Assembly: GCF_000222485.1 (NCBI RefSeq)
Contig: NC_015914.1
Location: forward strand, 4,570,001 to 4,634,000
Reading direction: 5' to 3'
DNA from: Cyclobacterium marinum DSM 745
GTDB lineage: Bacteria; Bacteroidota; Bacteroidia; Cytophagales; Cyclobacteriaceae
DNA length: 64,000 bases
Numbering within the stretch: the first letter of the stretch is position 1; every line of letters begins with the position of its first letter. Both the position numbers and the translations under genes were made by a program. The notes beneath the pieces are model-generated. The model ran no database searches. It was not told where the DNA came from and saw only the letters and a list, made by a program, of their open reading frames with translations. This document shows positions 1-64,000 of this stretch, piece after piece.

Positions 1-767
1 ATCGCCAGAATATCGGCAAAACACAGAATTCCATCTGGTTTAACTGTCATGTCCCATAGTTTTTCCAATGCCTGCCCCGCCTGCTCAAATCTAAAATCTT
101 CAACTTCTACCACATAATCCTTCCTAAAAGGTAATCCTGCCTTTTTTAATGCTTCTTGGTAACCTTTGAGACGATCCTTGCAGCCCCCTAAGGACAATGG
201 TCCACAGATATAAGCAATATTTTTTCTTCCTTGTTCAATCAAATGTTTAGTGATGGTGTAGGCGCCATTTTTATCATCTGTACTAACCTTTGATGCCTTC
301 ATGTTCTTACAGGTTCTTTCTAACATTACCACGGGAATGCCTCTTTCAATCACTTGATGAACATGGTTAAAATCCTTTGTCTCTTTTGAGAAGGATATTA
401 TTATCCCGTCAACTCGGCTGTTGGCCAGTGTTTCTACAATCTCGACTTCCTTGTTGAATGATTCTCCTGACTGAAAAATCATCACTTTATAACCCTCTTT
501 GTAGGCAATGTTTTCAATTCCTGAAATGGAATTGGACCAAAAATACCTGTTAATGGTAGGGACCACAACACCTATAATCTTAGATTTTTTACTACTAAGG
601 CTGCTTGCCAATAGGTTTGGATGGTAATCCATTTCTTTGGCCATCTCCAGAACTGCCATTTTGGTTTCTTTCTTTATTTCAGAGGAACCTCTTAATGCCC
701 GTGATACCGTGGCGATGGAGACATTTAATTTTTCGGCTATATCTTTTATGGTAATGGGTTTCGCCAT
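1..767 (-). CDS. LacI-family transcriptional regulator (3' end outside window)
   Basis: This is a partial gene: 255 codons are visible from the ATG at 767 (reading leftward) and the frame is still open at base 1. The N-terminus is a LacI helix-turn-helix: MAKPITIKDIAEKLNVS followed by ATVSRALRG. A hinge (HPNLLASSL) and a periplasmic-binding-protein-like sensor domain follow (IIGVVVPTINRYFW, then DGIIIS and GPLSLGG-type segments). It is divergent from the susC gene at 1040, with a palindromic operator between them. In this family the sensor domain binds a sugar and releases DNA, so it probably controls the adjacent polysaccharide locus and perhaps itself. The inducer cannot be read from sequence. 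Confidence 0.93.
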   Translation of the reverse strand, partial: MAKPITIKDIAEKLNVSIATVSRALRGSSEIKKETKMAVLEMAKEMDYHPNLLASSLSSKKSKIIGVVVPTINRYFWSNSISGIENIAYKEGYKVMIFQSGESFNKEVEIVETLANSRVDGIIISFSKETKDFNHVHQVIERGIPVVMLERTCKNMKASKVSTDDKNGAYTITKHLIEQGRKNIAYICGPLSLGGCKDRLKGYQEALKKAGLPFRKDYVVEVEDFRFEQAGQALEKLWDMTVKPDGILCFADILA

Positions 768-891
768 GAAATTTTGGGATTGATTGTAAAGTTTAAATTC
801 AACTAACTGATTAATAATACTATTTCTAGGTAAAAGCCAATTTAGTATTTTCTAATAAAAGTAAGCTTTAATTGTTTATTTTCTAAATGAT

Positions 892-909
892 AACGTTTTC
901 GAAAACGTT
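892..909. promoter_or_regulatory. LacI-type operator, perfect 18-bp palindrome
   Basis: AACGTTTTC is followed directly by its reverse complement GAAAACGTT. A central CG with A/T-rich flanks and an even-length palindrome is the classic LacI/PurR/CcpA-type operator form. It lies between the lacI start (767) and susC (1040), where it can control both divergent promoters. The site is seen directly; the pairing with this regulator is inference. Confidence 0.85.
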
Positions 910-1039
910 TACAATACAAAAATTTAAAATTGGTTGTATTGTCTATTATATTGATTGAAAAATATATGTAGTTTAGAATTTAATTCTGGTTCCTAGTGAC
1001 CATGATACTTCGGTATTTTAACTTATAAATAAACCCAAA

Positions 1040-4000
1040 ATGACAAGAAAACTACTATTATTCTTATGCCTAGCTCTATTGTTAGGTTTAAGCGAATCTT
1101 TTGCACAATCCGTGCAAGTAAAAGGTACTGTCACCGATGATTCGGATTTACCCGTTCCAGGGGTAAGTATCCTTGTGAAAGGAACCAATCAAGGAACTGT
1201 GACAGACATTGACGGCAATTACCAATTGAATGTGGCAAATGCCCAATCGGTATTGGTTTTTTCTTTCCTAGGTTTTAAAAACCAGGAAATTACCGTAGGA
1301 AATCAAGATCAAATTGATGTAAAACTACAATCAGAGATGTCAGATCTAGGAGAAGTAGTGGTGGTGGGATATGGTACCCAGAAAAAATCTGACCTTACAG
1401 GGGCAGTGGCAACCATCGGAGGTAGAGATTTGGCCAATCGGAGAACGGCCAATGTATCACAGGCCCTTCAAGGGCAGGTTTCAGGTGTCATGGTAACCCG
1501 GAACAACTCTGCGCCGGGTTCTTCTGCCAATATTAGAATTCGTGGAATTACTACCATTGGAGACAGTAATCCTTTAATTATTATGGATGGGGTGCCGGTT
1601 AATAGCATTGACCATATCAATCCCAATGACATTGAAAACATATCCGTGCTTAAAGATGCAGCTTCAGCATCTATTTATGGTTCACGAGCTGCGGCAGGCG
1701 TAATTCTGGTAACCACCAAAAGAGCGAAAAAGGGTGAACTAAGCCTGAATTATAATTTTGAATATGGTACTGAAGTCCCTACCAGAATTCCGGAATATGT
1801 AGACGTAACACGCTATATGGGCATGGTGAACGAATTAAGGTGGAATGACAATGGGAATGATGGCAATGAATACCCCTTGTATCCACAAGACATGGTGGAC
1901 AACTACATGGACTTAAACGCTTCGAACCCTGATTTGTATCCCAATACGGATTGGGTGGGGTTGATCCTCAAAAAGAGTGCTCCCAGACAACGCCATTCTT
2001 TGGATATCTCAGGAGGAACAGATGCAATCCGAACGAAAGCTTCATTTGTATATGACAAATTTGACGCTTTATATGAGGGAAGGACCTTTGAAAGGTTTAC
2101 TGCCAGAGTTAACACGGATGGAAATATCACGGACAAACTTGGGTTTACAGCAGATGTTTTCTTAAGAAGAGAAATTCTGAATCAACCGAGCATGGATCCC
2201 ATTTATATGATGAATATATCAGCGCCGGTTTATGCTGCAGAATGGCAAGATGGCAGAGTAGCTGAAGGCAAAACAGGAGCCAATATTTATGGTCAATTAA
2301 AATATGGTGGAACACGTCAAAATTGGGAAAATCAAGTCGGCGGCCGTTTGGGCTTGAATTATGAAATCACGGAAGGATTAAAAATTTCCGCTATTGCTTC
2401 TCCAAATTTTGGTTTTGATAAAGGAAAGAATTTTCAGAAAAAAGTAAGCTATACGGCATGGGACGACCCCACGGTGACCCTAGGTAACCTGCAATGGGCC
2501 AATTCCACCTATTTGAGCGAAGCTAGAAACGACAATCAGCAATTGACTACGCAATTGTTATTGAATTACGACAAGGTCTTTGGAAAACATACCTTGAACG
2601 TATTGGCAGGAAATGAAAGCTTTCAGTCATTTAATGAAAACCTTTCTGCCTCCAGAGATCAGTTTTTACTGGACAATTACCCTTACTTAAACTTAGGCCC
2701 TCTTGAGTTTAGGGGGAATTCAGGAAGTGCTTATGAAAATGCCTACAATTCCTGGTTTGGACGTTTTTCCTACAATTATGACAACAAATATTTCCTTCAA
2801 GGAAATTTAAGGTATGATGCCTCTTCCCGCTTTGCAAGTGATTATCGTTGGGGATCGTTCCCCTCCTTCTCAGCAGGTTGGGTATTGTCCGAAGAAGACT
2901 TTTTAAAAGGCCATGAGGCCATCTCCTTTCTTAAGTTGAGAGGTTCTTATGGTACCTTAGGTAACGAAAGAATAGGGAATTACCCATACCAATCTACCAT
3001 CGGTTTTAGTAATGTATTGTTTCATCAAGGGTCCAATGTGGTGTCTTCCCAATCCTCTGCCCAATGGCAATATGCGATCCCAAATATTTCTTGGGAAAAA
3101 ACCTCCTCATATAATATAGGTGTCGATGCCAATTTTCTCAATTATAGATTGAGAGTTTCGGGTGAATATTTCAATAAAACCACAAGCGATATGTTATTGC
3201 CTTTGGAAATTCCAGATTATATAGGCTTTGATAACCCTGATCAAAATACTGGTCAGATGAATACCAAAGGTTGGGAATTAGACCTTGGTTGGGCTGATGA
3301 TATCAATGAACTGGGCTATAGCATTAGTTTCAACATCTCAGATTTCAAATCAGTGATGGGAGACCTGGGAGGCATTCAGTTTTTGGGAAGTCAGGTAAGG
3401 AAAGAAGGTTCTGAGTTTGACGAATGGTATGGCTATGTTTCTCAAGGGCTTTTCCAAACTCAGGAGGAAGTCGACAATTCTCCTGTGATGAATGCCAATG
3501 TAAAGCCCGGTGACGTGAAATACCTGGACATTAGCGGACCAAATGGAGAGCCTGACGGCAAAATCTCCCCTGAATATGACCGAACCCTTTTGGGCGGAAG
3601 TATGCCAAGATTTATGTATGGAGGTAATATACAGTTGGATTTCAGGAACTTTGATTTTGGACTTGTAATCCAAGGAATAGGTAAGCAAAATAGCCGTTTG
3701 TCAGGGTTAATGGTGGAACCACTTGTTGAAAACTGGGGATCAATACCACAAATAATAGATAATAACTACTGGAGTACATACAATAGTGCTGCGGAAAATG
3801 AAAATGTTGGCTATCCTAGATTATCTAGAAACAGTCAGTCAAACAACTATGCCATGTCAGATTATTGGATGATTAATGGTGCCTATTTCAGGTTGAAAAA
3901 TATCTCTTTAGGATATACTCTTCCCACTTCGATTGCAGAAAGGTTAGGCATGCAAAATATCAGGGTTTATGGCAATGCTACAGACCTACTGACCATTGAT

Positions 4001-4090
4001 AATTATCCACAAGGTTGGGATCCTGAAGTTTCTGTAACGGGCTATCCGATTACTTCCTCTTTCCTTATGGGTGTATCTGTTCAATTTTAA
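1040..4090 (+). CDS. SusC/RagA-family TonB-dependent outer-membrane receptor
   Basis: The protein has 1016 residues. A signal peptide (about 1-23, ending SFAQ) is followed by a carboxypeptidase-regulatory-like Ig domain (about 27-97, VKGTVTDDSDLPVPGVS), a TonB-box-like GEVVVVGYGTQKK at about 104-116, a plug domain (LQGQVSGVMV; IRIRGI; LKDAASASIYGSRAAAGVILVTT) and a 22-strand-type barrel ending in a hydrophobic residue and Phe. It imports oligosaccharides through the outer membrane with the SusD partner encoded 12 bp downstream. It is the first gene of a long + strand operon and lies about 130 bp after the palindromic operator. Family assignment is certain; the substrate is not. Confidence 0.97.
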   Translation: MTRKLLLFLCLALLLGLSESFAQSVQVKGTVTDDSDLPVPGVSILVKGTNQGTVTDIDGNYQLNVANAQSVLVFSFLGFKNQEITVGNQDQIDVKLQSEMSDLGEVVVVGYGTQKKSDLTGAVATIGGRDLANRRTANVSQALQGQVSGVMVTRNNSAPGSSANIRIRGITTIGDSNPLIIMDGVPVNSIDHINPNDIENISVLKDAASASIYGSRAAAGVILVTTKRAKKGELSLNYNFEYGTEVPTRIPEYVDVTRYMGMVNELRWNDNGNDGNEYPLYPQDMVDNYMDLNASNPDLYPNTDWVGLILKKSAPRQRHSLDISGGTDAIRTKASFVYDKFDALYEGRTFERFTARVNTDGNITDKLGFTADVFLRREILNQPSMDPIYMMNISAPVYAAEWQDGRVAEGKTGANIYGQLKYGGTRQNWENQVGGRLGLNYEITEGLKISAIASPNFGFDKGKNFQKKVSYTAWDDPTVTLGNLQWANSTYLSEARNDNQQLTTQLLLNYDKVFGKHTLNVLAGNESFQSFNENLSASRDQFLLDNYPYLNLGPLEFRGNSGSAYENAYNSWFGRFSYNYDNKYFLQGNLRYDASSRFASDYRWGSFPSFSAGWVLSEEDFLKGHEAISFLKLRGSYGTLGNERIGNYPYQSTIGFSNVLFHQGSNVVSSQSSAQWQYAIPNISWEKTSSYNIGVDANFLNYRLRVSGEYFNKTTSDMLLPLEIPDYIGFDNPDQNTGQMNTKGWELDLGWADDINELGYSISFNISDFKSVMGDLGGIQFLGSQVRKEGSEFDEWYGYVSQGLFQTQEEVDNSPVMNANVKPGDVKYLDISGPNGEPDGKISPEYDRTLLGGSMPRFMYGGNIQLDFRNFDFGLVIQGIGKQNSRLSGLMVEPLVENWGSIPQIIDNNYWSTYNSAAENENVGYPRLSRNSQSNNYAMSDYWMINGAYFRLKNISLGYTLPTSIAERLGMQNIRVYGNATDLLTIDNYPQGWDPEVSVTGYPITSSFLMGVSVQF

Positions 4091-4102
4091 ACCAACTTTA
4101 CC

Positions 4103-5791
4103 ATGAAATTAAAAACAATAATAAATACCGCACTTTTGGTAGGAATGGTTGGCTGTGCTGATCTGGATTTAAATCCCCTATCAGAAGGTTCAAGTGAAGC
4201 CTGGTATTCCAATGCCACAGAAGTTGAAATGTCAGTGAATGACCTGTTTAGAAGTGTGTTTTGGCAGGGTTATGAAGATTCTTGGACGGATGATTTTACC
4301 AATAGGGAAGCATTAACCCCTATTACTAATGCCACAATAAATGGAGAATGGGGTACCTTGAATACCTTGTGGGCCAATACTTACAAAGTCATTGCCCGTT
4401 CTAATACCTTATTGCTCAATATGGATAAAATCCAAGGAACTGTACCTCAAGCTACAATTGATACCTATACAGGAAATGCGCATTTTGTTCGAGCTGCTAA
4501 ATACGGTGAGTTGGTCTTTCTCTTTGGTGATGTCATCCATTCCACAACTATTTTGAGCTTGGAAGAGGCATTCACCATGGGGCGAACGGATAAAAATACA
4601 GTGAAAGAAGCTGTCTATGAAGATTTTGATATTGCAGCAAGCTTACTTCCGGAATCATATGGTTCATCTGAAAATAAACTGGCGACTAAAGGAGCCGCTT
4701 ATGCCATGAAAGCACGTTTTGCCTTGCAAATGGGCGATTTTGCGATTGCTCGTGACGCTGCCAAAGCTTGCATGGATTTAGGTGTTCATGAATTGTATCC
4801 CGATTATGGCGAATTGTTTTTAACAGGTACCAGAAATCCAAGTGAAGTAATTTTTGCCATGCCAAGGTCCAGATCATTGAATGTTACTTGGAGTGTAAGA
4901 AATTACCTTCCCAGAAATGTTGGAGGCTGGGGTGGAGCTTTTGCACCTTCTTGGGATCTATTGCATGCTTACCTTTGTACAGATGGTTTGCCTATTGATG
5001 AATCTCCTCTGTATGATCCCAGAAATCCATTTGAAAATAGGGATCCAAGGTGTGCAGCTACAATTGTGCCTTTCCAATCACGGCATTTGAATTTCACCTA
5101 TCAACCACATCCGGATTCTACTGAGGTTATGAATTTCAATACCGGAAGCTATCAAACCAATAATGACACTCGATCGGTAGCTGCTTTTGCTTCATTCAAT
5201 GGTTTACTTAGAAAGAAAGGTGTGGATGAAGATTGGTTATTGAATTATCAAGCAGAAAATGATGAAATCCTAATGCGTTATGCAGATGTATTGCTAATGT
5301 ATGCAGAAGCAAAAATTGAATTGGGAGAAATAGATGGAAGTGTTCATGAGGCAATGAATTCTGTGAGAGCTAGGGCTTATGGCGTAGCGGTAGAGCAGGT
5401 GACAGAATACCCTGCAATTACCAGTAGCGATCAGGCTGAATTAAGAACTATTTTAAGGACAGAACGGAGAATGGAATTTGGTTTTGAAGGGGTCAGGTAC
5501 AGTGACATTATTCGGTGGGAAATTGCTGAAAAAGTACTTAACAGAGATGTTTATGGCATGTTGGATGTAGCGGAATTGAAAGAAAAAGTCATAGATCAGG
5601 ATCTTTGGTTTTTTCCTATGACTCCAGAAATAGACGAAGATGGGGTAGCCGATCTTTCGCCAATGTTCGAGGCAGGCCTTGTAAAACGTTTGGCCATCAG
5701 GCAATTTGAAGCTCCCAAACAATACCTTTGGCCTATTCCTTCAAAAGAAATTTTGATTAATAGTAACTTGGAACAAAATCCGGGTTATTAA
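4103..5791 (+). CDS. SusD/RagB-family outer-membrane glycan-binding lipoprotein
   Basis: The protein has 562 residues. The N-terminus is a lipoprotein signal (lipobox GMVGC, with ADLDLNP after the Cys). The body shows SusD hallmarks: a helical TPR-like core (HFVRAAKYGELVFLFGDV), then RYADVLLMYAEAKIELG, the basic RTERRMEFGFEGVRYSDIIRW block and the C-terminal LWPIPSKEILINSNLEQNPGY. It acts as the surface lid and sugar-binding partner of the SusC at 1040, from which it is 12 bp away. Carbohydrate specificity is not predictable. Confidence 0.97.
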   Translation: MKLKTIINTALLVGMVGCADLDLNPLSEGSSEAWYSNATEVEMSVNDLFRSVFWQGYEDSWTDDFTNREALTPITNATINGEWGTLNTLWANTYKVIARSNTLLLNMDKIQGTVPQATIDTYTGNAHFVRAAKYGELVFLFGDVIHSTTILSLEEAFTMGRTDKNTVKEAVYEDFDIAASLLPESYGSSENKLATKGAAYAMKARFALQMGDFAIARDAAKACMDLGVHELYPDYGELFLTGTRNPSEVIFAMPRSRSLNVTWSVRNYLPRNVGGWGGAFAPSWDLLHAYLCTDGLPIDESPLYDPRNPFENRDPRCAATIVPFQSRHLNFTYQPHPDSTEVMNFNTGSYQTNNDTRSVAAFASFNGLLRKKGVDEDWLLNYQAENDEILMRYADVLLMYAEAKIELGEIDGSVHEAMNSVRARAYGVAVEQVTEYPAITSSDQAELRTILRTERRMEFGFEGVRYSDIIRWEIAEKVLNRDVYGMLDVAELKEKVIDQDLWFFPMTPEIDEDGVADLSPMFEAGLVKRLAIRQFEAPKQYLWPIPSKEILINSNLEQNPGY

Positions 5792-5808
5792 TACAGAATA
5801 AATTGAAT

Positions 5809-5840
5809 TCCGGTCGGTGAAATTAGGTTTCCCGACCGGA
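5809..5840 (+). other. Strong intra-operon stem-loop between susD and sulfatase
   Basis: TCCGGTCGG (5809-5817) pairs with CCGACCGGA (5832-5840), a 9-bp GC-rich stem with a 14-nt loop. No T-run follows, so it is not a standard terminator. In Bacteroidota loci such a hairpin after susD could stabilise the 3' end of susCD mRNA and lower expression of downstream enzyme genes. That role is inference. Confidence 0.6.
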
Positions 5841-5904
5841 TCATACACGAAAAGCTAAATTCACTTTAAGGGGGAGTTTCGAGGGATAGTTGAATACTTG
5901 TTAT

Positions 5905-7299
5905 ATGAAAAAGTCAATACATCTTTTAGTGATAGGTACATTGATATTGCTACCTTATTATGTTGTTTCTCAGTCCTATACAAATAATAAAAAGCCCAAT
6001 ATCATCTTTATTTATGCCGATGATTTACGATTTGATGGACTAGGGGTAAATGGAAACCGCCATATAATCACCCCAATGTTAGATAACATTGCAGAAAAAG
6101 GTGTACGATTCAATCAGGCCAATGTGGTCTTTTCCTTGTGTAGTCCAAGTAGGGCAGCCCTACTAACAGGTAGGTATGGCAGTGCCAATGGTGTCTTGGA
6201 ACTAGGAAGTGACCTTAATGATAAAGAATTAACGGTTGCTGAATATTTAGGAGAAGCCGGGTACCATACAGGAATGACCGGTAAATGGCATATTGGTAAG
6301 GAACCGAAAAAAGCAGGTTTTGACTTTTCTGTGTTTTTTAGAAGTAATGGTAACTATTATGGAAGAACCATAAATGATGAAGGAAAAAATAAAAAAGTTG
6401 AGAAACACTGCGACCTCTACTGTGCTGAAAGGGCAGTGGATTTTATAAAGGATGCATCAAAAAAAGACAAACCCTTTTTCCTTTTTCACAATACCCAATT
6501 GCCCCATATGAATGGTGATTTGGTTTGGGATGCAAGACAAGAGACCAAAGATAAATACAAGATTTCGGAAATGCCGGTGGCCCAAAACCGTCTAGATGAT
6601 CTTAGGGGTAAGCCGGAATACCTTAGGTCAGGAAGAAACCTGAGCCAAGCAAAAATATATGGGTATCCGGATAGTCTGGCGATTCAGAAACATACATTGG
6701 ATTATTATTCGGTAATAACAGAAATGGATGAGTTTCTTGGTTTGTTATTTAAAACGATAGAAGATCTTGGTTTGAATGAGAATACCTATGTGTTTTTTAT
6801 GAGTGACAATGGTTGGATGCTAGGGGAACATGGATTGACAAGTAAAGTATTGCCTTATCAACCTTCCACTCAAGTACCCTTTTTCGTAATAGGGCCTGAT
6901 TTAATTCCTACAGATTTAGATCATATGGTAGTCAATATTGATATTGCCCCAACCTTGATGGAAATGGCAGGAATTCAGTTACCGGAAAACCTACATGGGA
7001 AAAGTCTATTACCACTCTTAAAGAGAAAGCCTATAGATTGGCGAAATTCATTTGTATACGAAGGTCTCGGTACTTATGGAGGAGCTTTACCGAATTTAAC
7101 AGTAATCAACAAAGAATTTCGTTATATTGAAACCTTTGAAGATAGTAGCCTAGAAAAAGTTATTTTTCAAGAATTTTATGATCAGATTCAGGATCCAAAG
7201 GAAGAAAATAATTTGATCGGTTCACCAGCCATACAAGCAAAAGTTATTGCTGCCAAAGAACTCATCGAGGCACATAAAAATAAGGTGTTAAAAAAATAA
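5905..7299 (+). CDS. Exported type I (formylglycine) sulfatase
   Basis: I chose the ATG at 5905 (464 residues) because it begins the signal peptide MKKSIHLLVIGTLILLPYYV; an upstream in-frame TTG at 5890 is less likely. The sulfatase domain starts at about 31 (PNIIFIYADDLRFDG, with the Asp pair for Ca binding). The CSPSR maturation motif has its Cys at 79, followed by LLTGRYG; the TGKWHIGK lysine/histidine segment and MSDNGWMLGEHG metal-site region follow. The Cys should be converted to formylglycine. It hydrolyses sulfate esters, probably from a sulfated glycan in the periplasm. It follows susD by 113 bp, separated by a hairpin. Its S1 subfamily and regiospecificity are not readable by eye. 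Confidence 0.94.
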   Translation: MKKSIHLLVIGTLILLPYYVVSQSYTNNKKPNIIFIYADDLRFDGLGVNGNRHIITPMLDNIAEKGVRFNQANVVFSLCSPSRAALLTGRYGSANGVLELGSDLNDKELTVAEYLGEAGYHTGMTGKWHIGKEPKKAGFDFSVFFRSNGNYYGRTINDEGKNKKVEKHCDLYCAERAVDFIKDASKKDKPFFLFHNTQLPHMNGDLVWDARQETKDKYKISEMPVAQNRLDDLRGKPEYLRSGRNLSQAKIYGYPDSLAIQKHTLDYYSVITEMDEFLGLLFKTIEDLGLNENTYVFFMSDNGWMLGEHGLTSKVLPYQPSTQVPFFVIGPDLIPTDLDHMVVNIDIAPTLMEMAGIQLPENLHGKSLLPLLKRKPIDWRNSFVYEGLGTYGGALPNLTVINKEFRYIETFEDSSLEKVIFQEFYDQIQDPKEENNLIGSPAIQAKVIAAKELIEAHKNKVLKK

Positions 7300-7326
7300 T
7301 TAAACTTCAGAATCAAAATAGTTGAA

Positions 7327-9816
7327 ATGAAAAGAAACAGATTTCTGTATTTATTATCGCTAATAATTTTGGCTACTTCGGCTTGTCAACAAGAAGAAGC
7401 CGAGAAAACTGAAAAGCATCGATCTATAAGTGGCATTTACCCCCATTTGGCTTATTATAACAATGAAGGAGAATGCGGAACAGGTGCCGTGGTGCCTTGG
7501 GCAGATAAATTGTGGGTGATCACTTATGGACCTCATCTACCTTTGGGTTCTTCTGATATGCTCTATGAGATCGATCAGGACCTAAATATGCAAATCAGGC
7601 CTGAAAGTATTGGGGGTACCCCAGCCAATAGAATGATTCACAAGGAAAGTGAACAATTGTTTATAGGCCCCTATGCCATCGGTAAAAATGGTGAAGTAAG
7701 GACAATTCCTTATACAGATATGCCTGGAAGACATACAGGAAATGCCAGACATTTGACAGATCCCGCCAATAAGATTTATTATGCCAGTATGGAAGAAGGT
7801 TTCTATGAGGTAGATGTGCATGATTTGTCTGTCAAACAATTTTATGAAGATGGAAATATTCGCAGAAAGAAGAAAGACGATACTGACACCAACCCTGCAG
7901 GTAGCTTACTGAAAGGTGCCCACGGAAAAGGGTATTATTCAGGACAAGGCGTTACTGTTTACTCCAACAATGGGGAGTCAGGAAGTAAAGCCTTGGAGCA
8001 GTTTGATATAGAAGCGGGTTCACTCTCTGAGTGGGATGGAGAAGAATGGAAACTTGTCCGAAGAAACCAGTTTGTAGAAGTAACAGGACCGGGTGGGATC
8101 TATGGCAATGCCAATCCGGAGACTGATCCAATATGGGCGACAGGATGGGACCATAAGTCGGTTATCCTTGCTTCCAGAGACGCGGAAAAAGGTTGGTCAT
8201 TTTATCGCCTTCCCAAAGCCAGTCACAGTTATGATGGCGCACATGGTTGGAATACTGAATGGCCTAGAATCAGAAACGTAGGAAAAGACGGTGAGCCGGA
8301 CTATCTAATGACCATGCATGGTATGTTTTGGAAGTTTCCTGAAGGTTTTCAAGAGGGTAATACCTCGGGAATTAGACCAAGATCCGCCTACCTGAAAGTG
8401 ATAGGTGATTTTACACGTTGGAATGATGGATTGGTATTTGGTACAGATGATTCTGCCAATAAAGAGTTTTTAAATACCAGAAGTGCCAAAGGAAATATTC
8501 AGGGTCCCGGCCAGTCCAATTCCAATTTATGGTTTGGTAGTATGGATCTGCCTGATGAATTGGGGCCCAATACTGCCAATGGTGCATTATGGCTCAATGA
8601 AGAGGTGAAAGCAGATATCCCTTCTGATCCCATGTTGTTTGCCGGTTGGGACAATAGAAACCTTTGGATAAAGAATGAAGGTAAATCGAATGTGATTTTC
8701 ACAATTGAAATTGATGCCAAAGGGGATGGCAATTGGGAAACCACCGACGAGGTGGAAGTGAAAGCAGGAGAGAGTACAAGAAAGTATTTTGATCAAAACA
8801 CAAGTGGTGAATGGATTCGATTAACTGCCAATCAAAATACCATAGCTACTGCCCACATGGCTTTTGCCAATCCTGAAACCAGGAAGGCAATGCAGACAGG
8901 GATTTTTAAAGGAGTCAATACCATTGAGCAAAATGATTTTATCGGTGGATTCTTGTATGGTTTGGGAGATGATAGGAGAAAGTTAGGCTTGGTAGCTAAG
9001 TCTTATAAAGAAGGGAAACCTACAGACCTGGGCTATTATGAAATGGACGATAAATTCCAATTGGTAAAAGTGGAGGATCCCACTACCCAGCAGTTTATCA
9101 ATGACAATTTTCAGATTCCTAAAAATGTGTTTGAAGTGGATGAAGCTTCTGTGTTGGTTATTGATGACAAGGGCAGAAGGTGGCGTTTACCTAAAGGCAA
9201 TGAGCGCTATACTGAGCCCTCTTTATCAGGAAACCTAAGAATTTGTAGAGAAGTGGCTACAGAGAGAGATTTGTTCAATTGCCATGGGACTTTTTATGAA
9301 TTGCCTGCTGAAAATGCAGATGGTTATGCTAAAATCAGACCGGTGGCTTCCCATCAGTTAAAAATCAATGATTATGCTTCTTACAGGGGAATGCTATTGT
9401 TAACAGGTGTTGACCCTGAAGCAGCGGCATCGAATGAACACATTGTTGTTTCTGATGATGGTAAAGTTGCTGTATGGACCGGAGCCATTGATGATCTTTG
9501 GCAATTGGGGAAACCTGTAGGAAAAGGTGGCCCTTGGGCAAATTCTGATATCGAAGCCGGCGAACCTTCCGATCCCTACTTGTTTGCTTTTTACGACAAG
9601 CGTACACTAGAGCTTAGTCATGATGCCAAGGAGGCCGTTACATTTACTATTCAAATGGAACCGATAGGCCACGGACCTTGGATGGATTATAAAGAGGTAA
9701 CCGTACCTGCAGGTAAAACCCATGTGGAGCAATTTCCTGAAGGGATTGAAGCCAGGTGGGTAAGGTTGGTAGGAAATCAAAATTGTAAAGCAAGCGCTCA
9801 ATTTTCTTATAAATAA
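7327..9816 (+). CDS. Large exported lipoprotein of unknown function, internally duplicated
   Basis: The protein has 829 residues and a lipoprotein signal ending ATSAC, 27 bp after the sulfatase. I do not recognise a named family. An internal repeat is clear. SDPMLFAGWDNRNLWI (about 433) and SDPYLFAFYDKRTLEL (about 746) begin two similar domains of about 85 residues, both containing a GxGxW segment, VxVxAG and WxRLxxNQN. The preceding parts also match: YLKVIGDFTRWNDGLVFGTD against QLKINDYASYRGMLLLTGVD, then LWFGSMD against VWTGAID. It therefore looks like two copies of a propeller-like module plus a beta-sandwich. The early part (LWVITYGPH; MLYEIDQDL; NKIYYASMEEGFYEVDV) has the rhythm of beta-propeller blades. 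A glycan-binding or enzymatic role at the cell surface is plausible but unproven. Confidence 0.8.
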   Translation: MKRNRFLYLLSLIILATSACQQEEAEKTEKHRSISGIYPHLAYYNNEGECGTGAVVPWADKLWVITYGPHLPLGSSDMLYEIDQDLNMQIRPESIGGTPANRMIHKESEQLFIGPYAIGKNGEVRTIPYTDMPGRHTGNARHLTDPANKIYYASMEEGFYEVDVHDLSVKQFYEDGNIRRKKKDDTDTNPAGSLLKGAHGKGYYSGQGVTVYSNNGESGSKALEQFDIEAGSLSEWDGEEWKLVRRNQFVEVTGPGGIYGNANPETDPIWATGWDHKSVILASRDAEKGWSFYRLPKASHSYDGAHGWNTEWPRIRNVGKDGEPDYLMTMHGMFWKFPEGFQEGNTSGIRPRSAYLKVIGDFTRWNDGLVFGTDDSANKEFLNTRSAKGNIQGPGQSNSNLWFGSMDLPDELGPNTANGALWLNEEVKADIPSDPMLFAGWDNRNLWIKNEGKSNVIFTIEIDAKGDGNWETTDEVEVKAGESTRKYFDQNTSGEWIRLTANQNTIATAHMAFANPETRKAMQTGIFKGVNTIEQNDFIGGFLYGLGDDRRKLGLVAKSYKEGKPTDLGYYEMDDKFQLVKVEDPTTQQFINDNFQIPKNVFEVDEASVLVIDDKGRRWRLPKGNERYTEPSLSGNLRICREVATERDLFNCHGTFYELPAENADGYAKIRPVASHQLKINDYASYRGMLLLTGVDPEAAASNEHIVVSDDGKVAVWTGAIDDLWQLGKPVGKGGPWANSDIEAGEPSDPYLFAFYDKRTLELSHDAKEAVTFTIQMEPIGHGPWMDYKEVTVPAGKTHVEQFPEGIEARWVRLVGNQNCKASAQFSYK

Positions 9817-9854
9817 AAAATACAAGGCAAACCTTAAAACCTGAATGAGATTTA

Positions 9855-10937
9855 ATGAATTTGACTAGAGGTTTAATTCTATTGGCTTTTACGATAAGTC
9901 TATTAGGCTTACAAGAGCGTGATAATCCTGGCAAAAAGACTTTAATAGAAAGTTTGCAAACAGACTCTTTACGCTATGACATGTATTTGCTGGAAAATGA
10001 GCTGGGAGAGTCAGAGGGGTATATGGCAGAAATTTTTACCCCTGTTTGTCATACCAATGAATGTTATCCGGTTTATATCGACTTCTATTGGGATCTTTTA
10101 GGTAATTACCTAAAATATGAAATTCCGGAAGGAGAGTTGTTAACCAAATTAGACCACGTGCCCTTTGATGATGAAGACCATGAAAAGTTGCAGGAGATTC
10201 TTAGTAATGAAAGGTCGCTTCTCAAAGACTATAAGATTGAAGAGTTGGTGGGAAGCACACAAACGGTAGCCGCAAATGGCGTGGATGCCGTAACAGGAGC
10301 TACCCTCAAAACAATCAAAAATGAAGTTATAGACGGTGCTGTTTATTCTTGTTATACTTTATGGCATTTGGCGCATGGGGAGATGGCGGAAAAGGTTAAG
10401 GTGCATACAGAGGGGCTTTATTCAAAGGCTTTGTTGATACAGTTTCTAGAAAGTGGACATTATCCCTATCAATATTGGGCTATTGAGAAGGTTATTAATA
10501 AGGACCTATATACCGACGATAAATTATCAACAGCTATGCTTGAGGTATTGCTTGGAGACAATATTTTTCTGAGTTCACACCTAATCAAAGTCTTGCCTGA
10601 GGAGGTTTTCTCTTCTTTAAAAAGGCAGGTTTGGCTTTGGCAAACCATGGAGAAAAGTCCGTATAAGTTACAAATGAAGATGCTCGATAAATTTAACACT
10701 TTGAAATTGTACCCCGAACTACAAATCAAATTGTTGGAAGGCTTGAAAGAAGGCAATCCTGCCCAGCAAAGAAAGGTTTATTCGGTATTAAAAAACCAGC
10801 TAAATCTTAGCAAATCACTTCAATATCAGGTTTTGGATTACATAAAGCAAGGTATATGGAAAGATGGATTGATAGAACTATTACTCGGTCAAAATAAACT
10901 GGATAAAAAAATAAAAAAACAACTGAACACTAAATAA
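9855..10937 (+). CDS. Exported FMN-binding-like protein fused to a helical-repeat region
   Basis: The protein has 360 residues, with a hydrophobic N-terminus (about 1-20) that looks like a signal or anchor. Residues about 60-165 resemble an FMN_bind domain: YPVYIDFYWDLLGNYLKYEI, then DAVTGATLKT at 144-153. DAVTGAT fits the ApbE flavinylation consensus Dxx[S/T]GA[T/S], with Thr150 as the predicted FMN-linked residue. The remaining 190 residues are leucine-rich paired helices resembling HEAT or armadillo repeats (ALLIQFLESGHYPYQYWAIEKV; LQIKLLEGLKEGNPAQ). It lies between a lipoprotein and an FAD oxidoreductase, 11 bp before the latter, so it could pass electrons to or from that enzyme. No apbE gene is present in the window. 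The FMN assignment rests on the motif alone. Confidence 0.7.
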   Translation: MNLTRGLILLAFTISLLGLQERDNPGKKTLIESLQTDSLRYDMYLLENELGESEGYMAEIFTPVCHTNECYPVYIDFYWDLLGNYLKYEIPEGELLTKLDHVPFDDEDHEKLQEILSNERSLLKDYKIEELVGSTQTVAANGVDAVTGATLKTIKNEVIDGAVYSCYTLWHLAHGEMAEKVKVHTEGLYSKALLIQFLESGHYPYQYWAIEKVINKDLYTDDKLSTAMLEVLLGDNIFLSSHLIKVLPEEVFSSLKRQVWLWQTMEKSPYKLQMKMLDKFNTLKLYPELQIKLLEGLKEGNPAQQRKVYSVLKNQLNLSKSLQYQVLDYIKQGIWKDGLIELLLGQNKLDKKIKKQLNTK

Positions 10938-10948
10938 ATAAACCTAAA

Positions 10949-12775
10949 ATGAAACGTATTCTATGGATGTTTGGCCTTTTGCTGGCCTTTACCCAAGTAA
11001 ACCTACAAGCCCAAGACAGGGTGCTTGTAGAAGCAGAATCATTCCAAAATACAGGAGGATGGGTCATTGACCAGCAATCCTTCGATGTATTGTACAGTTC
11101 CTATCTGATGGCCCATGGTATGGGACGCGTGGTGGAAGATGCCAGTACCAAAGTGAATTTTGAAAAGGGTGGGACTTATCATATGTGGGTAAGAACCAAA
11201 GATTGGGCTCCATATCCTACAGGGCCCGGAGCTTTTAAATTGTCGATCAATGGGAGAGAAATTGACCAAGTTTTTGGGCAAAGTGGAATCATAGATTGGG
11301 ATTGGTATTATGCTGGCTCTGTTGATATGAAAAAAGGAGAAAATACCTTAACTGCCAAAGATCTTTCCGGATTTAACGGCAGGTTTGATGCCATTTATTT
11401 TTCCACCTCCAAGGAAGACAAGCCTATAAATGATAATGAAAAACTCCTCATGCTACGCAAGGAATTATTGGGATTGACAGATGGCCCTGAGGAGATAGGG
11501 GAATTTGACCTGGTAGTAGTAGGTGGTGGTATTGCAGGTACTTCTGCAGCCATATCTGCGGCTAGGATGGGTTTAAAGGTAGCTTTAATACAAAACAGGC
11601 CGGTATTGGGTGGAAACAATAGCTCAGAAATAAGGGTTCACCTGATGGGAAGAGTAGATGTAAACCATTACCCAAAATTAGGCCGTATTGTTCGGGAATT
11701 AGACAATGGGGATCCGGGGAATGGTAATCCTGACGAAAAAAGATATGGAGATGATAGAAAGGAGCAAATTGTAAAGGCTGAACCCAATATCTCCCTCCAT
11801 CTCAATACCCATGTGTATGAAGTGGAAATGGATGGGAATAGCATCAAGGCGGTGATAGGTCGCGATATTGCAACCAACCAAGAATACCGATTTGAAGGTA
11901 CTTATTTCTCCGACTGTACGGGAGATGGTACATTGGGATTCCTTGCCGGCGCCGAATACCGGATGGGACGGGAAAGCAAAGAGGAAACCGGAGAATCATT
12001 GGCAGCTGATACTGCAGATGATTTTACTTTAGGAACCTCTAATTTATGGGCCTCCCTTGAAAAGGATTATCCTTCTGATTTCCCGGAAACCCCGTGGGCA
12101 CTACAGTTTTCGGATGAATACCACATCGATGAACACAAAGCTGATTGGCAATGGGAGACCGGTTTTGGTAATTTCAACACCATCTATGAGGCTGAAGCAA
12201 TCAGAGACCACAACTTGCGGGCTATTTATGGCAATTGGTCTTACCTGAAAAAAGAGAAAGCCGAGAAATACAAAAATAATGAATTGGCTTGGGTATCTTA
12301 TATAGGGGGTAAAAGGGAGTCAAGGAGATTGATGGGAGACCATGTGTTGACCCAAATGGATATTCAAGATGGGGTGATGTATCCTGATGGAAGTGTAACG
12401 GCTACCTGGACCATTGACCTTCATTTTCCGGATGCAAAAAACTCCAAATACTTTGAGGGAGAGGAATTCTTTGCTGCCACCAAGCATATTAGGGTAAAGC
12501 CTTATACCATACCTTACCGTTGCTTGTATTCACGAAACATTGATAATTTGTACATGGCAGGAAGAAATATTAGCACTACACATGTAGCATTTGGAAGTAC
12601 CAGAGTGATGCGAACTTGTGGGATGATGGGAGAAGCCGTAGGTTATGCAGCTTATGTCGCTAATAGAAACAACGCAAGTCCTAGGGAAGTGTATACACGG
12701 CATTTGGATGAATTTATGGGAATTATCGAATCCCCTTTAAATATTTATACTTATCCTACATTGCCCAATAAATAA
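10949..12775 (+). CDS. Exported FAD-dependent oxidoreductase with N-terminal carbohydrate-binding-like domain
   Basis: The protein has 608 residues. A signal peptide ends at about residue 21 (LQAQ). Residues about 24-155 form a beta-sandwich with the CBM6/35-like opening VEAESF and a WVRTKDW strand. The oxidoreductase starts at about 187 with DLVVVGGGIAGTSAAISAAR (the dinucleotide-binding GxGxxG) followed by RPVLGGNNSSEIRVH, typical of the FAD_oxidored family (PF12831). SDCTGDGTLGFLAGAEYRMG and the C-terminal NLYMAGRNISTTHVAFGSTRVM complete the FAD site. It is predicted to be periplasmic and to oxidise or reduce a glycan-derived substrate; the actual reaction of this family in such loci is unknown to me. 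A paralogue without signal peptide is encoded at 16065. Confidence 0.9.
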   Translation: MKRILWMFGLLLAFTQVNLQAQDRVLVEAESFQNTGGWVIDQQSFDVLYSSYLMAHGMGRVVEDASTKVNFEKGGTYHMWVRTKDWAPYPTGPGAFKLSINGREIDQVFGQSGIIDWDWYYAGSVDMKKGENTLTAKDLSGFNGRFDAIYFSTSKEDKPINDNEKLLMLRKELLGLTDGPEEIGEFDLVVVGGGIAGTSAAISAARMGLKVALIQNRPVLGGNNSSEIRVHLMGRVDVNHYPKLGRIVRELDNGDPGNGNPDEKRYGDDRKEQIVKAEPNISLHLNTHVYEVEMDGNSIKAVIGRDIATNQEYRFEGTYFSDCTGDGTLGFLAGAEYRMGRESKEETGESLAADTADDFTLGTSNLWASLEKDYPSDFPETPWALQFSDEYHIDEHKADWQWETGFGNFNTIYEAEAIRDHNLRAIYGNWSYLKKEKAEKYKNNELAWVSYIGGKRESRRLMGDHVLTQMDIQDGVMYPDGSVTATWTIDLHFPDAKNSKYFEGEEFFAATKHIRVKPYTIPYRCLYSRNIDNLYMAGRNISTTHVAFGSTRVMRTCGMMGEAVGYAAYVANRNNASPREVYTRHLDEFMGIIESPLNIYTYPTLPNK

Positions 12776-12789
12776 GCCTGGCTTTAAAG

Positions 12790-14232
12790 ATGAATTATTT
12801 TAAAATACCAATTCTATTATCCTGGTTTTTGTTTGGGACATATTTTGCTCAAGCTTTCAACAAGCCTCCGAATTTTGTTTTTATCATCACCGATGATATT
12901 TCAGCGGAGGACCTTAGCATTTATGGCAATCAATCGATTGAAACCCCAAATCTGGAAAGGCTGGCGATGAGAGGGTTGGTATTTGATAATGCCTATTTAA
13001 CGGCAAGTTCTTGTTCGCCTAGCAGGATATCCATGATTACCGGTAGGTACCCACACAATACCGGAGCACCTGAAATCCATGTACCTCTTCCAAATAGTCA
13101 AAATACCTTTGTTCAAGAATTAAAAAAAACGGGTTACCATACGGTTTTATCTGGTAAAAATCACATGGCACCGCCCGATCAGTTAGGATTTGTGGAACAT
13201 TCTGAAGGTCGGCCAGCAGGTAGTGAAAAATGGTTGGCTCACCTTCAAGGCCGTCCCAAAGACCAGCCCTTCTTCTTTTGGTTTGCCTCTCACGATGCCC
13301 ACAGGGACTGGCAGGTAAATGATCAGGCCCGTACTTATCTTCCTTCCCAGGTCGAGGTACAGCCTTATATGTACGATGGTCCGCTTACTCGAAAGGATCT
13401 AACCGGATATTACCATGAAATCAGTAGGTTGGATCATTATGTAGGATTAGTGCTGAATGAATTGGAAGCACAAGGTATAATGGACAATACTTATGTGATT
13501 TTGGTCTCTGACAATGGCAGGCCTTTTCCCAGAAGCAAGACCTACTTGTATAAGAATGGCATTCAAACACCTTTGCTTATTTCAGGACCAAAAGTCAAAC
13601 AAGGAAGAACCAATTCCTTGGTTAGTGCTATCGATTTATCTGCGACAATCCTTGAGCTTGCTGGACTGAATAGGCCCAATAGCATTCAAGGTATAAGCTT
13701 TGTGAAAGTGTTACAAGAGCATTCTGCCATAGTTCGTGAAGTGGCCTTTGCCGAAAGAAATTGGCATCGGTACAGTATGCACGAAAGAATGGTCAGAATG
13801 GGTGATTGGATTTACATTAGAAACAACTGGCCCAATAAACGGAATCTTTCCGGAGAGTCAGACCCTCATGCTTTTCCTGCAGCAAAGGAGTTGTGGAACA
13901 GGTATGAAAAAGGAGAACTTACGGCAGCTCAGTCTTTAATCACCATGTTGCCCCAGCCGGCAGAAGAACTTTACCATACCAAAAATGATCCCCATAATCT
14001 TAAGAATGTGATTTATGCACCTGAAAATAGAGCCCTCGTTCACAAAATGAGAATAGTATTGACAAAATGGACCAACCAAACAGGGGATAACATACCCAAT
14101 AATCCTACCCCAAATAAAGCAACTTTGGATGGCAGTCTCCTAGAATGGAAGAGAGGAGAAATGCCTGGTGAAGCTACCTCGGCTTATTCAATTAACCATC
14201 CAGGCCCAATTCTATTAAAGGAATATCATTAA
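12790..14232 (+). CDS. Second exported type I sulfatase
   Basis: The protein has 480 residues with a signal peptide (about 1-21). Domain order is standard: PNFVFIITDDISAEDLSIYG, then SSCSPSR with maturation Cys at 75, MITGRYP, the GKNHMAPP segment (Lys and His of the active site) and LVSDNGRPFPRSK (metal ligands Asp-Asn). The C-terminus carries the usual EELYHTKNDPHNLKNV block. It is 14 bp after the FAD oxidoreductase and probably removes a sulfate at a different position from the first sulfatase at 5905. Two distinct sulfatases in one operon imply a glycan carrying at least two sulfate types. Family certain, linkage unknown. Confidence 0.94.
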   Translation: MNYFKIPILLSWFLFGTYFAQAFNKPPNFVFIITDDISAEDLSIYGNQSIETPNLERLAMRGLVFDNAYLTASSCSPSRISMITGRYPHNTGAPEIHVPLPNSQNTFVQELKKTGYHTVLSGKNHMAPPDQLGFVEHSEGRPAGSEKWLAHLQGRPKDQPFFFWFASHDAHRDWQVNDQARTYLPSQVEVQPYMYDGPLTRKDLTGYYHEISRLDHYVGLVLNELEAQGIMDNTYVILVSDNGRPFPRSKTYLYKNGIQTPLLISGPKVKQGRTNSLVSAIDLSATILELAGLNRPNSIQGISFVKVLQEHSAIVREVAFAERNWHRYSMHERMVRMGDWIYIRNNWPNKRNLSGESDPHAFPAAKELWNRYEKGELTAAQSLITMLPQPAEELYHTKNDPHNLKNVIYAPENRALVHKMRIVLTKWTNQTGDNIPNNPTPNKATLDGSLLEWKRGEMPGEATSAYSINHPGPILLKEYH

Positions 14233-14369
14233 TCGATTTGGAAATGTCTTTACTATTATAAGTTTAAATATTACAATTATCTTTAAATTTATATTTTAAA
14301 ATAGGCTTATTTAGAATGTCCATATTTCTCCATCATCATTAAGCATTTCCCCACCTTATTCCCAGTTGT

Positions 14370-16040
14370 ATGCATCAATTAGATTACCTAACCATTTTTA
14401 TTTTTACATTAATTATTCTTGGAGCAGGCTTGTCATTTGGTAGACAAGGAGGAGATATGAAATCTTTTTTCGCTGCGGGGGGGGCTGTTCCCTGGTCCAT
14501 TAGTGGCCTGTCTTTGTTCATGAGTTTTTTCTCTGCAGGAACCTTTGTAGTTTGGGGTTCCATTGCTTATGAATGGGGTTGGGTAGCCATCACCATTCAA
14601 ATGGCCATGTGTACCAGTGGTTTTCTGATTGGCAAATACTTGGCTCCCAAATGGAAAGAAACACAATCTATTACCGTTGCAGAATACCTTACCAATAGGT
14701 TTGGAAAAAAAGTGCAACAGTATTATACATTCATCTTCTTAGTACTATCTCTAGGTTATACAGGTGCATTTCTCTACCCGGTGGCAAAAATATTAAATGT
14801 AGTTACAGGTTTTGATATTTATTATGCCATCCTGCTTTTGGGAGGAATGATTATGCTTTATACTGCAGTTGGGGGCCTTTGGGCAGTAATTGTAACAGAT
14901 GTTTTACAGTTTGTGATTTTAACTGCTGCGGTTTTGATCGTATTACCGCTTTCTTTGGAGAAGGTAGGGGGTATGAATCAATTTATTGCTGAAGCTCCCG
15001 ACACTTTTTTTAATCTATTCAATGGTGAATATACCTTTTGGTTCATCCTGGCATTTGTTGGGTACAACACCATTTTTATAGGTGGAAACTGGGCTTATGT
15101 CCAAAGGTATACTTCTGTGAAAGATACCAAATCAGCAAGTAAGGTAGGTTATCTTTTTTGTGCATTGTACCTGATTAGTCCCTTAATTTGGATGTTGCCT
15201 CCTATGATTTATCGGGTTTTGGATCCCAGTCTTACAGGATTAGAAACAGAAGGAGCCTATCTGAGAATGTGTATGAGTGTGTTACCTGTAGGTATGTTGG
15301 GTTTAATGCTTGGAGGAATGATCTTTGCCACAGCCAGCTCGGTCAACACTTCTCTCAATCTTGCTGCTGCAGTTTTGACCAATGATGTTTACCAGCCTCT
15401 GAATCCAAATGCTGCCCCTAAGACTCTGATGAAAGTGGCCAGAATAGCAACACTCCTCTTTGGCTTGGGTACCATAGGTGTGGCGTTTATGGTCCCTCTG
15501 GCCGGAGGTATAGTGGAGGTAGTGCTAAGCATCGGGGCAGTTACCGGAGGTGCCCTATATGCCCCTGCTATTTGGGGGCTATTTTCGAAAAAACAAACAG
15601 GATCTTCCATTTTGGTTGTTACCGGACTGAGCCTTTTAATCAATCTATTTTTTAAGTTTATTTCTCCGGCCTTATTTTCTTTTGCCTTAGGGCGTAGTAG
15701 TGAAATGATTGTAGGAGTGTTTTTACCTATTGCACTTTTGGCCTTCTATGAAATTTTTGCGAGGGGTGAAAATGTCCAATTTGAGCAATACAAAAACTAT
15801 TTAGGCAGAAACAAGGATAAAGATTTGACTAATGGTTTAAACGATGGTCAAAGTCAGAATACTTATGGCTATAAGGTAATGGGTTGGGCCTTTATTGGCA
15901 TTGGTTTGTTGTTCTTTGGTCTGGGGATATGGGGAGGAGGAGGTAGCATTTATCTCTTTATAATGGGAACATTAATTTTTCTCCTCGGATATTTTGCTGT
16001 TCATTATTCAAGAAAAAAAGCGAAAGCTCAAAATATATAA
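14370..16040 (+). CDS. Sodium:solute symporter (SSS family)
   Basis: The protein has 556 residues and about 13-14 hydrophobic membrane segments. It begins MHQLDYLTIFIFTLIILGAG and contains the family-typical FFAAGGAVPWSISGLSLF loop, the TVAEYLTNRFGKK segment and FATASSVNTSLNLAAAVLTNDVY near the sodium site. It should carry a sugar or sugar acid across the inner membrane with Na+. It lies in the polysaccharide operon between a sulfatase and a cytoplasmic oxidoreductase, so it probably imports the mono- or oligosaccharide product those enzymes make. There is a 137-bp gap upstream and 24 bp downstream. The exact solute is unknown. Confidence 0.93.
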   Translation: MHQLDYLTIFIFTLIILGAGLSFGRQGGDMKSFFAAGGAVPWSISGLSLFMSFFSAGTFVVWGSIAYEWGWVAITIQMAMCTSGFLIGKYLAPKWKETQSITVAEYLTNRFGKKVQQYYTFIFLVLSLGYTGAFLYPVAKILNVVTGFDIYYAILLLGGMIMLYTAVGGLWAVIVTDVLQFVILTAAVLIVLPLSLEKVGGMNQFIAEAPDTFFNLFNGEYTFWFILAFVGYNTIFIGGNWAYVQRYTSVKDTKSASKVGYLFCALYLISPLIWMLPPMIYRVLDPSLTGLETEGAYLRMCMSVLPVGMLGLMLGGMIFATASSVNTSLNLAAAVLTNDVYQPLNPNAAPKTLMKVARIATLLFGLGTIGVAFMVPLAGGIVEVVLSIGAVTGGALYAPAIWGLFSKKQTGSSILVVTGLSLLINLFFKFISPALFSFALGRSSEMIVGVFLPIALLAFYEIFARGENVQFEQYKNYLGRNKDKDLTNGLNDGQSQNTYGYKVMGWAFIGIGLLFFGLGIWGGGGSIYLFIMGTLIFLLGYFAVHYSRKKAKAQNI

Positions 16041-16064
16041 TAAAACCTGAATTCAGTTAATTAG

Positions 16065-18350
16065 ATGATCAAAGAAAATTTTACGCAAGAGAAGCGAGGG
16101 CTTAAAAATGAAAATATTGATTCAGACCTTGTGATTGTAGGAGGTGGCCTTGCAGGGACCTGTTGTGCCATTACAGCAGCAAGGCAAGGTATCAATGTAG
16201 TGTTAGTACAAGATAGGCCTGTATTGGGAGGGAATGGCTCATCTGAAATTCGCCTATGGATTCTTGGGGCAACTTCACATATGGGTAACAATAATCGTTG
16301 GGCTAGAGAAGGAGGAGTTATCGATGAGATTCTTTTGGAAAATTTATACCGAAACCCTGAAGGGAATCCTTTGATATTGGATACTATCCTTATTGAGAAG
16401 GTTACTGAACTTCCGAATATCAAGCTTCTGTTGAATACAGCTATGTATGATTTAGAGAAGAAAGGGAACGATACCATTGATCATGTATTGGCATTTTGCA
16501 GCCAGAATTCCACGATATATAGGCTAAAAGCCCCATTGTTTGTGGACGGATCCGGAGATGGGATTATGAGTTTTATGGCAGGTGCTGCTTTCAGGATGGG
16601 GGCTGAGGCCGCCAGTGAATTCGATGAAGCTTTCGCACCGGATCAAGCGTATGGAGAGCTACTTGGACACAGCTTGTATTTTTACAGTAAAGATACAGGT
16701 AAACCTGTTAGGTTTGTTGCTCCCCAATATGCTAATACCGAAATTGAGGAATTACCAAGGTTTAAATCTTTCAATTTGAAAGACCATGGTTGCCGGCTTT
16801 GGTGGGTGGAATATGGCGGTAGAAAAGATACAATTCATGATTCTGAAACAATTAAATGGGAACTTTGGAGAGTAATTTACGGCATCTGGAATCACTTGAA
16901 AAATTCAGGAGAATACCCGGAAACAGACACCCATACCTTGGAATGGGTAGGTTCGATTCCAGGAAAAAGAGAGAGCCGAAGATTTGAAGGAGATTATATT
17001 TTGTCTCAAAAAGATGTGGTAGAACAACGAGAGTTTAGTGATGCGATTTCCTATGGTGGTTGGGCTTTGGACCTACATCCTGCAGATGGAGTTTATGGAG
17101 AAAAACCCGGCTGTACGCAATGGCATACAAAAGGTATTTATCAGATTCCTTACAGGACCATGTACAGCAAAAATATCAGTAATTTATTTTTGACCGGAAG
17201 GATAATTAGTGCCAGTCATGTGGCCTTTGGATCGAGTCGGGTAATGGCGACTTGTGCCCACAATGCCCAGGCCGTGGCCATGGCTGCAGTGCTCTGCAAG
17301 GAGGAGGAAATTAGCCCTTCAGAAATCCTAAATGAGGGTAGGATAGAAGCCTTAAAAGATCGCTTGGTTTTACATGGGCAATACATCCCTAATCATGTGT
17401 TGAAATTGAAAGAAGATTTGGCTCCATTGGCAACGATATCTGCTTCTTCCACCATGAGATTGTCGGGACTGGCCTTTGATGGACCTTGGAAATCTTTGAC
17501 CTTCGCTGCAGCACAAATGTTGCCCCTTTCCCCCGGGAAATTACCGACCATGAAATTCCTGTTCAAAGCTAAAGAAAACACCAAAATACAGGTGTCTTTG
17601 CTAAAAAGTAAAAAGAAAGGTAACTTCAGCCCGGAGGTAATATTAGCTAAAAAAGAGTTTGAATTAACTTTAGGTGAACAATATTTAACAATTGATTTAC
17701 AGATTAATATAGAAAATTCAGAATATTATTTTGTGGCTTTTGAAGCCAATGACAAGGTGTCGATAAGGTGTTCTCAAACAAGGGCCACAGGACTCCTCAC
17801 CGTCTTCCAAAAATTCAATAAAGCTGTAGCTACCTCTAGCAGGCAAGAACCACCAAAAGGTATTGGTATTGAGGATTTTGACTTTTGGTTACCGGAAAGA
17901 AGGCCTGAAGGTCATAACCTAGGATTTGAGTTTTCTGAGGCTATTGACCTATATTCAACAAAAGATTTAGTGAATGGCATTTTTAGACCTACAGTGTCCT
18001 CAAATGCTTGGGCAGCTTGCTTAAATGATTCTCATCCATTCATTGAGATGGTTTGGGATAAATACCAGATTATAAGTGAGTTAAAATTGTATTTTGATAC
18101 TGATTTTGACCATGCACTAGAGTCAACCCTAATGGGACATCCGGAACATGAAATACCTTTTTGTGTGAGAGAGATTGAAATCAGGGATGGACAGGGAAAA
18201 GTATTAGCAGCTATTCAGGACAATCATCAAACTGTTGTATCGCTTAAATTCAAAGACCCAATTGAAACGGACCAATTGAAGTTATCTTTTAAGCAAAAAC
18301 TTGAGCATGTTCCAGTAGCTTTATTTGGTATAGTATGTTTAAAGAAATGA
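16065..18350 (+). CDS. Cytoplasmic FAD-dependent oxidoreductase with C-terminal discoidin-like domain
   Basis: The protein has 761 residues and no signal peptide. It opens directly with charged residues, then SDLVIVGGGLAGTCCAITAA (about 20-40) and RPVLGGNGSSEIRLW, the same FAD_oxidored signature as the 10949 gene product. VDGSGDGIMSFMAGAAFRMG and FLTGRIISASHVAFGSSRVM complete the FAD fold by about residue 410. Residues about 450-590 look like a beta-sandwich (MKFLFKAKENTKIQVSLL). A tail from about 620 (SSNAWAACLNDSHPFIEMVW) resembles a discoidin/F5-8C fold, odd for a cytoplasmic protein. The gene ends in an ATGA overlap with the next. The reaction is unknown; substrate delivery by the neighbouring symporter is plausible. 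Confidence 0.88.
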   Translation: MIKENFTQEKRGLKNENIDSDLVIVGGGLAGTCCAITAARQGINVVLVQDRPVLGGNGSSEIRLWILGATSHMGNNNRWAREGGVIDEILLENLYRNPEGNPLILDTILIEKVTELPNIKLLLNTAMYDLEKKGNDTIDHVLAFCSQNSTIYRLKAPLFVDGSGDGIMSFMAGAAFRMGAEAASEFDEAFAPDQAYGELLGHSLYFYSKDTGKPVRFVAPQYANTEIEELPRFKSFNLKDHGCRLWWVEYGGRKDTIHDSETIKWELWRVIYGIWNHLKNSGEYPETDTHTLEWVGSIPGKRESRRFEGDYILSQKDVVEQREFSDAISYGGWALDLHPADGVYGEKPGCTQWHTKGIYQIPYRTMYSKNISNLFLTGRIISASHVAFGSSRVMATCAHNAQAVAMAAVLCKEEEISPSEILNEGRIEALKDRLVLHGQYIPNHVLKLKEDLAPLATISASSTMRLSGLAFDGPWKSLTFAAAQMLPLSPGKLPTMKFLFKAKENTKIQVSLLKSKKKGNFSPEVILAKKEFELTLGEQYLTIDLQINIENSEYYFVAFEANDKVSIRCSQTRATGLLTVFQKFNKAVATSSRQEPPKGIGIEDFDFWLPERRPEGHNLGFEFSEAIDLYSTKDLVNGIFRPTVSSNAWAACLNDSHPFIEMVWDKYQIISELKLYFDTDFDHALESTLMGHPEHEIPFCVREIEIRDGQGKVLAAIQDNHQTVVSLKFKDPIETDQLKLSFKQKLEHVPVALFGIVCLKK

Positions 18351-20668
18351 AAGAATATAAGCGTTTACAATCAGTACCATTTTGGTTTTTTTTCTGGCTG
18401 TTTTGCTATTGCTCACTTCTTGTAAATGCACAGAACAATTTGTCTTTTTCTGCTCAGGCAAGCAGTAGTTCCATGGAAAAAAATCACGAACCCAAACTTG
18501 CCATTGATGGGGATTCAAACACCCATTGGAGAAGCCGGCCGGATGATGAGAATGCTTGGATAGTTCTCAAGTTTCCGGGTGCCACAGAAGTGATAAAAGT
18601 AGATATAAATTTTGTACCATCGACAGTGCCCAATGAAGCTTTTAATCTACAGTATTTACTCAATGGAGAATGGAGAACATTTCACAAAGTGACCGATAAT
18701 ATTGCCCATAAAGTGGAGGTGAATTTAAAGAAGCCTCAACTGATAGATAGGGTTAGATTGCTAGCAATAGATGGGCAAGAGATGCAACTCAATGAAGTGC
18801 AATTGTGGGGACAAAAATATGCGGATACAAGCGGGTTGGAGAATAAGCCGATACTCGTAAATCAAAGTGGATATAATCTTTATAGAAGCAAACGTTTTAC
18901 AGCACCAGAGGTCGAAGACAACACCTCATTTGCCATTGTCAATAGCAGAAGTGGAGAGGTAGAGTTTACAGGAAAAGTAGTTGGAGAGAAAGGAGATTTT
19001 TCAAATTTCAACCCCTTAAGTGAAGATGAATTTTTGGTAAAAATTAATGGACTTGAATCTTTTCCTTTTCGGATAGGTCCCAACTGGATAGAAAGAGTAA
19101 CCTATAGAAATATGGTTGACTTTATGTTGGGAGCTCGACATTATGTGGGTACGGTTGATGATATTCGGCAGATAAGTTTTGCTTGGAGAGATGGTGATTT
19201 TTTCAATTGGTCCATGCAAAGTCTGGTGGCCATGTACCTAAGTAATCCCGAGGCGTATGAGCGGATGGAAAGAAAAGGTCATTATATTTCCAATGAAGAA
19301 TTTCCTGAAAAGTACAGGGGACTATGGGGAAAATTGGAACCATTTGCTGAAAACACTCCAGACATTGTTCAGTTGATGCATTGGGATGCGGATGTTAAAA
19401 TTAGTCAAAGGTTGGATCATGAAATGCAAAAAGCAGAGTTGGCACATTTTCTTTATGCTTGGCCTTATATCAAAAGGTGGCTTCCTCAGCAAAATTTCGA
19501 CTTGATTTATCAATATGTTAAAGACAATTGGGAAAAAGAAGCAGTTTCTAAGCATTCCCTTTCTCAATACAATAAGAGTAAAGCGCATAATCTGTTATCC
19601 TTGAAAACTCAACTTGGAACGACCAAAGGAGAAATGCCACCAGGTTTTTCTGTAATACCCAACCTGATGATGTATGAAGTTGCTACACGAGTAGGTGATG
19701 TTGATGCTGAAAAGTATTTTGAAGCTGCCTATAATCAAATGGATTGGATGGTAAAGCATTTGGATTGGGCAGATCCAATGACTACCAAGGGACAAAGGAT
19801 GTCTGAGCACATGACCCTGCGGGCCTTTGCTTATTTCTATCATCAGTTTCCTGAACGATCACCAAAAGGCATTACTGATAAAGTGAATGAATGGGCGCAA
19901 ATGATGTTGGATCGATCAGAAAATCTTTGGGATTTTAGGAAATACAGTCAAAAAGAATGGACCCCACCCGGATGGAATGAGACCGGAAATATATTAGGTT
20001 TTCCGGCTGCTATTTTTGCGGCATGTGGGATTTTGACAAATAAGATTTTAGTCCAAGAAATGGAAATGCTCGCATGGTCCCATATTGAGAATGCCTTTGG
20101 TCGGAACCCTACCGGACGTCAATTTTCATATAAGGGGCCTGAGGAAGTGGAAGGGGTGGATCTTGGTTGGTACAGCAGACATAAAGGTGGAATTGGTTTA
20201 CTAGAGGATGTTCAATTTGTATTTGATGGTTCACCAAAATCCTTTCATTACCCTAATTACCCCGAGGTAGGTGACTTGGGTTGGACAGAGGGATGGGTTC
20301 AGTTCAATACTGCATTTAATATGAGCATGGCTTATATTGCCAATTATTATACAGATATAATTTTGGAAAATAAGGGAAATGGGAATTATACAATCGCACT
20401 TACTGCACCGCTTAACTTTGATTATAAGCAAACAGATGTTGCCAAAATAAAGATTGTCAATCAAGCCGGCGAAAGCCTCTTGGTGAGCTTGAAAGAGGCT
20501 TCTCCTTTGGCTGTAAAATTGGTAGGATCATTGCAAATTAAAGAAAATAGGGTGGTAGTTGGTGAAAAGAAGCTTTCCCTAGATAAGGACGACAGGATTA
20601 TCTTGACTTATGGATATGGTTATTTTGAACGGCGTTTGGTATTACCGGTTTCAAATATTGAGAAATGA
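18347..20668 (+). CDS. Exported discoidin plus CelD-N/GH9-like glycoside hydrolase
   Basis: I chose the ATG at 18347 because it forms an ATGA overlap with the previous stop and starts a clean signal peptide (773 residues); an ATG at 18335 is also in frame. Residues about 28-160 are an F5/8C domain (HEPKLAIDGDSNTHWRSRPD; LNEVQLWGQ). Next, about 167-250 is a CelD-N-type Ig domain (NKPILVNQSGYNLYRSKRFT). The rest is an alpha-helical region with a GH9-like ending (NAFGRNPTGRQFSY). The usual GH9 DAGD nucleophile motif is not visible, so activity may differ from cellulases. Tight overlap means translational coupling to the FAD oxidoreductase. Probably a periplasmic or surface glycan hydrolase of the same locus. 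Confidence 0.8.
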   Translation: MKEYKRLQSVPFWFFFWLFCYCSLLVNAQNNLSFSAQASSSSMEKNHEPKLAIDGDSNTHWRSRPDDENAWIVLKFPGATEVIKVDINFVPSTVPNEAFNLQYLLNGEWRTFHKVTDNIAHKVEVNLKKPQLIDRVRLLAIDGQEMQLNEVQLWGQKYADTSGLENKPILVNQSGYNLYRSKRFTAPEVEDNTSFAIVNSRSGEVEFTGKVVGEKGDFSNFNPLSEDEFLVKINGLESFPFRIGPNWIERVTYRNMVDFMLGARHYVGTVDDIRQISFAWRDGDFFNWSMQSLVAMYLSNPEAYERMERKGHYISNEEFPEKYRGLWGKLEPFAENTPDIVQLMHWDADVKISQRLDHEMQKAELAHFLYAWPYIKRWLPQQNFDLIYQYVKDNWEKEAVSKHSLSQYNKSKAHNLLSLKTQLGTTKGEMPPGFSVIPNLMMYEVATRVGDVDAEKYFEAAYNQMDWMVKHLDWADPMTTKGQRMSEHMTLRAFAYFYHQFPERSPKGITDKVNEWAQMMLDRSENLWDFRKYSQKEWTPPGWNETGNILGFPAAIFAACGILTNKILVQEMEMLAWSHIENAFGRNPTGRQFSYKGPEEVEGVDLGWYSRHKGGIGLLEDVQFVFDGSPKSFHYPNYPEVGDLGWTEGWVQFNTAFNMSMAYIANYYTDIILENKGNGNYTIALTAPLNFDYKQTDVAKIKIVNQAGESLLVSLKEASPLAVKLVGSLQIKENRVVVGEKKLSLDKDDRIILTYGYGYFERRLVLPVSNIEK

Positions 20669-20912
20669 CAAATTAAACGGTCCTGTTTCTTTAATTAATG
20701 ATTTCTCCATAATTTATAAAGAGACAATCCTTGCTCATTGAGTTCTATGGTGTCATCTGATTTGTTAGGGTCTAAAAATAACATTAATTTCGTTTGACAC
20801 TATAAAATTTTATGAAATGCAGTTCCGGATAATGTTCCACAGTTGGTGAAACCTTTTCATTATTTCTTTTCTTATTCGATAATTATACATATTTAAAACT
20901 GATATTTCCAAA

Positions 20913-22136
20913 ATGAGCTTTTACCCAAAAAACCAAATTACCCTTATTATTACTTTAGTTTTTGTCTTGATTTCTTCTGATTTACTTTGGGCGCAAAAAG
21001 AATTTATTCTATGGGAGGGAGCTGTTTTAAATCAAGCAAAACAAAATTCAGGTACTTCTATGGCAATGCCTGAAATGAGAAAGTTGGAAAATGAGGCAGA
21101 AATGGCCTTGAAAAGTGGACCTTTTTCAGTAGTTCATAAAAAGCAATTGCCTCCTAGTGGGGATATTCATGATTATACCAGTATGGGACCTTACTGGTGG
21201 CCGGATCCTGAAAAAGAGGATGGACTTCCTTATATAAGACGGGACGGAGAAATCAATCCGGAGTTTTATGACTATAAAGACCACGATGAATTTGGAGCTT
21301 TAATGAAGTCCTTGAATACATTAAGTAAGGCTTATTATTTTTTAGAAAATGAGCAATATGCCCAATACGCAATTAGATTAATTAAAACATGGTTTCTCGA
21401 TTCAGAAACGCGAATGAATCCAAACCTAAATTATGCTCAAAGAATTCCGGGAAGAACAGAAGGTAGAGGTATCGGTATTATAGATACTAGGCGGATGGCG
21501 GTTTTACCTGATGTGTTAAAAATGCTCTCAGCTTCTGAACATTGGGAAGTAAGCATGGAAAAGGGAATGAAGGATTGGTTGGCAGCTTATGTTTCATGGT
21601 TAGTCAATAGCAAGCATGGTAAGGATGAGGCAGTTCATGGAAACAACCATACTACTTGGTATTTTGCCCAAATTATTCCACTGACAATTTATTTGGATCA
21701 GTCTGACAGGGCAGATAGTTTAGCAAAGGCAGGGCTACCTTTAATTTTAGAAGAAATGATTGAAAAGGATGGAAGCCAACCCGCAGAACTTGCTAGAACC
21801 ATTTCATGGAATTATAGTAGCATGAACTTGTTGGCAATAATGTATTTTGCTCAAGCCTGTGAGAAAGTCGGGATCAATTTGTGGGATGCTGTAAATGAAA
21901 AAGGTGGAAGTATAGCGAAGGGCATGGACTTTTTGTTCCAATATACCAAAACAAAAAATGATTGGCCTTATAAACAAATTAAACCGCTTAATCCGGTACT
22001 AATAAAAGATCAATTGAATATTGCGGCCTATAAATACGGGAACAAGAAGTACAAAAAAGTGGCGGATCAAATGATAAGTGAAAGTACTGAATTTAGTTAT
22101 TGGGATTTGGTGAATTTTAAGCAAATTTCAAAGTAG
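20913..22136 (+). CDS. Exported alginate-lyase-superfamily polysaccharide lyase
   Basis: The protein has 407 residues with a signal peptide (about 1-28, ending LLWAQ). The body matches the Alginate_lyase (PF05426) alpha-toroid: MGPYWWPDPEKEDGLPYIRRDG, then TEGRGIGIIDTRRM, HGNNHTTWYFAQ with the Asn-Asn-His catalytic region, and DGSQPAELARTISWNYSSMN with Arg and Tyr candidates. It cleaves 4-linked uronic acid chains by beta-elimination. I suspect family PL38 (glucuronan or alginate lyases) from the NNH and GSQPxELxRT pattern, but I cannot separate this from PL5-like relatives by eye. It lies 244 bp after the main operon and could have its own promoter. Confidence 0.85.
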   Translation: MSFYPKNQITLIITLVFVLISSDLLWAQKEFILWEGAVLNQAKQNSGTSMAMPEMRKLENEAEMALKSGPFSVVHKKQLPPSGDIHDYTSMGPYWWPDPEKEDGLPYIRRDGEINPEFYDYKDHDEFGALMKSLNTLSKAYYFLENEQYAQYAIRLIKTWFLDSETRMNPNLNYAQRIPGRTEGRGIGIIDTRRMAVLPDVLKMLSASEHWEVSMEKGMKDWLAAYVSWLVNSKHGKDEAVHGNNHTTWYFAQIIPLTIYLDQSDRADSLAKAGLPLILEEMIEKDGSQPAELARTISWNYSSMNLLAIMYFAQACEKVGINLWDAVNEKGGSIAKGMDFLFQYTKTKNDWPYKQIKPLNPVLIKDQLNIAAYKYGNKKYKKVADQMISESTEFSYWDLVNFKQISK

Positions 22137-22142
22137 TTCAAG

Positions 22143-22180
22143 TGGTTTTATTATGGTTTCACCATACACAATAAAAACCA
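22143..22180 (+). terminator. Possible terminator stem-loop after polysaccharide lyase
   Basis: Six bases past the lyase stop, TGGTTTTATT (22143-22152) pairs with AATAAAAACCA (22170-22180, one bulge). An inner ATGGT/ACCAT stem (22153-22157 with 22161-22165) is nested inside. There is no clean U-tract after it, so termination strength is uncertain. Confidence 0.4.
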
Positions 22181-22786
22181 TTAATTAATCTCGATTATTA
22201 ATGTATCATATGGTATATCTTTGATTATTCAAGAGACGAAGTAAGGTTCACTTAAATATAAACCCGAAATCTATTCCGTGAAGAAATCACTTCAAAATTT
22301 GCTAATTGGTTTTTTTCAATGATGTTTGTCTGTAAAAAAAAATCACTAAATCTATGATAGAATAATTAGCCAAACAATCTGATTTTCAATCGATTGGAAC
22401 TATTGTCGCAAATACTATTACCTAATCCGATTTCAAGTAATTTTTTTGATGTAATAATTGATTTATAAGAAGGGGGTAAATAACCTACCTCCCATGGAAT
22501 TATCGTTTTATTGTATATCCAATCTATTTCTTATGTATCTCAAAAATAATATTTATTTTTTGTTTGGGTAAAAAGTATTATAACTTATTAAATAAATTCT
22601 AATTATGATTTATATCACAGGTTATTATTAGTATGATAAAATAAATTATATTTTTATATTTCACTTTTTATATATGATCCTTAGGAATTTATAGGTAATT
22701 GATTAGTTTTACATAAATTGATTTTTAAATAGTTAATATTTATTCTTTTTTATTATTAATAATGATCATTTAAAAATATTTTAATT
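22181..22786. other. AT-rich intergenic stretch
   Basis: No convincing gene, repeat or RNA. A TATCTTTG at 22216-22223 matches the Bacteroidota -7 consensus TAnnTTTG, but no TTG is seen at the expected -33 spacing. The last 250 bases are very AT-rich and probably hold the promoter of the gene at 22787. Confidence 0.4.
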
Positions 22787-23503
22787 ATGAAAAATAAATA
22801 CATTTTAACTCTCGTATGTTTTTTCATTGCATTTTCTACAATAGCTCAAACTTTTGCACCAGCATTTCAAGGCTATAGTAGAAAGAAAACAACTTATATT
22901 ACGCTTAAAAATGGAACTGAAATAGCAGTAGTTATTAAAAAATTGTTTTTTAAGAAAGGTCTAATTGATGATTTGAAAGTTGAAAAATCCAGTGATGGAG
23001 AAAAAATTAAAATAAATCCTGAGGAAATTGACCACATGTACATTCCCCCTAGTGCCTTGGCCAAGTTTAGCCAGTTTGTAGATGCAAGTTCTGACTTAAC
23101 CAAATTACAAGATAATGAACTCTCTTCTGAGCATTTGGATGATGGCTACCTCTATATGGAGTCATCTAATGTTCAAGTGAAAAAGAACAAAACTCAATAC
23201 TGTATGTTGCAAGTAATGAATCCAACTTTCAGTAAAAAAATTAAAGTCTTCAATGATCCATTTGCAAAGGAATCAGCAAGCATAAATTTTGGTGGTATGA
23301 CAGTAGCAGGGGGATTGGATAAATCATACTATATTAAAAAGAGTGGTGAAGACCTTGCGAGAAGGATAAAGAAAAAGGAATATAAAAAAGACATGGAAGA
23401 ACTCTTTGTAGAATGCCCTGCTATTATCGAAAAATACAAGGAGGATCCTAAATGGTCAGAATTTGAACAATTTGTTTTTGATTATTCAACCATGTGTGAA
23501 TAA
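22787..23503 (+). CDS. Exported protein of unknown function
   Basis: The protein has 238 residues. It starts with a signal peptide (MKNKYILTLVCFFIAFSTIAQ, cleavage near 21). The first half reads as short beta-strands (KKTTYITLKNGTEIAVVI). It is lysine-rich, and a C-terminal helical part holds KKKEYKKDMEELFVECPAII and three Cys in the last 130 residues. I recognise no family. Very AT-rich DNA of about 600 bp lies on both sides, so it is a single-gene unit. The start is supported by the signal peptide. Confidence 0.7.
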   Translation: MKNKYILTLVCFFIAFSTIAQTFAPAFQGYSRKKTTYITLKNGTEIAVVIKKLFFKKGLIDDLKVEKSSDGEKIKINPEEIDHMYIPPSALAKFSQFVDASSDLTKLQDNELSSEHLDDGYLYMESSNVQVKKNKTQYCMLQVMNPTFSKKIKVFNDPFAKESASINFGGMTVAGGLDKSYYIKKSGEDLARRIKKKEYKKDMEELFVECPAIIEKYKEDPKWSEFEQFVFDYSTMCE

Positions 23504-24089
23504 TATGATGTTTTCGTGAAGGTAATTTCTCAGTATAAGTAAAATTTCTCAACAAACTCAGAACAAGTAGTATTGGAGCATTCAATTGATTTAATTTTTT
23601 AAAACCTTAGTTAATACGTATCTATAATGTGTTTTAAAGTAGGTTTTAGTTTATTTTTTTTGTAAATTATTGAAATTCTCGACCAAACTACCTTTATTTA
23701 AAGGATGGGTAGAACATGCAATTCTTTTTTTAGTGATTTAAATTTGAAGGATTTATAGCTAGAGTGCTTGAGATTATTTTAGGTTTGATTCTCAAATCTT
23801 TATGATGTATATTTAAGAATATCAGATAGTCAGGCCTTATTGGATCATGATATTAAAATCAATTAGATGAGAGCTTTTTAGTTGTTTAGTTAATAATGGT
23901 TTCCCTCTTTTTTAAAGTAGTTGGTAATAAGAACAACTTATTTTCGAAATAAACCTGATTTAGTCTTAATTTGGCCTGTGATTCCTAACTTTAAATATTC
24001 TCATTTTTGTTGAGAGAACAATTTTAAAATCTTTTAGGTAAAGGCCCTATTTTCTGCTATATTTCAAAAAATTTTATATTTATATTTTT
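23504..24089. other. Intergenic stretch without recognised content
   Basis: 586 bases of AT-rich DNA between an unknown secreted protein and a sensor kinase. I see no ORF with coding character, no strong hairpin with T-run and no repeat. Confidence 0.4.
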
Positions 24090-25295
24090 ATGGAAAGTCC
24101 AAACATCCCAAATGAATTTGATAGATTATTGGCTTTGGCCGATTATGATTTGGATACTACGGAGTTAGAAGATCAATTAAAGGATCTTACCAAATTAGCA
24201 GCTAAAGTAGCCGGGACTGAAATCTCACTTGTTAACCTAATTGATGCTGTAACACAATGGAGCGTGGCGGGAGTAGGATTACCGGTGATGCAGTTGCCAA
24301 GAGAAGACTCGGTTTGCCAATATACCATCAAGGGAGATCAAGCCCTTGAAATAAAAGACCTTTCTAAAGATGAAAGATTCAAACATAAGTTTTATGTGGA
24401 AGATGATCCAAATTTAAGGTATTATTTTGGGGTTCCATTGAAAACAAGTTCTGGCCATAATTTGGGTGCTTTGTGTGTATTGGATACTAAGGCAATAACA
24501 ATTACTCCCGAAAAAGCAGACCTTTTAAAAATCATAGCTGAGGAAATTATTAATCGCTTGGAAATTATCAAGTCTGTAAATGAGTTGAAATCTAAGGTCA
24601 AAGACTCATTGGAAAAACAAGAACAGGTAGCCCATGATATACGTGGTCCAATTGGAGGAATAATAGGCTTGGCCCAAATTATAAAAGATCAAGGTACCAA
24701 TAATCAATTGGAAGATGTTCTAGAGTTTATTAAGGTTATTCAAAGCAGTAGCCAATCGCTATTAGAGTTAGCAGATCAAATCCTTTCAACAAAAGCTAAA
24801 GGAAAAAAAACACCAGAACAATTAAACCTTCAAAATGAGTATAACCTCCAAGTGTTGCAAGAGAAGTTAAAAAATTTATATGGTGTTCAGGCAGAACAGA
24901 AAAAAATAAATTTTACAGTTGAGATTACAAGTAAGAACTTTGAGACAAGATTTTCAAAGGTTAAATTATTGCAAATTTTAGGTAATCTAATATCTAATGC
25001 CATCAAATTTACACCCATAGGTGGAAGTGTAAGCATCTTACTTAGCCTCGAAGAAAAGAATTACATTAATAGTTTGAGGGCAATAATAAGTGATACAGGA
25101 ACAGGTATGACGGTGGAACAAATTGAGGAGATATTAAATGGGGAGAGTCAAACGACTAAGGGCACTTCTGGTGAATTGGGCTACGGGTTTGGTTTACCTT
25201 TGGTAAAACACCTAGTTGATGGTCTGGGAGGAGAAATGAAAATAGATTCAGAATTTGGGAAATACTCAACTTTTGAAGTTAATATTCCTGTATAA
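24090..25295 (+). CDS. Soluble GAF-domain sensor histidine kinase
   Basis: The protein has 401 residues and no membrane segment. A GAF domain covers about 20-160 (NLIDAVTQWSVAGVGLPVMQ; DSVCQYTI; YYFGVPLKTSSGHNLGALCV). The phospho-acceptor H-box is VAHDIRGPIGGIIGLAQII with His182. The ATPase domain follows: NLISNAIKFTPIGG (N-box), ISDTGTGM (G1) and LGYGFGLPLVKHLVDGLGG (G2). It autophosphorylates in response to a cytoplasmic signal. No response regulator is adjacent, so it is an orphan kinase. It ends before a bidirectional terminator. Confidence 0.92.
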   Translation: MESPNIPNEFDRLLALADYDLDTTELEDQLKDLTKLAAKVAGTEISLVNLIDAVTQWSVAGVGLPVMQLPREDSVCQYTIKGDQALEIKDLSKDERFKHKFYVEDDPNLRYYFGVPLKTSSGHNLGALCVLDTKAITITPEKADLLKIIAEEIINRLEIIKSVNELKSKVKDSLEKQEQVAHDIRGPIGGIIGLAQIIKDQGTNNQLEDVLEFIKVIQSSSQSLLELADQILSTKAKGKKTPEQLNLQNEYNLQVLQEKLKNLYGVQAEQKKINFTVEITSKNFETRFSKVKLLQILGNLISNAIKFTPIGGSVSILLSLEEKNYINSLRAIISDTGTGMTVEQIEEILNGESQTTKGTSGELGYGFGLPLVKHLVDGLGGEMKIDSEFGKYSTFEVNIPV

Positions 25296-25386
25296 TTTTC
25301 TTTGAGAAGAACTCAATTGATTATTTATAAACCCGAATTTTTATTTGGTTTTTATGTAACGCAATTTCAGTACAGGACAATCAAAA

Positions 25387-25425
25387 AAGCAAAAAAGTCC
25401 TCTTTTAAAGAGGACTTTTTTGCTT
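25387..25425. terminator. Bidirectional intrinsic terminator
   Basis: An 18-bp perfect stem (25387-25404 with 25408-25425) with a 3-nt loop has A-runs on the left arm and T-runs on the right. It lies between the convergent kinase (24090, +) and DUF2911 gene (25455, -) and fits termination in both directions. Confidence 0.92.
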
Positions 25426-25454
25426 CATAATATTGTTGCAATTGGATTTAATTT

Positions 25455-26069
25455 TTACTTAAAAACAGTGTTGAATTCTTCCAGTTTTTGATCTACCTGC
25501 GTATCTATTTTAAATGAGAAATTTACCTTTTCCCATTCAAAAGTAACTTTTGCTACTTTATTGTCTTCAGCTGATATTGAATAAGTAAGCCTTTCTTGAA
25601 TTTCCATTGATTTTTCAGGACTTACATTCAATGATACTGCATCATCTCTTTCAAGAGCTGCTGTATTTACTTTTCCATCTTGCATGTAAGCATAAATGGC
25701 ATTTCCTTTAGAATTAAAGTGTATGGTCCAGCTTTCGGATTGATTAGGAGTGATAAAAATTGAATATTTACCTGCATTGAGTGTTTTGCCACCTATATTA
25801 ACAGCAGTGCTAAATTCAATAGTTGTTGGTGCATTTGCACCCGCCCTCCATGGGGTTCCATAAGGCACAAGTTCACCAAAAATGGTTCTTCCCTTTACAG
25901 CTGGTGAGGAATAGGCCATACTGATTTTAGTAAAACCTACGTTTTGAGAAACAAAACTAGCGGGACTGGGTGCTGGTATTTGTATTTGAGCTTGAGATTG
26001 GAAAACAATGGTGAATGCCATTAATAGTGAAAGGCATAATAATGTGTATTGGAATTTTAAATTTTTCAT
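25455..26069 (-). CDS. Exported DUF2911 family protein
   Basis: The protein has 204 residues with a signal peptide (about 1-27, ending SQAQ). The DUF2911 body is recognisable: ISMAYSSPAVKGRTIFGELV, then PYGTPWRAGANAPTTIEFS, GGKTLNAGKYSIFITP and WTIHFN. This is a common secreted Bacteroidota family of unknown function. It is a single gene with a terminator immediately downstream. Family call is confident; function is not known. Confidence 0.9.
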   Translation of the reverse strand: MKNLKFQYTLLCLSLLMAFTIVFQSQAQIQIPAPSPASFVSQNVGFTKISMAYSSPAVKGRTIFGELVPYGTPWRAGANAPTTIEFSTAVNIGGKTLNAGKYSIFITPNQSESWTIHFNSKGNAIYAYMQDGKVNTAALERDDAVSLNVSPEKSMEIQERLTYSISAEDNKVAKVTFEWEKVNFSFKIDTQVDQKLEEFNTVFK

Positions 26070-26728
26070 AGGAATAGTTTTTTATGGGTTTAAAAAGGAA
26101 AGATACTAAAGGTGATTAAATATTTAATATTTTTTATCTGAATTGATTTTATAACCCTATTTCTATGTTTTCACTAAGTATAGCGATGAGATAATCCTTT
26201 TAAATACTTGTATTTTGTTATGTAGCTAATTTTCAATGTAATGTAAAAATGGATGGGCTTTATTATTAAAAAATTAATTCAATCTTCAGGAAAAATTGAT
26301 TTTGATTAGGGCTTTTTGCTTAATGGAATTGATGATTCAGAATTATCCCAAAAGGCCTGTATGAATAGTGAATTTTAGAATAATTCTGGAGCTTAACCTT
26401 ACTTATTGATAGGGTTTTAGCTCTTGGTTATCAAATTAATTTCAATTTTTAAATTAAGGAGCACCGGTAAGTTTCATATTGAATACTATTTTCTTGTGAT
26501 TTAACAATTGATTTTATAGTTATTTATGTTTACTTTAATTTATAATTGCTTTTTTCTGATTTTGAGAAAGATAGACCTTATTAAATTAGGGTGATTTTTT
26601 GCTCAGATAGGTAGGGAAATCATTAAATTTGATTTCTGAATTTAAACAATCACAAAGAAAGAAGGAAATTGCTCTTTGGAACATTACAATAAATGAAATT
26701 AATTTTCATTTATCTCAGAACTTAAAGG
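26070..26728. other. Divergent intergenic stretch
   Basis: 659 bases between the divergent DUF2911 gene and a PAS kinase. It must carry both promoters, but I cannot place a convincing -33/-7 pair. No small ORF or repeat stands out. Confidence 0.4.
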
Positions 26729-27967
26729 ATGAAGGATAAACCCACACGGCAAGAATTAGAAATTCAAATTAGTGAACTGAAAAGGCAAAATGAGGAACTG
26801 AAATCAATAGCCATTGATTTTCATGAAAATGAGCGATTCAATACCTTTGATAAAGAAAATCTCAAGGAGGTATATGTGGCTCCCATTGCTTCCATTTTTA
26901 ACAATATGGGGGATTCTGTTTTTGTGAAAGATGATCAAAGCAGGTTAGTGCTTGTTAATGATGCTTTTTGTGAGCTATTCCAACTTACAAGAGCTGAAAT
27001 TATAGGAAAGACGCTTGCTGAAAATGTCCCAATCGATGAAAGAGAAAGCTTTTTAAAAATTGACAGGGCTGTACTTACTGAAGGAATTGAAAATATAAAT
27101 GAAGAAACCCTAACGATTAACAATGAAACTAAAATTATTTCTACTAGGAAATCACGATTTATTGACTCCAATGGGAATAAATTTTTAGTAGGGGCTATTC
27201 GTGATATTACTGAAAAAAAAAATGCAGAAAAGGCGTTAAAGGAAAATGAAAATAAGTATAGAAAGCTTAATGCAACCAAGGATAAGTTGCTTTCTATTAT
27301 AGCCCATGATTTAAGAAGTCCTTTCAACAATATTATCGGCCTTTCCAGCTTGCTCCAAAAACGTTCAGATAGTTTTGAAGACAAGCAGTCAGAAAAATAC
27401 ATTGAAATAATTAATTCTACTGCTAAAGAAACTCTTATTTTACTTGATAATTTATTGAACTGGGCGAAATCTCAAACGGGAGAACTCAATATTAAGTCAG
27501 AAAAGATTAGTTTATCCAAAACAATTGAGCAAGTAATTTCACTTGAAAACAAGCTTGCAGCAACTAAAGAGATATTACTAAAATATAAGTGTTTAGATGA
27601 AATTAAAATTTGCACAGATCAAAATATATTAAAAATTGTACTCAGAAATTTGATTTCAAATGCCATTAAATTCACAAAGAACGGTGGAAAAATTAATGTT
27701 GTTTCAGCTAAAAGGGAAGGTGGGATTGAGATTTCTATTGAAGATGATGGAGTTGGAATGAGTAAGAAAACAGTAGAAAATCTATTTGATATTTACAGAA
27801 CTAAAACATTGCTTGGTACCGCGAATGAGGTAGGGACAGGTCTAGGTTTAGCACTAAGTAAAGAATTTGTAAACAAATTGGGTGGTGAGATATCGGTTAT
27901 TAGTGAAGTAGGAAAAGGAAGTAAATTTACTATTTTTTTACCTTTTAAATTAAACAATAGTGAGTAA
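26729..27967 (+). CDS. Soluble PAS-domain sensor histidine kinase
   Basis: The protein has 412 residues and no membrane segment. A short coiled coil (about 8-30, ELEIQISELKRQNEELK) precedes a PAS domain (about 50-165: NNMGDSVFVKDDQSRLVLVN; GAIRDITEKKNAE). The H-box is SIIAHDLRSPFNNIIGLSSL with His193. The ATPase domain has LRNLISNAIKFTKNGG (N), IEDDGVGM (G1) and GTGLGLALSKEFVNKLGG (G2). No response regulator lies nearby. The signal sensed by the PAS domain is not evident. Confidence 0.92.
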   Translation: MKDKPTRQELEIQISELKRQNEELKSIAIDFHENERFNTFDKENLKEVYVAPIASIFNNMGDSVFVKDDQSRLVLVNDAFCELFQLTRAEIIGKTLAENVPIDERESFLKIDRAVLTEGIENINEETLTINNETKIISTRKSRFIDSNGNKFLVGAIRDITEKKNAEKALKENENKYRKLNATKDKLLSIIAHDLRSPFNNIIGLSSLLQKRSDSFEDKQSEKYIEIINSTAKETLILLDNLLNWAKSQTGELNIKSEKISLSKTIEQVISLENKLAATKEILLKYKCLDEIKICTDQNILKIVLRNLISNAIKFTKNGGKINVVSAKREGGIEISIEDDGVGMSKKTVENLFDIYRTKTLLGTANEVGTGLGLALSKEFVNKLGGEISVISEVGKGSKFTIFLPFKLNNSE

Positions 27968-28034
27968 TAGTTACCATAACGGCCCGGTGGTTTTAGCATC
28001 AATAACTTCGAAAATCATAAATAAACATTGACAT

Positions 28035-28799
28035 ATGTCCATAACTAAGGATGCCGAATTAATCGGTATGAAAAAAATAAGTGAGGTTGTAGGGATTACA
28101 CTTAAATTAATGAGAGCCTATGCAAAAATAGGGATGTCTACCAAAGACCTGGATCAGTATGGTGGAGAAATCCTAAAAAGCTTTGGCGCAAAATCTGCCC
28201 CATATGAAACCTATAACTTTCCGGGGTATACTTGTATAAGTGTCAACCATGAAATAGCTCACGGCCTTCCTTCGTCGGACAAAATATTAGCTGAAGGAGA
28301 TTTAATAAATGTGGATGTATCCGCCGAGTTAAATGGATTTTGGGCAGATAATGGAGGATCTTTTATTATTGGAAAAGATGTTTACAACCATCAACCTTTG
28401 GTTAATGCTTCCGAAACAATTTTACGAAAGGCCATCAATAGTATTAAAGGGGGGGTGAAAATAGCTGATTTAGGATATTTGATTGAAAATGAGGCCAAAC
28501 AAAGAGGGTTTAAGGTGATAAAAAACTTGGCAGGACATGGTGTGGGGGCTAGTTTACACGAAGAGCCTGAAGATATTTTAAACTATAGGGTGAAAAGTAA
28601 TCGGAATCGATTCAAGAAAAATACAACTGTAGCCATTGAAACATTTATTTCCACCAAATCTACCTATGCCGTGGAATTAATGGATGGCTGGACTTTGGTT
28701 GGAAATAAGGGAGGTTATGTTACCCAGCACGAACATACCATTCTCATTACTGAAAATGAACCTTTGGTGCTTACGGCGGATAACGGATTTTGGGTATAA
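28035..28799 (+). CDS. map: Type I methionine aminopeptidase
   Basis: The protein has 254 residues, the usual bacterial length. It removes the initiator Met from nascent proteins. All metal ligands are visible: the two Asp in VDVSAELNGFWADNGG, the His in AGHGVGASLHEEP, and the Glu residues in AIETFIS and EHTILITE. The SVNHEIAHGLP segment carries the catalytic His. It stands alone, not in the ribosomal-protein operon where map is often found, so it could be a second copy in this genome (inference). Confidence 0.95.
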   Translation: MSITKDAELIGMKKISEVVGITLKLMRAYAKIGMSTKDLDQYGGEILKSFGAKSAPYETYNFPGYTCISVNHEIAHGLPSSDKILAEGDLINVDVSAELNGFWADNGGSFIIGKDVYNHQPLVNASETILRKAINSIKGGVKIADLGYLIENEAKQRGFKVIKNLAGHGVGASLHEEPEDILNYRVKSNRNRFKKNTTVAIETFISTKSTYAVELMDGWTLVGNKGGYVTQHEHTILITENEPLVLTADNGFWV

Positions 28800-28902
28800 A
28801 GAAAATGGTCTTTATAGATTATTATCTGTATGTTGGCTGTTTGCAAGAGGTCTTCGGAAATAGGAATATTCTATTCGAATTTCAAACTTTTATTAATAAA
28901 TA

Positions 28903-29883
28903 ATGTATTTTAAAAATAGTTTAACTTTGCTTTTGTTTATAGTGCTTTTCACGCACCAAACAGAAGGCCAAGAAAGTATTTTAAAAGCGCTTAAATCTCC
29001 TGTTATTTTAAAAGGTAACGATTCTATAGCATATAGAGATCCTGCAATTTTGTTTCATCAGAATGTATTCTATCTGTTTTATACTTTGGTAAAGGCTGAG
29101 GAAGGGTTGATTTATTCCTATACAGCCATTAGCAAATCTAAAGATTTGATTCACTGGAGCCCGGGTGAAATTATTACACCTAAAGGTCAACATTTTAATT
29201 TTTGTAGTCCGGGAAATGTGATTCGATTCAATGATGAATGGGTGCTTAGCTTACAAACTTATCCTAGACCAGGTTTAGGTGTAAATGATCCTGTCACGTA
29301 TGGAACTTCAGAAGCACGAATTTATACCATGAGGAGCAAGGATTTGAAAAGCTGGACTGAGCCTGAGCTGCTAAAAGTGAAGGGGCTCAAGGTAGAGCAA
29401 GAAGATATGGGAAGAATGATCGATCCATACCTTGTTGAAGACAAGGATGAAAAAGGTAAATGGTGGTGCTTTTATAAGCAAAATGGGGTAAGCATGTCCT
29501 ATTCCTATGATTTGAATAACTGGACTTATTGCTGTCATACCAGTTCAGGTGAAAATGTAACAGTTCTTACTGAAAATAATGAATACCTTTTGTTTCATTC
29601 TCCTGAAAATGGTATCCATATCAAACGTTCTTCCAATTTAAAAGATTGGAAAGATTGGGGGGATTTGATCGTTTTGGGACAAGACCAATGGCAATGGGCC
29701 AAAGGAAGAATTACTGCCGGAACGGTGGTTAATTTAAGGCGAAACCCAAAGTATGGTAAATATCTTATGTTTTTTCATGGTTCAGGCCCTAAAACAGAGG
29801 AGGAAGGAGATTTTGATAAAAATGCTTCAATAGGAATTGCTTGGAGTGATGATTTGATAAATTGGGAGTGGCCCGGAAAATAA
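28903..29883 (+). CDS. Exported GH43-like five-bladed propeller glycosidase
   Basis: The protein has 326 residues with a signal peptide (about 1-23). The fold reads as a GH43/GH32-type beta-propeller: IAYRDPAILFHQNVFYLFYT (Asp as candidate base), SKSKDLIHWSPG, then RMIDPYLVEDKDEKGKWWCF (second acidic blade motif) and the closing WSDDLINWEWPG. It probably hydrolyses glycosides such as galactosides or arabinosides; subfamily is not readable. It is 53 bp upstream of an SGNH hydrolase on the same strand, so the two may act on one decorated glycan. Confidence 0.82.
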   Translation: MYFKNSLTLLLFIVLFTHQTEGQESILKALKSPVILKGNDSIAYRDPAILFHQNVFYLFYTLVKAEEGLIYSYTAISKSKDLIHWSPGEIITPKGQHFNFCSPGNVIRFNDEWVLSLQTYPRPGLGVNDPVTYGTSEARIYTMRSKDLKSWTEPELLKVKGLKVEQEDMGRMIDPYLVEDKDEKGKWWCFYKQNGVSMSYSYDLNNWTYCCHTSSGENVTVLTENNEYLLFHSPENGIHIKRSSNLKDWKDWGDLIVLGQDQWQWAKGRITAGTVVNLRRNPKYGKYLMFFHGSGPKTEEEGDFDKNASIGIAWSDDLINWEWPGK

Positions 29884-29936
29884 CCAATCTCTGTAGCTTA
29901 ATGAATTAGAGGCAATCTAATGGATTAAATAAGCAA

Positions 29937-30704
29937 ATGAAGAAATCACGAAGAAATTTTTTCTCTAAAATTAGCTTAATGGGCTTCGCAGGCTTAACAT
30001 TTCCGGCTATTCTTTCTGGTAATGACAGAAAAAATTTCACCCTATTAAAAGAAAATGAAAAAGGTTTAACCATCCTCTTCCAAGGAGACTCAATCACTGA
30101 TGGAGCGAGATCAAGAAACGAAGACTGGAATCACGTTATGGGACATGGTTATGCCTACCTTATTTCTAGTCGCCTATGGTTCGACTACCCTAAAAAAAAA
30201 TTAATGTTTTATAATAGGGGGATTAGTGGAAATAAAGTAAAAGACCTTTTAAATCGCTGGCAAGAAGATACCATCGATTTAAAGCCTGATTTATTAAGTA
30301 TTTTAATTGGAGTAAATGATGTGTCAAGAATTATTGCCAATGAATATACTTTAGAGGAATGGAAGGAGGATTATAAAACCTTGATTAAAAAAACAAAAGC
30401 GGAACTCCCCAATACAATAATATTTTTATGTGAACCTTTTTTATTGATAGATGATTGGTCTAGGGTGAAAAAATTGCAGTGGGAAGAGGTGATGAACAAA
30501 ATGCAGTCAATTATTAGACAGCTAGCCGACCATTATAAATGTGTTCATATAGCATTACAGGAACCTTTTAATAATTCTCTTAAAAAGACATCGGCAAAAT
30601 ACTGGGTTTGGGATGGGTTACATCCCATGCCTGCCGGACATGAATTAATAGCACGAATTTGGATAAATGAGGCACGTAATCATTTGAGTTTTTTTGAAAA
30701 GTAG
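29937..30704 (+). CDS. Tat-exported SGNH/GDSL hydrolase
   Basis: The protein has 255 residues. A Tat signal opens it (KKSRRNFFSKISLMGFAGL). SGNH blocks are complete: GDSITDGA (nucleophile Ser), RGISGNKV (Gly), GVNDV (Asn) and DGLHPMPAGHEL (Asp-x-x-His). Likely an esterase that removes acetyl or other acyl groups from carbohydrate. It follows the GH43-like gene by 53 bp and is probably co-transcribed with it. Confidence 0.9.
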   Translation: MKKSRRNFFSKISLMGFAGLTFPAILSGNDRKNFTLLKENEKGLTILFQGDSITDGARSRNEDWNHVMGHGYAYLISSRLWFDYPKKKLMFYNRGISGNKVKDLLNRWQEDTIDLKPDLLSILIGVNDVSRIIANEYTLEEWKEDYKTLIKKTKAELPNTIIFLCEPFLLIDDWSRVKKLQWEEVMNKMQSIIRQLADHYKCVHIALQEPFNNSLKKTSAKYWVWDGLHPMPAGHELIARIWINEARNHLSFFEK

Positions 30705-31298
30705 TATTGGTTAGTGTAGATAAGCTAGTCTATGAGAACAATTGGTCGAATAGATTTTCTTTAATCTAAGTATAGTAGCAATCCAGAAGCCCAATGCTTG
30801 GAATCACCTTGGTATCAACCATAATTAAGGATTGTATTCAATTTTTCGCAAATAAGTTTTTTTTTGTTTTAAAAGTCCTATCAAAAAGTTTGTTTTAATT
30901 TCAAAATGGTATTGCTGGCTTTTGGCTTTAAGAGTATATATAGAATAACACTGAAATCAGCCAATTAGACAGTCCCGGATTGGTTTGTACAAATAGGGTA
31001 GCTTTCAAAGATGCTTTTTATTTTTCTTATGTAACAAAAGTCCCTGAATAGGAAATCAAGATTTTGCACCTTTACACTATCCAACAGAGACAAATATTGT
31101 TTTGTAGGGTTAGTTAACAAATTTAATTTATAAAGATGTACTATCACTATTAAAATAAGTTTCCCCCCGGATTATCCAGTAAAGTTTGTAATAGACTGTT
31201 GATTGAATATCTCGGGTTTAACTACCATTAAGCTGTATGGCCTAATGGTTTGTGGGTCTAGGTTGATTTATATGAGGACAATTTAAAAATGAATTAAA
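30705..31298. other. Intergenic stretch without recognised content
   Basis: 594 bases between an SGNH hydrolase and the rhodanese pair. No clear terminator, RNA or coding frame was found. Confidence 0.4.
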
Positions 31299-31583
31299 AT
31301 GGATATTAATAAGTTAATTAAGGAAAATAGAGGTACAATAATAGATGTTAGAACTCCAATGGAATTTAGTGGTGGCAATGCAGAAGGTTCAATAAATGTG
31401 CCCTTACAAGAGCTTGAAAGCAGAAAAGAGGAACTCGAATTATTGAAAAAACCCTTAATTTTGTGTTGCGCTAGTGGGGGAAGGAGTGGACAAGCTACCC
31501 AATTCTTGAAACAACAGGGAATAGAATGTTATAATGGGGGATCTTGGTTGGAAGTTAATTACTACCAAACACAAACTGCTTAA
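31299..31583 (+). CDS. Small single-domain rhodanese (sulfurtransferase)
   Basis: The protein has 94 residues, one rhodanese domain. IDVRTPMEF opens the domain (CH2A-like) and the active-site loop is CCASGGRSGQA, with the second Cys as the persulfide carrier. No signal peptide, so cytoplasmic. It transfers sulfane sulfur, possibly in sulfide or thiol stress. A second rhodanese starts 4 bp after its stop, and dps follows, suggesting a stress operon. Confidence 0.9.
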   Translation: MDINKLIKENRGTIIDVRTPMEFSGGNAEGSINVPLQELESRKEELELLKKPLILCCASGGRSGQATQFLKQQGIECYNGGSWLEVNYYQTQTA

Positions 31584-31587
31584 TTCA

Positions 31588-31902
31588 ATGTTAAACACAA
31601 TCAAAAAATTATTCGGTTTTGGTCCTAAAATTAATTTTGCCGAAGTAATGAATAGCGGTGCTGTTATCATTGATGTTCGGACTAAGAAGGAGTTTCAGGA
31701 AGGACACATAATAAAGTCAACCAACATCCCTTTAGATACGTTAAGTAATCATCTGAGCAGATTGAAAGATAAAAACCAGCCGATAATCACATGCTGTGCT
31801 AGTGGAATGAGAAGTGCCTCGGCCAAAAGGATTCTGAAAGCCGGCGGCTATAAGGTAGTATACAATGGGGGTGCTTGGAACAGTTTGCAAAGTAAAATTT
31901 AG
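31588..31902 (+). CDS. Second small rhodanese in tandem
   Basis: I start it at the ATG at 31588 (104 residues), because a longer frame would overlap the previous gene. It begins MLNTIKKLFGFGPK, then VIIDVRTKKEFQEGHI and the loop CCASGMRSASA with the catalytic Cys. It resembles the preceding rhodanese in layout but not closely in sequence. It sits between that gene and dps, probably in the same transcript. Confidence 0.9.
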   Translation: MLNTIKKLFGFGPKINFAEVMNSGAVIIDVRTKKEFQEGHIIKSTNIPLDTLSNHLSRLKDKNQPIITCCASGMRSASAKRILKAGGYKVVYNGGAWNSLQSKI

Positions 31903-31927
31903 TATTGATTTTTAAATATAAACCAAA

Positions 31928-32404
31928 ATGAAAAAAACAAATCAAATTGGACTTGATGTTGCTAAAAGTAAATCCCTTGCTGAAGGGCTTAATAATTTGC
32001 TCGCAGATTATATGATGTTCTACCAAAATACCAGAGGGCTACATTGGAATATAAAAGGCGAGAAGTTTTTTGAACTGCATATGAAGTACGAAGAATTGTA
32101 CAATGATCTATTAGTTAAGGTAGATGAAGTTGCAGAGAGAATTCTGACACTGGGAGCGACTCCTCTACATACTTTTGATGACTATAAGAAAGTAGCTAAA
32201 ATCAAAAGTGTTAGTAATGTTTCTGATGGAAGCGAAGGTGTGCAGAGTATATTGGAAGCATTTGAAACCATTATTTTAAGACAGCGAGAACTGTTGGCTC
32301 TTTCCGCAGATGCAGAAGATGAAGGTACCAATGCCTTAATGAGTGATTATATCAGCGAACAAGAGAAATTGGTTTGGATGTACTCATCCTTCTTGAATAA
32401 ATAA
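31928..32404 (+). CDS. dps: Dps family ferritin-like DNA-protection protein
   Basis: The protein has 158 residues, typical for Dps. The ferroxidase signature is clear: GLHWNIKGEKFFELHMKYEE followed by VDEVAERILTLG, giving the His, His, Asp and Glu ligands at the dimer interface. It oxidises and stores iron using peroxide and protects DNA. It follows the rhodanese pair by 25 bp and has an intrinsic terminator 75 bp downstream. Start is supported by the family length. Confidence 0.94.
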   Translation: MKKTNQIGLDVAKSKSLAEGLNNLLADYMMFYQNTRGLHWNIKGEKFFELHMKYEELYNDLLVKVDEVAERILTLGATPLHTFDDYKKVAKIKSVSNVSDGSEGVQSILEAFETIILRQRELLALSADAEDEGTNALMSDYISEQEKLVWMYSSFLNK

Positions 32405-32477
32405 GCCATCCTTTATTTAAGTAAGCCCATTAATTTTTCCTATCCAAAGAAAATTAAAGATTACTTTAAATTTAATG

Positions 32478-32521
32478 AAAGCTTCCCGATTATTGTTTTC
32501 AGCAAAATTGGGAAGCTTTTT
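32478..32521 (+). terminator. Intrinsic terminator after dps
   Basis: AAAGCTTCCCGAT (32478-32490) pairs with ATTGGGAAGCTTT (32507-32519, one G-T), a 13-bp stem with 16-nt loop, then a T-run. Confidence 0.8.
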
Positions 32522-32781
32522 GGTTGATAACTGTTTCTAATTTAAACCCTGATTATGTTATGGGATTTTAATCTGTGGCCCATCCCAGTGACTGATTTTG
32601 AGTTTTTTTAAAATAGGTTGTCAAAAGCTTATTTCAGGTAAAACCGAGTAACTTAGATTTTGAAATCAAAACCCAAACTTTTTTTAGCTTTAAAAATCAA
32701 ATTATATAGCTATCTTTTTACAAAATGATCATGCTCACCATTAAGTAATGTGAAAATTATCTTGATTTATTATAGCTGCTT
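32522..32781. other. Upstream region of the AAC(3)-family gene
   Basis: Non-coding AT-rich DNA; it presumably holds the promoter of the gene at 32782. Nothing else recognised. Confidence 0.35.
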
Positions 32782-33534
32782 ATGAATGAAATTGTGAAGC
32801 AAATTAGAAAGGACTTGTCCTTATTAGGAATTAAAAAAGGAGATCACGTATTGGTGCATGCTTCCCTAAATTCCGTTGGAAAGTTTCCATATCGAGCAAA
32901 TATTATAGTTCAGGCTTTTTTGGATCAAATAGGAGAAGAGGGAACTCTTTTGATGCCCAGTTTATCCTACAAAACCGTAAATAAGGCACAGCCTGTTTTT
33001 GATGAGTTGAACACAGCTTCTTGTGTAGGAGCCTTAACGGAGTTCTTTAGAACATATCCAGGTGTTAAGCGAAGTATTCATCCAACCCATTCTGTATGTG
33101 GTATTGGAAGTAAATCAGATTTCCTTTTGAAAGATCATCTCTTGGATGAGACACCCTGTGGTCCCTGTTCACCTTTTGCCAGGCTACCACAGATAGGTGG
33201 AAAAGTATTGTTTTTGGGTTGTGGCAGCAAACCCAATACTTCCATGCATGCGGTTGAAGAGCAAATCATTCCACCCTATTTATTTGGAGAAAAGGTCTCA
33301 CATATGCTGCAATTATCAAATGGAAATGCGATAAAGAAAACCTACCAAAGACATGGGTTTAAAGGTTATGAGCAACGCTATGATCGCTTATTAGATGTTC
33401 TTGAACCTGCCGAGTACAGAACGGGTAAGATTTTGGAGGCCAAAAGCATTGTAATGATGGCTTCGGCAATATGGGAAAAAGGGATCAAGTATTTGAAACA
33501 AGATCCCTTTTATTTTATTGATAGGGCCAATTAA
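32782..33534 (+). CDS. Aminoglycoside 3-N-acetyltransferase (AAC(3)) family protein
   Basis: The protein has 250 residues. Family segments are visible: HVLVHASLNSVGKF, GTLLMPSLSYKT, RSIHPTHSVCGIGSKS (acetyl-CoA and catalytic His region), TPCGPCSPFARL and GCGSKPNTSMHAVEE. It transfers acetyl from acetyl-CoA to an amine. Environmental homologues often act on other substrates, so drug resistance should not be assumed. Its stop abuts the stop of the convergent gene at 33535 with no gap. Confidence 0.9.
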   Translation: MNEIVKQIRKDLSLLGIKKGDHVLVHASLNSVGKFPYRANIIVQAFLDQIGEEGTLLMPSLSYKTVNKAQPVFDELNTASCVGALTEFFRTYPGVKRSIHPTHSVCGIGSKSDFLLKDHLLDETPCGPCSPFARLPQIGGKVLFLGCGSKPNTSMHAVEEQIIPPYLFGEKVSHMLQLSNGNAIKKTYQRHGFKGYEQRYDRLLDVLEPAEYRTGKILEAKSIVMMASAIWEKGIKYLKQDPFYFIDRAN

Positions 33535-36500
33535 TTATTGGCTGGTGTGTGCATGACAGCCACATCCGCTCTGCATATAAGTTTGTATACTTTCATGCCA
33601 AGGGAATGCTTCATGAAAAAGGCTGTTTTCCCAATAGAAAGGTTGACGCTTTTTTGCTTCATTTCCTATTTCATCCATAGTATTTGACTTATAGAGCCTT
33701 CCATTGATCATGGTGTGTGAAATTGAACTTGAATTTCGGATATCTTCCAGAGGGTTTTTGTCCAAAATTATGATGTCGGCTAATTTCCCTGCTTTAATTG
33801 ATCCAATGTCCTTACTCATGCCTATATAAGCTGCTCCGTTTATGGTGGCCGCTTGTAAGGCTTCATGGTTTGACATTCCCCCTTGTACAAGGCTCCAAAG
33901 TTCCCAATGTGCACCCAAACCTTGCAGTTGACCATGAGCACCCAAGTTTATTTTTACCCCATTCTTAGCAAGTGAATTTACCTGCTTTGAAGTTAGTATA
34001 TGGCCATTTTCATATTCCTCATCCGGAGCCATGTTGCGATGTCTGGATCGAGCATCCACTAGACCTCTTGGTGTAAATTGCAATAGTTTGTCATCTTCCC
34101 ATACATTTGATTTTTGATACCAGTAATTTTCTCCATTGAGACCTCCATAATTAACAATGAGGGTAGGTGTATAACCCACCTTGGTTCTTTTCCAAAATTC
34201 TATCACATCATTGTAAACCGGAGCAATTGGAATATTATGCTCTATTCCTGTGTGACCATCTTGCACCATAGATAAGTTGTGAAATAATGTGGAGCCTCCT
34301 TCAGGGACCACATTGACACCTAATTCTCTTGCAGCTTGCAGTACCTGCTGTCTTTGATCTCTTCTCGGCTGATTATATGACTTTACAGCTGTGGCGCCAA
34401 ATGCTCTGGTGCGTCTAATGGAGGATTTAGCATCTTCTAGTTTATTGATCACTGCCTTAAAATCACCATCAGCCCCATATAGAATAAAACCTGTACTGAA
34501 CACTCTTGGTCCTACTAATTTACCACTTTTTATCATTTCTGATAATGTAAATACCGTTTCACTGTTGGCTGAGGGATCATGTGAGGTTGTTACACCATAA
34601 GCAAGGTTGGCATACAATTGCCAGTTTTGTTGTACAGTCAGCCCATCTCTAAAAGCACCAATATGAGCATGTGCATCTACCATTCCCGGCATTATGGTTT
34701 TACCCTTCATGTTATAAACCAGGGCATTCTTAGGAATGTCGACTTCTCCACTTTTTCCTACAGAAAGGATTTTAGCTCCCTCAATTACCAAAGTGCCATT
34801 TGTGATGATTTCCTCTCCTTCCATGGTAATTATAGTAGCTCCGGTAAAAGCTATGGATCCTTTGGGTTGATCTACCTTTGCAGTAAGACCTATTTCAAGG
34901 CCTCCATTTTCAATGTCAGTTTCTATTTTATTCTCAGTTAGAAAATGAAACTTGTCGACCAAATTTGAGCTATAGTATTTGTCACCTAAAACCCAATGTA
35001 CTTTTTCACTATTCTTTGACCAGTGTAAGTACAGTCCTGCATCTTTATCCAAGGTTGCCACCGGAACAAATTTGCTGTTGTTGTCTAGGTTGATCTTTTG
35101 GCCATTAAGTACCAATGGGGCCACGTAAGCTTTGTGCAGATGAATAAACGCTACCCATTTATTATCTGGGCTTGGAACCAAGCGATTGCCATATTTAGAT
35201 GCTACATGGGTTTGTTCATCTTCTCCATTTAAGTTGATTGATTTTAAGTTTTTTGTCAGGTTTCCAAAAAACTTTCCTCCGGATTGGAAGAAAATTCTTT
35301 TTCCATCTTTAGTGAAGCTAGGGAAATCTCCCGATACATTTAAATAATTTTCTTGACTTGTTTTTAAATTTAAAAGGTATAAACCTGGGTTCTTTGCAAA
35401 GGTCCTTCCCTGGTCCAAATTTCCGCCTTCTTTTTTGTAAACCAAAGTATTACCATCCGGTGAATAGCTTGGAGTTCTATAAATACCTTTTTCTTTTGTT
35501 AGCGGTGAGATTTTCTTGCTGCTTAGGTCAATTTCCAATATGGCTCCTTTATTCAGATCATTCCAGGTTACAAATGCAATTTTTTTACCATCAGGGGAAA
35601 AAGAGGGGTCAGCTTCAAAATCCTCACCATTCGTTAACCTTTTAGGTTTTCCGTTGGGTAAATTTTTAGTCCAAATATAGCCCAAAGCCCTAAAAACAAT
35701 GCTTTGACCGTCAGGAGAGGTGCTTACGTCTCTTATCATCTTAGCGGTAAACTCTTCACGCTCAATTCGATGGTCAAAATGAACCCATTTGGCCAATGGC
35801 ATATTCACATCCACAGAAAAGGGTACAATGCTTTGGTAGCGTGTAGCGATATCAATTCTGTGGATTTTACCTTTTGCCCAAATAACCAATTCGTCACCTT
35901 CAGGTAACCAAGCAAAACCCGGATATACACCAAAAATAGCCCAAGCGGTTTGCTGGTCCTTGTTTAACTGGTCATAAACCGGCCACTCTTCACCTGTCTT
36001 AAGATCATGGATGTACAATACTGTCTTCGTTCTTACCCGTTTAATAAACGCTAGCTTGCTTCCATCAGGAGAGATTTGTGGTCTTGCTGCTCCACCGGGT
36101 CCCCCAGTGATGGTTTTTATTTCTCCGGTTTGAAAATCATACCTCTTGATCACATAAATTTGTCCATTGGGGTCTCTATTGTATTGAAAGCTTCCTCCTG
36201 GAGCCATGTCTTCACTGTAATACAAATATTTACCATCCGAAGAAATAGAAGGTTCATTGACATCCTGTTGATCATTTTTTCTTTTGGTAAGTTGTAGGCC
36301 TGTTCCTCCTGAAATATGATATTGCCACATTTCTCCCGCACCTAAAGATCTTCCTGAAGTGAAATGTTTTCGAGCAATTAAAAAATTTCCATCAGGCATC
36401 CAATCTGCATTGTTTAACAAACGGAAAGATTCCTTGGTAATTTGTTTGGCTTCAGTTCCATCCGCTTTCATTATCCAAATATTGTCTCCCCCTCCGGCAT

Positions 36501-36819
36501 CTGAGGTAAAGGAAATCCATTTTCCGTCCGGACTGAATCTTGGCTGTACCTCAAAAGGCATTCCTGTTCTCAAGACTGTTGCTTTACCTCCTTTAATTGG
36601 AATGGAATAAATATCTCCAAGCAGATCAAACACAATGGTGCTACCATCTGGGCTCACGTCCAGATTCATCCAGGTTCCTTCATCAGTAGTGAAATTTATC
36701 CAGTCAAAATCCCAATCTCCATTTGGCCTTGAAACATCCCAATTTGCCTCCTCCTCCTGAGCCATTGCAACTCCTGAAATGGTCAATGCTACCATAAAGA
36801 ATTTGAAAAACTTATGCAT
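33535..36819 (-). CDS. Exported TolB-like propeller fused to amidohydrolase
   Basis: The protein has 1094 residues with a signal peptide (about 1-20). Residues about 40-620 hold many PD40/WD40-like repeats (SPDGKWISFTSDAGG; SPDGSKLAFIKR; SPDGKKIAFVTW). Residues about 650-1060 are an amidohydrolase: MPGMVDAHAHIGAF gives the HxH metal site, GHTGIEHN a later His, and KAGKLADIIILDKNP the closing strand. The C-terminus ends in SGCGCHAHTSQ. Known homologues include imidazolonepropionase-like and prolidase-like hydrolases. The substrate is probably a peptide or cyclic amide in the periplasm. Confidence 0.9.
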   Translation of the reverse strand: MHKFFKFFMVALTISGVAMAQEEEANWDVSRPNGDWDFDWINFTTDEGTWMNLDVSPDGSTIVFDLLGDIYSIPIKGGKATVLRTGMPFEVQPRFSPDGKWISFTSDAGGGDNIWIMKADGTEAKQITKESFRLLNNADWMPDGNFLIARKHFTSGRSLGAGEMWQYHISGGTGLQLTKRKNDQQDVNEPSISSDGKYLYYSEDMAPGGSFQYNRDPNGQIYVIKRYDFQTGEIKTITGGPGGAARPQISPDGSKLAFIKRVRTKTVLYIHDLKTGEEWPVYDQLNKDQQTAWAIFGVYPGFAWLPEGDELVIWAKGKIHRIDIATRYQSIVPFSVDVNMPLAKWVHFDHRIEREEFTAKMIRDVSTSPDGQSIVFRALGYIWTKNLPNGKPKRLTNGEDFEADPSFSPDGKKIAFVTWNDLNKGAILEIDLSSKKISPLTKEKGIYRTPSYSPDGNTLVYKKEGGNLDQGRTFAKNPGLYLLNLKTSQENYLNVSGDFPSFTKDGKRIFFQSGGKFFGNLTKNLKSINLNGEDEQTHVASKYGNRLVPSPDNKWVAFIHLHKAYVAPLVLNGQKINLDNNSKFVPVATLDKDAGLYLHWSKNSEKVHWVLGDKYYSSNLVDKFHFLTENKIETDIENGGLEIGLTAKVDQPKGSIAFTGATIITMEGEEIITNGTLVIEGAKILSVGKSGEVDIPKNALVYNMKGKTIMPGMVDAHAHIGAFRDGLTVQQNWQLYANLAYGVTTSHDPSANSETVFTLSEMIKSGKLVGPRVFSTGFILYGADGDFKAVINKLEDAKSSIRRTRAFGATAVKSYNQPRRDQRQQVLQAARELGVNVVPEGGSTLFHNLSMVQDGHTGIEHNIPIAPVYNDVIEFWKRTKVGYTPTLIVNYGGLNGENYWYQKSNVWEDDKLLQFTPRGLVDARSRHRNMAPDEEYENGHILTSKQVNSLAKNGVKINLGAHGQLQGLGAHWELWSLVQGGMSNHEALQAATINGAAYIGMSKDIGSIKAGKLADIIILDKNPLEDIRNSSSISHTMINGRLYKSNTMDEIGNEAKKRQPFYWENSLFHEAFPWHESIQTYMQSGCGCHAHTSQ

Positions 36820-36918
36820 AACTTTTGTTTTTTTATTTACTTAAATAAAGTTAAAGGCAAAAATAGGAATAACTTAGAGAAGCACTAACAATTTAAGCTT
36901 AGACTAGTTGATATAAGT

Positions 36919-38328
36919 ATGACTTTAAAAAGAAAGAAAGTTTTAGCCATAGCAGGGGCAACCGGTTATATAGGCAGGTGGTTTATGGACAGATTCAAAG
37001 ATTACTACCATATTATTGGTTTAAGTAGGAAAGAGGTAGTTGAAAACCCTTTGAAAGAAATTGAATGGAGGCAAGTAGAACTGTACTCTATTTCCTCTAC
37101 GACAGAGGCTCTCCAAGGTGTGGACTATGCCATTTATTTAGTGCACTCAATGAATGCAACTACCAGGCTTAATCAAGGAAGTTTTGAGGATACAGACCTC
37201 CTTCTAGCCGATAATTTTGCACGAGCTGCTACAGCCAATGCGGTGGAGCAAATCATATATCTAGGGGGGATTTTGCCTAAAGGAGAACCCGAAGAAGAAT
37301 GGTCACTCCATTTGAAAAGCCGTCTGGAAGTAGAGAAAACCTTATCCACCGGATCAGCAGCGCTTACTGCCTTGCGTGCAAGTATAATTGTGGGGCCAGG
37401 AGGTTCTTCCTTTGACATGATCAAAAATCTCGTAAAAAAACTGCCTGTAATGGTTTGCCCAAAATGGACAGAATCCAATACACAACCTATCTCTCTTAGA
37501 GACACCCTTACCATTATTGATTCTTGCCTAGGAAATGAAGCAGTGTATGACAAGGCCATAGAAATTGGGAACCCAGAAGTGATGAGTTATAAGGAAATGC
37601 TAATCCGCACATCAAAAGTAATGGGAAAGAAAAGGTGGATTTTCTCGGTACCTTTTTTCTCTCCAGGCCTATCAAAACTATGGGTAGGCTATTTTGGAGA
37701 AAGCCCTTCTCAATTGGTTTCACCATTGGTGGAAAGCTTGAAACATACCATGACGGTGTCGCAAGAATTGTCATTTAAGCAAAAGAATATTTCCTACCAG
37801 AGTTATGATGAAGCAGTGAAAATAGCCTTACAATCAAAAGAAGAGCCTGTTCTACCTAAGTTTAGGTCACTAAAAACCCAGAAAAATACAGTTAGAAGTA
37901 TACAAAGAATGGCCAATTTACGAGGTAGAAGTGCTTTTTGGGCTGCGAATAGGTACAAGGTTTGGTTGCCCACGTTCTTCAAATCTATAATTAAGGCCAA
38001 GGAAGATGAAAAAAAAGTAATAAGTTTTTATTTGTTTTCTATCAAAAAACCAATGTTACAGTTGTCTTGGGTTAAGGACAGAAGCGATAAAAAGAGACAA
38101 TTATTTTATATTACAGGAGGCTATTTAGTGAGCAGAGCCAATTATGGTTGGCTAGAATTCAGAGAGGTCTTAGACGGTAAATACATTATTTCCGCCATAC
38201 ATGAATTTGTTCCTAAGATTCCTTGGTTGATTTATGTAAATACGCAAGCAAGGCTTCATCTATGGGTAATGAATAGGTATGCCAAATACCTTAATGCGGT
38301 AGGTAGAAGAAAAAGCACTGTTAAATAA
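36919..38328 (+). CDS. NAD(P)-binding SDR-family protein with DUF2867-like C-terminus
   Basis: The protein has 469 residues. A Rossmann motif opens it (VLAIAGATGYIGRWFMDRF). The atypical SDR part runs to about 300 (YAIYLVHSMNATTR; ALRASIIVGPGGSSFDMI). The C-terminal about 130 residues (KPMLQLSWVKDRS; GGYLVSRANYGWLEFREVLD) resemble DUF2867, a common partner in YbjT-like proteins. No signal peptide. It is divergent from the amidohydrolase and convergent with the gene at 38617. The substrate is unknown. Confidence 0.85.
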   Translation: MTLKRKKVLAIAGATGYIGRWFMDRFKDYYHIIGLSRKEVVENPLKEIEWRQVELYSISSTTEALQGVDYAIYLVHSMNATTRLNQGSFEDTDLLLADNFARAATANAVEQIIYLGGILPKGEPEEEWSLHLKSRLEVEKTLSTGSAALTALRASIIVGPGGSSFDMIKNLVKKLPVMVCPKWTESNTQPISLRDTLTIIDSCLGNEAVYDKAIEIGNPEVMSYKEMLIRTSKVMGKKRWIFSVPFFSPGLSKLWVGYFGESPSQLVSPLVESLKHTMTVSQELSFKQKNISYQSYDEAVKIALQSKEEPVLPKFRSLKTQKNTVRSIQRMANLRGRSAFWAANRYKVWLPTFFKSIIKAKEDEKKVISFYLFSIKKPMLQLSWVKDRSDKKRQLFYITGGYLVSRANYGWLEFREVLDGKYIISAIHEFVPKIPWLIYVNTQARLHLWVMNRYAKYLNAVGRRKSTVK

Positions 38329-38562
38329 TCATTGAAAACAGTAAGCGCTTTATGAGTAATCGTTATATAAAAAAAGATCGTAATTTAGGTAGTGATCGTA
38401 GCAAAATCAGTTTCCTCGGAATTTCGGCATAGCCTCTCCAGGGAAAATTTGTCTGCCAAAATATGGGATTGAATAGGGTGACTAAGGGATTGATTTTGAG
38501 GATGAAATAATGATTAAATTATTTTAGAAGTTTAGTTTAAACTCATGAAAATTGAACTAAAA

Positions 38563-38589
38563 AAAATCCCTGAAATTTTCAGGGATTTT
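38563..38589. terminator. Bidirectional intrinsic terminator
   Basis: A 12-bp stem (38563-38574 with 38578-38589), 3-nt loop, built around ATCCCTGA/TCAGGGAT with flanking A- and T-runs. It lies between the convergent SDR gene and the hexuronate operon end. Confidence 0.88.
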
Positions 38590-38616
38590 AAATTAATATC
38601 AGAAAAAATTAAAGAA

Positions 38617-39975
38617 TTAAGCCTTAAGCTTAGGTTCCCATCCTTTTTCATATTCTCTTTTCCAAAGTGCTTTACCTTTTTTACTGTTGGTAATGTGACC
38701 ATTCGAAGAGTCACAGGTAAGTACTTCGCCTGTTCTTGAAGCGATATTGGCCAAGTGGCAAAGCAATACGCTTTTTGCACCCTCATCAATCGGGCTATTT
38801 TGTGTGGCTTTACCTCTGATAGCATCAAAGAAGTTTACCATATGCAAAGTGGACATGCTTCCGCCACCACCTAAAGCGGTGCCGGCTTCATTACTATTTG
38901 AAGCGCTGCTCTTGATCTCCTTGCCTTTTCTATCAAACATTTTGTATCCACCTCTGTCCACATATACAGAACCGTCAGTACCATAGATGATGGTACCTCT
39001 TCCCGGTCCATAGGTATTGTGACCATTTCTACTTTTACCATCCCACTGAATGGTTCTGTTATTGGAGAATTTGAAAACGGCATCCATGGTATCATACATG
39101 GTCCATCCATCATTTGGCCAATGGTACTTACCTGAGTCTACGATAACTTTTTCAGGGAAGTCTACTTGTAATGCCCATCTGGCTACATCAAGCTCATGTG
39201 TTCCATTGTTTCCGGATTCTGCTGTTCCATAATCCCAGCCATACCAATGCCAGTTATAGTCCCAAGTTTCAGTTGTATAATCTCTTCTTGGAGCAGGTCC
39301 CTGGAACAATTCCCAGTCTAATCCATTTGGAGGACTTGCTTTCTTTTGAACAGGAACTTCACCTCTACTTGAATTGTAAAATGCGGTGGCTTTGTAGACA
39401 TTTCCAATTTCACCTGCATGTATGGCCTTGATTACTTCAATACTTTCAGGAGAAGAACGTTGTTGGTTTCCCATTTGTACCACCTTATTGTAGTGCTTTT
39501 GATAGGCAACCAATAGCTCACCTTCATAAGGGTTGTGACTACATGGTTTTTCTACATAAACGTGTTTTCCTGCCTCTAAAGCAAGCCATGTGCCTGGAGC
39601 ATGCCAGTGATCCGGAGTGGCATTGATCAATACGTCTACTTCTTTATCCTCTAATACTTTGAAAATACTATTTTCAAGGGTTGGTTGATAATCGATGTGC
39701 TTTTCAAAGTTTTTTGCCGCCTTTTCTCTCTGCGAAGGCATTACATCACAAAGGTATTTAAGGTGTACATTGTTCGATTTTTGTCCGATTGGCTCGTAAT
39801 AGGCACCTAATCTTCTTCCCAATCCGGCTATTGCAATATTTAACTTGTCATTTGCACCAATGATATTTCCATAGCTTTTTGCAGAAAAACCTACAGCTCC
39901 TAAAGCGGAAATCCCCATGGTAGCCATAGCAGATTTTTTTATAAAATCTCTTCTGGAATCATTTGAATTATTCAT
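38617..39975 (-). CDS. Tat-exported Gfo/Idh/MocA-family oxidoreductase
   Basis: The protein has 452 residues. A Tat signal (SRRDFIKKSAMATMGISALG) precedes the Rossmann start LNIAIAGLGRRLGAYYEPIG. The family hallmark VEKPCSHNPYEGELL (EKP Lys) and the Gfo C-terminal part (GGYKMFDRKGKE; HMVNFFDAIRG) follow. Members oxidise or hydrate sugars with tightly bound NAD(P); Tat export suggests the cofactor is loaded before transport. It is the last gene of the hexuronate operon, 47 bp after uxuA. A periplasmic role on a uronate or its glycoside is inference. Confidence 0.92.
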   Translation of the reverse strand: MNNSNDSRRDFIKKSAMATMGISALGAVGFSAKSYGNIIGANDKLNIAIAGLGRRLGAYYEPIGQKSNNVHLKYLCDVMPSQREKAAKNFEKHIDYQPTLENSIFKVLEDKEVDVLINATPDHWHAPGTWLALEAGKHVYVEKPCSHNPYEGELLVAYQKHYNKVVQMGNQQRSSPESIEVIKAIHAGEIGNVYKATAFYNSSRGEVPVQKKASPPNGLDWELFQGPAPRRDYTTETWDYNWHWYGWDYGTAESGNNGTHELDVARWALQVDFPEKVIVDSGKYHWPNDGWTMYDTMDAVFKFSNNRTIQWDGKSRNGHNTYGPGRGTIIYGTDGSVYVDRGGYKMFDRKGKEIKSSASNSNEAGTALGGGGSMSTLHMVNFFDAIRGKATQNSPIDEGAKSVLLCHLANIASRTGEVLTCDSSNGHITNSKKGKALWKREYEKGWEPKLKA

Positions 39976-40022
39976 AATTATTTTCAGGTTTGTTAAATTT
40001 TAAAGTTTTCAAAACTTGCCAA

Positions 40023-41216
40023 CTATTGGTTCAATATACTTCTAGCGATGCCAATTTCCAAACCACGAAGCTCTGCAAGTCCTTTTAATCTTCCTATTGC
40101 GGAATAACCGGGATTAGTAACCTTCCCAAGATCATCCAACATTTGATGGCCATGGTCTGGGCGCATGGGGAGAGATTTACCAATTTTCTGCTGTAATTTC
40201 ACTATTTCTTCTACTACATCAGCCATTGGGACATCTCCTTCCATATGGTTGGCTTCATAGAAATTACCTTCTTCATCCCGTTGAGTGCTTCTTAAGTGAA
40301 TGAAATGGATGTGTTCACCATATTTTTCAACCATTGCAGGCAAATCATTATCAGGCCTTACCCCCAAAGATCCGGTACAAAAAGTAAACCCGTTGAAAGG
40401 GCTATTATTGTTTGCTAGGATTCGGTCATAATCACTCGCCGTGCTTACTACCCTTGGTAAACCAAAAATAGGGAAGGGGGGATCATCAGGGTGGATACAT
40501 ATAAGAACCTTACTCTCTTCTGCTACAGGAATAATTTCATCTAGGAACAAATTGAGATTTTCACCAAGTTTAGCTGCATCAATGTCTTTAAAGGTATCCA
40601 ATGCTTTTTGAAAGTCTTCAACTGAGTATCCTTCCTCTGCTCCCGGTAATCCTGCGATGATATTGTTGACCAACTGTTGTTTTTCCTCCTCATTCGAGGC
40701 ATCAAAATAGGCTTTTGCTTTTTGCTTCATGCTTTCACTATATTCTGCTTCGGCACCGGGACGCTGGAGAATATGTAAATCAAAGGCTGCAATTGCTTTC
40801 ATTTCAAAACGCAAGGCTTTTGCTCCATTTTCCACTTCGTATGCAAGGTTGGTTCTAGTCCAATCCAGAATGGGCATAAAATTATAACAAACAGTACCAA
40901 TTCCTTCTGCTGCTAAATTTCTTATGCTTTCTTGATAATTTTTTATATAGGTTTTAAAATTACCTGAGCGAGTTTTGATGTTTTCGTGTACTGGTACACT
41001 TTCTACCACTGACCAAGTCAAGCCTGCAGCCTCAATGATGTCTTTTCTTTCTTTGATTGCCTCTCTAGGCCATATTTCTCCATTTGGAATTTGATGCAAG
41101 GCAGTTACAATGCCCGTAGCACCGGATTGTCGAATGTCTGACAATTTTACGGGATCATTTGGACCATACCAACGCATGGTTTGCTCCATATATATTGGTT
41201 GTTTCTTGTTACTCAT
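40023..41216 (-). CDS. uxuA: Mannonate dehydratase
   Basis: The protein has 397 residues, matching UxuA. Hallmarks: [79 protein letters not shown] and [13 protein letters not shown], which supply the metal ligands (Cys, His, Asp). It converts D-mannonate to 2-keto-3-deoxygluconate. Its start overlaps the stop of the upstream SDR gene as ATGA, so translation is coupled. Confidence 0.97.
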
Positions 41217-42028
41217 ACTCCTGAATACGCGCTAAATCCCCCATCTATTTCTGTAATTGTTCCGGTCACAAATTTTGAACCTTCGCTGCAAAGCCATTGC
41301 ACAGCACCATAAAGTTCCTCCGGACTTCCAAAACGGCCCATTGGTGTATGGTCAATGATTTGATTCCCACGTTGAGTGAGGCTTCCATCTTTATTAGTAA
41401 GTAAAGCTTCATTTTGCGCAGTCAAAAAGAAACCAGGTGCTACAGCATTTACACGGATTCCTGCACCATATTTTTTAGCAAATTCAACAGACATCCATTT
41501 TGTCATATTGTCAATGGCAGCTTTTGCTGACGCATAGCCCATAACTCGAGTCATTGGTCTACTTGCAGCCATTGAGGAGATGTTGATTATGGATGCTTCC
41601 TTGTTTTTTGTTAGTAAAGGTAAAAAGTTTTTGATCGGCAAAAATGTACCCATATAATTGAGGTCCATGATGGTTTTTACCGCATCAGAAGATAGGTCAG
41701 AAAGCATCTGATCAGGCATTACCGTTGCTCCTGGCATATTTCCTCCGGCAGCATTGATCAATACATCGATTTGGTCAAACTCTTTCTCAAGTGCTTCTTT
41801 GACTTGAGATAAAGCTTTTTCGTCCGTTACGTCTGCTATTGCCGGATAAGCATATCCTCCATCATCTTTAATTTCATTTACCAGTGCACTTACCTTTTCT
41901 TCATTTCTTCCGAGGATTACCATCTGTGCACCTTCTTGTGCCAAGTGCTTGGCAATTGCTTTGCCTAAAACACCGGTTCCACCACTAATGATGATGACTT
42001 TGTTTTTTACTGAAAATAATTGAGACAT
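41213..42028 (-). CDS. SDR-family oxidoreductase, probable fructuronate reductase
   Basis: The protein has 271 residues. Classical SDR motifs: [19 protein letters not shown] (cofactor), [15 protein letters not shown] (Ser) and YASAK (Tyr-x-x-x-Lys), ending [20 protein letters not shown] enzymes in uxuA operons replace UxuB and interconvert fructuronate and mannonate; position between uxaA and uxuA supports that. Substrate is inferred from context, not motif. Confidence 0.88.
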
Positions 42029-42054
42029 TTTATTTTATGGTTATACTATTTAAT

Positions 42055-43737
42055 TTAAAGAGATACTCCACGTTTCCATGGGATAAAATCATCTTGATTT
42101 AACAAGACGGCTTTTGCTTTATTGGTACCACTGGCCACTTGAATGATGTACTCCAACAATTCATCTCCCATTTCAGGAATGGTTTTTTCGCCCGAAATAA
42201 TTCCTCCTGTATTGACATCAATAATGTCAGCCATTTTTTCAGAAAGCTTATGATTGGAAGAAACTTTAATCACAGGGGTAATGGGATTGCCTGTAGGGGT
42301 GCCCAAGCCGGTAGTAAATAAAATAATGTTGGCACCGGAACCTGCCATGGCTGTGGTACTTTCTACATCATTGCCGGGGGAGCATAGCAAACTTAAACCG
42401 GGTTTAGTGACAATCTCAGTATAGTCGAGAATATCAACTATGGGGGAGGTGCCACCTTTTTTGGCAGCTCCGGCTGATTTTATTGCATCTGTAATCAGAC
42501 CATCTTTGATATTTCCGGGACTGGGATTCATATCGAAACCTGAACCTACAGCTTCAGCTGAAGCTGCATAAGCACGCATCAATCGGACAAACTTCTCAGC
42601 ATTTTCATCAGTAGTGCACCTATTGATCAATTCTTGTTCTACACCGCAGAGCTCGGGAAACTCAGAAAGAATGGTTTTACCTCCCAAAGCAGCCATTATA
42701 TCAGAGACTTGACCCAAAGATGGGTTGGCAGAAATTCCTGAAAATCCATCAGATCCTCCACATTCCAGTCCTATTGTCAATTGACTCAAAGGAGCTGGTT
42801 TTCTCTCCAATTGATCTGCTTCTGTCATCGCCAAGAAAGTGGATTGAATGGCTTTGGTAAGTAATTGGGGTTCTGTACCTTCTTCCTGCTGTTCTAAAAT
42901 GATTACAGGTTTTTTAAAGTCCGGATCGATATTGGCCAATTTTTCTTTAAGGATTGCAGGTTGAGCATTTTGACAACCCAAGCTCAAAATAGTGGCCCCA
43001 GCTACGTTTGGATTATTGATATAGCCTGCAATCAAAGCACAGAGTGCTTCAGAGTCTTGTCTAGTGCCCCCACAACCGCCATTGTGCGTGAGGAATTTTA
43101 TTCCATCAATGTTTTTAAAAAGCTTATCCTCACCGACTTGTTCCAAGGTTTCAACGCCAACTTGTTTCAAACCTTCTTTGTCACCCTCCAAGTAAAGTTG
43201 CTTCATTTGCTTTACAAAGGACTTGTAGGGGTTGGGTTTAGCAAAACCTAATTCCTCTACAAAGGCTTGTTTCATGATTTCCACATTCCGGTTTTCACAA
43301 AAAACCAATGGTACCACCAGCCAATAATTGGCAGTTCCAACTTGTCCGTCAGGTCTATGGTATCCATCAAATGTTCGGTTTTTCCATTTACTGACGTCTG
43401 GTGCATTCCATTTAAAATCTTTCCTTTTGCCGGTGTAAGTTGCTGTCTGATGGGCCAAGTTAGTGGTAGTAATCACCTCTCCTGAGGCAATCGGGGATAA
43501 GGCTTTACCTACAATAATACCATACATGTACACCTGATCACCTTGGTCCAGATCAGTAATGGTAAATTTGTGTTTGGCAGAAACACTATTTTTTAATGTA
43601 ATTTCATTGTTTTCAAATTGGATAATTTCGCCTTTTTTAAGGTCCGTTAACGCAACCAAAACGTTGTCGTCGGGATGAATTCGTAAAACTTTATGCACCA
43701 TTTCAATTATTTGATTATCTTGAGCAATCGATTGCAC
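42055..43737 (-). CDS. uxaA: Altronate dehydratase
   Basis: The protein has 560 residues. The N-terminal SAF domain (about 12-95, VLRIHPDDNVLVALTDLKKG) is joined to the main UxaA domain. Cys-rich signatures are THNGGCGGTRQDSEAL, SLGCQNAQP and LECGGSDGFSGISANPSLG. It dehydrates D-altronate to 2-keto-3-deoxygluconate using iron. First gene of the operon. Having both uxaA and uxuA means galacturonate and glucuronate branches are both served; isomerase, tagaturonate reductase and KDG kinase/aldolase are not in this window. Confidence 0.96.
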   Translation of the reverse strand: MQSIAQDNQIIEMVHKVLRIHPDDNVLVALTDLKKGEIIQFENNEITLKNSVSAKHKFTITDLDQGDQVYMYGIIVGKALSPIASGEVITTTNLAHQTATYTGKRKDFKWNAPDVSKWKNRTFDGYHRPDGQVGTANYWLVVPLVFCENRNVEIMKQAFVEELGFAKPNPYKSFVKQMKQLYLEGDKEGLKQVGVETLEQVGEDKLFKNIDGIKFLTHNGGCGGTRQDSEALCALIAGYINNPNVAGATILSLGCQNAQPAILKEKLANIDPDFKKPVIILEQQEEGTEPQLLTKAIQSTFLAMTEADQLERKPAPLSQLTIGLECGGSDGFSGISANPSLGQVSDIMAALGGKTILSEFPELCGVEQELINRCTTDENAEKFVRLMRAYAASAEAVGSGFDMNPSPGNIKDGLITDAIKSAGAAKKGGTSPIVDILDYTEIVTKPGLSLLCSPGNDVESTTAMAGSGANIILFTTGLGTPTGNPITPVIKVSSNHKLSEKMADIIDVNTGGIISGEKTIPEMGDELLEYIIQVASGTNKAKAVLLNQDDFIPWKRGVSL

Positions 43738-44083
43738 AATTTAGAAATAAATTAAAAGAAAAGAGGCTCAGGGCTTCTTTTTTTTTGATTCCCCATTAAT
43801 TTTGACGGTTAATTGTAGGATTTTCAATTTTAGGTCAGAAAGAAAAGTGATGGTTTAGGAATGATTACGATAAAAGTAAAGGGAAAAATTTGGAAAAGGA
43901 TTTTTTAATAATAATCATGCTAAAGTATTATTAATCAGTGAATAGATATTAAGGTGTGTATTTTTGGCATTTCCTTCTTTAATATTTGCCTAGAGATAAT
44001 GTGCTTGAATTATTGTAATAAAAGTTAATTCACATAATTTTAAGAAGTAAAATAATAGAAACCCAAATAAGATTGCAATTCAT
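43738..44083. promoter_or_regulatory. Divergent control region of uxaA operon and TRAP operon
   Basis: 346 bases with no gene. TTAATAATA (43905-43913) and TATTATTAA (43926-43934) form a 9-bp inverted repeat 12 bp apart, a candidate operator able to control both directions. No regulator gene is adjacent. Promoter elements could not be placed. Confidence 0.45.
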
Positions 44084-45079
44084 ATGCTGAAATTAAAAAA
44101 GACAAATTTCCCAATCTACCTCAGTATGCTGCTTTTGGCAGCCCTACTGGTGAGCTGCTCAAAACCCGGAGGGGTTAGGGTATTAAAGCTCGGCCATGGA
44201 TTGGATACCAGCCACCCGGTTCATGCAGCCATGCTTTATTTAGCAGAAAAAGCCGAAGAAAAATCCAATGGAGAAATGATTGTTCAAGTTTACCCCAACC
44301 AACAATTAGGAACGGAGAGGGAACTTGTGGAGTTGCTACAAATTGGTAGCTTGGCCATGACCAAAGTTTCTACTGCTGCCATGGAGGGATTTGCTCCCGA
44401 AATTAAAATACTAGGACAACCTTATTTATTCAAGGATGATGCTCAACAAGCTAGGGTTTTGGAAGGCCCCATAGGGAAGCAACTTTTGGCTGCCGGAGAG
44501 AAATATTGGTTGAAAGGCTTGTGTTTTTACGATGGTGGTAAACGAAGTTTTTATACCAAAGACAAACCTGTAATGGTTCCTCAAGATATTGAGGGATTGA
44601 AAATTAGGGTCATGGAAAGTCCTACTGCAGTAAATATGGTGCAGAGCTTTGGTGGTTCGCCCACTCCTGTATCCTTTGGTGAACTATATACGGCATTGCA
44701 ACAAGGGATTGTGGATGGGGCAGAAAATAACCCGCCCAGCTTTGTTACTTCCCGCCATTATGAAGTATGTAAATATTATTCTTTAAATGAACATACGGCT
44801 ATTCCCGATATGATGATTGTTAGTACCAAAGTTTGGGACCTTTTATCCGAGGAGGAAAAAACATGGTTGCAAGAGGCTGCTGATGAATCGGCTGTTTATC
44901 AGTACAAACTATGGGAAGAATCTGTTGCTGAATCAATGAAGATTCTAGAAGAAGCCGGTGTGGAGGTTTTACATCCCGACAAAGAGCCTTTTAGAAAAGA
45001 GGCAGAAAAGGTCTATGAATTAATGGAAGAAACGGATCCGGAAATGTATAAATTGGTACAAGAAATCAGAAAATATTAA
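44084..45079 (+). CDS. dctP: TRAP transporter solute-binding lipoprotein (DctP family)
   Basis: The protein has 331 residues with a lipoprotein signal (LLVSC). DctP features: LGHGLDTSHPVHAAMLYLAEKA, then QLGTERELVELLQIG, the conserved carboxylate-binding Arg in IEGLKIRVMESP, and ELYTALQQGIVDGAENNP. It captures an organic acid and feeds the DctQM permease encoded directly downstream. Divergence from uxaA suggests a hexuronate ligand (inference). Confidence 0.95.
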   Translation: MLKLKKTNFPIYLSMLLLAALLVSCSKPGGVRVLKLGHGLDTSHPVHAAMLYLAEKAEEKSNGEMIVQVYPNQQLGTERELVELLQIGSLAMTKVSTAAMEGFAPEIKILGQPYLFKDDAQQARVLEGPIGKQLLAAGEKYWLKGLCFYDGGKRSFYTKDKPVMVPQDIEGLKIRVMESPTAVNMVQSFGGSPTPVSFGELYTALQQGIVDGAENNPPSFVTSRHYEVCKYYSLNEHTAIPDMMIVSTKVWDLLSEEEKTWLQEAADESAVYQYKLWEESVAESMKILEEAGVEVLHPDKEPFRKEAEKVYELMEETDPEMYKLVQEIRKY

Positions 45080-45082
45080 GCG

Positions 45083-45571
45083 ATGGTCAGTTTTAAATCA
45101 AAGTTAGATAAAGTTGTAGGGGTCATGCTTATGGTCATAATGGCTGTAATGGTGATGAATGTAACCTGGCAGGTCTTTTCCAGGTACGTTATCCAATCTC
45201 CAAGTTCGTTTACAGATGAGCTTTCGAGGTATTTGTTGGTTTGGCTAGGTATGCTAGGGGCTGCTTATGTGGCCGGCCAAGGTAATCACTTGGCAATTGA
45301 TATATTGCCAACCAAATTGACAGGAGAAGCAAAAAGAAAATTATTGATGGTCATCAATGTGGTAATAATATTATTTGTAATTCCTGTGATGATTATGGGA
45401 GGGACCAATTTGGTTTATATAACTTTTATTTTGGAACAGAAATCCGCGACCCTTCAATTGCCATTGGCTTATGTGTATATGATGATCCCATTCTCAGGTT
45501 TATTGGTTCTTTTTTATCAACTGGTAGACCTTAAAATATTAATGAACCAAAAGAATTCCCAAAATAGCTAA
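45083..45571 (+). CDS. dctQ: TRAP transporter small permease (DctQ)
   Basis: The protein has 162 residues with four hydrophobic helices. The family pattern VTWQVFSRYVIQSPSSFTDELSRYLLVWLGMLGAA is split across helices 1-2. It lies 3 bp after dctP and 3 bp before dctM. It is the small membrane subunit of the transporter. Confidence 0.94.
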   Translation: MVSFKSKLDKVVGVMLMVIMAVMVMNVTWQVFSRYVIQSPSSFTDELSRYLLVWLGMLGAAYVAGQGNHLAIDILPTKLTGEAKRKLLMVINVVIILFVIPVMIMGGTNLVYITFILEQKSATLQLPLAYVYMMIPFSGLLVLFYQLVDLKILMNQKNSQNS

Positions 45572-45574
45572 ACC

Positions 45575-46873
45575 ATGGAAGAATATTTAAGCATACTTAT
45601 ACTGATTGTTAGTTTTATTATTCTGATGGGCATAGGGGTGCCTGTTGCTTGGGCCCTGGGGTTTTCAAGTTTTCTTACCCTAACGGTCACCATTGCCTCA
45701 GTTCCTTCCGCCACCACAATTGCCCAAAGAATGGGAGTGGGGCTGGATAGTTTTGCCTTACTTGCCATTCCATTTTTTATCTTAGCAGGTGAAATTATGA
45801 ACAAAGGAGGAATAGCCAACCGACTAATTGATTTGGCGAAGGCCATGACTGGAAGGCTTCCTGGTGGCTTATTGTACGTAAATGTTATTGCAGCCATGCT
45901 ATTTGGAGCCATTGCAGGATCTGCAGCAGCAGCGGCTTCGGCCATTGGAGGAATTTTGGGTCCTCGTATGGAAAAAGAAGGTTACCCAAGAGAACTTGGC
46001 GCCTCTGTAAATATTACTGCCTCTACCACCGGTTTGATTATTCCTCCATCGAATGTGCTTATCGTTTATTCTTTAGCCAGTGGAGGTGTTTCTATTGCAG
46101 CATTATTTATCGCAGGTTATATTCCCGGTTTGCTCATTGGGATGTTCTTGATGATTACTGCAGCAATCTTTATTAAAAAGCACAAGCTTAAGCCCGGAGA
46201 GCCCACCAGTGTTAAAGAATTGGCCTCCAAATTTTTGGCAGCCTTTCCTAGCCTAATGCTTTTGGTTGTGGTGATTGGGGGGATTGTCATTGGGGTATTT
46301 ACTGCTACAGAAGCTTCTGCTATTGCTGTTGTTTATACTTTGGTCCTTTCCTTTATATATGGTGAAATAAAACTAAGTAACCTTCCGGCCATCTTATTGA
46401 AAAGTTCAGAAACCACAGCCATAGTGATGTTACTGATCGCTACTTCAATGAGTATGTCTTGGGCAATGTCCAGTGAAAATATCCCTCAATCAATAAGTTC
46501 AGCTCTATTGACCTTGAGTGATAATAAATTTGTAATATTAATTATGATTAATTTAATCTTACTTTTCGTTGGAACGTTTATGGACATGACTCCGGCAGTT
46601 TTAATCTTTACCCCGATCTTTTTACCTGCAGTGGTAACTTTGGGTATTGACCCTGTTCATTTTGGAATCATGATGGTTTTGAATTTATGTATAGGAGTCT
46701 GTACGCCTCCTGTTGGCTCAGTGTTGTTTATTGGGGTGGGAGTAGCCAAAACTACCATCGCCAAGGTTTTCTTCCCTTTGCTCCCTTTCTTTGTAGCCAT
46801 GTTATTAGGGCTTCTTATCATCACATTGGTGCCGGAGCTTACACTTTGGTTGCCTTCCGTGTTTGGATTGTAA
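45575..46873 (+). CDS. dctM: TRAP transporter large permease (DctM)
   Basis: The protein has 432 residues and about 12 membrane segments. DctM marks: GIGVPVAWALGFSSF, LLAIPFFILAGEIMNKGGIA, FGAIAGSAAAAASAIGGILG, INLILLFVGTFMDMTPAVLI and LNLCIGVCTPPVGSVLF. It uses the sodium gradient to import the DctP-bound acid. An intrinsic terminator follows. Confidence 0.96.
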   Translation: MEEYLSILILIVSFIILMGIGVPVAWALGFSSFLTLTVTIASVPSATTIAQRMGVGLDSFALLAIPFFILAGEIMNKGGIANRLIDLAKAMTGRLPGGLLYVNVIAAMLFGAIAGSAAAAASAIGGILGPRMEKEGYPRELGASVNITASTTGLIIPPSNVLIVYSLASGGVSIAALFIAGYIPGLLIGMFLMITAAIFIKKHKLKPGEPTSVKELASKFLAAFPSLMLLVVVIGGIVIGVFTATEASAIAVVYTLVLSFIYGEIKLSNLPAILLKSSETTAIVMLLIATSMSMSWAMSSENIPQSISSALLTLSDNKFVILIMINLILLFVGTFMDMTPAVLIFTPIFLPAVVTLGIDPVHFGIMMVLNLCIGVCTPPVGSVLFIGVGVAKTTIAKVFFPLLPFFVAMLLGLLIITLVPELTLWLPSVFGL

Positions 46874-46896
46874 ACCATTATTTATTAAAATATTCT

Positions 46897-46931
46897 ACTC
46901 CTCATCCATTGCGGTTGAGGAGTTTTTTTTG
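46897..46931 (+). terminator. Intrinsic terminator of the TRAP operon
   Basis: ACTCCTCA (46897-46904) pairs with TGAGGAGT (46916-46923), then eight or more T. Confidence 0.92.
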
Positions 46932-47200
46932 TCATAGTACCATGATAGGTTGTTCGCGATAGGTTTAATTTTTACCATGAATTATTTCTATCATTTAGTT
47001 TTTGATTAGTATTTGTTAAACCTGTAATAGGCAAAAGGCCTTCTTCTATCTGCTGAAATTGCTTCAAAATCAGTTGATTACTTGCTGATTTCAATTTTAA
47101 AATAGGGACTTTTTGCAAAAGTCTCCACATAGCAGATTTTTATTCGATTGCACGCAGTAAACAGACGATAGGTTCCCGAACCCTAAAGCATTACCCGGGT
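46932..47200. other. Intergenic stretch between TRAP terminator and XRE gene
   Basis: No gene seen. GGTTC/GAACC (47171-47182) and GAACCC/GGGTTC (47178-47202) form alternative small hairpins at the 3' end of the minus-strand XRE gene, without a T-run. Confidence 0.35.
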
Positions 47201-47401
47201 TCAATTTTCGCTTTCATCATCAAATATTTCTTCAATAGTGCAGCCAAATAGTTTGGCGATTCGGAAGGCAAGCGGCAGACTTGGATCAAATTTCCCCTTC
47301 TCAATGGCATTAATGGTTTGTCGAGAAACAGCCAGGCTGTCTGCGAGATCCGCTTGCGTCCAATTTTTTTGAGCACGGAGAACTTTTAAATTATTTTTCA
47401 T
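47201..47401 (-). CDS. XRE-family small HTH regulator
   Basis: The protein has 66 residues. It is almost only an HTH: LRAQKNWTQADLADSLAVSR followed by TINAIEKGKFDPSLPLAFRI and the ending IFDDESEN. It overlaps the membrane-protein gene as ATGA (47398-47401), so the two are coupled. Such short XRE proteins usually autoregulate. Target unknown. Confidence 0.92.
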   Translation of the reverse strand: MKNNLKVLRAQKNWTQADLADSLAVSRQTINAIEKGKFDPSLPLAFRIAKLFGCTIEEIFDDESEN

Positions 47402-47805
47402 TGGTAGCGCTTTTTCCCAATTGCAATTGCAATCATATAAGTGAGACTAATTGCAATGATTAGAAATGAAATTTCAGCATCGACCGGAATTAAATTGGTA
47501 TTGTCCATCAAGTTAAATGAAATACCACCAAATACTCCTACACCCAAGGCAATACCCATGGCTTCCAATTGGATTTGCTTTTCCAATTCATCAAGGGATT
47601 TGAGAAAGCGAATGTTTGCCAATAACAAACCTCCGGCAAAAAATAAATTTACAGTAAAGCCTATCCAAGTATAAAGAGTATTTTCATTCCACAAAAATTG
47701 ATGTCCAAAGGTTACCAAAGCGAGGGTTATCAACCATAACGCCGTCCATATTGCTAAATCTTTAGTAATCTGCTTGCGGTGGTTTTTCCAATTCTGAGTT
47801 TCCAT
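47398..47805 (-). CDS. Four-helix membrane protein of unknown function
   Basis: The protein has 135 residues with about four membrane helices: IWTALWLITLALVTFGHQFL, YTWIGFTVNLFFAGGLLLA, GIALGVGVFGGISFNLM and EISFLIIAISLTYMIAIAIG. I do not recognise a specific family beyond membrane proteins often paired with small XRE regulators. It is translated just before that regulator. Confidence 0.75.
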   Translation of the reverse strand: METQNWKNHRKQITKDLAIWTALWLITLALVTFGHQFLWNENTLYTWIGFTVNLFFAGGLLLANIRFLKSLDELEKQIQLEAMGIALGVGVFGGISFNLMDNTNLIPVDAEISFLIIAISLTYMIAIAIGKKRYQ

Positions 47806-47818
47806 ATTTTATACATTT

Positions 47819-47889
47819 TGTAAAACAAACTTTACACAAAGATAAGTTAAGTATTCATAATGTCAAGTTTATTTTACATATTGTTTATG
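47819..47889. promoter_or_regulatory. Candidate operator region for XRE/membrane pair
   Basis: TGTAAA (47819-47824) and TTTACA (47831-47836) form an inverted repeat 14 bp upstream of the membrane-protein start. TTTACA recurs at 47873-47878, and ACATA/TATGT (47876-47880, 47885-47889) is a second dyad. Binding by the XRE protein is a guess. Confidence 0.4.
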
Positions 47890-48070
47890 TAGCAATCGAT
47901 TTCATTAAATTTTTATGAATCTGAAATTCCGTTGTGCAGAGATGGATAAACTTCGTGTAATATTATGAATTGGTAGTATTTTCCTTCATTTGCCATTGAA
48001 GTATTTGTAAAAAAAAGTAAATTGAAGGTTATTGACCTAAAATAATTTAAAAGTCTAAATAATATTCGGA

Positions 48071-51000
48071 ATGTTAATGCTCATTTGGCGGGGTTGTTTT
48101 TATTTGTTACCTGCATTTTTTGTAATGCTAGTTTTTTCCGTATTACTTTCTTGTAACCAAGAAAGCAATCAAGCTTTACCTGCCCAAGTAGATTTTAATT
48201 TTCATATTAAACCAATCCTCGTGCAGAAATGCTACCTCTGCCACGGGCCTGATCCAAGTAGTAGAGAGGCAGGTCTTCGTTTAGACCTAAAAGAAGGTGC
48301 CACCATGCGCTTGGAAAGTGGTAATACTGCCATTGTACCTGCTGCTGTTCATCAAAGCGCTCTGATTGATCGGATTACAAGTGATGATCCCGAAGTGGTA
48401 ATGCCGCCTCCCTCTTTAAAGCAAGATTTGTCTGATTATGAGGTGGCCCTTATTAAAAAATGGATAGAAGAAGGTGCTGAATATGAGCCTCATTGGGCTT
48501 TTATGCCTCCGGAGACGAACAAAAAAGTGGGAAAGGGTGACTTTAGTGAACAAATTGATGCCTTGATTAATGAAAAAATTGACGAAAAGGGCCTCGAGAT
48601 AAGTGGTAAAGCAGATAAATACCAGTTGATACGAAGGTTGTCATTTGTTTTAACAGGCCTTCCCCCGGATATAGAAAGGGTGAAGCAGTTTGTAGTCGAT
48701 GAGCGTCCGGAAGCTTATACAGCGTTGGTAGATGAATACCTTAATCATCCTGCATTTGGAGAAAAATGGGCCAGTCATTGGATGGATGTGGTGAGGTATG
48801 CAGAGACCAAAGGTCATGAGTTTGATTATCAAATTCAGGGAGCTTGGAGATTTAGGGATTATTTAATTCGGGCCTTTAATCAAGATGTTCCCTATGATCA
48901 ATTACTGAAAGAACAGCTTATGGGAGATATTCTTTCACCTCCCCGAGAAAATCCCGTTTCAGGAGAAAATGAATCATCCTTAGGAACCATGTTTTTTACG
49001 ATGAGTGAAGGAACCCATAGTCCGGTAGATATTAAAAAGGATGAGGCTGACCGGATAGACAATATGATAGATGTGGTAGGAAAAAGCTTTCAAGGTTTGA
49101 CGGTGGCTTGTGCCAAATGTCACGACCATAAATTTGATCCTATACCTACTGCAGATTATTATGGACTTTATGGAATGCTAGGAAGTACCAGGTTCAGTCC
49201 TTTACCGGTAGGAAATGCCCAAATAAAATTTAATACGGTTTCAAAAGCCACTGAATTAAAGAGAAAAATTAAATCCTTGATGGCCAAAGAATGGGCTGTG
49301 CCTACGGATGTAGACAGTATACCAGTCCGGTTTGTAAATATTAAGACAGTACCGGAATCAGCTAAAACTGTAGATGTTATTGCTGATTTTAGAGGGTTAA
49401 ATTTACAAGGTTGGAAAGCAGATGGTTTGGCTTTTGGAGCTAGTACTGCTTTAGGGGAACCAATATTTTCATCTACCTCAAAGACCTTAAAAGCCTTATC
49501 GCCGGGATTTGCCTCCAGTCAACAATTTGGCAGAGGGATTTGGGGAGCTTTGAGGTCCCCGGATTTTACAGTTGACAAGAATTTCATTGGTGTTAAAGCG
49601 AGGGGTAAAGGCGCAAGTATCCGTATCGTAATGGAAAATTTTCAATTGATAAGTTACCCTATTTATGGTGGTTTGGATCAAAAAGTGAATGATGAAGTTT
49701 GGCAAAACTATACTTTTGATCTAAGTGCCTGGAAAGGACGCAAGGTATATATTGAAATTCTACCCGGATCCTTTGTCAGACATCAATACATCCAGAAAGA
49801 GGATGCCTATATAGAGGCTGAATATGCAATTTCATTTAATGAAGTATGGCAAACGCCAGAATTAAATGATTCAGAAACTGAGGTTCCCTTTTCTCAAGCG
49901 GTTAAGCATTGGGTGAATGGGGAAAGCTCCGCAAAAGAAATTGCCTTTCTCAATGAGAAAATAACTAAAGGGAAGTTGAAAAAGGATTTTCCATCTGCAC
50001 TGGCTTTAAAAATGGAGTGCGATTCCCTAGGAAGATTGGTAAAAGACAGTGTTTTTATTCAGGGAGTGACAGAGGGGTTTGGAGGAGAAAGTTCCATTTT
50101 TATCCGTGGAAATCATTCGGATCCTAGTAAAGAAAAGGTTCCTAGAATTTTCCTTTCAGGAATATTTGAATCCCAACAGCCTTATCGCGGAAAGGGGAGT
50201 GGCAGACAGCAGATGGTTGAAATGATGCTGGCTTCGGATAATCCGCTTACCTCTAGAGTAATGGTGAATAGAATTTGGCACCATGTTTTCGGCAAAGGTC
50301 TGGTAGAAACAGTGGATAATTTTGGTCTTCAAGGTAAGTTACCTACTCATCCGGAATTATTGGATTATTTGGCTCTGGCATTTGTCCAAAATTCATGGTC
50401 TATAAAGACCATGATAAAAAATATGGTGCTTACACAAGCTTTTCAAAGGAGTACTTACGTAGGTAGCATGGCCATGGATCCAGACAATTTATACCTGAGC
50501 CGTTATTCTATTAGGCGACTTGAGGCCGAAGGAATCAGGGATGCTGTTTTAAAAGCAGCGGGCACCTTGGATCGTACCATGTTTGGTAAGCCGGTACCTG
50601 TCCACTTGACTGACTTTATGCAAGGAAGGGGAAGACCAGGAGATTCTGGGCCATTAGATGGAAATGGAAGGAGGTCAGTTTATCTGGAAGTTAGAAGAAA
50701 CTTTTTGGATCGCATGATGACGGCCTTTGACAGGCCTACTCCCTTTACTACTTTCGGAAAGCGAGATGTAACCAATGTACCTGCTCAATCTTTGTTTTTA
50801 ATGAATGACCCATTTATTGCCGAACAGGCAAATCATATGGCGATTAAACTATTGAATAATAGGGATTTGATAAAAGATGAAGATAAGATTAATGATGCTT
50901 ATTTGAGAGCTTTTGCAAGACTCCCTTCAGCTGATGAAATGAGTAAGGGATTGGCTTTTGTCAATAAAACCAAAATTCAGTTGTCAAGTCATGCACAAAC

Positions 51001-51082
51001 AGATAAAGACCTAGATGTTTTGGCATGGAAAGAATATTGCCATGCTTTATTTAATATGAAATCATTTATTTATTTAATGTAA
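48071..51082 (+). CDS. Exported diheme PSCyt1-PSCyt2-PSD1 protein (DUF1549/DUF1553)
   Basis: The protein has 1003 residues. A lipoprotein signal ends LLSC. The planctomycete cytochrome domain follows with heme motif CYLCH (about 57-61) and VMPPPS. DUF1549 (about 155-360) contains a second heme-type motif CAKCHDHKFDPIPTADYYGL. A middle beta-rich segment (about 430-600) resembles a carbohydrate-binding fold. DUF1553 covers the C-terminal part (NPLTSRVMVNRIWHHVFGKG; SIRRLEAEGIRDAVLKAAG; RPTPFTTFGKRDVTNVPAQS). It presumably moves electrons in a periplasmic oxidation, with the DUF1501 partner 4 bp downstream. Reaction unknown. Confidence 0.93.
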   Translation: MLMLIWRGCFYLLPAFFVMLVFSVLLSCNQESNQALPAQVDFNFHIKPILVQKCYLCHGPDPSSREAGLRLDLKEGATMRLESGNTAIVPAAVHQSALIDRITSDDPEVVMPPPSLKQDLSDYEVALIKKWIEEGAEYEPHWAFMPPETNKKVGKGDFSEQIDALINEKIDEKGLEISGKADKYQLIRRLSFVLTGLPPDIERVKQFVVDERPEAYTALVDEYLNHPAFGEKWASHWMDVVRYAETKGHEFDYQIQGAWRFRDYLIRAFNQDVPYDQLLKEQLMGDILSPPRENPVSGENESSLGTMFFTMSEGTHSPVDIKKDEADRIDNMIDVVGKSFQGLTVACAKCHDHKFDPIPTADYYGLYGMLGSTRFSPLPVGNAQIKFNTVSKATELKRKIKSLMAKEWAVPTDVDSIPVRFVNIKTVPESAKTVDVIADFRGLNLQGWKADGLAFGASTALGEPIFSSTSKTLKALSPGFASSQQFGRGIWGALRSPDFTVDKNFIGVKARGKGASIRIVMENFQLISYPIYGGLDQKVNDEVWQNYTFDLSAWKGRKVYIEILPGSFVRHQYIQKEDAYIEAEYAISFNEVWQTPELNDSETEVPFSQAVKHWVNGESSAKEIAFLNEKITKGKLKKDFPSALALKMECDSLGRLVKDSVFIQGVTEGFGGESSIFIRGNHSDPSKEKVPRIFLSGIFESQQPYRGKGSGRQQMVEMMLASDNPLTSRVMVNRIWHHVFGKGLVETVDNFGLQGKLPTHPELLDYLALAFVQNSWSIKTMIKNMVLTQAFQRSTYVGSMAMDPDNLYLSRYSIRRLEAEGIRDAVLKAAGTLDRTMFGKPVPVHLTDFMQGRGRPGDSGPLDGNGRRSVYLEVRRNFLDRMMTAFDRPTPFTTFGKRDVTNVPAQSLFLMNDPFIAEQANHMAIKLLNNRDLIKDEDKINDAYLRAFARLPSADEMSKGLAFVNKTKIQLSSHAQTDKDLDVLAWKEYCHALFNMKSFIYLM

Positions 51083-51086
51083 ACCC

Positions 51087-52526
51087 ATGAATTATCACAA
51101 GCCTTTTCTTAATAAGTCCTTAAGCAGGAGGGAGATGTTGAAAATAAGTAGCTGTGGATTTGGATCTTTGGCACTCATGGGGATGATGGGGAGCTTAGGT
51201 AGTGCTTGTAAATCTACAGATCCAGAGTCACAAGCCTTGCTGAGTCAGTTGGCCAAAGCACCCAATTTCCTTCCAAAGGCTAAAAATGTGATCTTTTTGT
51301 ACATGGATGGAGGGGTCTCTCAAGTTGATTCATTTGATCCCAAACCCCGCCTTACTAAAGAAAATGGGATGGATCCTAAATTCAAGATAGATGCCACTCA
51401 GTTTAATAACAATGGTAAAATTCTTAAAAGCCCTTGGGAATTTAAGCAGTATGGTGAATCCGGTTTAGCTGTAAGTGAATTGTTTCCCCATATAGCCGGT
51501 TGTGCGGATGATTTGGCTTTGATCCGATCCATGGTTTCAGATTTTCCGGAACATACCAATGCCAATTATTTTCTTCATACAGGAAGTGGTTTGCAAGGGA
51601 GGCCCAGTATGGGGGCTTGGGTTAATTACGGTTTGGGGACAGAAAACAGCAACTTGCCGGGGTATGTGGTGTTGGATGGAGGCTTAATACCACCGGGCGG
51701 AGTTGATAATTTTAAAAATGGATTTTTGCCTGCAGACTATCAAGCATCTATTATGAAAACAGGCCATACACCAGTGGCGAATATCAAGCCTGATAGTATC
51801 TCAGCAAAATATCAAAAGCAAAAGTTGGACTTTATACATGAAATGGATGCCCAAGAGGAGGGGAGTTCAAGTGAAATTGAGGCTGCAATAAAAAATTATG
51901 AATTGGCTTATCATATGCAGTCTTCAGTACCCGAATTGACAGAATTTTCTGCAGAAAGTAAGGCCACACAAAAATTATACGGACTATTCGATGAAGATTT
52001 GAATACGAGGAATTATGGTGCCCAATGTTTAATGGCGAGAAGACTGGTGGAAAGAGGTGTTCGGTTTGTGGAGCTCACCTGTCCTTATATGAGTGGGATT
52101 GATCGATGGGATCAGCATCATAGCCTTAAGGATGGGCATGAACGAAATGCTCATGCTGTAGATCAGCCTATTGCAGGATTACTAAAAGATCTAAAATCCA
52201 GAGGGCTATTGGAAGAAACTTTGGTAGTCTGGACAGGAGAATTTGGGCGAACCCCTTTTGCTCAAGGTGCTGATGGGAGGGATCATAACCCCTCTGCTTT
52301 TAGTATGTGGATGGCTGGTGCCGGAATAAAAAAAGGTGCTATTTATGGCCAAACAGATGAATATGGATATAGAGTAATAGAAAATCCAGTTACCATTCAC
52401 GATCTTCACGCCACCATACTATCATTGTTGGGAGTAGACCATAAACAATTAACCTATCATTTTGGGGGAAGAGACTTTCGATTAACTGATGTTCATGGAA
52501 ATGTGGTGAAAGACATTCTGGCCTAA
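51087..52526 (+). CDS. Tat-exported DUF1501 family protein
   Basis: The protein has 479 residues with a Tat-type start (SLSRREMLKISSCGFGSLAL) and a possible lipobox SAC at about 40. DUF1501 belongs to the alkaline-phosphatase/sulfatase-like superfamily: KNVIFLYMDGGVSQVDSFDP, RSMVSDFPEHTNANYFLHTG, VVWTGEFGRTPFAQG and GRDHNPSAFSMWMAGAG give the metal-site Asp, His and Glu. Paired with the PSD1 cytochrome in many Planctomycetes. No sulfatase-type Cys motif is seen. Function unknown. Confidence 0.93.
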   Translation: MNYHKPFLNKSLSRREMLKISSCGFGSLALMGMMGSLGSACKSTDPESQALLSQLAKAPNFLPKAKNVIFLYMDGGVSQVDSFDPKPRLTKENGMDPKFKIDATQFNNNGKILKSPWEFKQYGESGLAVSELFPHIAGCADDLALIRSMVSDFPEHTNANYFLHTGSGLQGRPSMGAWVNYGLGTENSNLPGYVVLDGGLIPPGGVDNFKNGFLPADYQASIMKTGHTPVANIKPDSISAKYQKQKLDFIHEMDAQEEGSSSEIEAAIKNYELAYHMQSSVPELTEFSAESKATQKLYGLFDEDLNTRNYGAQCLMARRLVERGVRFVELTCPYMSGIDRWDQHHSLKDGHERNAHAVDQPIAGLLKDLKSRGLLEETLVVWTGEFGRTPFAQGADGRDHNPSAFSMWMAGAGIKKGAIYGQTDEYGYRVIENPVTIHDLHATILSLLGVDHKQLTYHFGGRDFRLTDVHGNVVKDILA

Positions 52527-52617
52527 GTAGGGCAGTAACTTATCGGTTTCAATTTTCATGCATCTTAAAACTCAATGAAAATCAATTTTCCTAATAATTA
52601 CTTTAGCCTTTCCATTT

Positions 52618-53895
52618 ATGTTATTGAATAAATTGATTCCATATATTTTTTTTGCCATCCTCCTGTTTGTCACCCAAGAGCTACGCAGCCAAGAAGTGTT
52701 AATGAATCCCTTAAGAGTAGGGACCGCAAACAAACTGAATTTTGCCAATAGAACGGCTCATATCCCAACAATAGAAAGTGATTTCCCGGGAGGGAATGTT
52801 ATTATTGAAAAGATTTTAGGCGATACCATTTTTTTTAAACCTGATCTCAGAGATACCCCAAGAGAATGGTTTTACTGGTGTTTTTCTGTTAAAAACACGT
52901 CCAATAAAAAATGGTTTTTTAAAACTACCAAGCCTAATGTTTTGAGCAATATGGGAGCTGCTTACAGCACAGATGGCGGTTATAATTGGCATTGGATTGA
53001 TCAGGAAAATCACCTTGGGTCGGATCTTTTTAGTTATAGTTTTTCGGGAGATGGGAAACCTGTTATGTTAAGTATGGGGATGGCTTATACCCAAAAAAAC
53101 TTTGATAAGTTTATGATGAAGTACAATTCTTCCAAATACATTAAAAATGCTGTACTCAGTACCACGCGTGGAGGAAGAGAAGTGGAACAGCTACTGATAA
53201 GCGATTTTGGAGTTAAGCCAAAGTTTAAGGTATTGTTTACAGCTAGAGCACATGCCGGAGAAATGATGAGCAATTACATTATAGAAGGGATGATTGATGC
53301 ATTACATTCTGAAGATCCTTTGATGAAAAAACTTTTAGAAAAGGCTGAAATAATGATAATCCCTTTTTTAGATAAGGATGGAGTTGAACAAGGGGATCAA
53401 GGTAAGTACCGCAGTCCCAGAGATCATAATCGAGATTATTCAGGAAAAAGCCTTTATACAAGTACAAGGGCAATACGGGAGGAGATTCCGAAATGGTTGG
53501 CAGGTTTACCATGGATAGGGATCGATCTCCACAATCCTTGGATTAAGGGAGAAAACAATGAATGGGTTTATTTTGTAGGGAATGAAGACGAGCGAATAGC
53601 TGCGGCCCAAGAGAACTTCGTTAAGACGCTGATTCAAGTTCAGAGAGGGCCATTAAAAATGGATAGCAAAACAGGTTTCCTTGCTTTTGGTACAGCTTGG
53701 AATAAGGGGAGCAATTATGAACAAGGCTACTCTTTCAGTAAATGGGCATCAGGATTTTTAGATGAGGGATTGATTATGACCGGCACATTGGAGTTTCCTT
53801 TCGGGATCAATAATGGTCAAGTAGTGACCCAAGAAAAAGCCCGTCTATTTGGGAAAGATTTGATAATTGGTCTTTCGGAGTATTTGGATTTTTAG
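52618..53895 (+). CDS. Exported M14-family zinc carboxypeptidase
   Basis: The protein has 425 residues with a signal peptide (about 1-24). An N-terminal beta domain (about 40-150, SVKNTSNKKWFF) as in cytosolic-type carboxypeptidases precedes the M14 domain: ARAHAGEMMSNY (HxxE zinc ligands), DHNRDYSG (Arg), IDLHNP (third zinc His) and MTGTLEFPFG (catalytic Glu). It cleaves C-terminal residues from peptides or acts on an amide in the periplasm. Same strand as DUF1501, 91 bp apart. Confidence 0.9.
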   Translation: MLLNKLIPYIFFAILLFVTQELRSQEVLMNPLRVGTANKLNFANRTAHIPTIESDFPGGNVIIEKILGDTIFFKPDLRDTPREWFYWCFSVKNTSNKKWFFKTTKPNVLSNMGAAYSTDGGYNWHWIDQENHLGSDLFSYSFSGDGKPVMLSMGMAYTQKNFDKFMMKYNSSKYIKNAVLSTTRGGREVEQLLISDFGVKPKFKVLFTARAHAGEMMSNYIIEGMIDALHSEDPLMKKLLEKAEIMIIPFLDKDGVEQGDQGKYRSPRDHNRDYSGKSLYTSTRAIREEIPKWLAGLPWIGIDLHNPWIKGENNEWVYFVGNEDERIAAAQENFVKTLIQVQRGPLKMDSKTGFLAFGTAWNKGSNYEQGYSFSKWASGFLDEGLIMTGTLEFPFGINNGQVVTQEKARLFGKDLIIGLSEYLDF

Positions 53896-54653
53896 CCAAT
53901 CAATAGGGCTATGTATTAGTAAGCCATTATCGAGATTCAATTCTTTTTAGTCTTTCTAGCCTCAGTATTTTTATACCATTTTAGTGATTGATCTCCCGTT
54001 AACCTGCTTGCCAAATGGTGTAAATTTACTTCTAAGTGGCTACATATATGCAATGATTTATTTTTTTTAAATCCTTACCTAAAAGCTATTGTGATGTGAT
54101 TTCAATATGGGTGGACTTTTAATTTTGGTTTGGTGTCATTTGTAATCGTAGTAAGAAGTAAATCTCATGTTTCTAGCCTGTAATTTTTTGCAAAGAAAAC
54201 AGTTTTTCAAGTAACTGTAAATTGTTGTTAATCAATTTTTTGTCGGGGTTTGCTGTGATCTGATTTTTATTGAAAGTCTTCCAAAATATAGATTTTTTAA
54301 CCTTTTAGTTTTATTGATTAAATGGCTATACCAGTTATTAATTTATTTATGAGTATCAAAAATAATGATAGTATTAATTTATTGATAAATATTATAACTA
54401 GATTTTGAAATGAATAAATATTAACTATATTTAACTTTCTTTTTTAAAATAATGAAATATATGTGATGTCTTAATGTAAAAAATTAAAATTAAAATAAGA
54501 AAGGAGGTAAAATATGAGGTAATTTATTCTGTTTTAATTTAAATAATTTTTGGTAGAGTCAAGAATTATTTAGTTGAGTAATATTTAAAAAGTGTTTTTT
54601 TAATAAAAATTCAATTATTTGTTAAATATTTTACAATTATTAAAATTTTCAAT
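53896..54653. other. Long AT-rich leader region before susC
   Basis: 758 bases with no gene of normal size and no clear terminator. A near-perfect Shine-Dalgarno and two-codon ORF lie at 54500-54522 (listed separately). The final 350 bases are very AT-rich and likely contain the susC promoter. Confidence 0.4.
54500..54522 (+). other. Strong SD followed by a start-stop minigene
   Basis: AAGGAGG is followed six bases later by ATG AGG TAA (54514-54522). Strong SDs are unusual in Bacteroidota. It sits about 130 bp upstream of the susC start and could be a leader minigene or chance. Confidence 0.3.
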
Positions 54654-57560
54654 ATGTATAAAAGTAGAATTATCCTACTATTATTGTTGATGTTGCCAAT
54701 TTGCACGTTAATGGCTCAACAGCGTAGTATCACGGGAAAAGTTACTGATGAATCGGGTGAGCCCATCCCTTCTGTATTGGTGTTAATCAAAGGGTCAACT
54801 GCTGGAACTACTACTGATCTTGATGGGACATATAGTATTTCAGTGCCCGGAGATGTTACCTTAATTTTCAATATGATTGGTTTTAACGGTCAGGAAATTA
54901 GTACAAATGGAAAGAATGTCATTGATGTAACCCTTCTAGAAGGAAGTGTGGATTTGAATGAAGTGGTAGTTGTTGGTTTTAGCGAGGTTGAAAGACAGCA
55001 TTTGGCTTCATCTGTAGAGCAGCTTGATATGGATTTAGTAAAAAGCCGTCCGATTTTTAAATTGGAAGAAGCGTTTAGTGGAACAATTCCCGGTGTTACT
55101 TTGATGCAGGGAAATAATCTTCCAGGCAGTGTCCCCGGTTCTATTTCAATCAGGGGTATTAGTACTTTACAAAATGCCGGACCTTTAGTAATTATTGATG
55201 GGATGGAGCAATCTTTAACTGATATTGACCCCAATCAGGTTAAAAATATCACAGTATTAAAAGATGCTGCTTCGGCTGCACTTTATGGTTCTAGAGGAGC
55301 AAATGGTGTGATAATTATCGAAACAGATCGTGGAACAACAGGACAGTTTAAGGTTAATTTGCATTCTTGGGGTGCTTTACATAATCCCATAGACTTACCG
55401 GATTTTGTTGGAGCATCAGACTATATGCAACTTAACAATGAAGCAAGAGGTTATCAAGGCCAATCCCTTTTATTTTCTGATGAAGACATAGCAGCTGCAG
55501 AGAATGGAAATTACACAAATGTTAACTGGCTTGATAAGATCATGCAACGACAATCTTATTCACACAATACTTCTGCAAGTATTTCTGGAGGTGGAGGAGT
55601 TGGTACATTCAATTTAATGTTAGGTTATATTGATGAAAACGGGATGAATGAGTTGGAAGGATCAAATAAGTTTTCGGCTCGTTTTAATACAAATATTAAT
55701 ATCGCAGACAAATTTGTTTTACTTGCGGATTTTTATGCTCATAGGTTGCAGGTTGATAGATTACAAGCCAATAGTGACGGTCACGGGCTATATCAACTGG
55801 CTTGGAGGATGAATCCAACTCAGCCTATATTCTATGAATCAGAATTAGAGGACAATTACATTCTACATAATAATATTAATCCATTGGCATCAATAGAGCA
55901 TGGTGGATCATGGAATGCATTACATGATAGAAGCACAATTAACCTTCGACCTAAGTATTTTATTAATAAAAATCTAAGCGTAGAAGGCAATGTTTCATAT
56001 ATGATAAATAAGTCTGCCAATAAATACAAAAGGTTGACCTATAAATTTTTTGATGGTGATGGTAAACCTGTTAATATTTGGAGTAACTCTGTTGGTGCTA
56101 GTCAGGGAGTAAGCCAAAGCCAAGTTACAGCTAGAGCATTGATTAATTATGAAAAGGAACTTAGGCAAGGCCAAGACAAAATTTATTTATTGGGGGGTGC
56201 TGAGATAATGAACAATACTTACACAGATTATCGAGAGTTTTCTAAATCTTCCTTTTTTACAAAATTAAACTATTCTTATGATAGCCGGTACTTATTGGAA
56301 GTAACAGCCAGAGGTGATGGTTCAAGTAAATTCGCACCTAATAATAGATGGGGATTTTTTCCATCCGGTGCTTTTGCGTGGAATGTTCACAATGAGTCAT
56401 TTATGAATGGGTTAATAAGTTCGGGGGTTGTGAATAATTTAAAATTTAGGGCATCTTATGGGTTAATCGGTAATGAAAACGTCGACCCTTATTTGTGGCA
56501 GGAAGTAGTTAATACTTGGGGGTGGACCATGCGCGTACCGAACCCCGATTTTAGTTGGGAAAAACAAAGACAATCAAATTTTGGCTTGGACCTGACTACT
56601 TTTAATAATAAATTAAACTTGACGGCTGAATACTATCATAAATTCTCTTATGACTTAATTTATTCTGATTTTCCGGTGCCACCATTGACAGGTTCTTATT
56701 ATTTAACCTCTTCAGTGAATATTGGTGAAGTCGAGAATAAAGGTTGGGAATTTTCTGCTAATTATGCCGATAAGGTTGGAGAGGTAGATTATAGTATTGG
56801 TGGTATCTTCTTTGATAACCAAAACCGTGTGCTTAAAGCAGGATATAATCGATCTGATACCTTGATTTTTAAAAGTAATCAAGATAAAATCTGGTATGAA
56901 GGAATTGCTATAGACAACTATTTTGGTTACGAAAGTGACGGTTATTTCCAGACTTGGGAGGAAGTTGATGGTACTGAAGCAAAATTACCCAATACTTATC
57001 CCGGTGATATCAAATACAAGGATAAAAATGGTGATGGTGTAATTAATGATGAGGATAAAATTAATCTTGGAGACCCTTTTCCTCACCTAAACTATTCAAT
57101 TAATTTCAATTTAAGATTTCGTCGCTGGGATTTTAATTTTCTAGGACAGGGAGTAGGTAAAAGGTTAGGAAGATTAAATGGAATGGAAGGCTATCCGGTT
57201 TTAATGGATGGTGTAAATAACAACCTTGGTGCTCCAAGAGAATATTACATGAATAACAGATGGACACCGGAAACACCTGATAGCCGTTTCCCTAGGGTTT
57301 GGACAGGTTCTAGTCCGAATGCTTTACTAAGTGATGTTTGGCTTAGCAATGCAGCTTTCTTTAGGGTGAAAATGTTACAATTAGGTTATACTGTTCCTAA
57401 AATTGGACGCAATATCAACAGCGTAAGGATATATTTTAATGCTCAGGATGCAATTACATTTACTAAGTGGGAAGGTTTAGAGCCGGAAAGAGATGGAGGA
57501 AATGGTAATTATCCAAGGATGGCAACTTTTAGTTTGGGAGTTAAAGCCACTATAAATTAA
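54654..57560 (+). CDS. SusC/RagA-family TonB-dependent receptor (second)
   Basis: The protein has 968 residues with a signal peptide (about 1-21). The regulatory-like domain (about 26-97) has ITGKVTDESGEPIPSVLVLI, then NEVVVVGFSEVERQ at about 102-115; the usual TGAV after this box is replaced by LASSV. The plug keeps ISIRGISTLQNAGPLVIIDG and LKDAASAALYGSRGANGVII. The barrel has NGDGVINDEDKINLGDPFPH, a Ca-binding-like loop. It imports a glycan with the SusD partner 10 bp downstream; no enzyme genes adjoin it, so the substrate is obscure. Confidence 0.97.
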   Translation: MYKSRIILLLLLMLPICTLMAQQRSITGKVTDESGEPIPSVLVLIKGSTAGTTTDLDGTYSISVPGDVTLIFNMIGFNGQEISTNGKNVIDVTLLEGSVDLNEVVVVGFSEVERQHLASSVEQLDMDLVKSRPIFKLEEAFSGTIPGVTLMQGNNLPGSVPGSISIRGISTLQNAGPLVIIDGMEQSLTDIDPNQVKNITVLKDAASAALYGSRGANGVIIIETDRGTTGQFKVNLHSWGALHNPIDLPDFVGASDYMQLNNEARGYQGQSLLFSDEDIAAAENGNYTNVNWLDKIMQRQSYSHNTSASISGGGGVGTFNLMLGYIDENGMNELEGSNKFSARFNTNINIADKFVLLADFYAHRLQVDRLQANSDGHGLYQLAWRMNPTQPIFYESELEDNYILHNNINPLASIEHGGSWNALHDRSTINLRPKYFINKNLSVEGNVSYMINKSANKYKRLTYKFFDGDGKPVNIWSNSVGASQGVSQSQVTARALINYEKELRQGQDKIYLLGGAEIMNNTYTDYREFSKSSFFTKLNYSYDSRYLLEVTARGDGSSKFAPNNRWGFFPSGAFAWNVHNESFMNGLISSGVVNNLKFRASYGLIGNENVDPYLWQEVVNTWGWTMRVPNPDFSWEKQRQSNFGLDLTTFNNKLNLTAEYYHKFSYDLIYSDFPVPPLTGSYYLTSSVNIGEVENKGWEFSANYADKVGEVDYSIGGIFFDNQNRVLKAGYNRSDTLIFKSNQDKIWYEGIAIDNYFGYESDGYFQTWEEVDGTEAKLPNTYPGDIKYKDKNGDGVINDEDKINLGDPFPHLNYSINFNLRFRRWDFNFLGQGVGKRLGRLNGMEGYPVLMDGVNNNLGAPREYYMNNRWTPETPDSRFPRVWTGSSPNALLSDVWLSNAAFFRVKMLQLGYTVPKIGRNINSVRIYFNAQDAITFTKWEGLEPERDGGNGNYPRMATFSLGVKATIN

Positions 57561-57570
57561 GAAGGAAACC

Positions 57571-59172
57571 ATGAGAAAAATACTAATAATATTCGCAATA
57601 ATTGGACTTAGCCTTACAGGTTGTGTTGAATTTCTTGATAAAACGGATCCAACTGCAACCTCATTTGTTGAATTCTTTAACGATGAAGAAGATTTACGTA
57701 GGGTAGTTTATAGTAGTTATTTGGATGTTTTTACTCATCCAAGTTCTCATCAGACTTTATTTTACATGGAGGAAGGTAAATCTGATAATGCATACAGTAG
57801 GGTAGACGGGCATCATCACCAAAGAATAGCTAATGGAAATATCAATAGTACTACCTCAGCATTTCTTTTCTACTACGAATTACAAATGAAGCATTTGGGT
57901 AGGTTAAATACTTTTGTGGAAAATGCAGATATACCCTATGTGGAAGATGAGGCAGTAAGAACAAAATACAAAGCCATTTTAGAAGCACTACGAGTTTGGC
58001 ATTATTTTAAGCTTACCTTCAGGTGGGGAGATGTTCCTTTTCATTTACAGCCTGCTGATTTGGTAGATGCACTTCAGCCTACTACTCCTAAAGAAGAAAT
58101 ATTGAACCAGCTTTTTCCTTTAGCTGATGATATTGCCTCACGTTTACCGGCTGATGAATATACTTCAGACAAGTATATGTTCAATAAATATTCTTTCAAG
58201 GCGCTGACCATGAGGTATGCATTGTACAACGGTCGCTATGAATTAGCTGCCCAATTAGCTAAAGAGATAATGGACAGTGAAAAGTATGAATTGTATTCAA
58301 ATTATGAGGAGCTTTTCCAATATGAAGGGGCTTCAACAAACAATGAATTTATAATGCATTTCGATATGCAAAGCCATAACAATAGTGCTACCAATTCATT
58401 TCGAGATTTAGGTCCACACTATCGTACGGGGAATGGTCAGTCGTATGTAGTTCCATTAAAAGCCTTGGTAGATTCGTATTGGACCCTCCAAGGTAGGTCT
58501 ATCTCAAATTGCCCTCTCCATACTGAAGAAGAGTATTTATTAGACCCGAACTTAAATAGAGATCCAAGATATGAATCAAGTATAATGGGGCATGGAGATA
58601 CATTTTACGGTGAGCCAATAGATATCTACAATACCAATAACCCAATGTTTTTTGAAAATCAGAGAGCAAGTAAATCTGGGTTCTGGTTTAAGAAATTTGT
58701 CTCTGAAGCTGATGCATTTAGATCGGGAGGGAATTTTGATTTTGGTTTGTTACGGTATGCAGAGGTGTTGTTAACTTATGCTGAAGCTAAAATCATGTTG
58801 AATGACATTGATGATTTAGCATTAGAAAGCATCAATATGATTAGACAAAGAGCCGGTTTAGACATGAGTATAGCTGATGTTACAGGGGCTGAATATAGTG
58901 ATTTTAGTCAAGAAGATTGGATCAATTTAATCAGGAATGAAAGAAGAATTGAATTTGCGGGTGAGGGCTTGAGATACGAAGATATAATTCGATGGGAAAT
59001 TGCAGAGGACGTATTAAATCAACCTGCCTTGGGACATACACGTATGGAAAATGGTGAAATGGTTTCTTTAAAAATTGAAGACCGTTCTTTCCAACCGCAT
59101 AATTACCGCTGGCCTTTTCATGAAAACAGTTTAAGAGTGGAACCGGGATTAACTCAAAATCCGGGGTATTAA
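57571..59172 (+). CDS. SusD/RagB-family lipoprotein (second)
   Basis: The protein has 533 residues, lipobox SLTGC. SusD marks: ILEALRVWHYFKLTFRWGDV, RYAEVLLTYAEAKIMLN, the RNERRIEFAGEGLRYEDIIRW block and the C-terminal NYRWPFHENSLRVEPGLTQNPGY. It is the surface partner of the SusC at 54654, with a terminator just after it, so the pair forms a two-gene transcript. Confidence 0.96.
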   Translation: MRKILIIFAIIGLSLTGCVEFLDKTDPTATSFVEFFNDEEDLRRVVYSSYLDVFTHPSSHQTLFYMEEGKSDNAYSRVDGHHHQRIANGNINSTTSAFLFYYELQMKHLGRLNTFVENADIPYVEDEAVRTKYKAILEALRVWHYFKLTFRWGDVPFHLQPADLVDALQPTTPKEEILNQLFPLADDIASRLPADEYTSDKYMFNKYSFKALTMRYALYNGRYELAAQLAKEIMDSEKYELYSNYEELFQYEGASTNNEFIMHFDMQSHNNSATNSFRDLGPHYRTGNGQSYVVPLKALVDSYWTLQGRSISNCPLHTEEEYLLDPNLNRDPRYESSIMGHGDTFYGEPIDIYNTNNPMFFENQRASKSGFWFKKFVSEADAFRSGGNFDFGLLRYAEVLLTYAEAKIMLNDIDDLALESINMIRQRAGLDMSIADVTGAEYSDFSQEDWINLIRNERRIEFAGEGLRYEDIIRWEIAEDVLNQPALGHTRMENGEMVSLKIEDRSFQPHNYRWPFHENSLRVEPGLTQNPGY

Positions 59173-59197
59173 TAAATATCTTATTTCTTTAATTACC

Positions 59198-59228
59198 AAA
59201 GGGCCTACTTATTAAGTGGGCCTTTTTG
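59198..59228 (+). terminator. Intrinsic terminator after second susCD
   Basis: AAAGGGCCTACTT (from 59198) pairs with AAGTGGGCCTTT (to about 59226, with wobble) across a 3-nt loop, ending in a T-run. Confidence 0.88.
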
Positions 59229-59351
59229 TTTAATGGCGATTTAAGTTTGTAAATTGACTAATCATCTTTGTGAGTTGTTAGTGAATTTCAACATAGGGTA
59301 ATATCTATGTTAAAAGTATCTCCACCTTTTAGCTCTCAATAAAATCAAATT

Positions 59352-59759
59352 ATGGAAATTACTTATTCAGAAACTCGAGTGATCGATGAAAATCAGATTG
59401 TAGCACTTTATTTGGCCAATAACTGGACTGCTGCAAATAAACCCAAACTATTGACAAAAGCACTTTTGAATTCCCATGGGTTGGTTTCAGCTTGGGAGGA
59501 TGAAATATTGGTGGGCATTGGAAATGCAATTTCTGATGGCTACTTGGTCGTTTATTATCCTCATTTATTGGTTCATCCAGACTATCAAAAGAGAGGGATA
59601 GGGAGAAATATTATCGCAAAACTCAAAAAGAAATATGAGAACTTCCACATGCATATGTTAACGGCAGATGGAGAATCTATTGGCTTTTATGAAAAATCAG
59701 GATTTGAGTTGGCAGGTGAAACCCGGCCGATGTGGATTTATCAAGGAGATGAACATTGA
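59352..59759 (+). CDS. GNAT-family N-acetyltransferase
   Basis: The protein has 135 residues, one GNAT domain. The acetyl-CoA loop is HPDYQKRGIGRNII (Q/RxxGxG/A), preceded by YYPHLLVHPDY and followed by FYEKSGFELAGE. No signal peptide. It acetylates an unknown small molecule or peptide. A single gene between two susCD loci, with no functional link visible. Confidence 0.92.
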   Translation: MEITYSETRVIDENQIVALYLANNWTAANKPKLLTKALLNSHGLVSAWEDEILVGIGNAISDGYLVVYYPHLLVHPDYQKRGIGRNIIAKLKKKYENFHMHMLTADGESIGFYEKSGFELAGETRPMWIYQGDEH

Positions 59760-60532
59760 TAGACCTACTTATTATTGAAGTTAAGCTGTCGTCTCATTTT
59801 AAAACCAAGCCTAGCCAAACAAAATGATTTGCCAAGATTAAGGTTCCTAATCCAAATGCTTATTTTTTAACCCATATCGGTAACTTTGCCGGATTTACAT
59901 TAGATTATTATTATTTAAAATATATTTTTTAATGTTAATTTTCTTTTATTTTTTTAAATTCTTGACTATAATTATGTCAACTTAAGCCATAATTACCATC
60001 TTTTACCTTCTTTTTTATTAAAAGGTTAGATTTATTTGATGAATTATTCTTTAGTATTGCTTATAACTGAAATTTTATCTAATTTAATACAGCTATTCTG
60101 ATTAGCTAAAGATGATTCAATAAATTATAGCAATTAGGTATCCTGTTTAAAAAGTTATATGACTTCCTTTATAAATTTAAAATAAATTCATTTGATCCAT
60201 GTTATTTATTTTTTAGAAGGAGATAGTTAAAGTGTATAACGATACAGATTGGTTTAAATCCGCATTTCAAGCCGGATTTTATGATTCATTTTTCAATTGA
60301 CCCTTGACCCAATTAGTTTACTAAACTACCTCAAAATTAAATAGGGGACTCTCGATTTATCACAAACCTTAAAAGTAGATTTATATGTAATAAAACCTCC
60401 AAAAAAAGAGAAAGCCATCTTTTAAAAGACGGCTTTCAGTAAAAGTAATAGATCAATGGGTAAGTTTCTCAGGTTCATCCATTTGATCTCGTTTAATGCA
60501 GTTTATATAACAACACTAAAGTTTACAAAGCT
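59760..60532. other. Intergenic stretch before third susC
   Basis: 773 bases, AT-rich. No coding frame recognised. A hairpin lies at 60410-60437. Confidence 0.4.
60410..60437 (-). terminator. Hairpin with T-run on the minus strand only
   Basis: GAAAGCCATCTTTT (60410-60423) pairs with AAAAGACGGCTTTC (60424-60437), one A-C mismatch. A7 at 60401-60407 gives a T-run only when read leftward. No minus-strand gene lies upstream of it, so it may stop antisense transcription or act as a leader hairpin. Confidence 0.45.
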
Positions 60533-63500
60533 ATGAAAAAACGACTACTCAAGGGGTATTTGTCAATTAAAATATTGATATTCCTTATGGCTATTCAGCT
60601 ATTTTACCCCTCAAACCATAAAGGTCATGCCCATGTCCTATATGAGAAAATACCTGCCCTTAATGATGTGTCCTCATTATCAACCATAAGGGTAGACGTA
60701 ACAATCACAGGAACAGTCACAGATCAGAACGGTGAGCCTATCCCGGGGGCGACGATTTCTCTTCCCGGTACCACAATAGGTACTGCTACGGATTTAGACG
60801 GTAAGTATTCATTGACCGTTCCGGAAGGATCAGAATTGGTTGTTTCTTTTATTGGCTTTGAAAGCCAGCGAATTATGATAGGTGACCGTTCTATTATTGA
60901 TGTAACATTAATAGAAGCTACTTCTTCCTTGGATGAGGTGGTAGTGGTAGGCTTCGGCACTCAGAAAAGAGCGAATGTTACCGGGGCAGTAAGTACAGTA
61001 TCAGGAGAAGATCTAGCCAGACGTCCTGTAATCAATACAGCTTCTGCCTTACAAGGGACCACACCGGGCCTTACCATTCAAAATAATGGAGGTGCTCCGG
61101 GTGACGAAAGTACAAGCATCAGAATCAGAGGGGTAGGGACATTAAATAATTCCAACCCATTGATTCTAGTTGATGGGGTAGAACAGTCTCTTAGCACTGT
61201 AGAACCTAATAATATTGCTTCCATCACTGTGTTGAAGGATGCTGCATCATCAGCCATATACGGTTCCAGAGCTGCGAATGGAGTAATCTTGGTAACCACC
61301 AAAAGAGGTGAAGAAGGAGAAGTTAAAATCAGTTACAATAATTTCGTAGGGTGGCAAAATCCTAACTTTTTCCCGGAACCTACGGATCCCGTCACATGGA
61401 TGCGTTTGGAAAATGAGGCTCAAGCGAATGTTGGTGCCAGTCCAACATATAGTGAAACTTATATAGAAAATGTGGCTGCAGGAACAAATCCTTTGGAATA
61501 TCCTTTTGCAGATTATGAAGGGGGAATCTTTAATCCCAATGCATTTCAACAAAGGCATTCCATTTCACTATCTAGCGGAGGGAAGTCAGGGAGAATTTTT
61601 GCTTCTGTGAATTATTCTGATACCGATGGGATCCTACAAAATTTTAACAACAAGCAAGTTACCATGCGGATAAATTCCGATATGTATGCCAGTGACAAGC
61701 TAACCATTAAAACCAACTTGATGTATAGAAATAGAGGATTTAGTGGTCCCGGTTTTACCGGTCAACGCATCACCCAGGCTTTATTGCATATCAATAGAAA
61801 CATTGTGATGGAATACCCTGATGGAACCTATGATTTGGTTTCCGGCCAGTGGAATGCTCGCGCAATGGTTCAAGAAGGTGAGACAAGTAGAATTAGTGAT
61901 GATGTTTTTGGCCAGTTAGGTTTTGCTTATACCATCAATGACGCCCTTTCATTGGAAGGTAATGTAACCTTAAATACTGAATCAACAGATGGATTTATAT
62001 TTCAGAACAGTTTGGCGGGAATGCGAAATTATGTAACAGGTGAATTGGTAAATGTAGGAGGTTGGTTTGCAACTTCACAGCTCACGGAAAGTCAAGACAA
62101 CCAGCGGGAATTGAGTCAGCGACTGTATTTGAATTATGACCAAAATTTTGAAAAGCACAGTGTTCAAGCCACAGCAGGCTATGAAGAAATCTACAATCGA
62201 TTTAAGCAAATAACCGCCTATAGGGATAATTTTTTCAGCAATGACCTGAGAGATATCAATGCAGGTGATGTGCAAAACCAAAGAACAGGGGGGTATTCAC
62301 AAGAGTGGAGACTTAGGTCGTTTTTCGGTAGAGCCAATTACAGTTTCGATGACAAATACATGTTTCAGGCCAATGTTCGTTATGATGGGTCATCTAGGTT
62401 TGGAGAAGGAAAACGTTGGGGGGTATTTCCATCTTTTTCCGCAGGATGGAGAATTTCAGAAGAAGATTTCCTCAATGATGGTAGCTTATTCAGTGATTTA
62501 AGATTGAGAGGCTCATGGGGCCAATTGGGTAACCAAAGTATAGGTTTGTACAGATACCTCAATACCTACAACTTAGGTACAGGCTATCAATTCAATAATA
62601 ATCTGGTTCCCGGTACTGCCATTACAAGTGCAGGCAATCCGGACATTACTTGGGAAACTACCACCATGTCTAATATAGGTTTGGATATGGGATTTATGGA
62701 TGATAGGATAGAGGTAATTGCTGAATATTTTTACAAGTATACCGATGATATTTTGATAGAACTGCCGATCCCAAGAACGATTGGCTATGACCCGCCAGTA
62801 CAAAATGCAGCTGCTGTCTCGAACAAGGGTTGGGAGTTGGCTGTAAATTATCATGGTTCCCCGGACTCTGAGAGTGGTTTTCAGTATTCAGTAGGTATTA
62901 ATTTTTCAGATGTAGTTAATAAAATTGAAGACTTAAAGGGTACTGGGCCATTTTTTCCGGACAAGTTTACGGTATGGACTGAAGGTGAATCCATCAATTC
63001 TTTGAGAGGTTTAAAATCCCCCGGAATATATAAAACCCAAGAAGACCTGGACAACTACCCTGCCACCATATTTCCTACTGTTACCATAGGAGACATCATT
63101 TATGAAGACTTAAATGGAGATGGTGTGATTTCTCAATCCCTTTACCCGGCAGGGGATCAATATATCATGGGGAATGAAGACCCACGATATGAATTTGGCG
63201 TGCGTTTCAATGCCTCTTACAAAGGGTTTGATTTTTCTATGTTTTGGCAAGGTGTGTTGCGCCAACAGCACTCCTTGGATGGAGCATTGATGGAAGGGCC
63301 TAATTATACCAATTTTATTCCGGTGACCATGGCAAGGGAGGCTTATCATCCTGAAAGAAACCCAAATGGAACATGGCCAATGGTAAGGTCGGGTAACTCC
63401 GCCAACCTAATGGAAGCAGATTTTTGGTTGCAAAATACAAGTTACTTAAGGTTAAAAAACTTTCAGTTCGGATATACTATTCCCCAGAATGTAGTAGCCA

Positions 63501-63640
63501 ATTTGAGAGTATATGTATCAGGTGAAAACATGTTGACATTTACAGAGACTGAACTCTTCGACCCTGAGACACCAAGAGGAAGAAGCCAGTTCTTTCCTCA
63601 CAGCAAACTTTTCAGTGGTGGAGTAAACATCACCTTTTAA
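60533..63640 (+). CDS. SusC/RagA-family TonB-dependent receptor (third)
   Basis: The protein has 1035 residues. The N-terminal stretch is longer than usual: a membrane-type segment (about 10-26) then a 30-residue linker before VTITGTVTDQNGEPIPGATI (about 56-75). The TonB-box-like DEVVVVGFGTQKRANVTGAV is at about 134-153. The plug has IRIRGVGTLNNSNPLILVDG and LKDAASSAIYGSRAANGVIL. The long N-terminus fits receptors with an extended signal peptide. Its SusD partner starts 17 bp later. Substrate unknown. Confidence 0.96.
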   Translation: MKKRLLKGYLSIKILIFLMAIQLFYPSNHKGHAHVLYEKIPALNDVSSLSTIRVDVTITGTVTDQNGEPIPGATISLPGTTIGTATDLDGKYSLTVPEGSELVVSFIGFESQRIMIGDRSIIDVTLIEATSSLDEVVVVGFGTQKRANVTGAVSTVSGEDLARRPVINTASALQGTTPGLTIQNNGGAPGDESTSIRIRGVGTLNNSNPLILVDGVEQSLSTVEPNNIASITVLKDAASSAIYGSRAANGVILVTTKRGEEGEVKISYNNFVGWQNPNFFPEPTDPVTWMRLENEAQANVGASPTYSETYIENVAAGTNPLEYPFADYEGGIFNPNAFQQRHSISLSSGGKSGRIFASVNYSDTDGILQNFNNKQVTMRINSDMYASDKLTIKTNLMYRNRGFSGPGFTGQRITQALLHINRNIVMEYPDGTYDLVSGQWNARAMVQEGETSRISDDVFGQLGFAYTINDALSLEGNVTLNTESTDGFIFQNSLAGMRNYVTGELVNVGGWFATSQLTESQDNQRELSQRLYLNYDQNFEKHSVQATAGYEEIYNRFKQITAYRDNFFSNDLRDINAGDVQNQRTGGYSQEWRLRSFFGRANYSFDDKYMFQANVRYDGSSRFGEGKRWGVFPSFSAGWRISEEDFLNDGSLFSDLRLRGSWGQLGNQSIGLYRYLNTYNLGTGYQFNNNLVPGTAITSAGNPDITWETTTMSNIGLDMGFMDDRIEVIAEYFYKYTDDILIELPIPRTIGYDPPVQNAAAVSNKGWELAVNYHGSPDSESGFQYSVGINFSDVVNKIEDLKGTGPFFPDKFTVWTEGESINSLRGLKSPGIYKTQEDLDNYPATIFPTVTIGDIIYEDLNGDGVISQSLYPAGDQYIMGNEDPRYEFGVRFNASYKGFDFSMFWQGVLRQQHSLDGALMEGPNYTNFIPVTMAREAYHPERNPNGTWPMVRSGNSANLMEADFWLQNTSYLRLKNFQFGYTIPQNVVANLRVYVSGENMLTFTETELFDPETPRGRSQFFPHSKLFSGGVNITF

Positions 63641-63657
63641 TTTAAAATAGAAAAGCG

Positions 63658-64000
63658 ATGAAAATATTAAATAAAACTATAAAATACATAGGACTGTCCT
63701 ATTTGGCTTTAGGTTTTTTCAGTTGTGATGATGGGCTGGATTTAATCCCACCTGGCCAAGTTTCTGAACTTATCTATTGGCAACAAGAAAAAGATGCAAA
63801 TCTAGCTGTAAATGGAATTTATGCAGAATTGGATGGACAAGCCATGGTCAAAGAACTAGATGCCGTCACTGACATTGGCTTTAGGGCTCCTTCAGGGCCG
63901 GGATCATTCCATGACGTATGTATGGGGACTTTTGATCCAGTGAATGCGGCGATTGGCTCTCAGTGGGACAGGTATTACCGGGGTGTTCAGCGCGCTAATA
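63658..64000 (+). CDS. SusD/RagB-family lipoprotein, cut by window end
   Basis: 114 codons are visible and the frame is open at the window edge. Start ATG at 63658 opens a lipoprotein signal (YLALGFFSCDDGLDLIPPG, lipobox FFSC). LIYWQQEKDANLAVNGIYAE matches the first SusD helix. It follows the third susC by 17 bp. Clear partial SusD by position and lipobox. Confidence 0.93.
   Translation, partial: MKILNKTIKYIGLSYLALGFFSCDDGLDLIPPGQVSELIYWQQEKDANLAVNGIYAELDGQAMVKELDAVTDIGFRAPSGPGSFHDVCMGTFDPVNAAIGSQWDRYYRGVQRAN

Follow-up and report, generated by a model that had tools for sequence, protein, structure and literature searches.

A candidate extracytoplasmic flavin redox module in a LacI-linked polysaccharide utilization locus of Cyclobacterium marinum

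Polysaccharide utilization loci (PULs) are understood as machines of hydrolases, lyases and sulfatases, and the 3-keto redox pathway of glycan breakdown uses Gfo/Idh enzymes. The part of PMC8238504 drawn on here describes flavinylated fumarate-reductase-like oxidoreductases and proposes that an alcohol oxidase has a NapH-like partner that is flavinylated. For glycan loci, excerpts of the relevant papers describe the PL38 lyases RiPL38 and BoPL38, which act on alginate, glucuronan and GAGs (PMC13027841), FR/SR and AA3 genes in the vicinity of carrageenan loci (a figure legend of PMC5698469), and one FAD-dependent oxidoreductase adjoining a SusC/D pair (PMC11345257). The terms 'FAD' and 'oxidoreductase' are both absent from the main text of PMC13027841, 'FAD' is absent from that of PMC12549532 on a lambda-carrageenan cascade, and 'polysaccharide', 'HEAT' and 'PF12831' are absent from the main texts of PMC8238504 and PMC11334425. 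None of the PMC literature matches listed reports the gene pair that we describe here, in which a flavoprotein (FADox) is encoded beside an exported-type protein with a flavinylation-type motif (FMNbH), and the pair appears to be undescribed so far.

Gene content and layout of the locus

The features of the locus are listed below by position in the window, that is, the whole 64,000-nucleotide stretch of C. marinum DSM 745 DNA that was analysed.

3..767, minus strand: divergent LacI-family regulator gene, truncated by the window edge (Pfam LacI 2.9e-15, Peripla_BP_1 1.1e-23)
891..910, unstranded: candidate LacI-type operator, palindrome TAACGTTTTCGAAAACGTTT, about 148 bp upstream of susC
1040..4090, plus strand: SusC-like TonB-dependent transporter (Pfam Plug/CarbopepD_reg_2)
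4103..5791, plus strand: SusD-like lipoprotein (PF07980 9e-47)
5890..7299, plus strand: S1-type sulfatase A, accessory (PF00884 3.4e-51; CSPSR at 6139-6153; nearest solved structure 6hr5)
7327..9816, plus strand: Lipo829, an 829-aa lipoprotein without known family (sub-cut-off Pfam matches only)
9855..10937, plus strand: FMNbH, exported-type protein with an N-terminal beta domain carrying the flavinylation-type motif and a C-terminal HEAT/ARM-like solenoid
10949..12775, plus strand: FADox1, exported-type flavoprotein (PF12831 6.5e-79) with a CBM35-like N-terminal domain
12790..14232, plus strand: S1-type sulfatase B, accessory (PF00884 5.9e-49; CSPSR at 13012-13026; nearest solved structure 9bb9, S1_8A)
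14370..16040, plus strand: sodium:solute symporter, SSF (PF00474 1.7e-36)
16065..18350, plus strand: FADox2, flavoprotein without signal peptide (PF12831 1.8e-86)
18335..20668, plus strand: exported hydrolase-like protein with F5/8 type C (PF00754 2.8e-12) and GH9-type N-terminal Ig (CelD_N, sub-cut-off) domains
20913..22136, plus strand: alginate-lyase-family (PL38-like) polysaccharide lyase (PF05426 5.5e-80; 8bdq 2.8e-75, 9fi1 5.9e-76)

All eleven genes from 1040 to 22136 lie on the plus strand. The inventory given by the first-pass annotation is present, with susCD, the sulfatases, the FAD oxidoreductases and the symporter recognised by Pfam, both sulfatases keeping an intact CSPSR and the alginate-lyase-like enzyme matching its Pfam family as listed. 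The same annotation had put most genes 10-140 bp apart; from susC to the lyase the gaps are 12, 98, 27, 38, 11, 14, 137, 24, -16 and 244 bp, which agrees for most of them but not for the overlap of FADox2 with the hydrolase gene (-16 bp) or the 244 bp between hydrolase and lyase. Its GH9-like hydrolase held up in the N-terminal CelD_N domain only, as no GH9 catalytic domain was matched; CelD_N is below its cut-off in the window protein (20.4 of 24.6 bits) and above it in both relatives tested (26.8 and 30.1 bits). No Gfo/Idh/MocA dehydrogenase was found by Pfam among the 11 genes, and the nearest Gfo/Idh gene found in the window lies at 38617-39975.

Tandem susC and susD genes with glycan-active enzymes, as in SusCD-type PULs, are accompanied by a dedicated regulator gene of the LacI family, whose full ORF encodes 337 aa (seen in locus L043) and whose label recurs in 53 of the 80 named loci, by which we mean the best 80 of 113 confirmed FMNbH loci. 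The operator-like palindrome at 891..910 is kept with a few substitutions in eight aligned LacI-susC intergenic regions (the window and seven Cyclobacterium loci), and we regard it as a candidate operator to which the LacI protein may bind. There is no second site in the window, and none in the genome at up to one mismatch. These scans are no test of chance because the pattern was derived from the site itself, and since the reversed control pattern gave 3 + 1 matches in the genome, rarity is no argument either. Promoter and terminator predictions were at chance level (58 against 52.7 +/- 7.4 and 17 against 17.1 +/- 3.9, respectively).

Lipo829 occurs in 19 of the 80 named loci (best 80 of 113), and its relatives share 61-70% identity with the first of eight aligned. 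We rejected it as a CAZyme, the solved-structure profile search having returned mitoribosomal S17 only, at E 0.52 and worse. For the GH127-like protein of related loci no usable solved relative was found.

Pairing of FADox and FMNbH genes across genomes

The first-pass annotation had staked its reading in part on the gene order recurring in a relative. Orthologous loci preserve this order, and the gene cluster is therefore more than chance. It can be seen that the nearest same-strand partner of FMNbH is a FADox gene in all 80 named loci (best 80 of 113), within 400 bp in 78 of them and at 642 bp in L099 and 986 bp in L083. FMNbH is sparsely distributed, being found in 8 of 296 Bacteroidota genomes of a phylum draw and 13 of 60 genomes of a family draw. 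A FADox gene is its partner in 8/8 loci of the phylum draw (7 other genomes), in 4/4 copies of the C. marinum genome and in 18 of 20 matches of the family draw, no FADox neighbour being seen at L236 or at the fragment L243. At least four FADox sub-types pair with FMNbH: the CBM35-type, two types with Tat leaders (630-650 aa and 456-468 aa) and a tandem type of about 1053 aa. The pair lies mostly in SusCD loci; in L143 it sits in a CoA-transferase/enoyl-CoA hydratase cluster, and its substrate is therefore not always a glycan.

An ApbE ORF starts no more than 367 bp after the FADox gene in 40 of the 80 named loci (best 80 of 113; the one ORF tested gave Pfam 2.5e-72), and in L144 of the phylum draw apbE lies between FADox and FMNbH. 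All 15 genomes with FMNbH that were tested, 7 of them from the phylum draw and 8 from the named 80, encode ApbE, as does the C. marinum genome, where apbE is absent from the present locus and the sole copy is about 2.1 Mb away. The locus itself contains no membrane electron acceptor. We also considered whether a cytochrome c replaces FMNbH at the PF12831 genes of this genome that lack it (L038-L042). CxxCH is found there in two ORFs with a single motif, both in L038, one of which (L038:7843-9261, 472 aa) adjoins the FAD gene at 9602-11611, and the motif is absent from the others; we read a lone CxxCH as likely chance and treat such a replacement as a candidate only.

Roles of the flavoproteins, FMNbH and the accessory enzymes

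A hydrophobic N-terminal segment is present in 79 of 79 FADox1 and in none of 28 FADox2 proteins tested (best 80 of 113 loci), which supports, at the level of sequence, the earlier placement of one oxidoreductase outside and one in the cytoplasm. The FADox1 count leaves out L122, which has no FADox1. The FADox2 label occurs in 35 of the 80 flank-limited named loci (best 80 of 113), three being of a Tat-leader sub-type; the seven of these 35 that lack the anchor pattern were left out of the count, four of which begin like the rest and three (L076, L100 and L122) with Tat leaders. For FMNbH, 73 of 75 proteins tested carry the export signal (a hydrophobic N-terminal segment), with 5 of the 80 rows lacking the anchor pattern omitted. 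With a pLDDT of 65.6 the model of FADox1 is poor, and the fold search was used for the CBM35-like N-terminus only, which Foldseek matched to the CBM35 structures 2w1w and 2w47 (TMt 0.70 and 0.72). The 50 VIA rows are taken up by the FAD domain and include no CBM35, so this match comes from Foldseek only. In the solved-structure profile search the listed rows cover the Rossmann stretch only. PF00890 is above its cut-off (32 bits) but aligned to residues 187-223 only; PF12831 spans the domain.

Our preferred reading, which we hold by a narrow balance, is a LacI-controlled PUL with an extracytoplasmic flavin redox module (FADox1 and FMNbH) as its conserved core. The first-pass proposal that a redox step is integral is borne out in the conserved pair, the exported-type FADox1 and the cytoplasmic-type FADox2; as between oxidation and reduction, electron flow would most likely be oxidative. 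Exported FADox1, presumably holding FAD, would dock on the glycan through its CBM35-like domain and oxidise a hydroxyl group on a glycan or oligosaccharide that contains uronic acid. FMNbH, as an exported carrier with HEAT repeats to which ApbE would attach covalent FMN at Thr150, would take up the electrons from FADox1 and hand them on, perhaps by way of quinone, to the respiratory chain. The glycan would be trimmed by the hydrolase, the lyase and, in Cyclobacterium, the sulfatases; the SSF symporter (in 63 of the 80 named loci, best 80 of 113) would bring the oxidised sugar in, and cytoplasmic FADox2 may then complete or reverse the redox change. More tentatively, with rather less than even confidence, we suggest that such loci form a class of 'respiratory PULs' new to the literature, in which a double-flavin glycan dehydrogenase of two proteins, the CBM35-FAD enzyme and the ApbE-flavinylated HEAT carrier, oxidises the glycan extracytoplasmically before uptake and feeds the respiratory chain, a cytoplasmic flavoenzyme completing an oxidise-import-convert route.

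A uronic-acid-containing substrate is suggested by the alginate-lyase-family enzyme, by a CBM35 bound to delta-4,5-anhydrogalacturonate among the Foldseek matches of FADox1, and by the GH2 of relative L105, the single one tested, which is near glucuronidases and AqGalA. The lyase is nearest to the solved chains 9fi1 and 8bdq, titled 'Alginate lyase family protein', which we take to be PL38.

If the direction were reductive, FADox1 and FMNbH would resemble fumarate or urocanate reductases and use respiratory-chain electrons for the reduction of a double bond, such as that of an unsaturated uronate formed by the lyase. This direction is favoured by the flavinylated fumarate-reductase-like enzymes in the part of PMC8238504 drawn on, which are the closest working analogue published. 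The ligand of the matched CBM35 points the same way, as do the low-confidence Foldseek matches of FADox1, which include many FrdA and Fcc3 chains with FrdA at rank 1. However, Thi4 and other FAD folds come first in the VIA ranking, with fumarate reductase in none of the 50 rows shown, the lyase label occurs in 3 of the 80 flank-limited named loci against 34 for the GH2 label (best 80 of 113), and the hosts are largely genera that we take to be aerobes. We regard a reductive module as unlikely.

The flavinylation-type motif of FMNbH, reported in the first pass, is VDAVTGATLKT at 10281-10313. D144, A149 and T150 are invariant in 24 sequences, and the motif ends in A-T in all 80 named FMNbH (best 80 of 113), as TGAT in 43, AGAT in 33, SGAT in 3 and TCAT in 1; strict [ST]GAT is thus found in 46 of 80, and the window copy is TGAT. 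This resembles the [ST]GA[ST]-like motif of ApbE-flavinylated FMN_bind proteins, with the Thr conserved, and we infer from sequence that Thr150 carries covalent FMN. FMNbH could instead be an unflavinylated HEAT scaffold, with FADox1 and FADox2 as redox-neutral or self-contained flavoenzymes (oxidases, epimerases), which would suit the AGAT variant and the weak profile and fold matches. For FMN_bind, Pfam scores FMNbH at 14.2 bits (E 0.37), short of the cut-off of 22 bits, and FMNbH accounts for 9 of 11 sub-cut-off FMN_bind matches in 19 genomes. In the solved-structure profile search 8p2b matched over the motif (E 0.014) and an unrelated PTS protein did better over the solenoid (E 0.0058). 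The hhalign comparison with NqrC gave a weak match at 4.7% probability and P 0.0085, with a score of 26.5 where the best of 200 column shuffles reached 26.4. The solenoid dominated the fold searches, the first FMN_bind-type match being RnfG at rank 15 (E 0.34, TMq 0.16), with no FMN_bind row among the 50 VIA rows shown. The invariant Thr150 and Asp144, and apbE directly after half of the named pairs or otherwise arranged in L144, argue against a scaffold, which we consider improbable.

A sulfated glycan, the defining theme of the first-pass annotation, was not supported as such by the comparison of loci. Both sulfatases have the CxPSR active site expected of a sulfated-glycan PUL. Sulfatase labels, however, accompany the core in 14 of the 80 named loci (best 80 of 113), against 80 for the FADox-FMNbH pair: sulfatase A in 9 (2 weak, at 96 bits) and sulfatase B in 7 (2 weaker, at 148-164 bits). 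Sulfatase-like ORFs lie in the fetched stretch of 4 of the 8 phylum-draw loci (L139, L141, L142 and L144) and beside the pair in L233 of the family draw, a link that is thus recurrent without being general. We set sulfation aside as the core theme on conservation and conclude that the conserved core is the redox pair. That this is an ordinary sulfated-glycan PUL with the FAD genes as passengers, as two intact sulfatases plus a lyase, the recurring sulfatase-like ORFs and a nearest solved relative of sulfatase B acting on lambda-carrageenan products might suggest, is very improbable given those counts.

Comparison with known systems

If the preferred reading is true, some Bacteroidota gain energy or unlock recalcitrant uronic-acid glycans via extracytoplasmic redox chemistry, and a family of 'hypothetical' proteins and the PF12831 enzymes in PULs acquire a functional context; the locus offers a concrete gene set with which to test oxidative glycan catabolism. 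Its lyase, which we take to be of the PL38 family, stands within a PUL like RiPL38 and BoPL38 in the excerpt of PMC13027841, and sulfatase B, nearest to S1_8A, recalls the S1_8 sulfatases of the lambda-carrageenan cascade in that of PMC12549532. FMNbH is like the ApbE-flavinylated carriers (NqrC, RnfG and multi-FMN proteins; PMC8238504, PMC11334425) in its export, [ST]GAT-like motif, invariant Thr and apbE linkage; unlike them, it is sub-cut-off for Pfam FMN_bind, has a C-terminal HEAT/ARM solenoid and is partnered, in SusCD loci for the most part, by a PF12831 enzyme. As in the systems described in the part of PMC8238504 drawn on, a flavinylated protein would couple an extracytosolic FAD or alcohol-oxidising enzyme to the respiratory chain, but in contrast to its fumarate-reductase-like and NapH-like systems the enzyme here is better described by PF12831 than by PF00890, carries a CBM35-like domain and belongs to a SusCD locus.

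The FMNbH-FADox pair and its distribution

FMNbH, a 360-residue exported protein (window 9855-10937, + strand) with an N-terminal domain (residues 27-188), a VDAVTGATLKT flavinylation-type motif and a HEAT/ARM-like solenoid, is present in four copies in the host genome (one contig of 6,221,273 bases, of which the window covers 4570001-4634000), and each of the four is adjoined by a gene for a PF12831 flavoprotein (FADox). Named genomes scanned with a 24-sequence alignment gave 113 confirmed loci, of which the 80 best were retained. The nearest same-strand partner of FMNbH was a FADox gene in 80/80 of these, lying no more than 400 bp away in 78 and at 642 and 986 bp in the remaining two. The partner was FADox1 (the type encoded at 10949-12775 in the window) in 79 of these loci and a FADox2-labelled protein of Tat-leader type in the other, L122. 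Since the named scan could favour close relatives, we added two genome draws, both of which overlap partly with the named set. The phylum draw yielded FMNbH in 8/296 Bacteroidota genomes, with FADox adjacent in all eight loci from the seven genomes besides the host, although apbE, the flavin transferase gene, intervenes in one. In the family draw FMNbH occurred in 13 of 60 genomes and FADox was adjacent in 18/20 matches outside the host genome, the exceptions being L236 and L243, the latter a 114-residue fragment. Because at least four PF12831 sub-types are paired with FMNbH, the pairing, judged from sequence, is not just one gene block inherited. We conclude that this redox pair is the core of the locus.

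Two of the host paralogue loci (L035, L036 and L037) have SusC-SusD followed by a FADox with an RR leader and FMNbH, although in L035 SusD and FADox are separated by a single additional gene; in the third the FADox and FMNbH genes form a pair 491 bp apart. It was also seen that AGAT replaces [ST]GAT as the flavinylation motif in 33 of the 80 named FMNbH proteins (L044-L123). The proteins from Spirosoma and Runella that were aligned have AGAT, and apbE is present in loci of both genera.

In the two homologue lists (best 120 of 512 and best 120 of 494) many rows were nameless, and the names given were 'hypothetical', 'uncharacterized' or 'HEAT repeat' proteins. The PMC searches made, together with term searches of the main texts of PMC8238504 and PMC11334425, turned up no description of the pair.

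Gene content and possible control of the PUL

The first-pass annotation had proposed a redox-assisted sulfated-glycan utilization locus at 1040-22136, and all eleven of its genes were found in the window. Close homologues came from Cyclobacterium. Two features precede the eleven genes:

upstream of susC, opposite strand to the eleven genes: LacI-family gene
891-910, between the LacI gene and susC: palindrome TAACGTTTTCGAAAACGTTT

The palindrome was kept with a few substitutions in 8/8 aligned LacI-susC intergenic regions, these being the window and seven threshold-passing loci, all from the genus Cyclobacterium. Pattern scans, which used a pattern derived from the 891-910 site itself and are therefore no test against chance, gave no further copy in the window, and none in the genome at one mismatch or fewer. 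Promoter-like and terminator-like sites within the cluster were no more frequent than in shuffles, which leaves a single transcription unit as a possibility only.

Outside the PUL, the stretch at 22001-32000 is AT-rich (GC 0.27-0.36 vs about 0.40 in the PUL) and contains two histidine kinases. At 48071-52526 a gene for a planctomycete-type cytochrome/DUF1549/DUF1553 protein comes first and one for a DUF1501 protein second; beyond them lie an additional SusC/SusD pair at 54654-59172 and one more SusC from 60533.

Variable companions and the likely substrate

Sulfatase labels were present in 14 of the 80 named, flank-limited loci: sulfatase A in nine, all Cyclobacterium and two of them weak, and sulfatase B in seven, two of them weaker. 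A sulfatase-like ORF also lay within the fetched stretch of 4/8 loci of the phylum draw and beside FMNbH in L233 of the family draw. Desulfation is thus a recurrent yet optional companion. The loci of Dyadobacter, Spirosoma, Runella and Larkinella, in which the order LacI-SusC-SusD-FMNbH-FADox1-(apbE)-GH127-like-SSF-GH2-FADox2 (SSF being the sodium:solute symporter) is largely kept, had no sulfatase label above 80 bits.

In Chitinophaga, six of seven loci read SusC-SusD-Lipo829-FMNbH-FADox1-apbE; in the seventh, L081, the pair and apbE are present and SusC, SusD and Lipo829 are not shown. Lipo829, an 829-residue lipoprotein (7327-9816 in the window), belongs to a strongly conserved family found in 19/80 loci and is the sole candidate glycan enzyme of the minimal Chitinophaga loci. 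None of its Pfam matches passed the cut-off, NCBIfam gave no match, and no solved structure was a credible relative. A non-glycan context is provided by L143 (2222-10973), where the pair lies beside an enoyl-CoA hydratase, an aldehyde dehydrogenase and CoA-transferases, which makes the pair a general exported redox module, here mostly encountered in SusCD loci.

Three hints point to uronic acids as substrate: the alginate-lyase-family enzyme of the window, which we take to be a PL38 member, a CBM35-like domain, and the GH2 of relatives. Residues 1-150 of FADox1 match the CBM35 structures 2w1w (TMt 0.70) and 2w47 (TMt 0.72) in Foldseek; by its title, 2w47 is CBM35 complexed with delta-4,5-anhydrogalacturonic acid. 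Beyond these residues the model of FADox1 is of low quality, and no chemistry was drawn from that part. The single GH2 tested (L105) fell near glucuronidases and a 'GH2 beta-galacturonate AqGalA' chain. PL38 members are described as acting on alginate, glucuronan and GAGs in PMC13027841. Genes for Gfo/Idh, UxuA mannonate dehydratase, SDR and altronate dehydratase proteins and a TRAP transporter (DctPQM) occupy 38617-46873; they make up a cluster for the catabolism of uronates, at a distance of 16 kb from the PUL, which fits a uronic-acid substrate. The nearest solved relative of sulfatase B is S1_8A, a galactose-2-sulfate sulfatase.

Export signals and proposed direction of electron flow

Among the rows tested, a hydrophobic N-terminal segment was present in 79/79 FADox1, 73/75 FMNbH and 0/28 FADox2 proteins, and none of these had a twin-arginine motif. 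Seven of the 35 FADox2-labelled proteins had been left out of the segment test for want of an anchor; four of them start like the rest and three (L076, L100 and L122) have Tat leaders. RR-type leaders were also found on other FMNbH partners, in L035-L037, L142, L143 and L144.

We favour an oxidative route over a reductive one. The substrate would be oxidised outside the cytoplasm, electrons passing to FMN on FMNbH and then to the respiratory chain, and SSF would import the product for a second step by FADox2 (16065-18350). No membrane electron acceptor was found within the locus. The main rival is that the pair might work in the reductive direction, for which flavinylated fumarate and urocanate reductases serve as analogues. 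The oxidative route has its own precedent, since a flavinylated partner has been proposed for an alcohol oxidase in PMC8238504.
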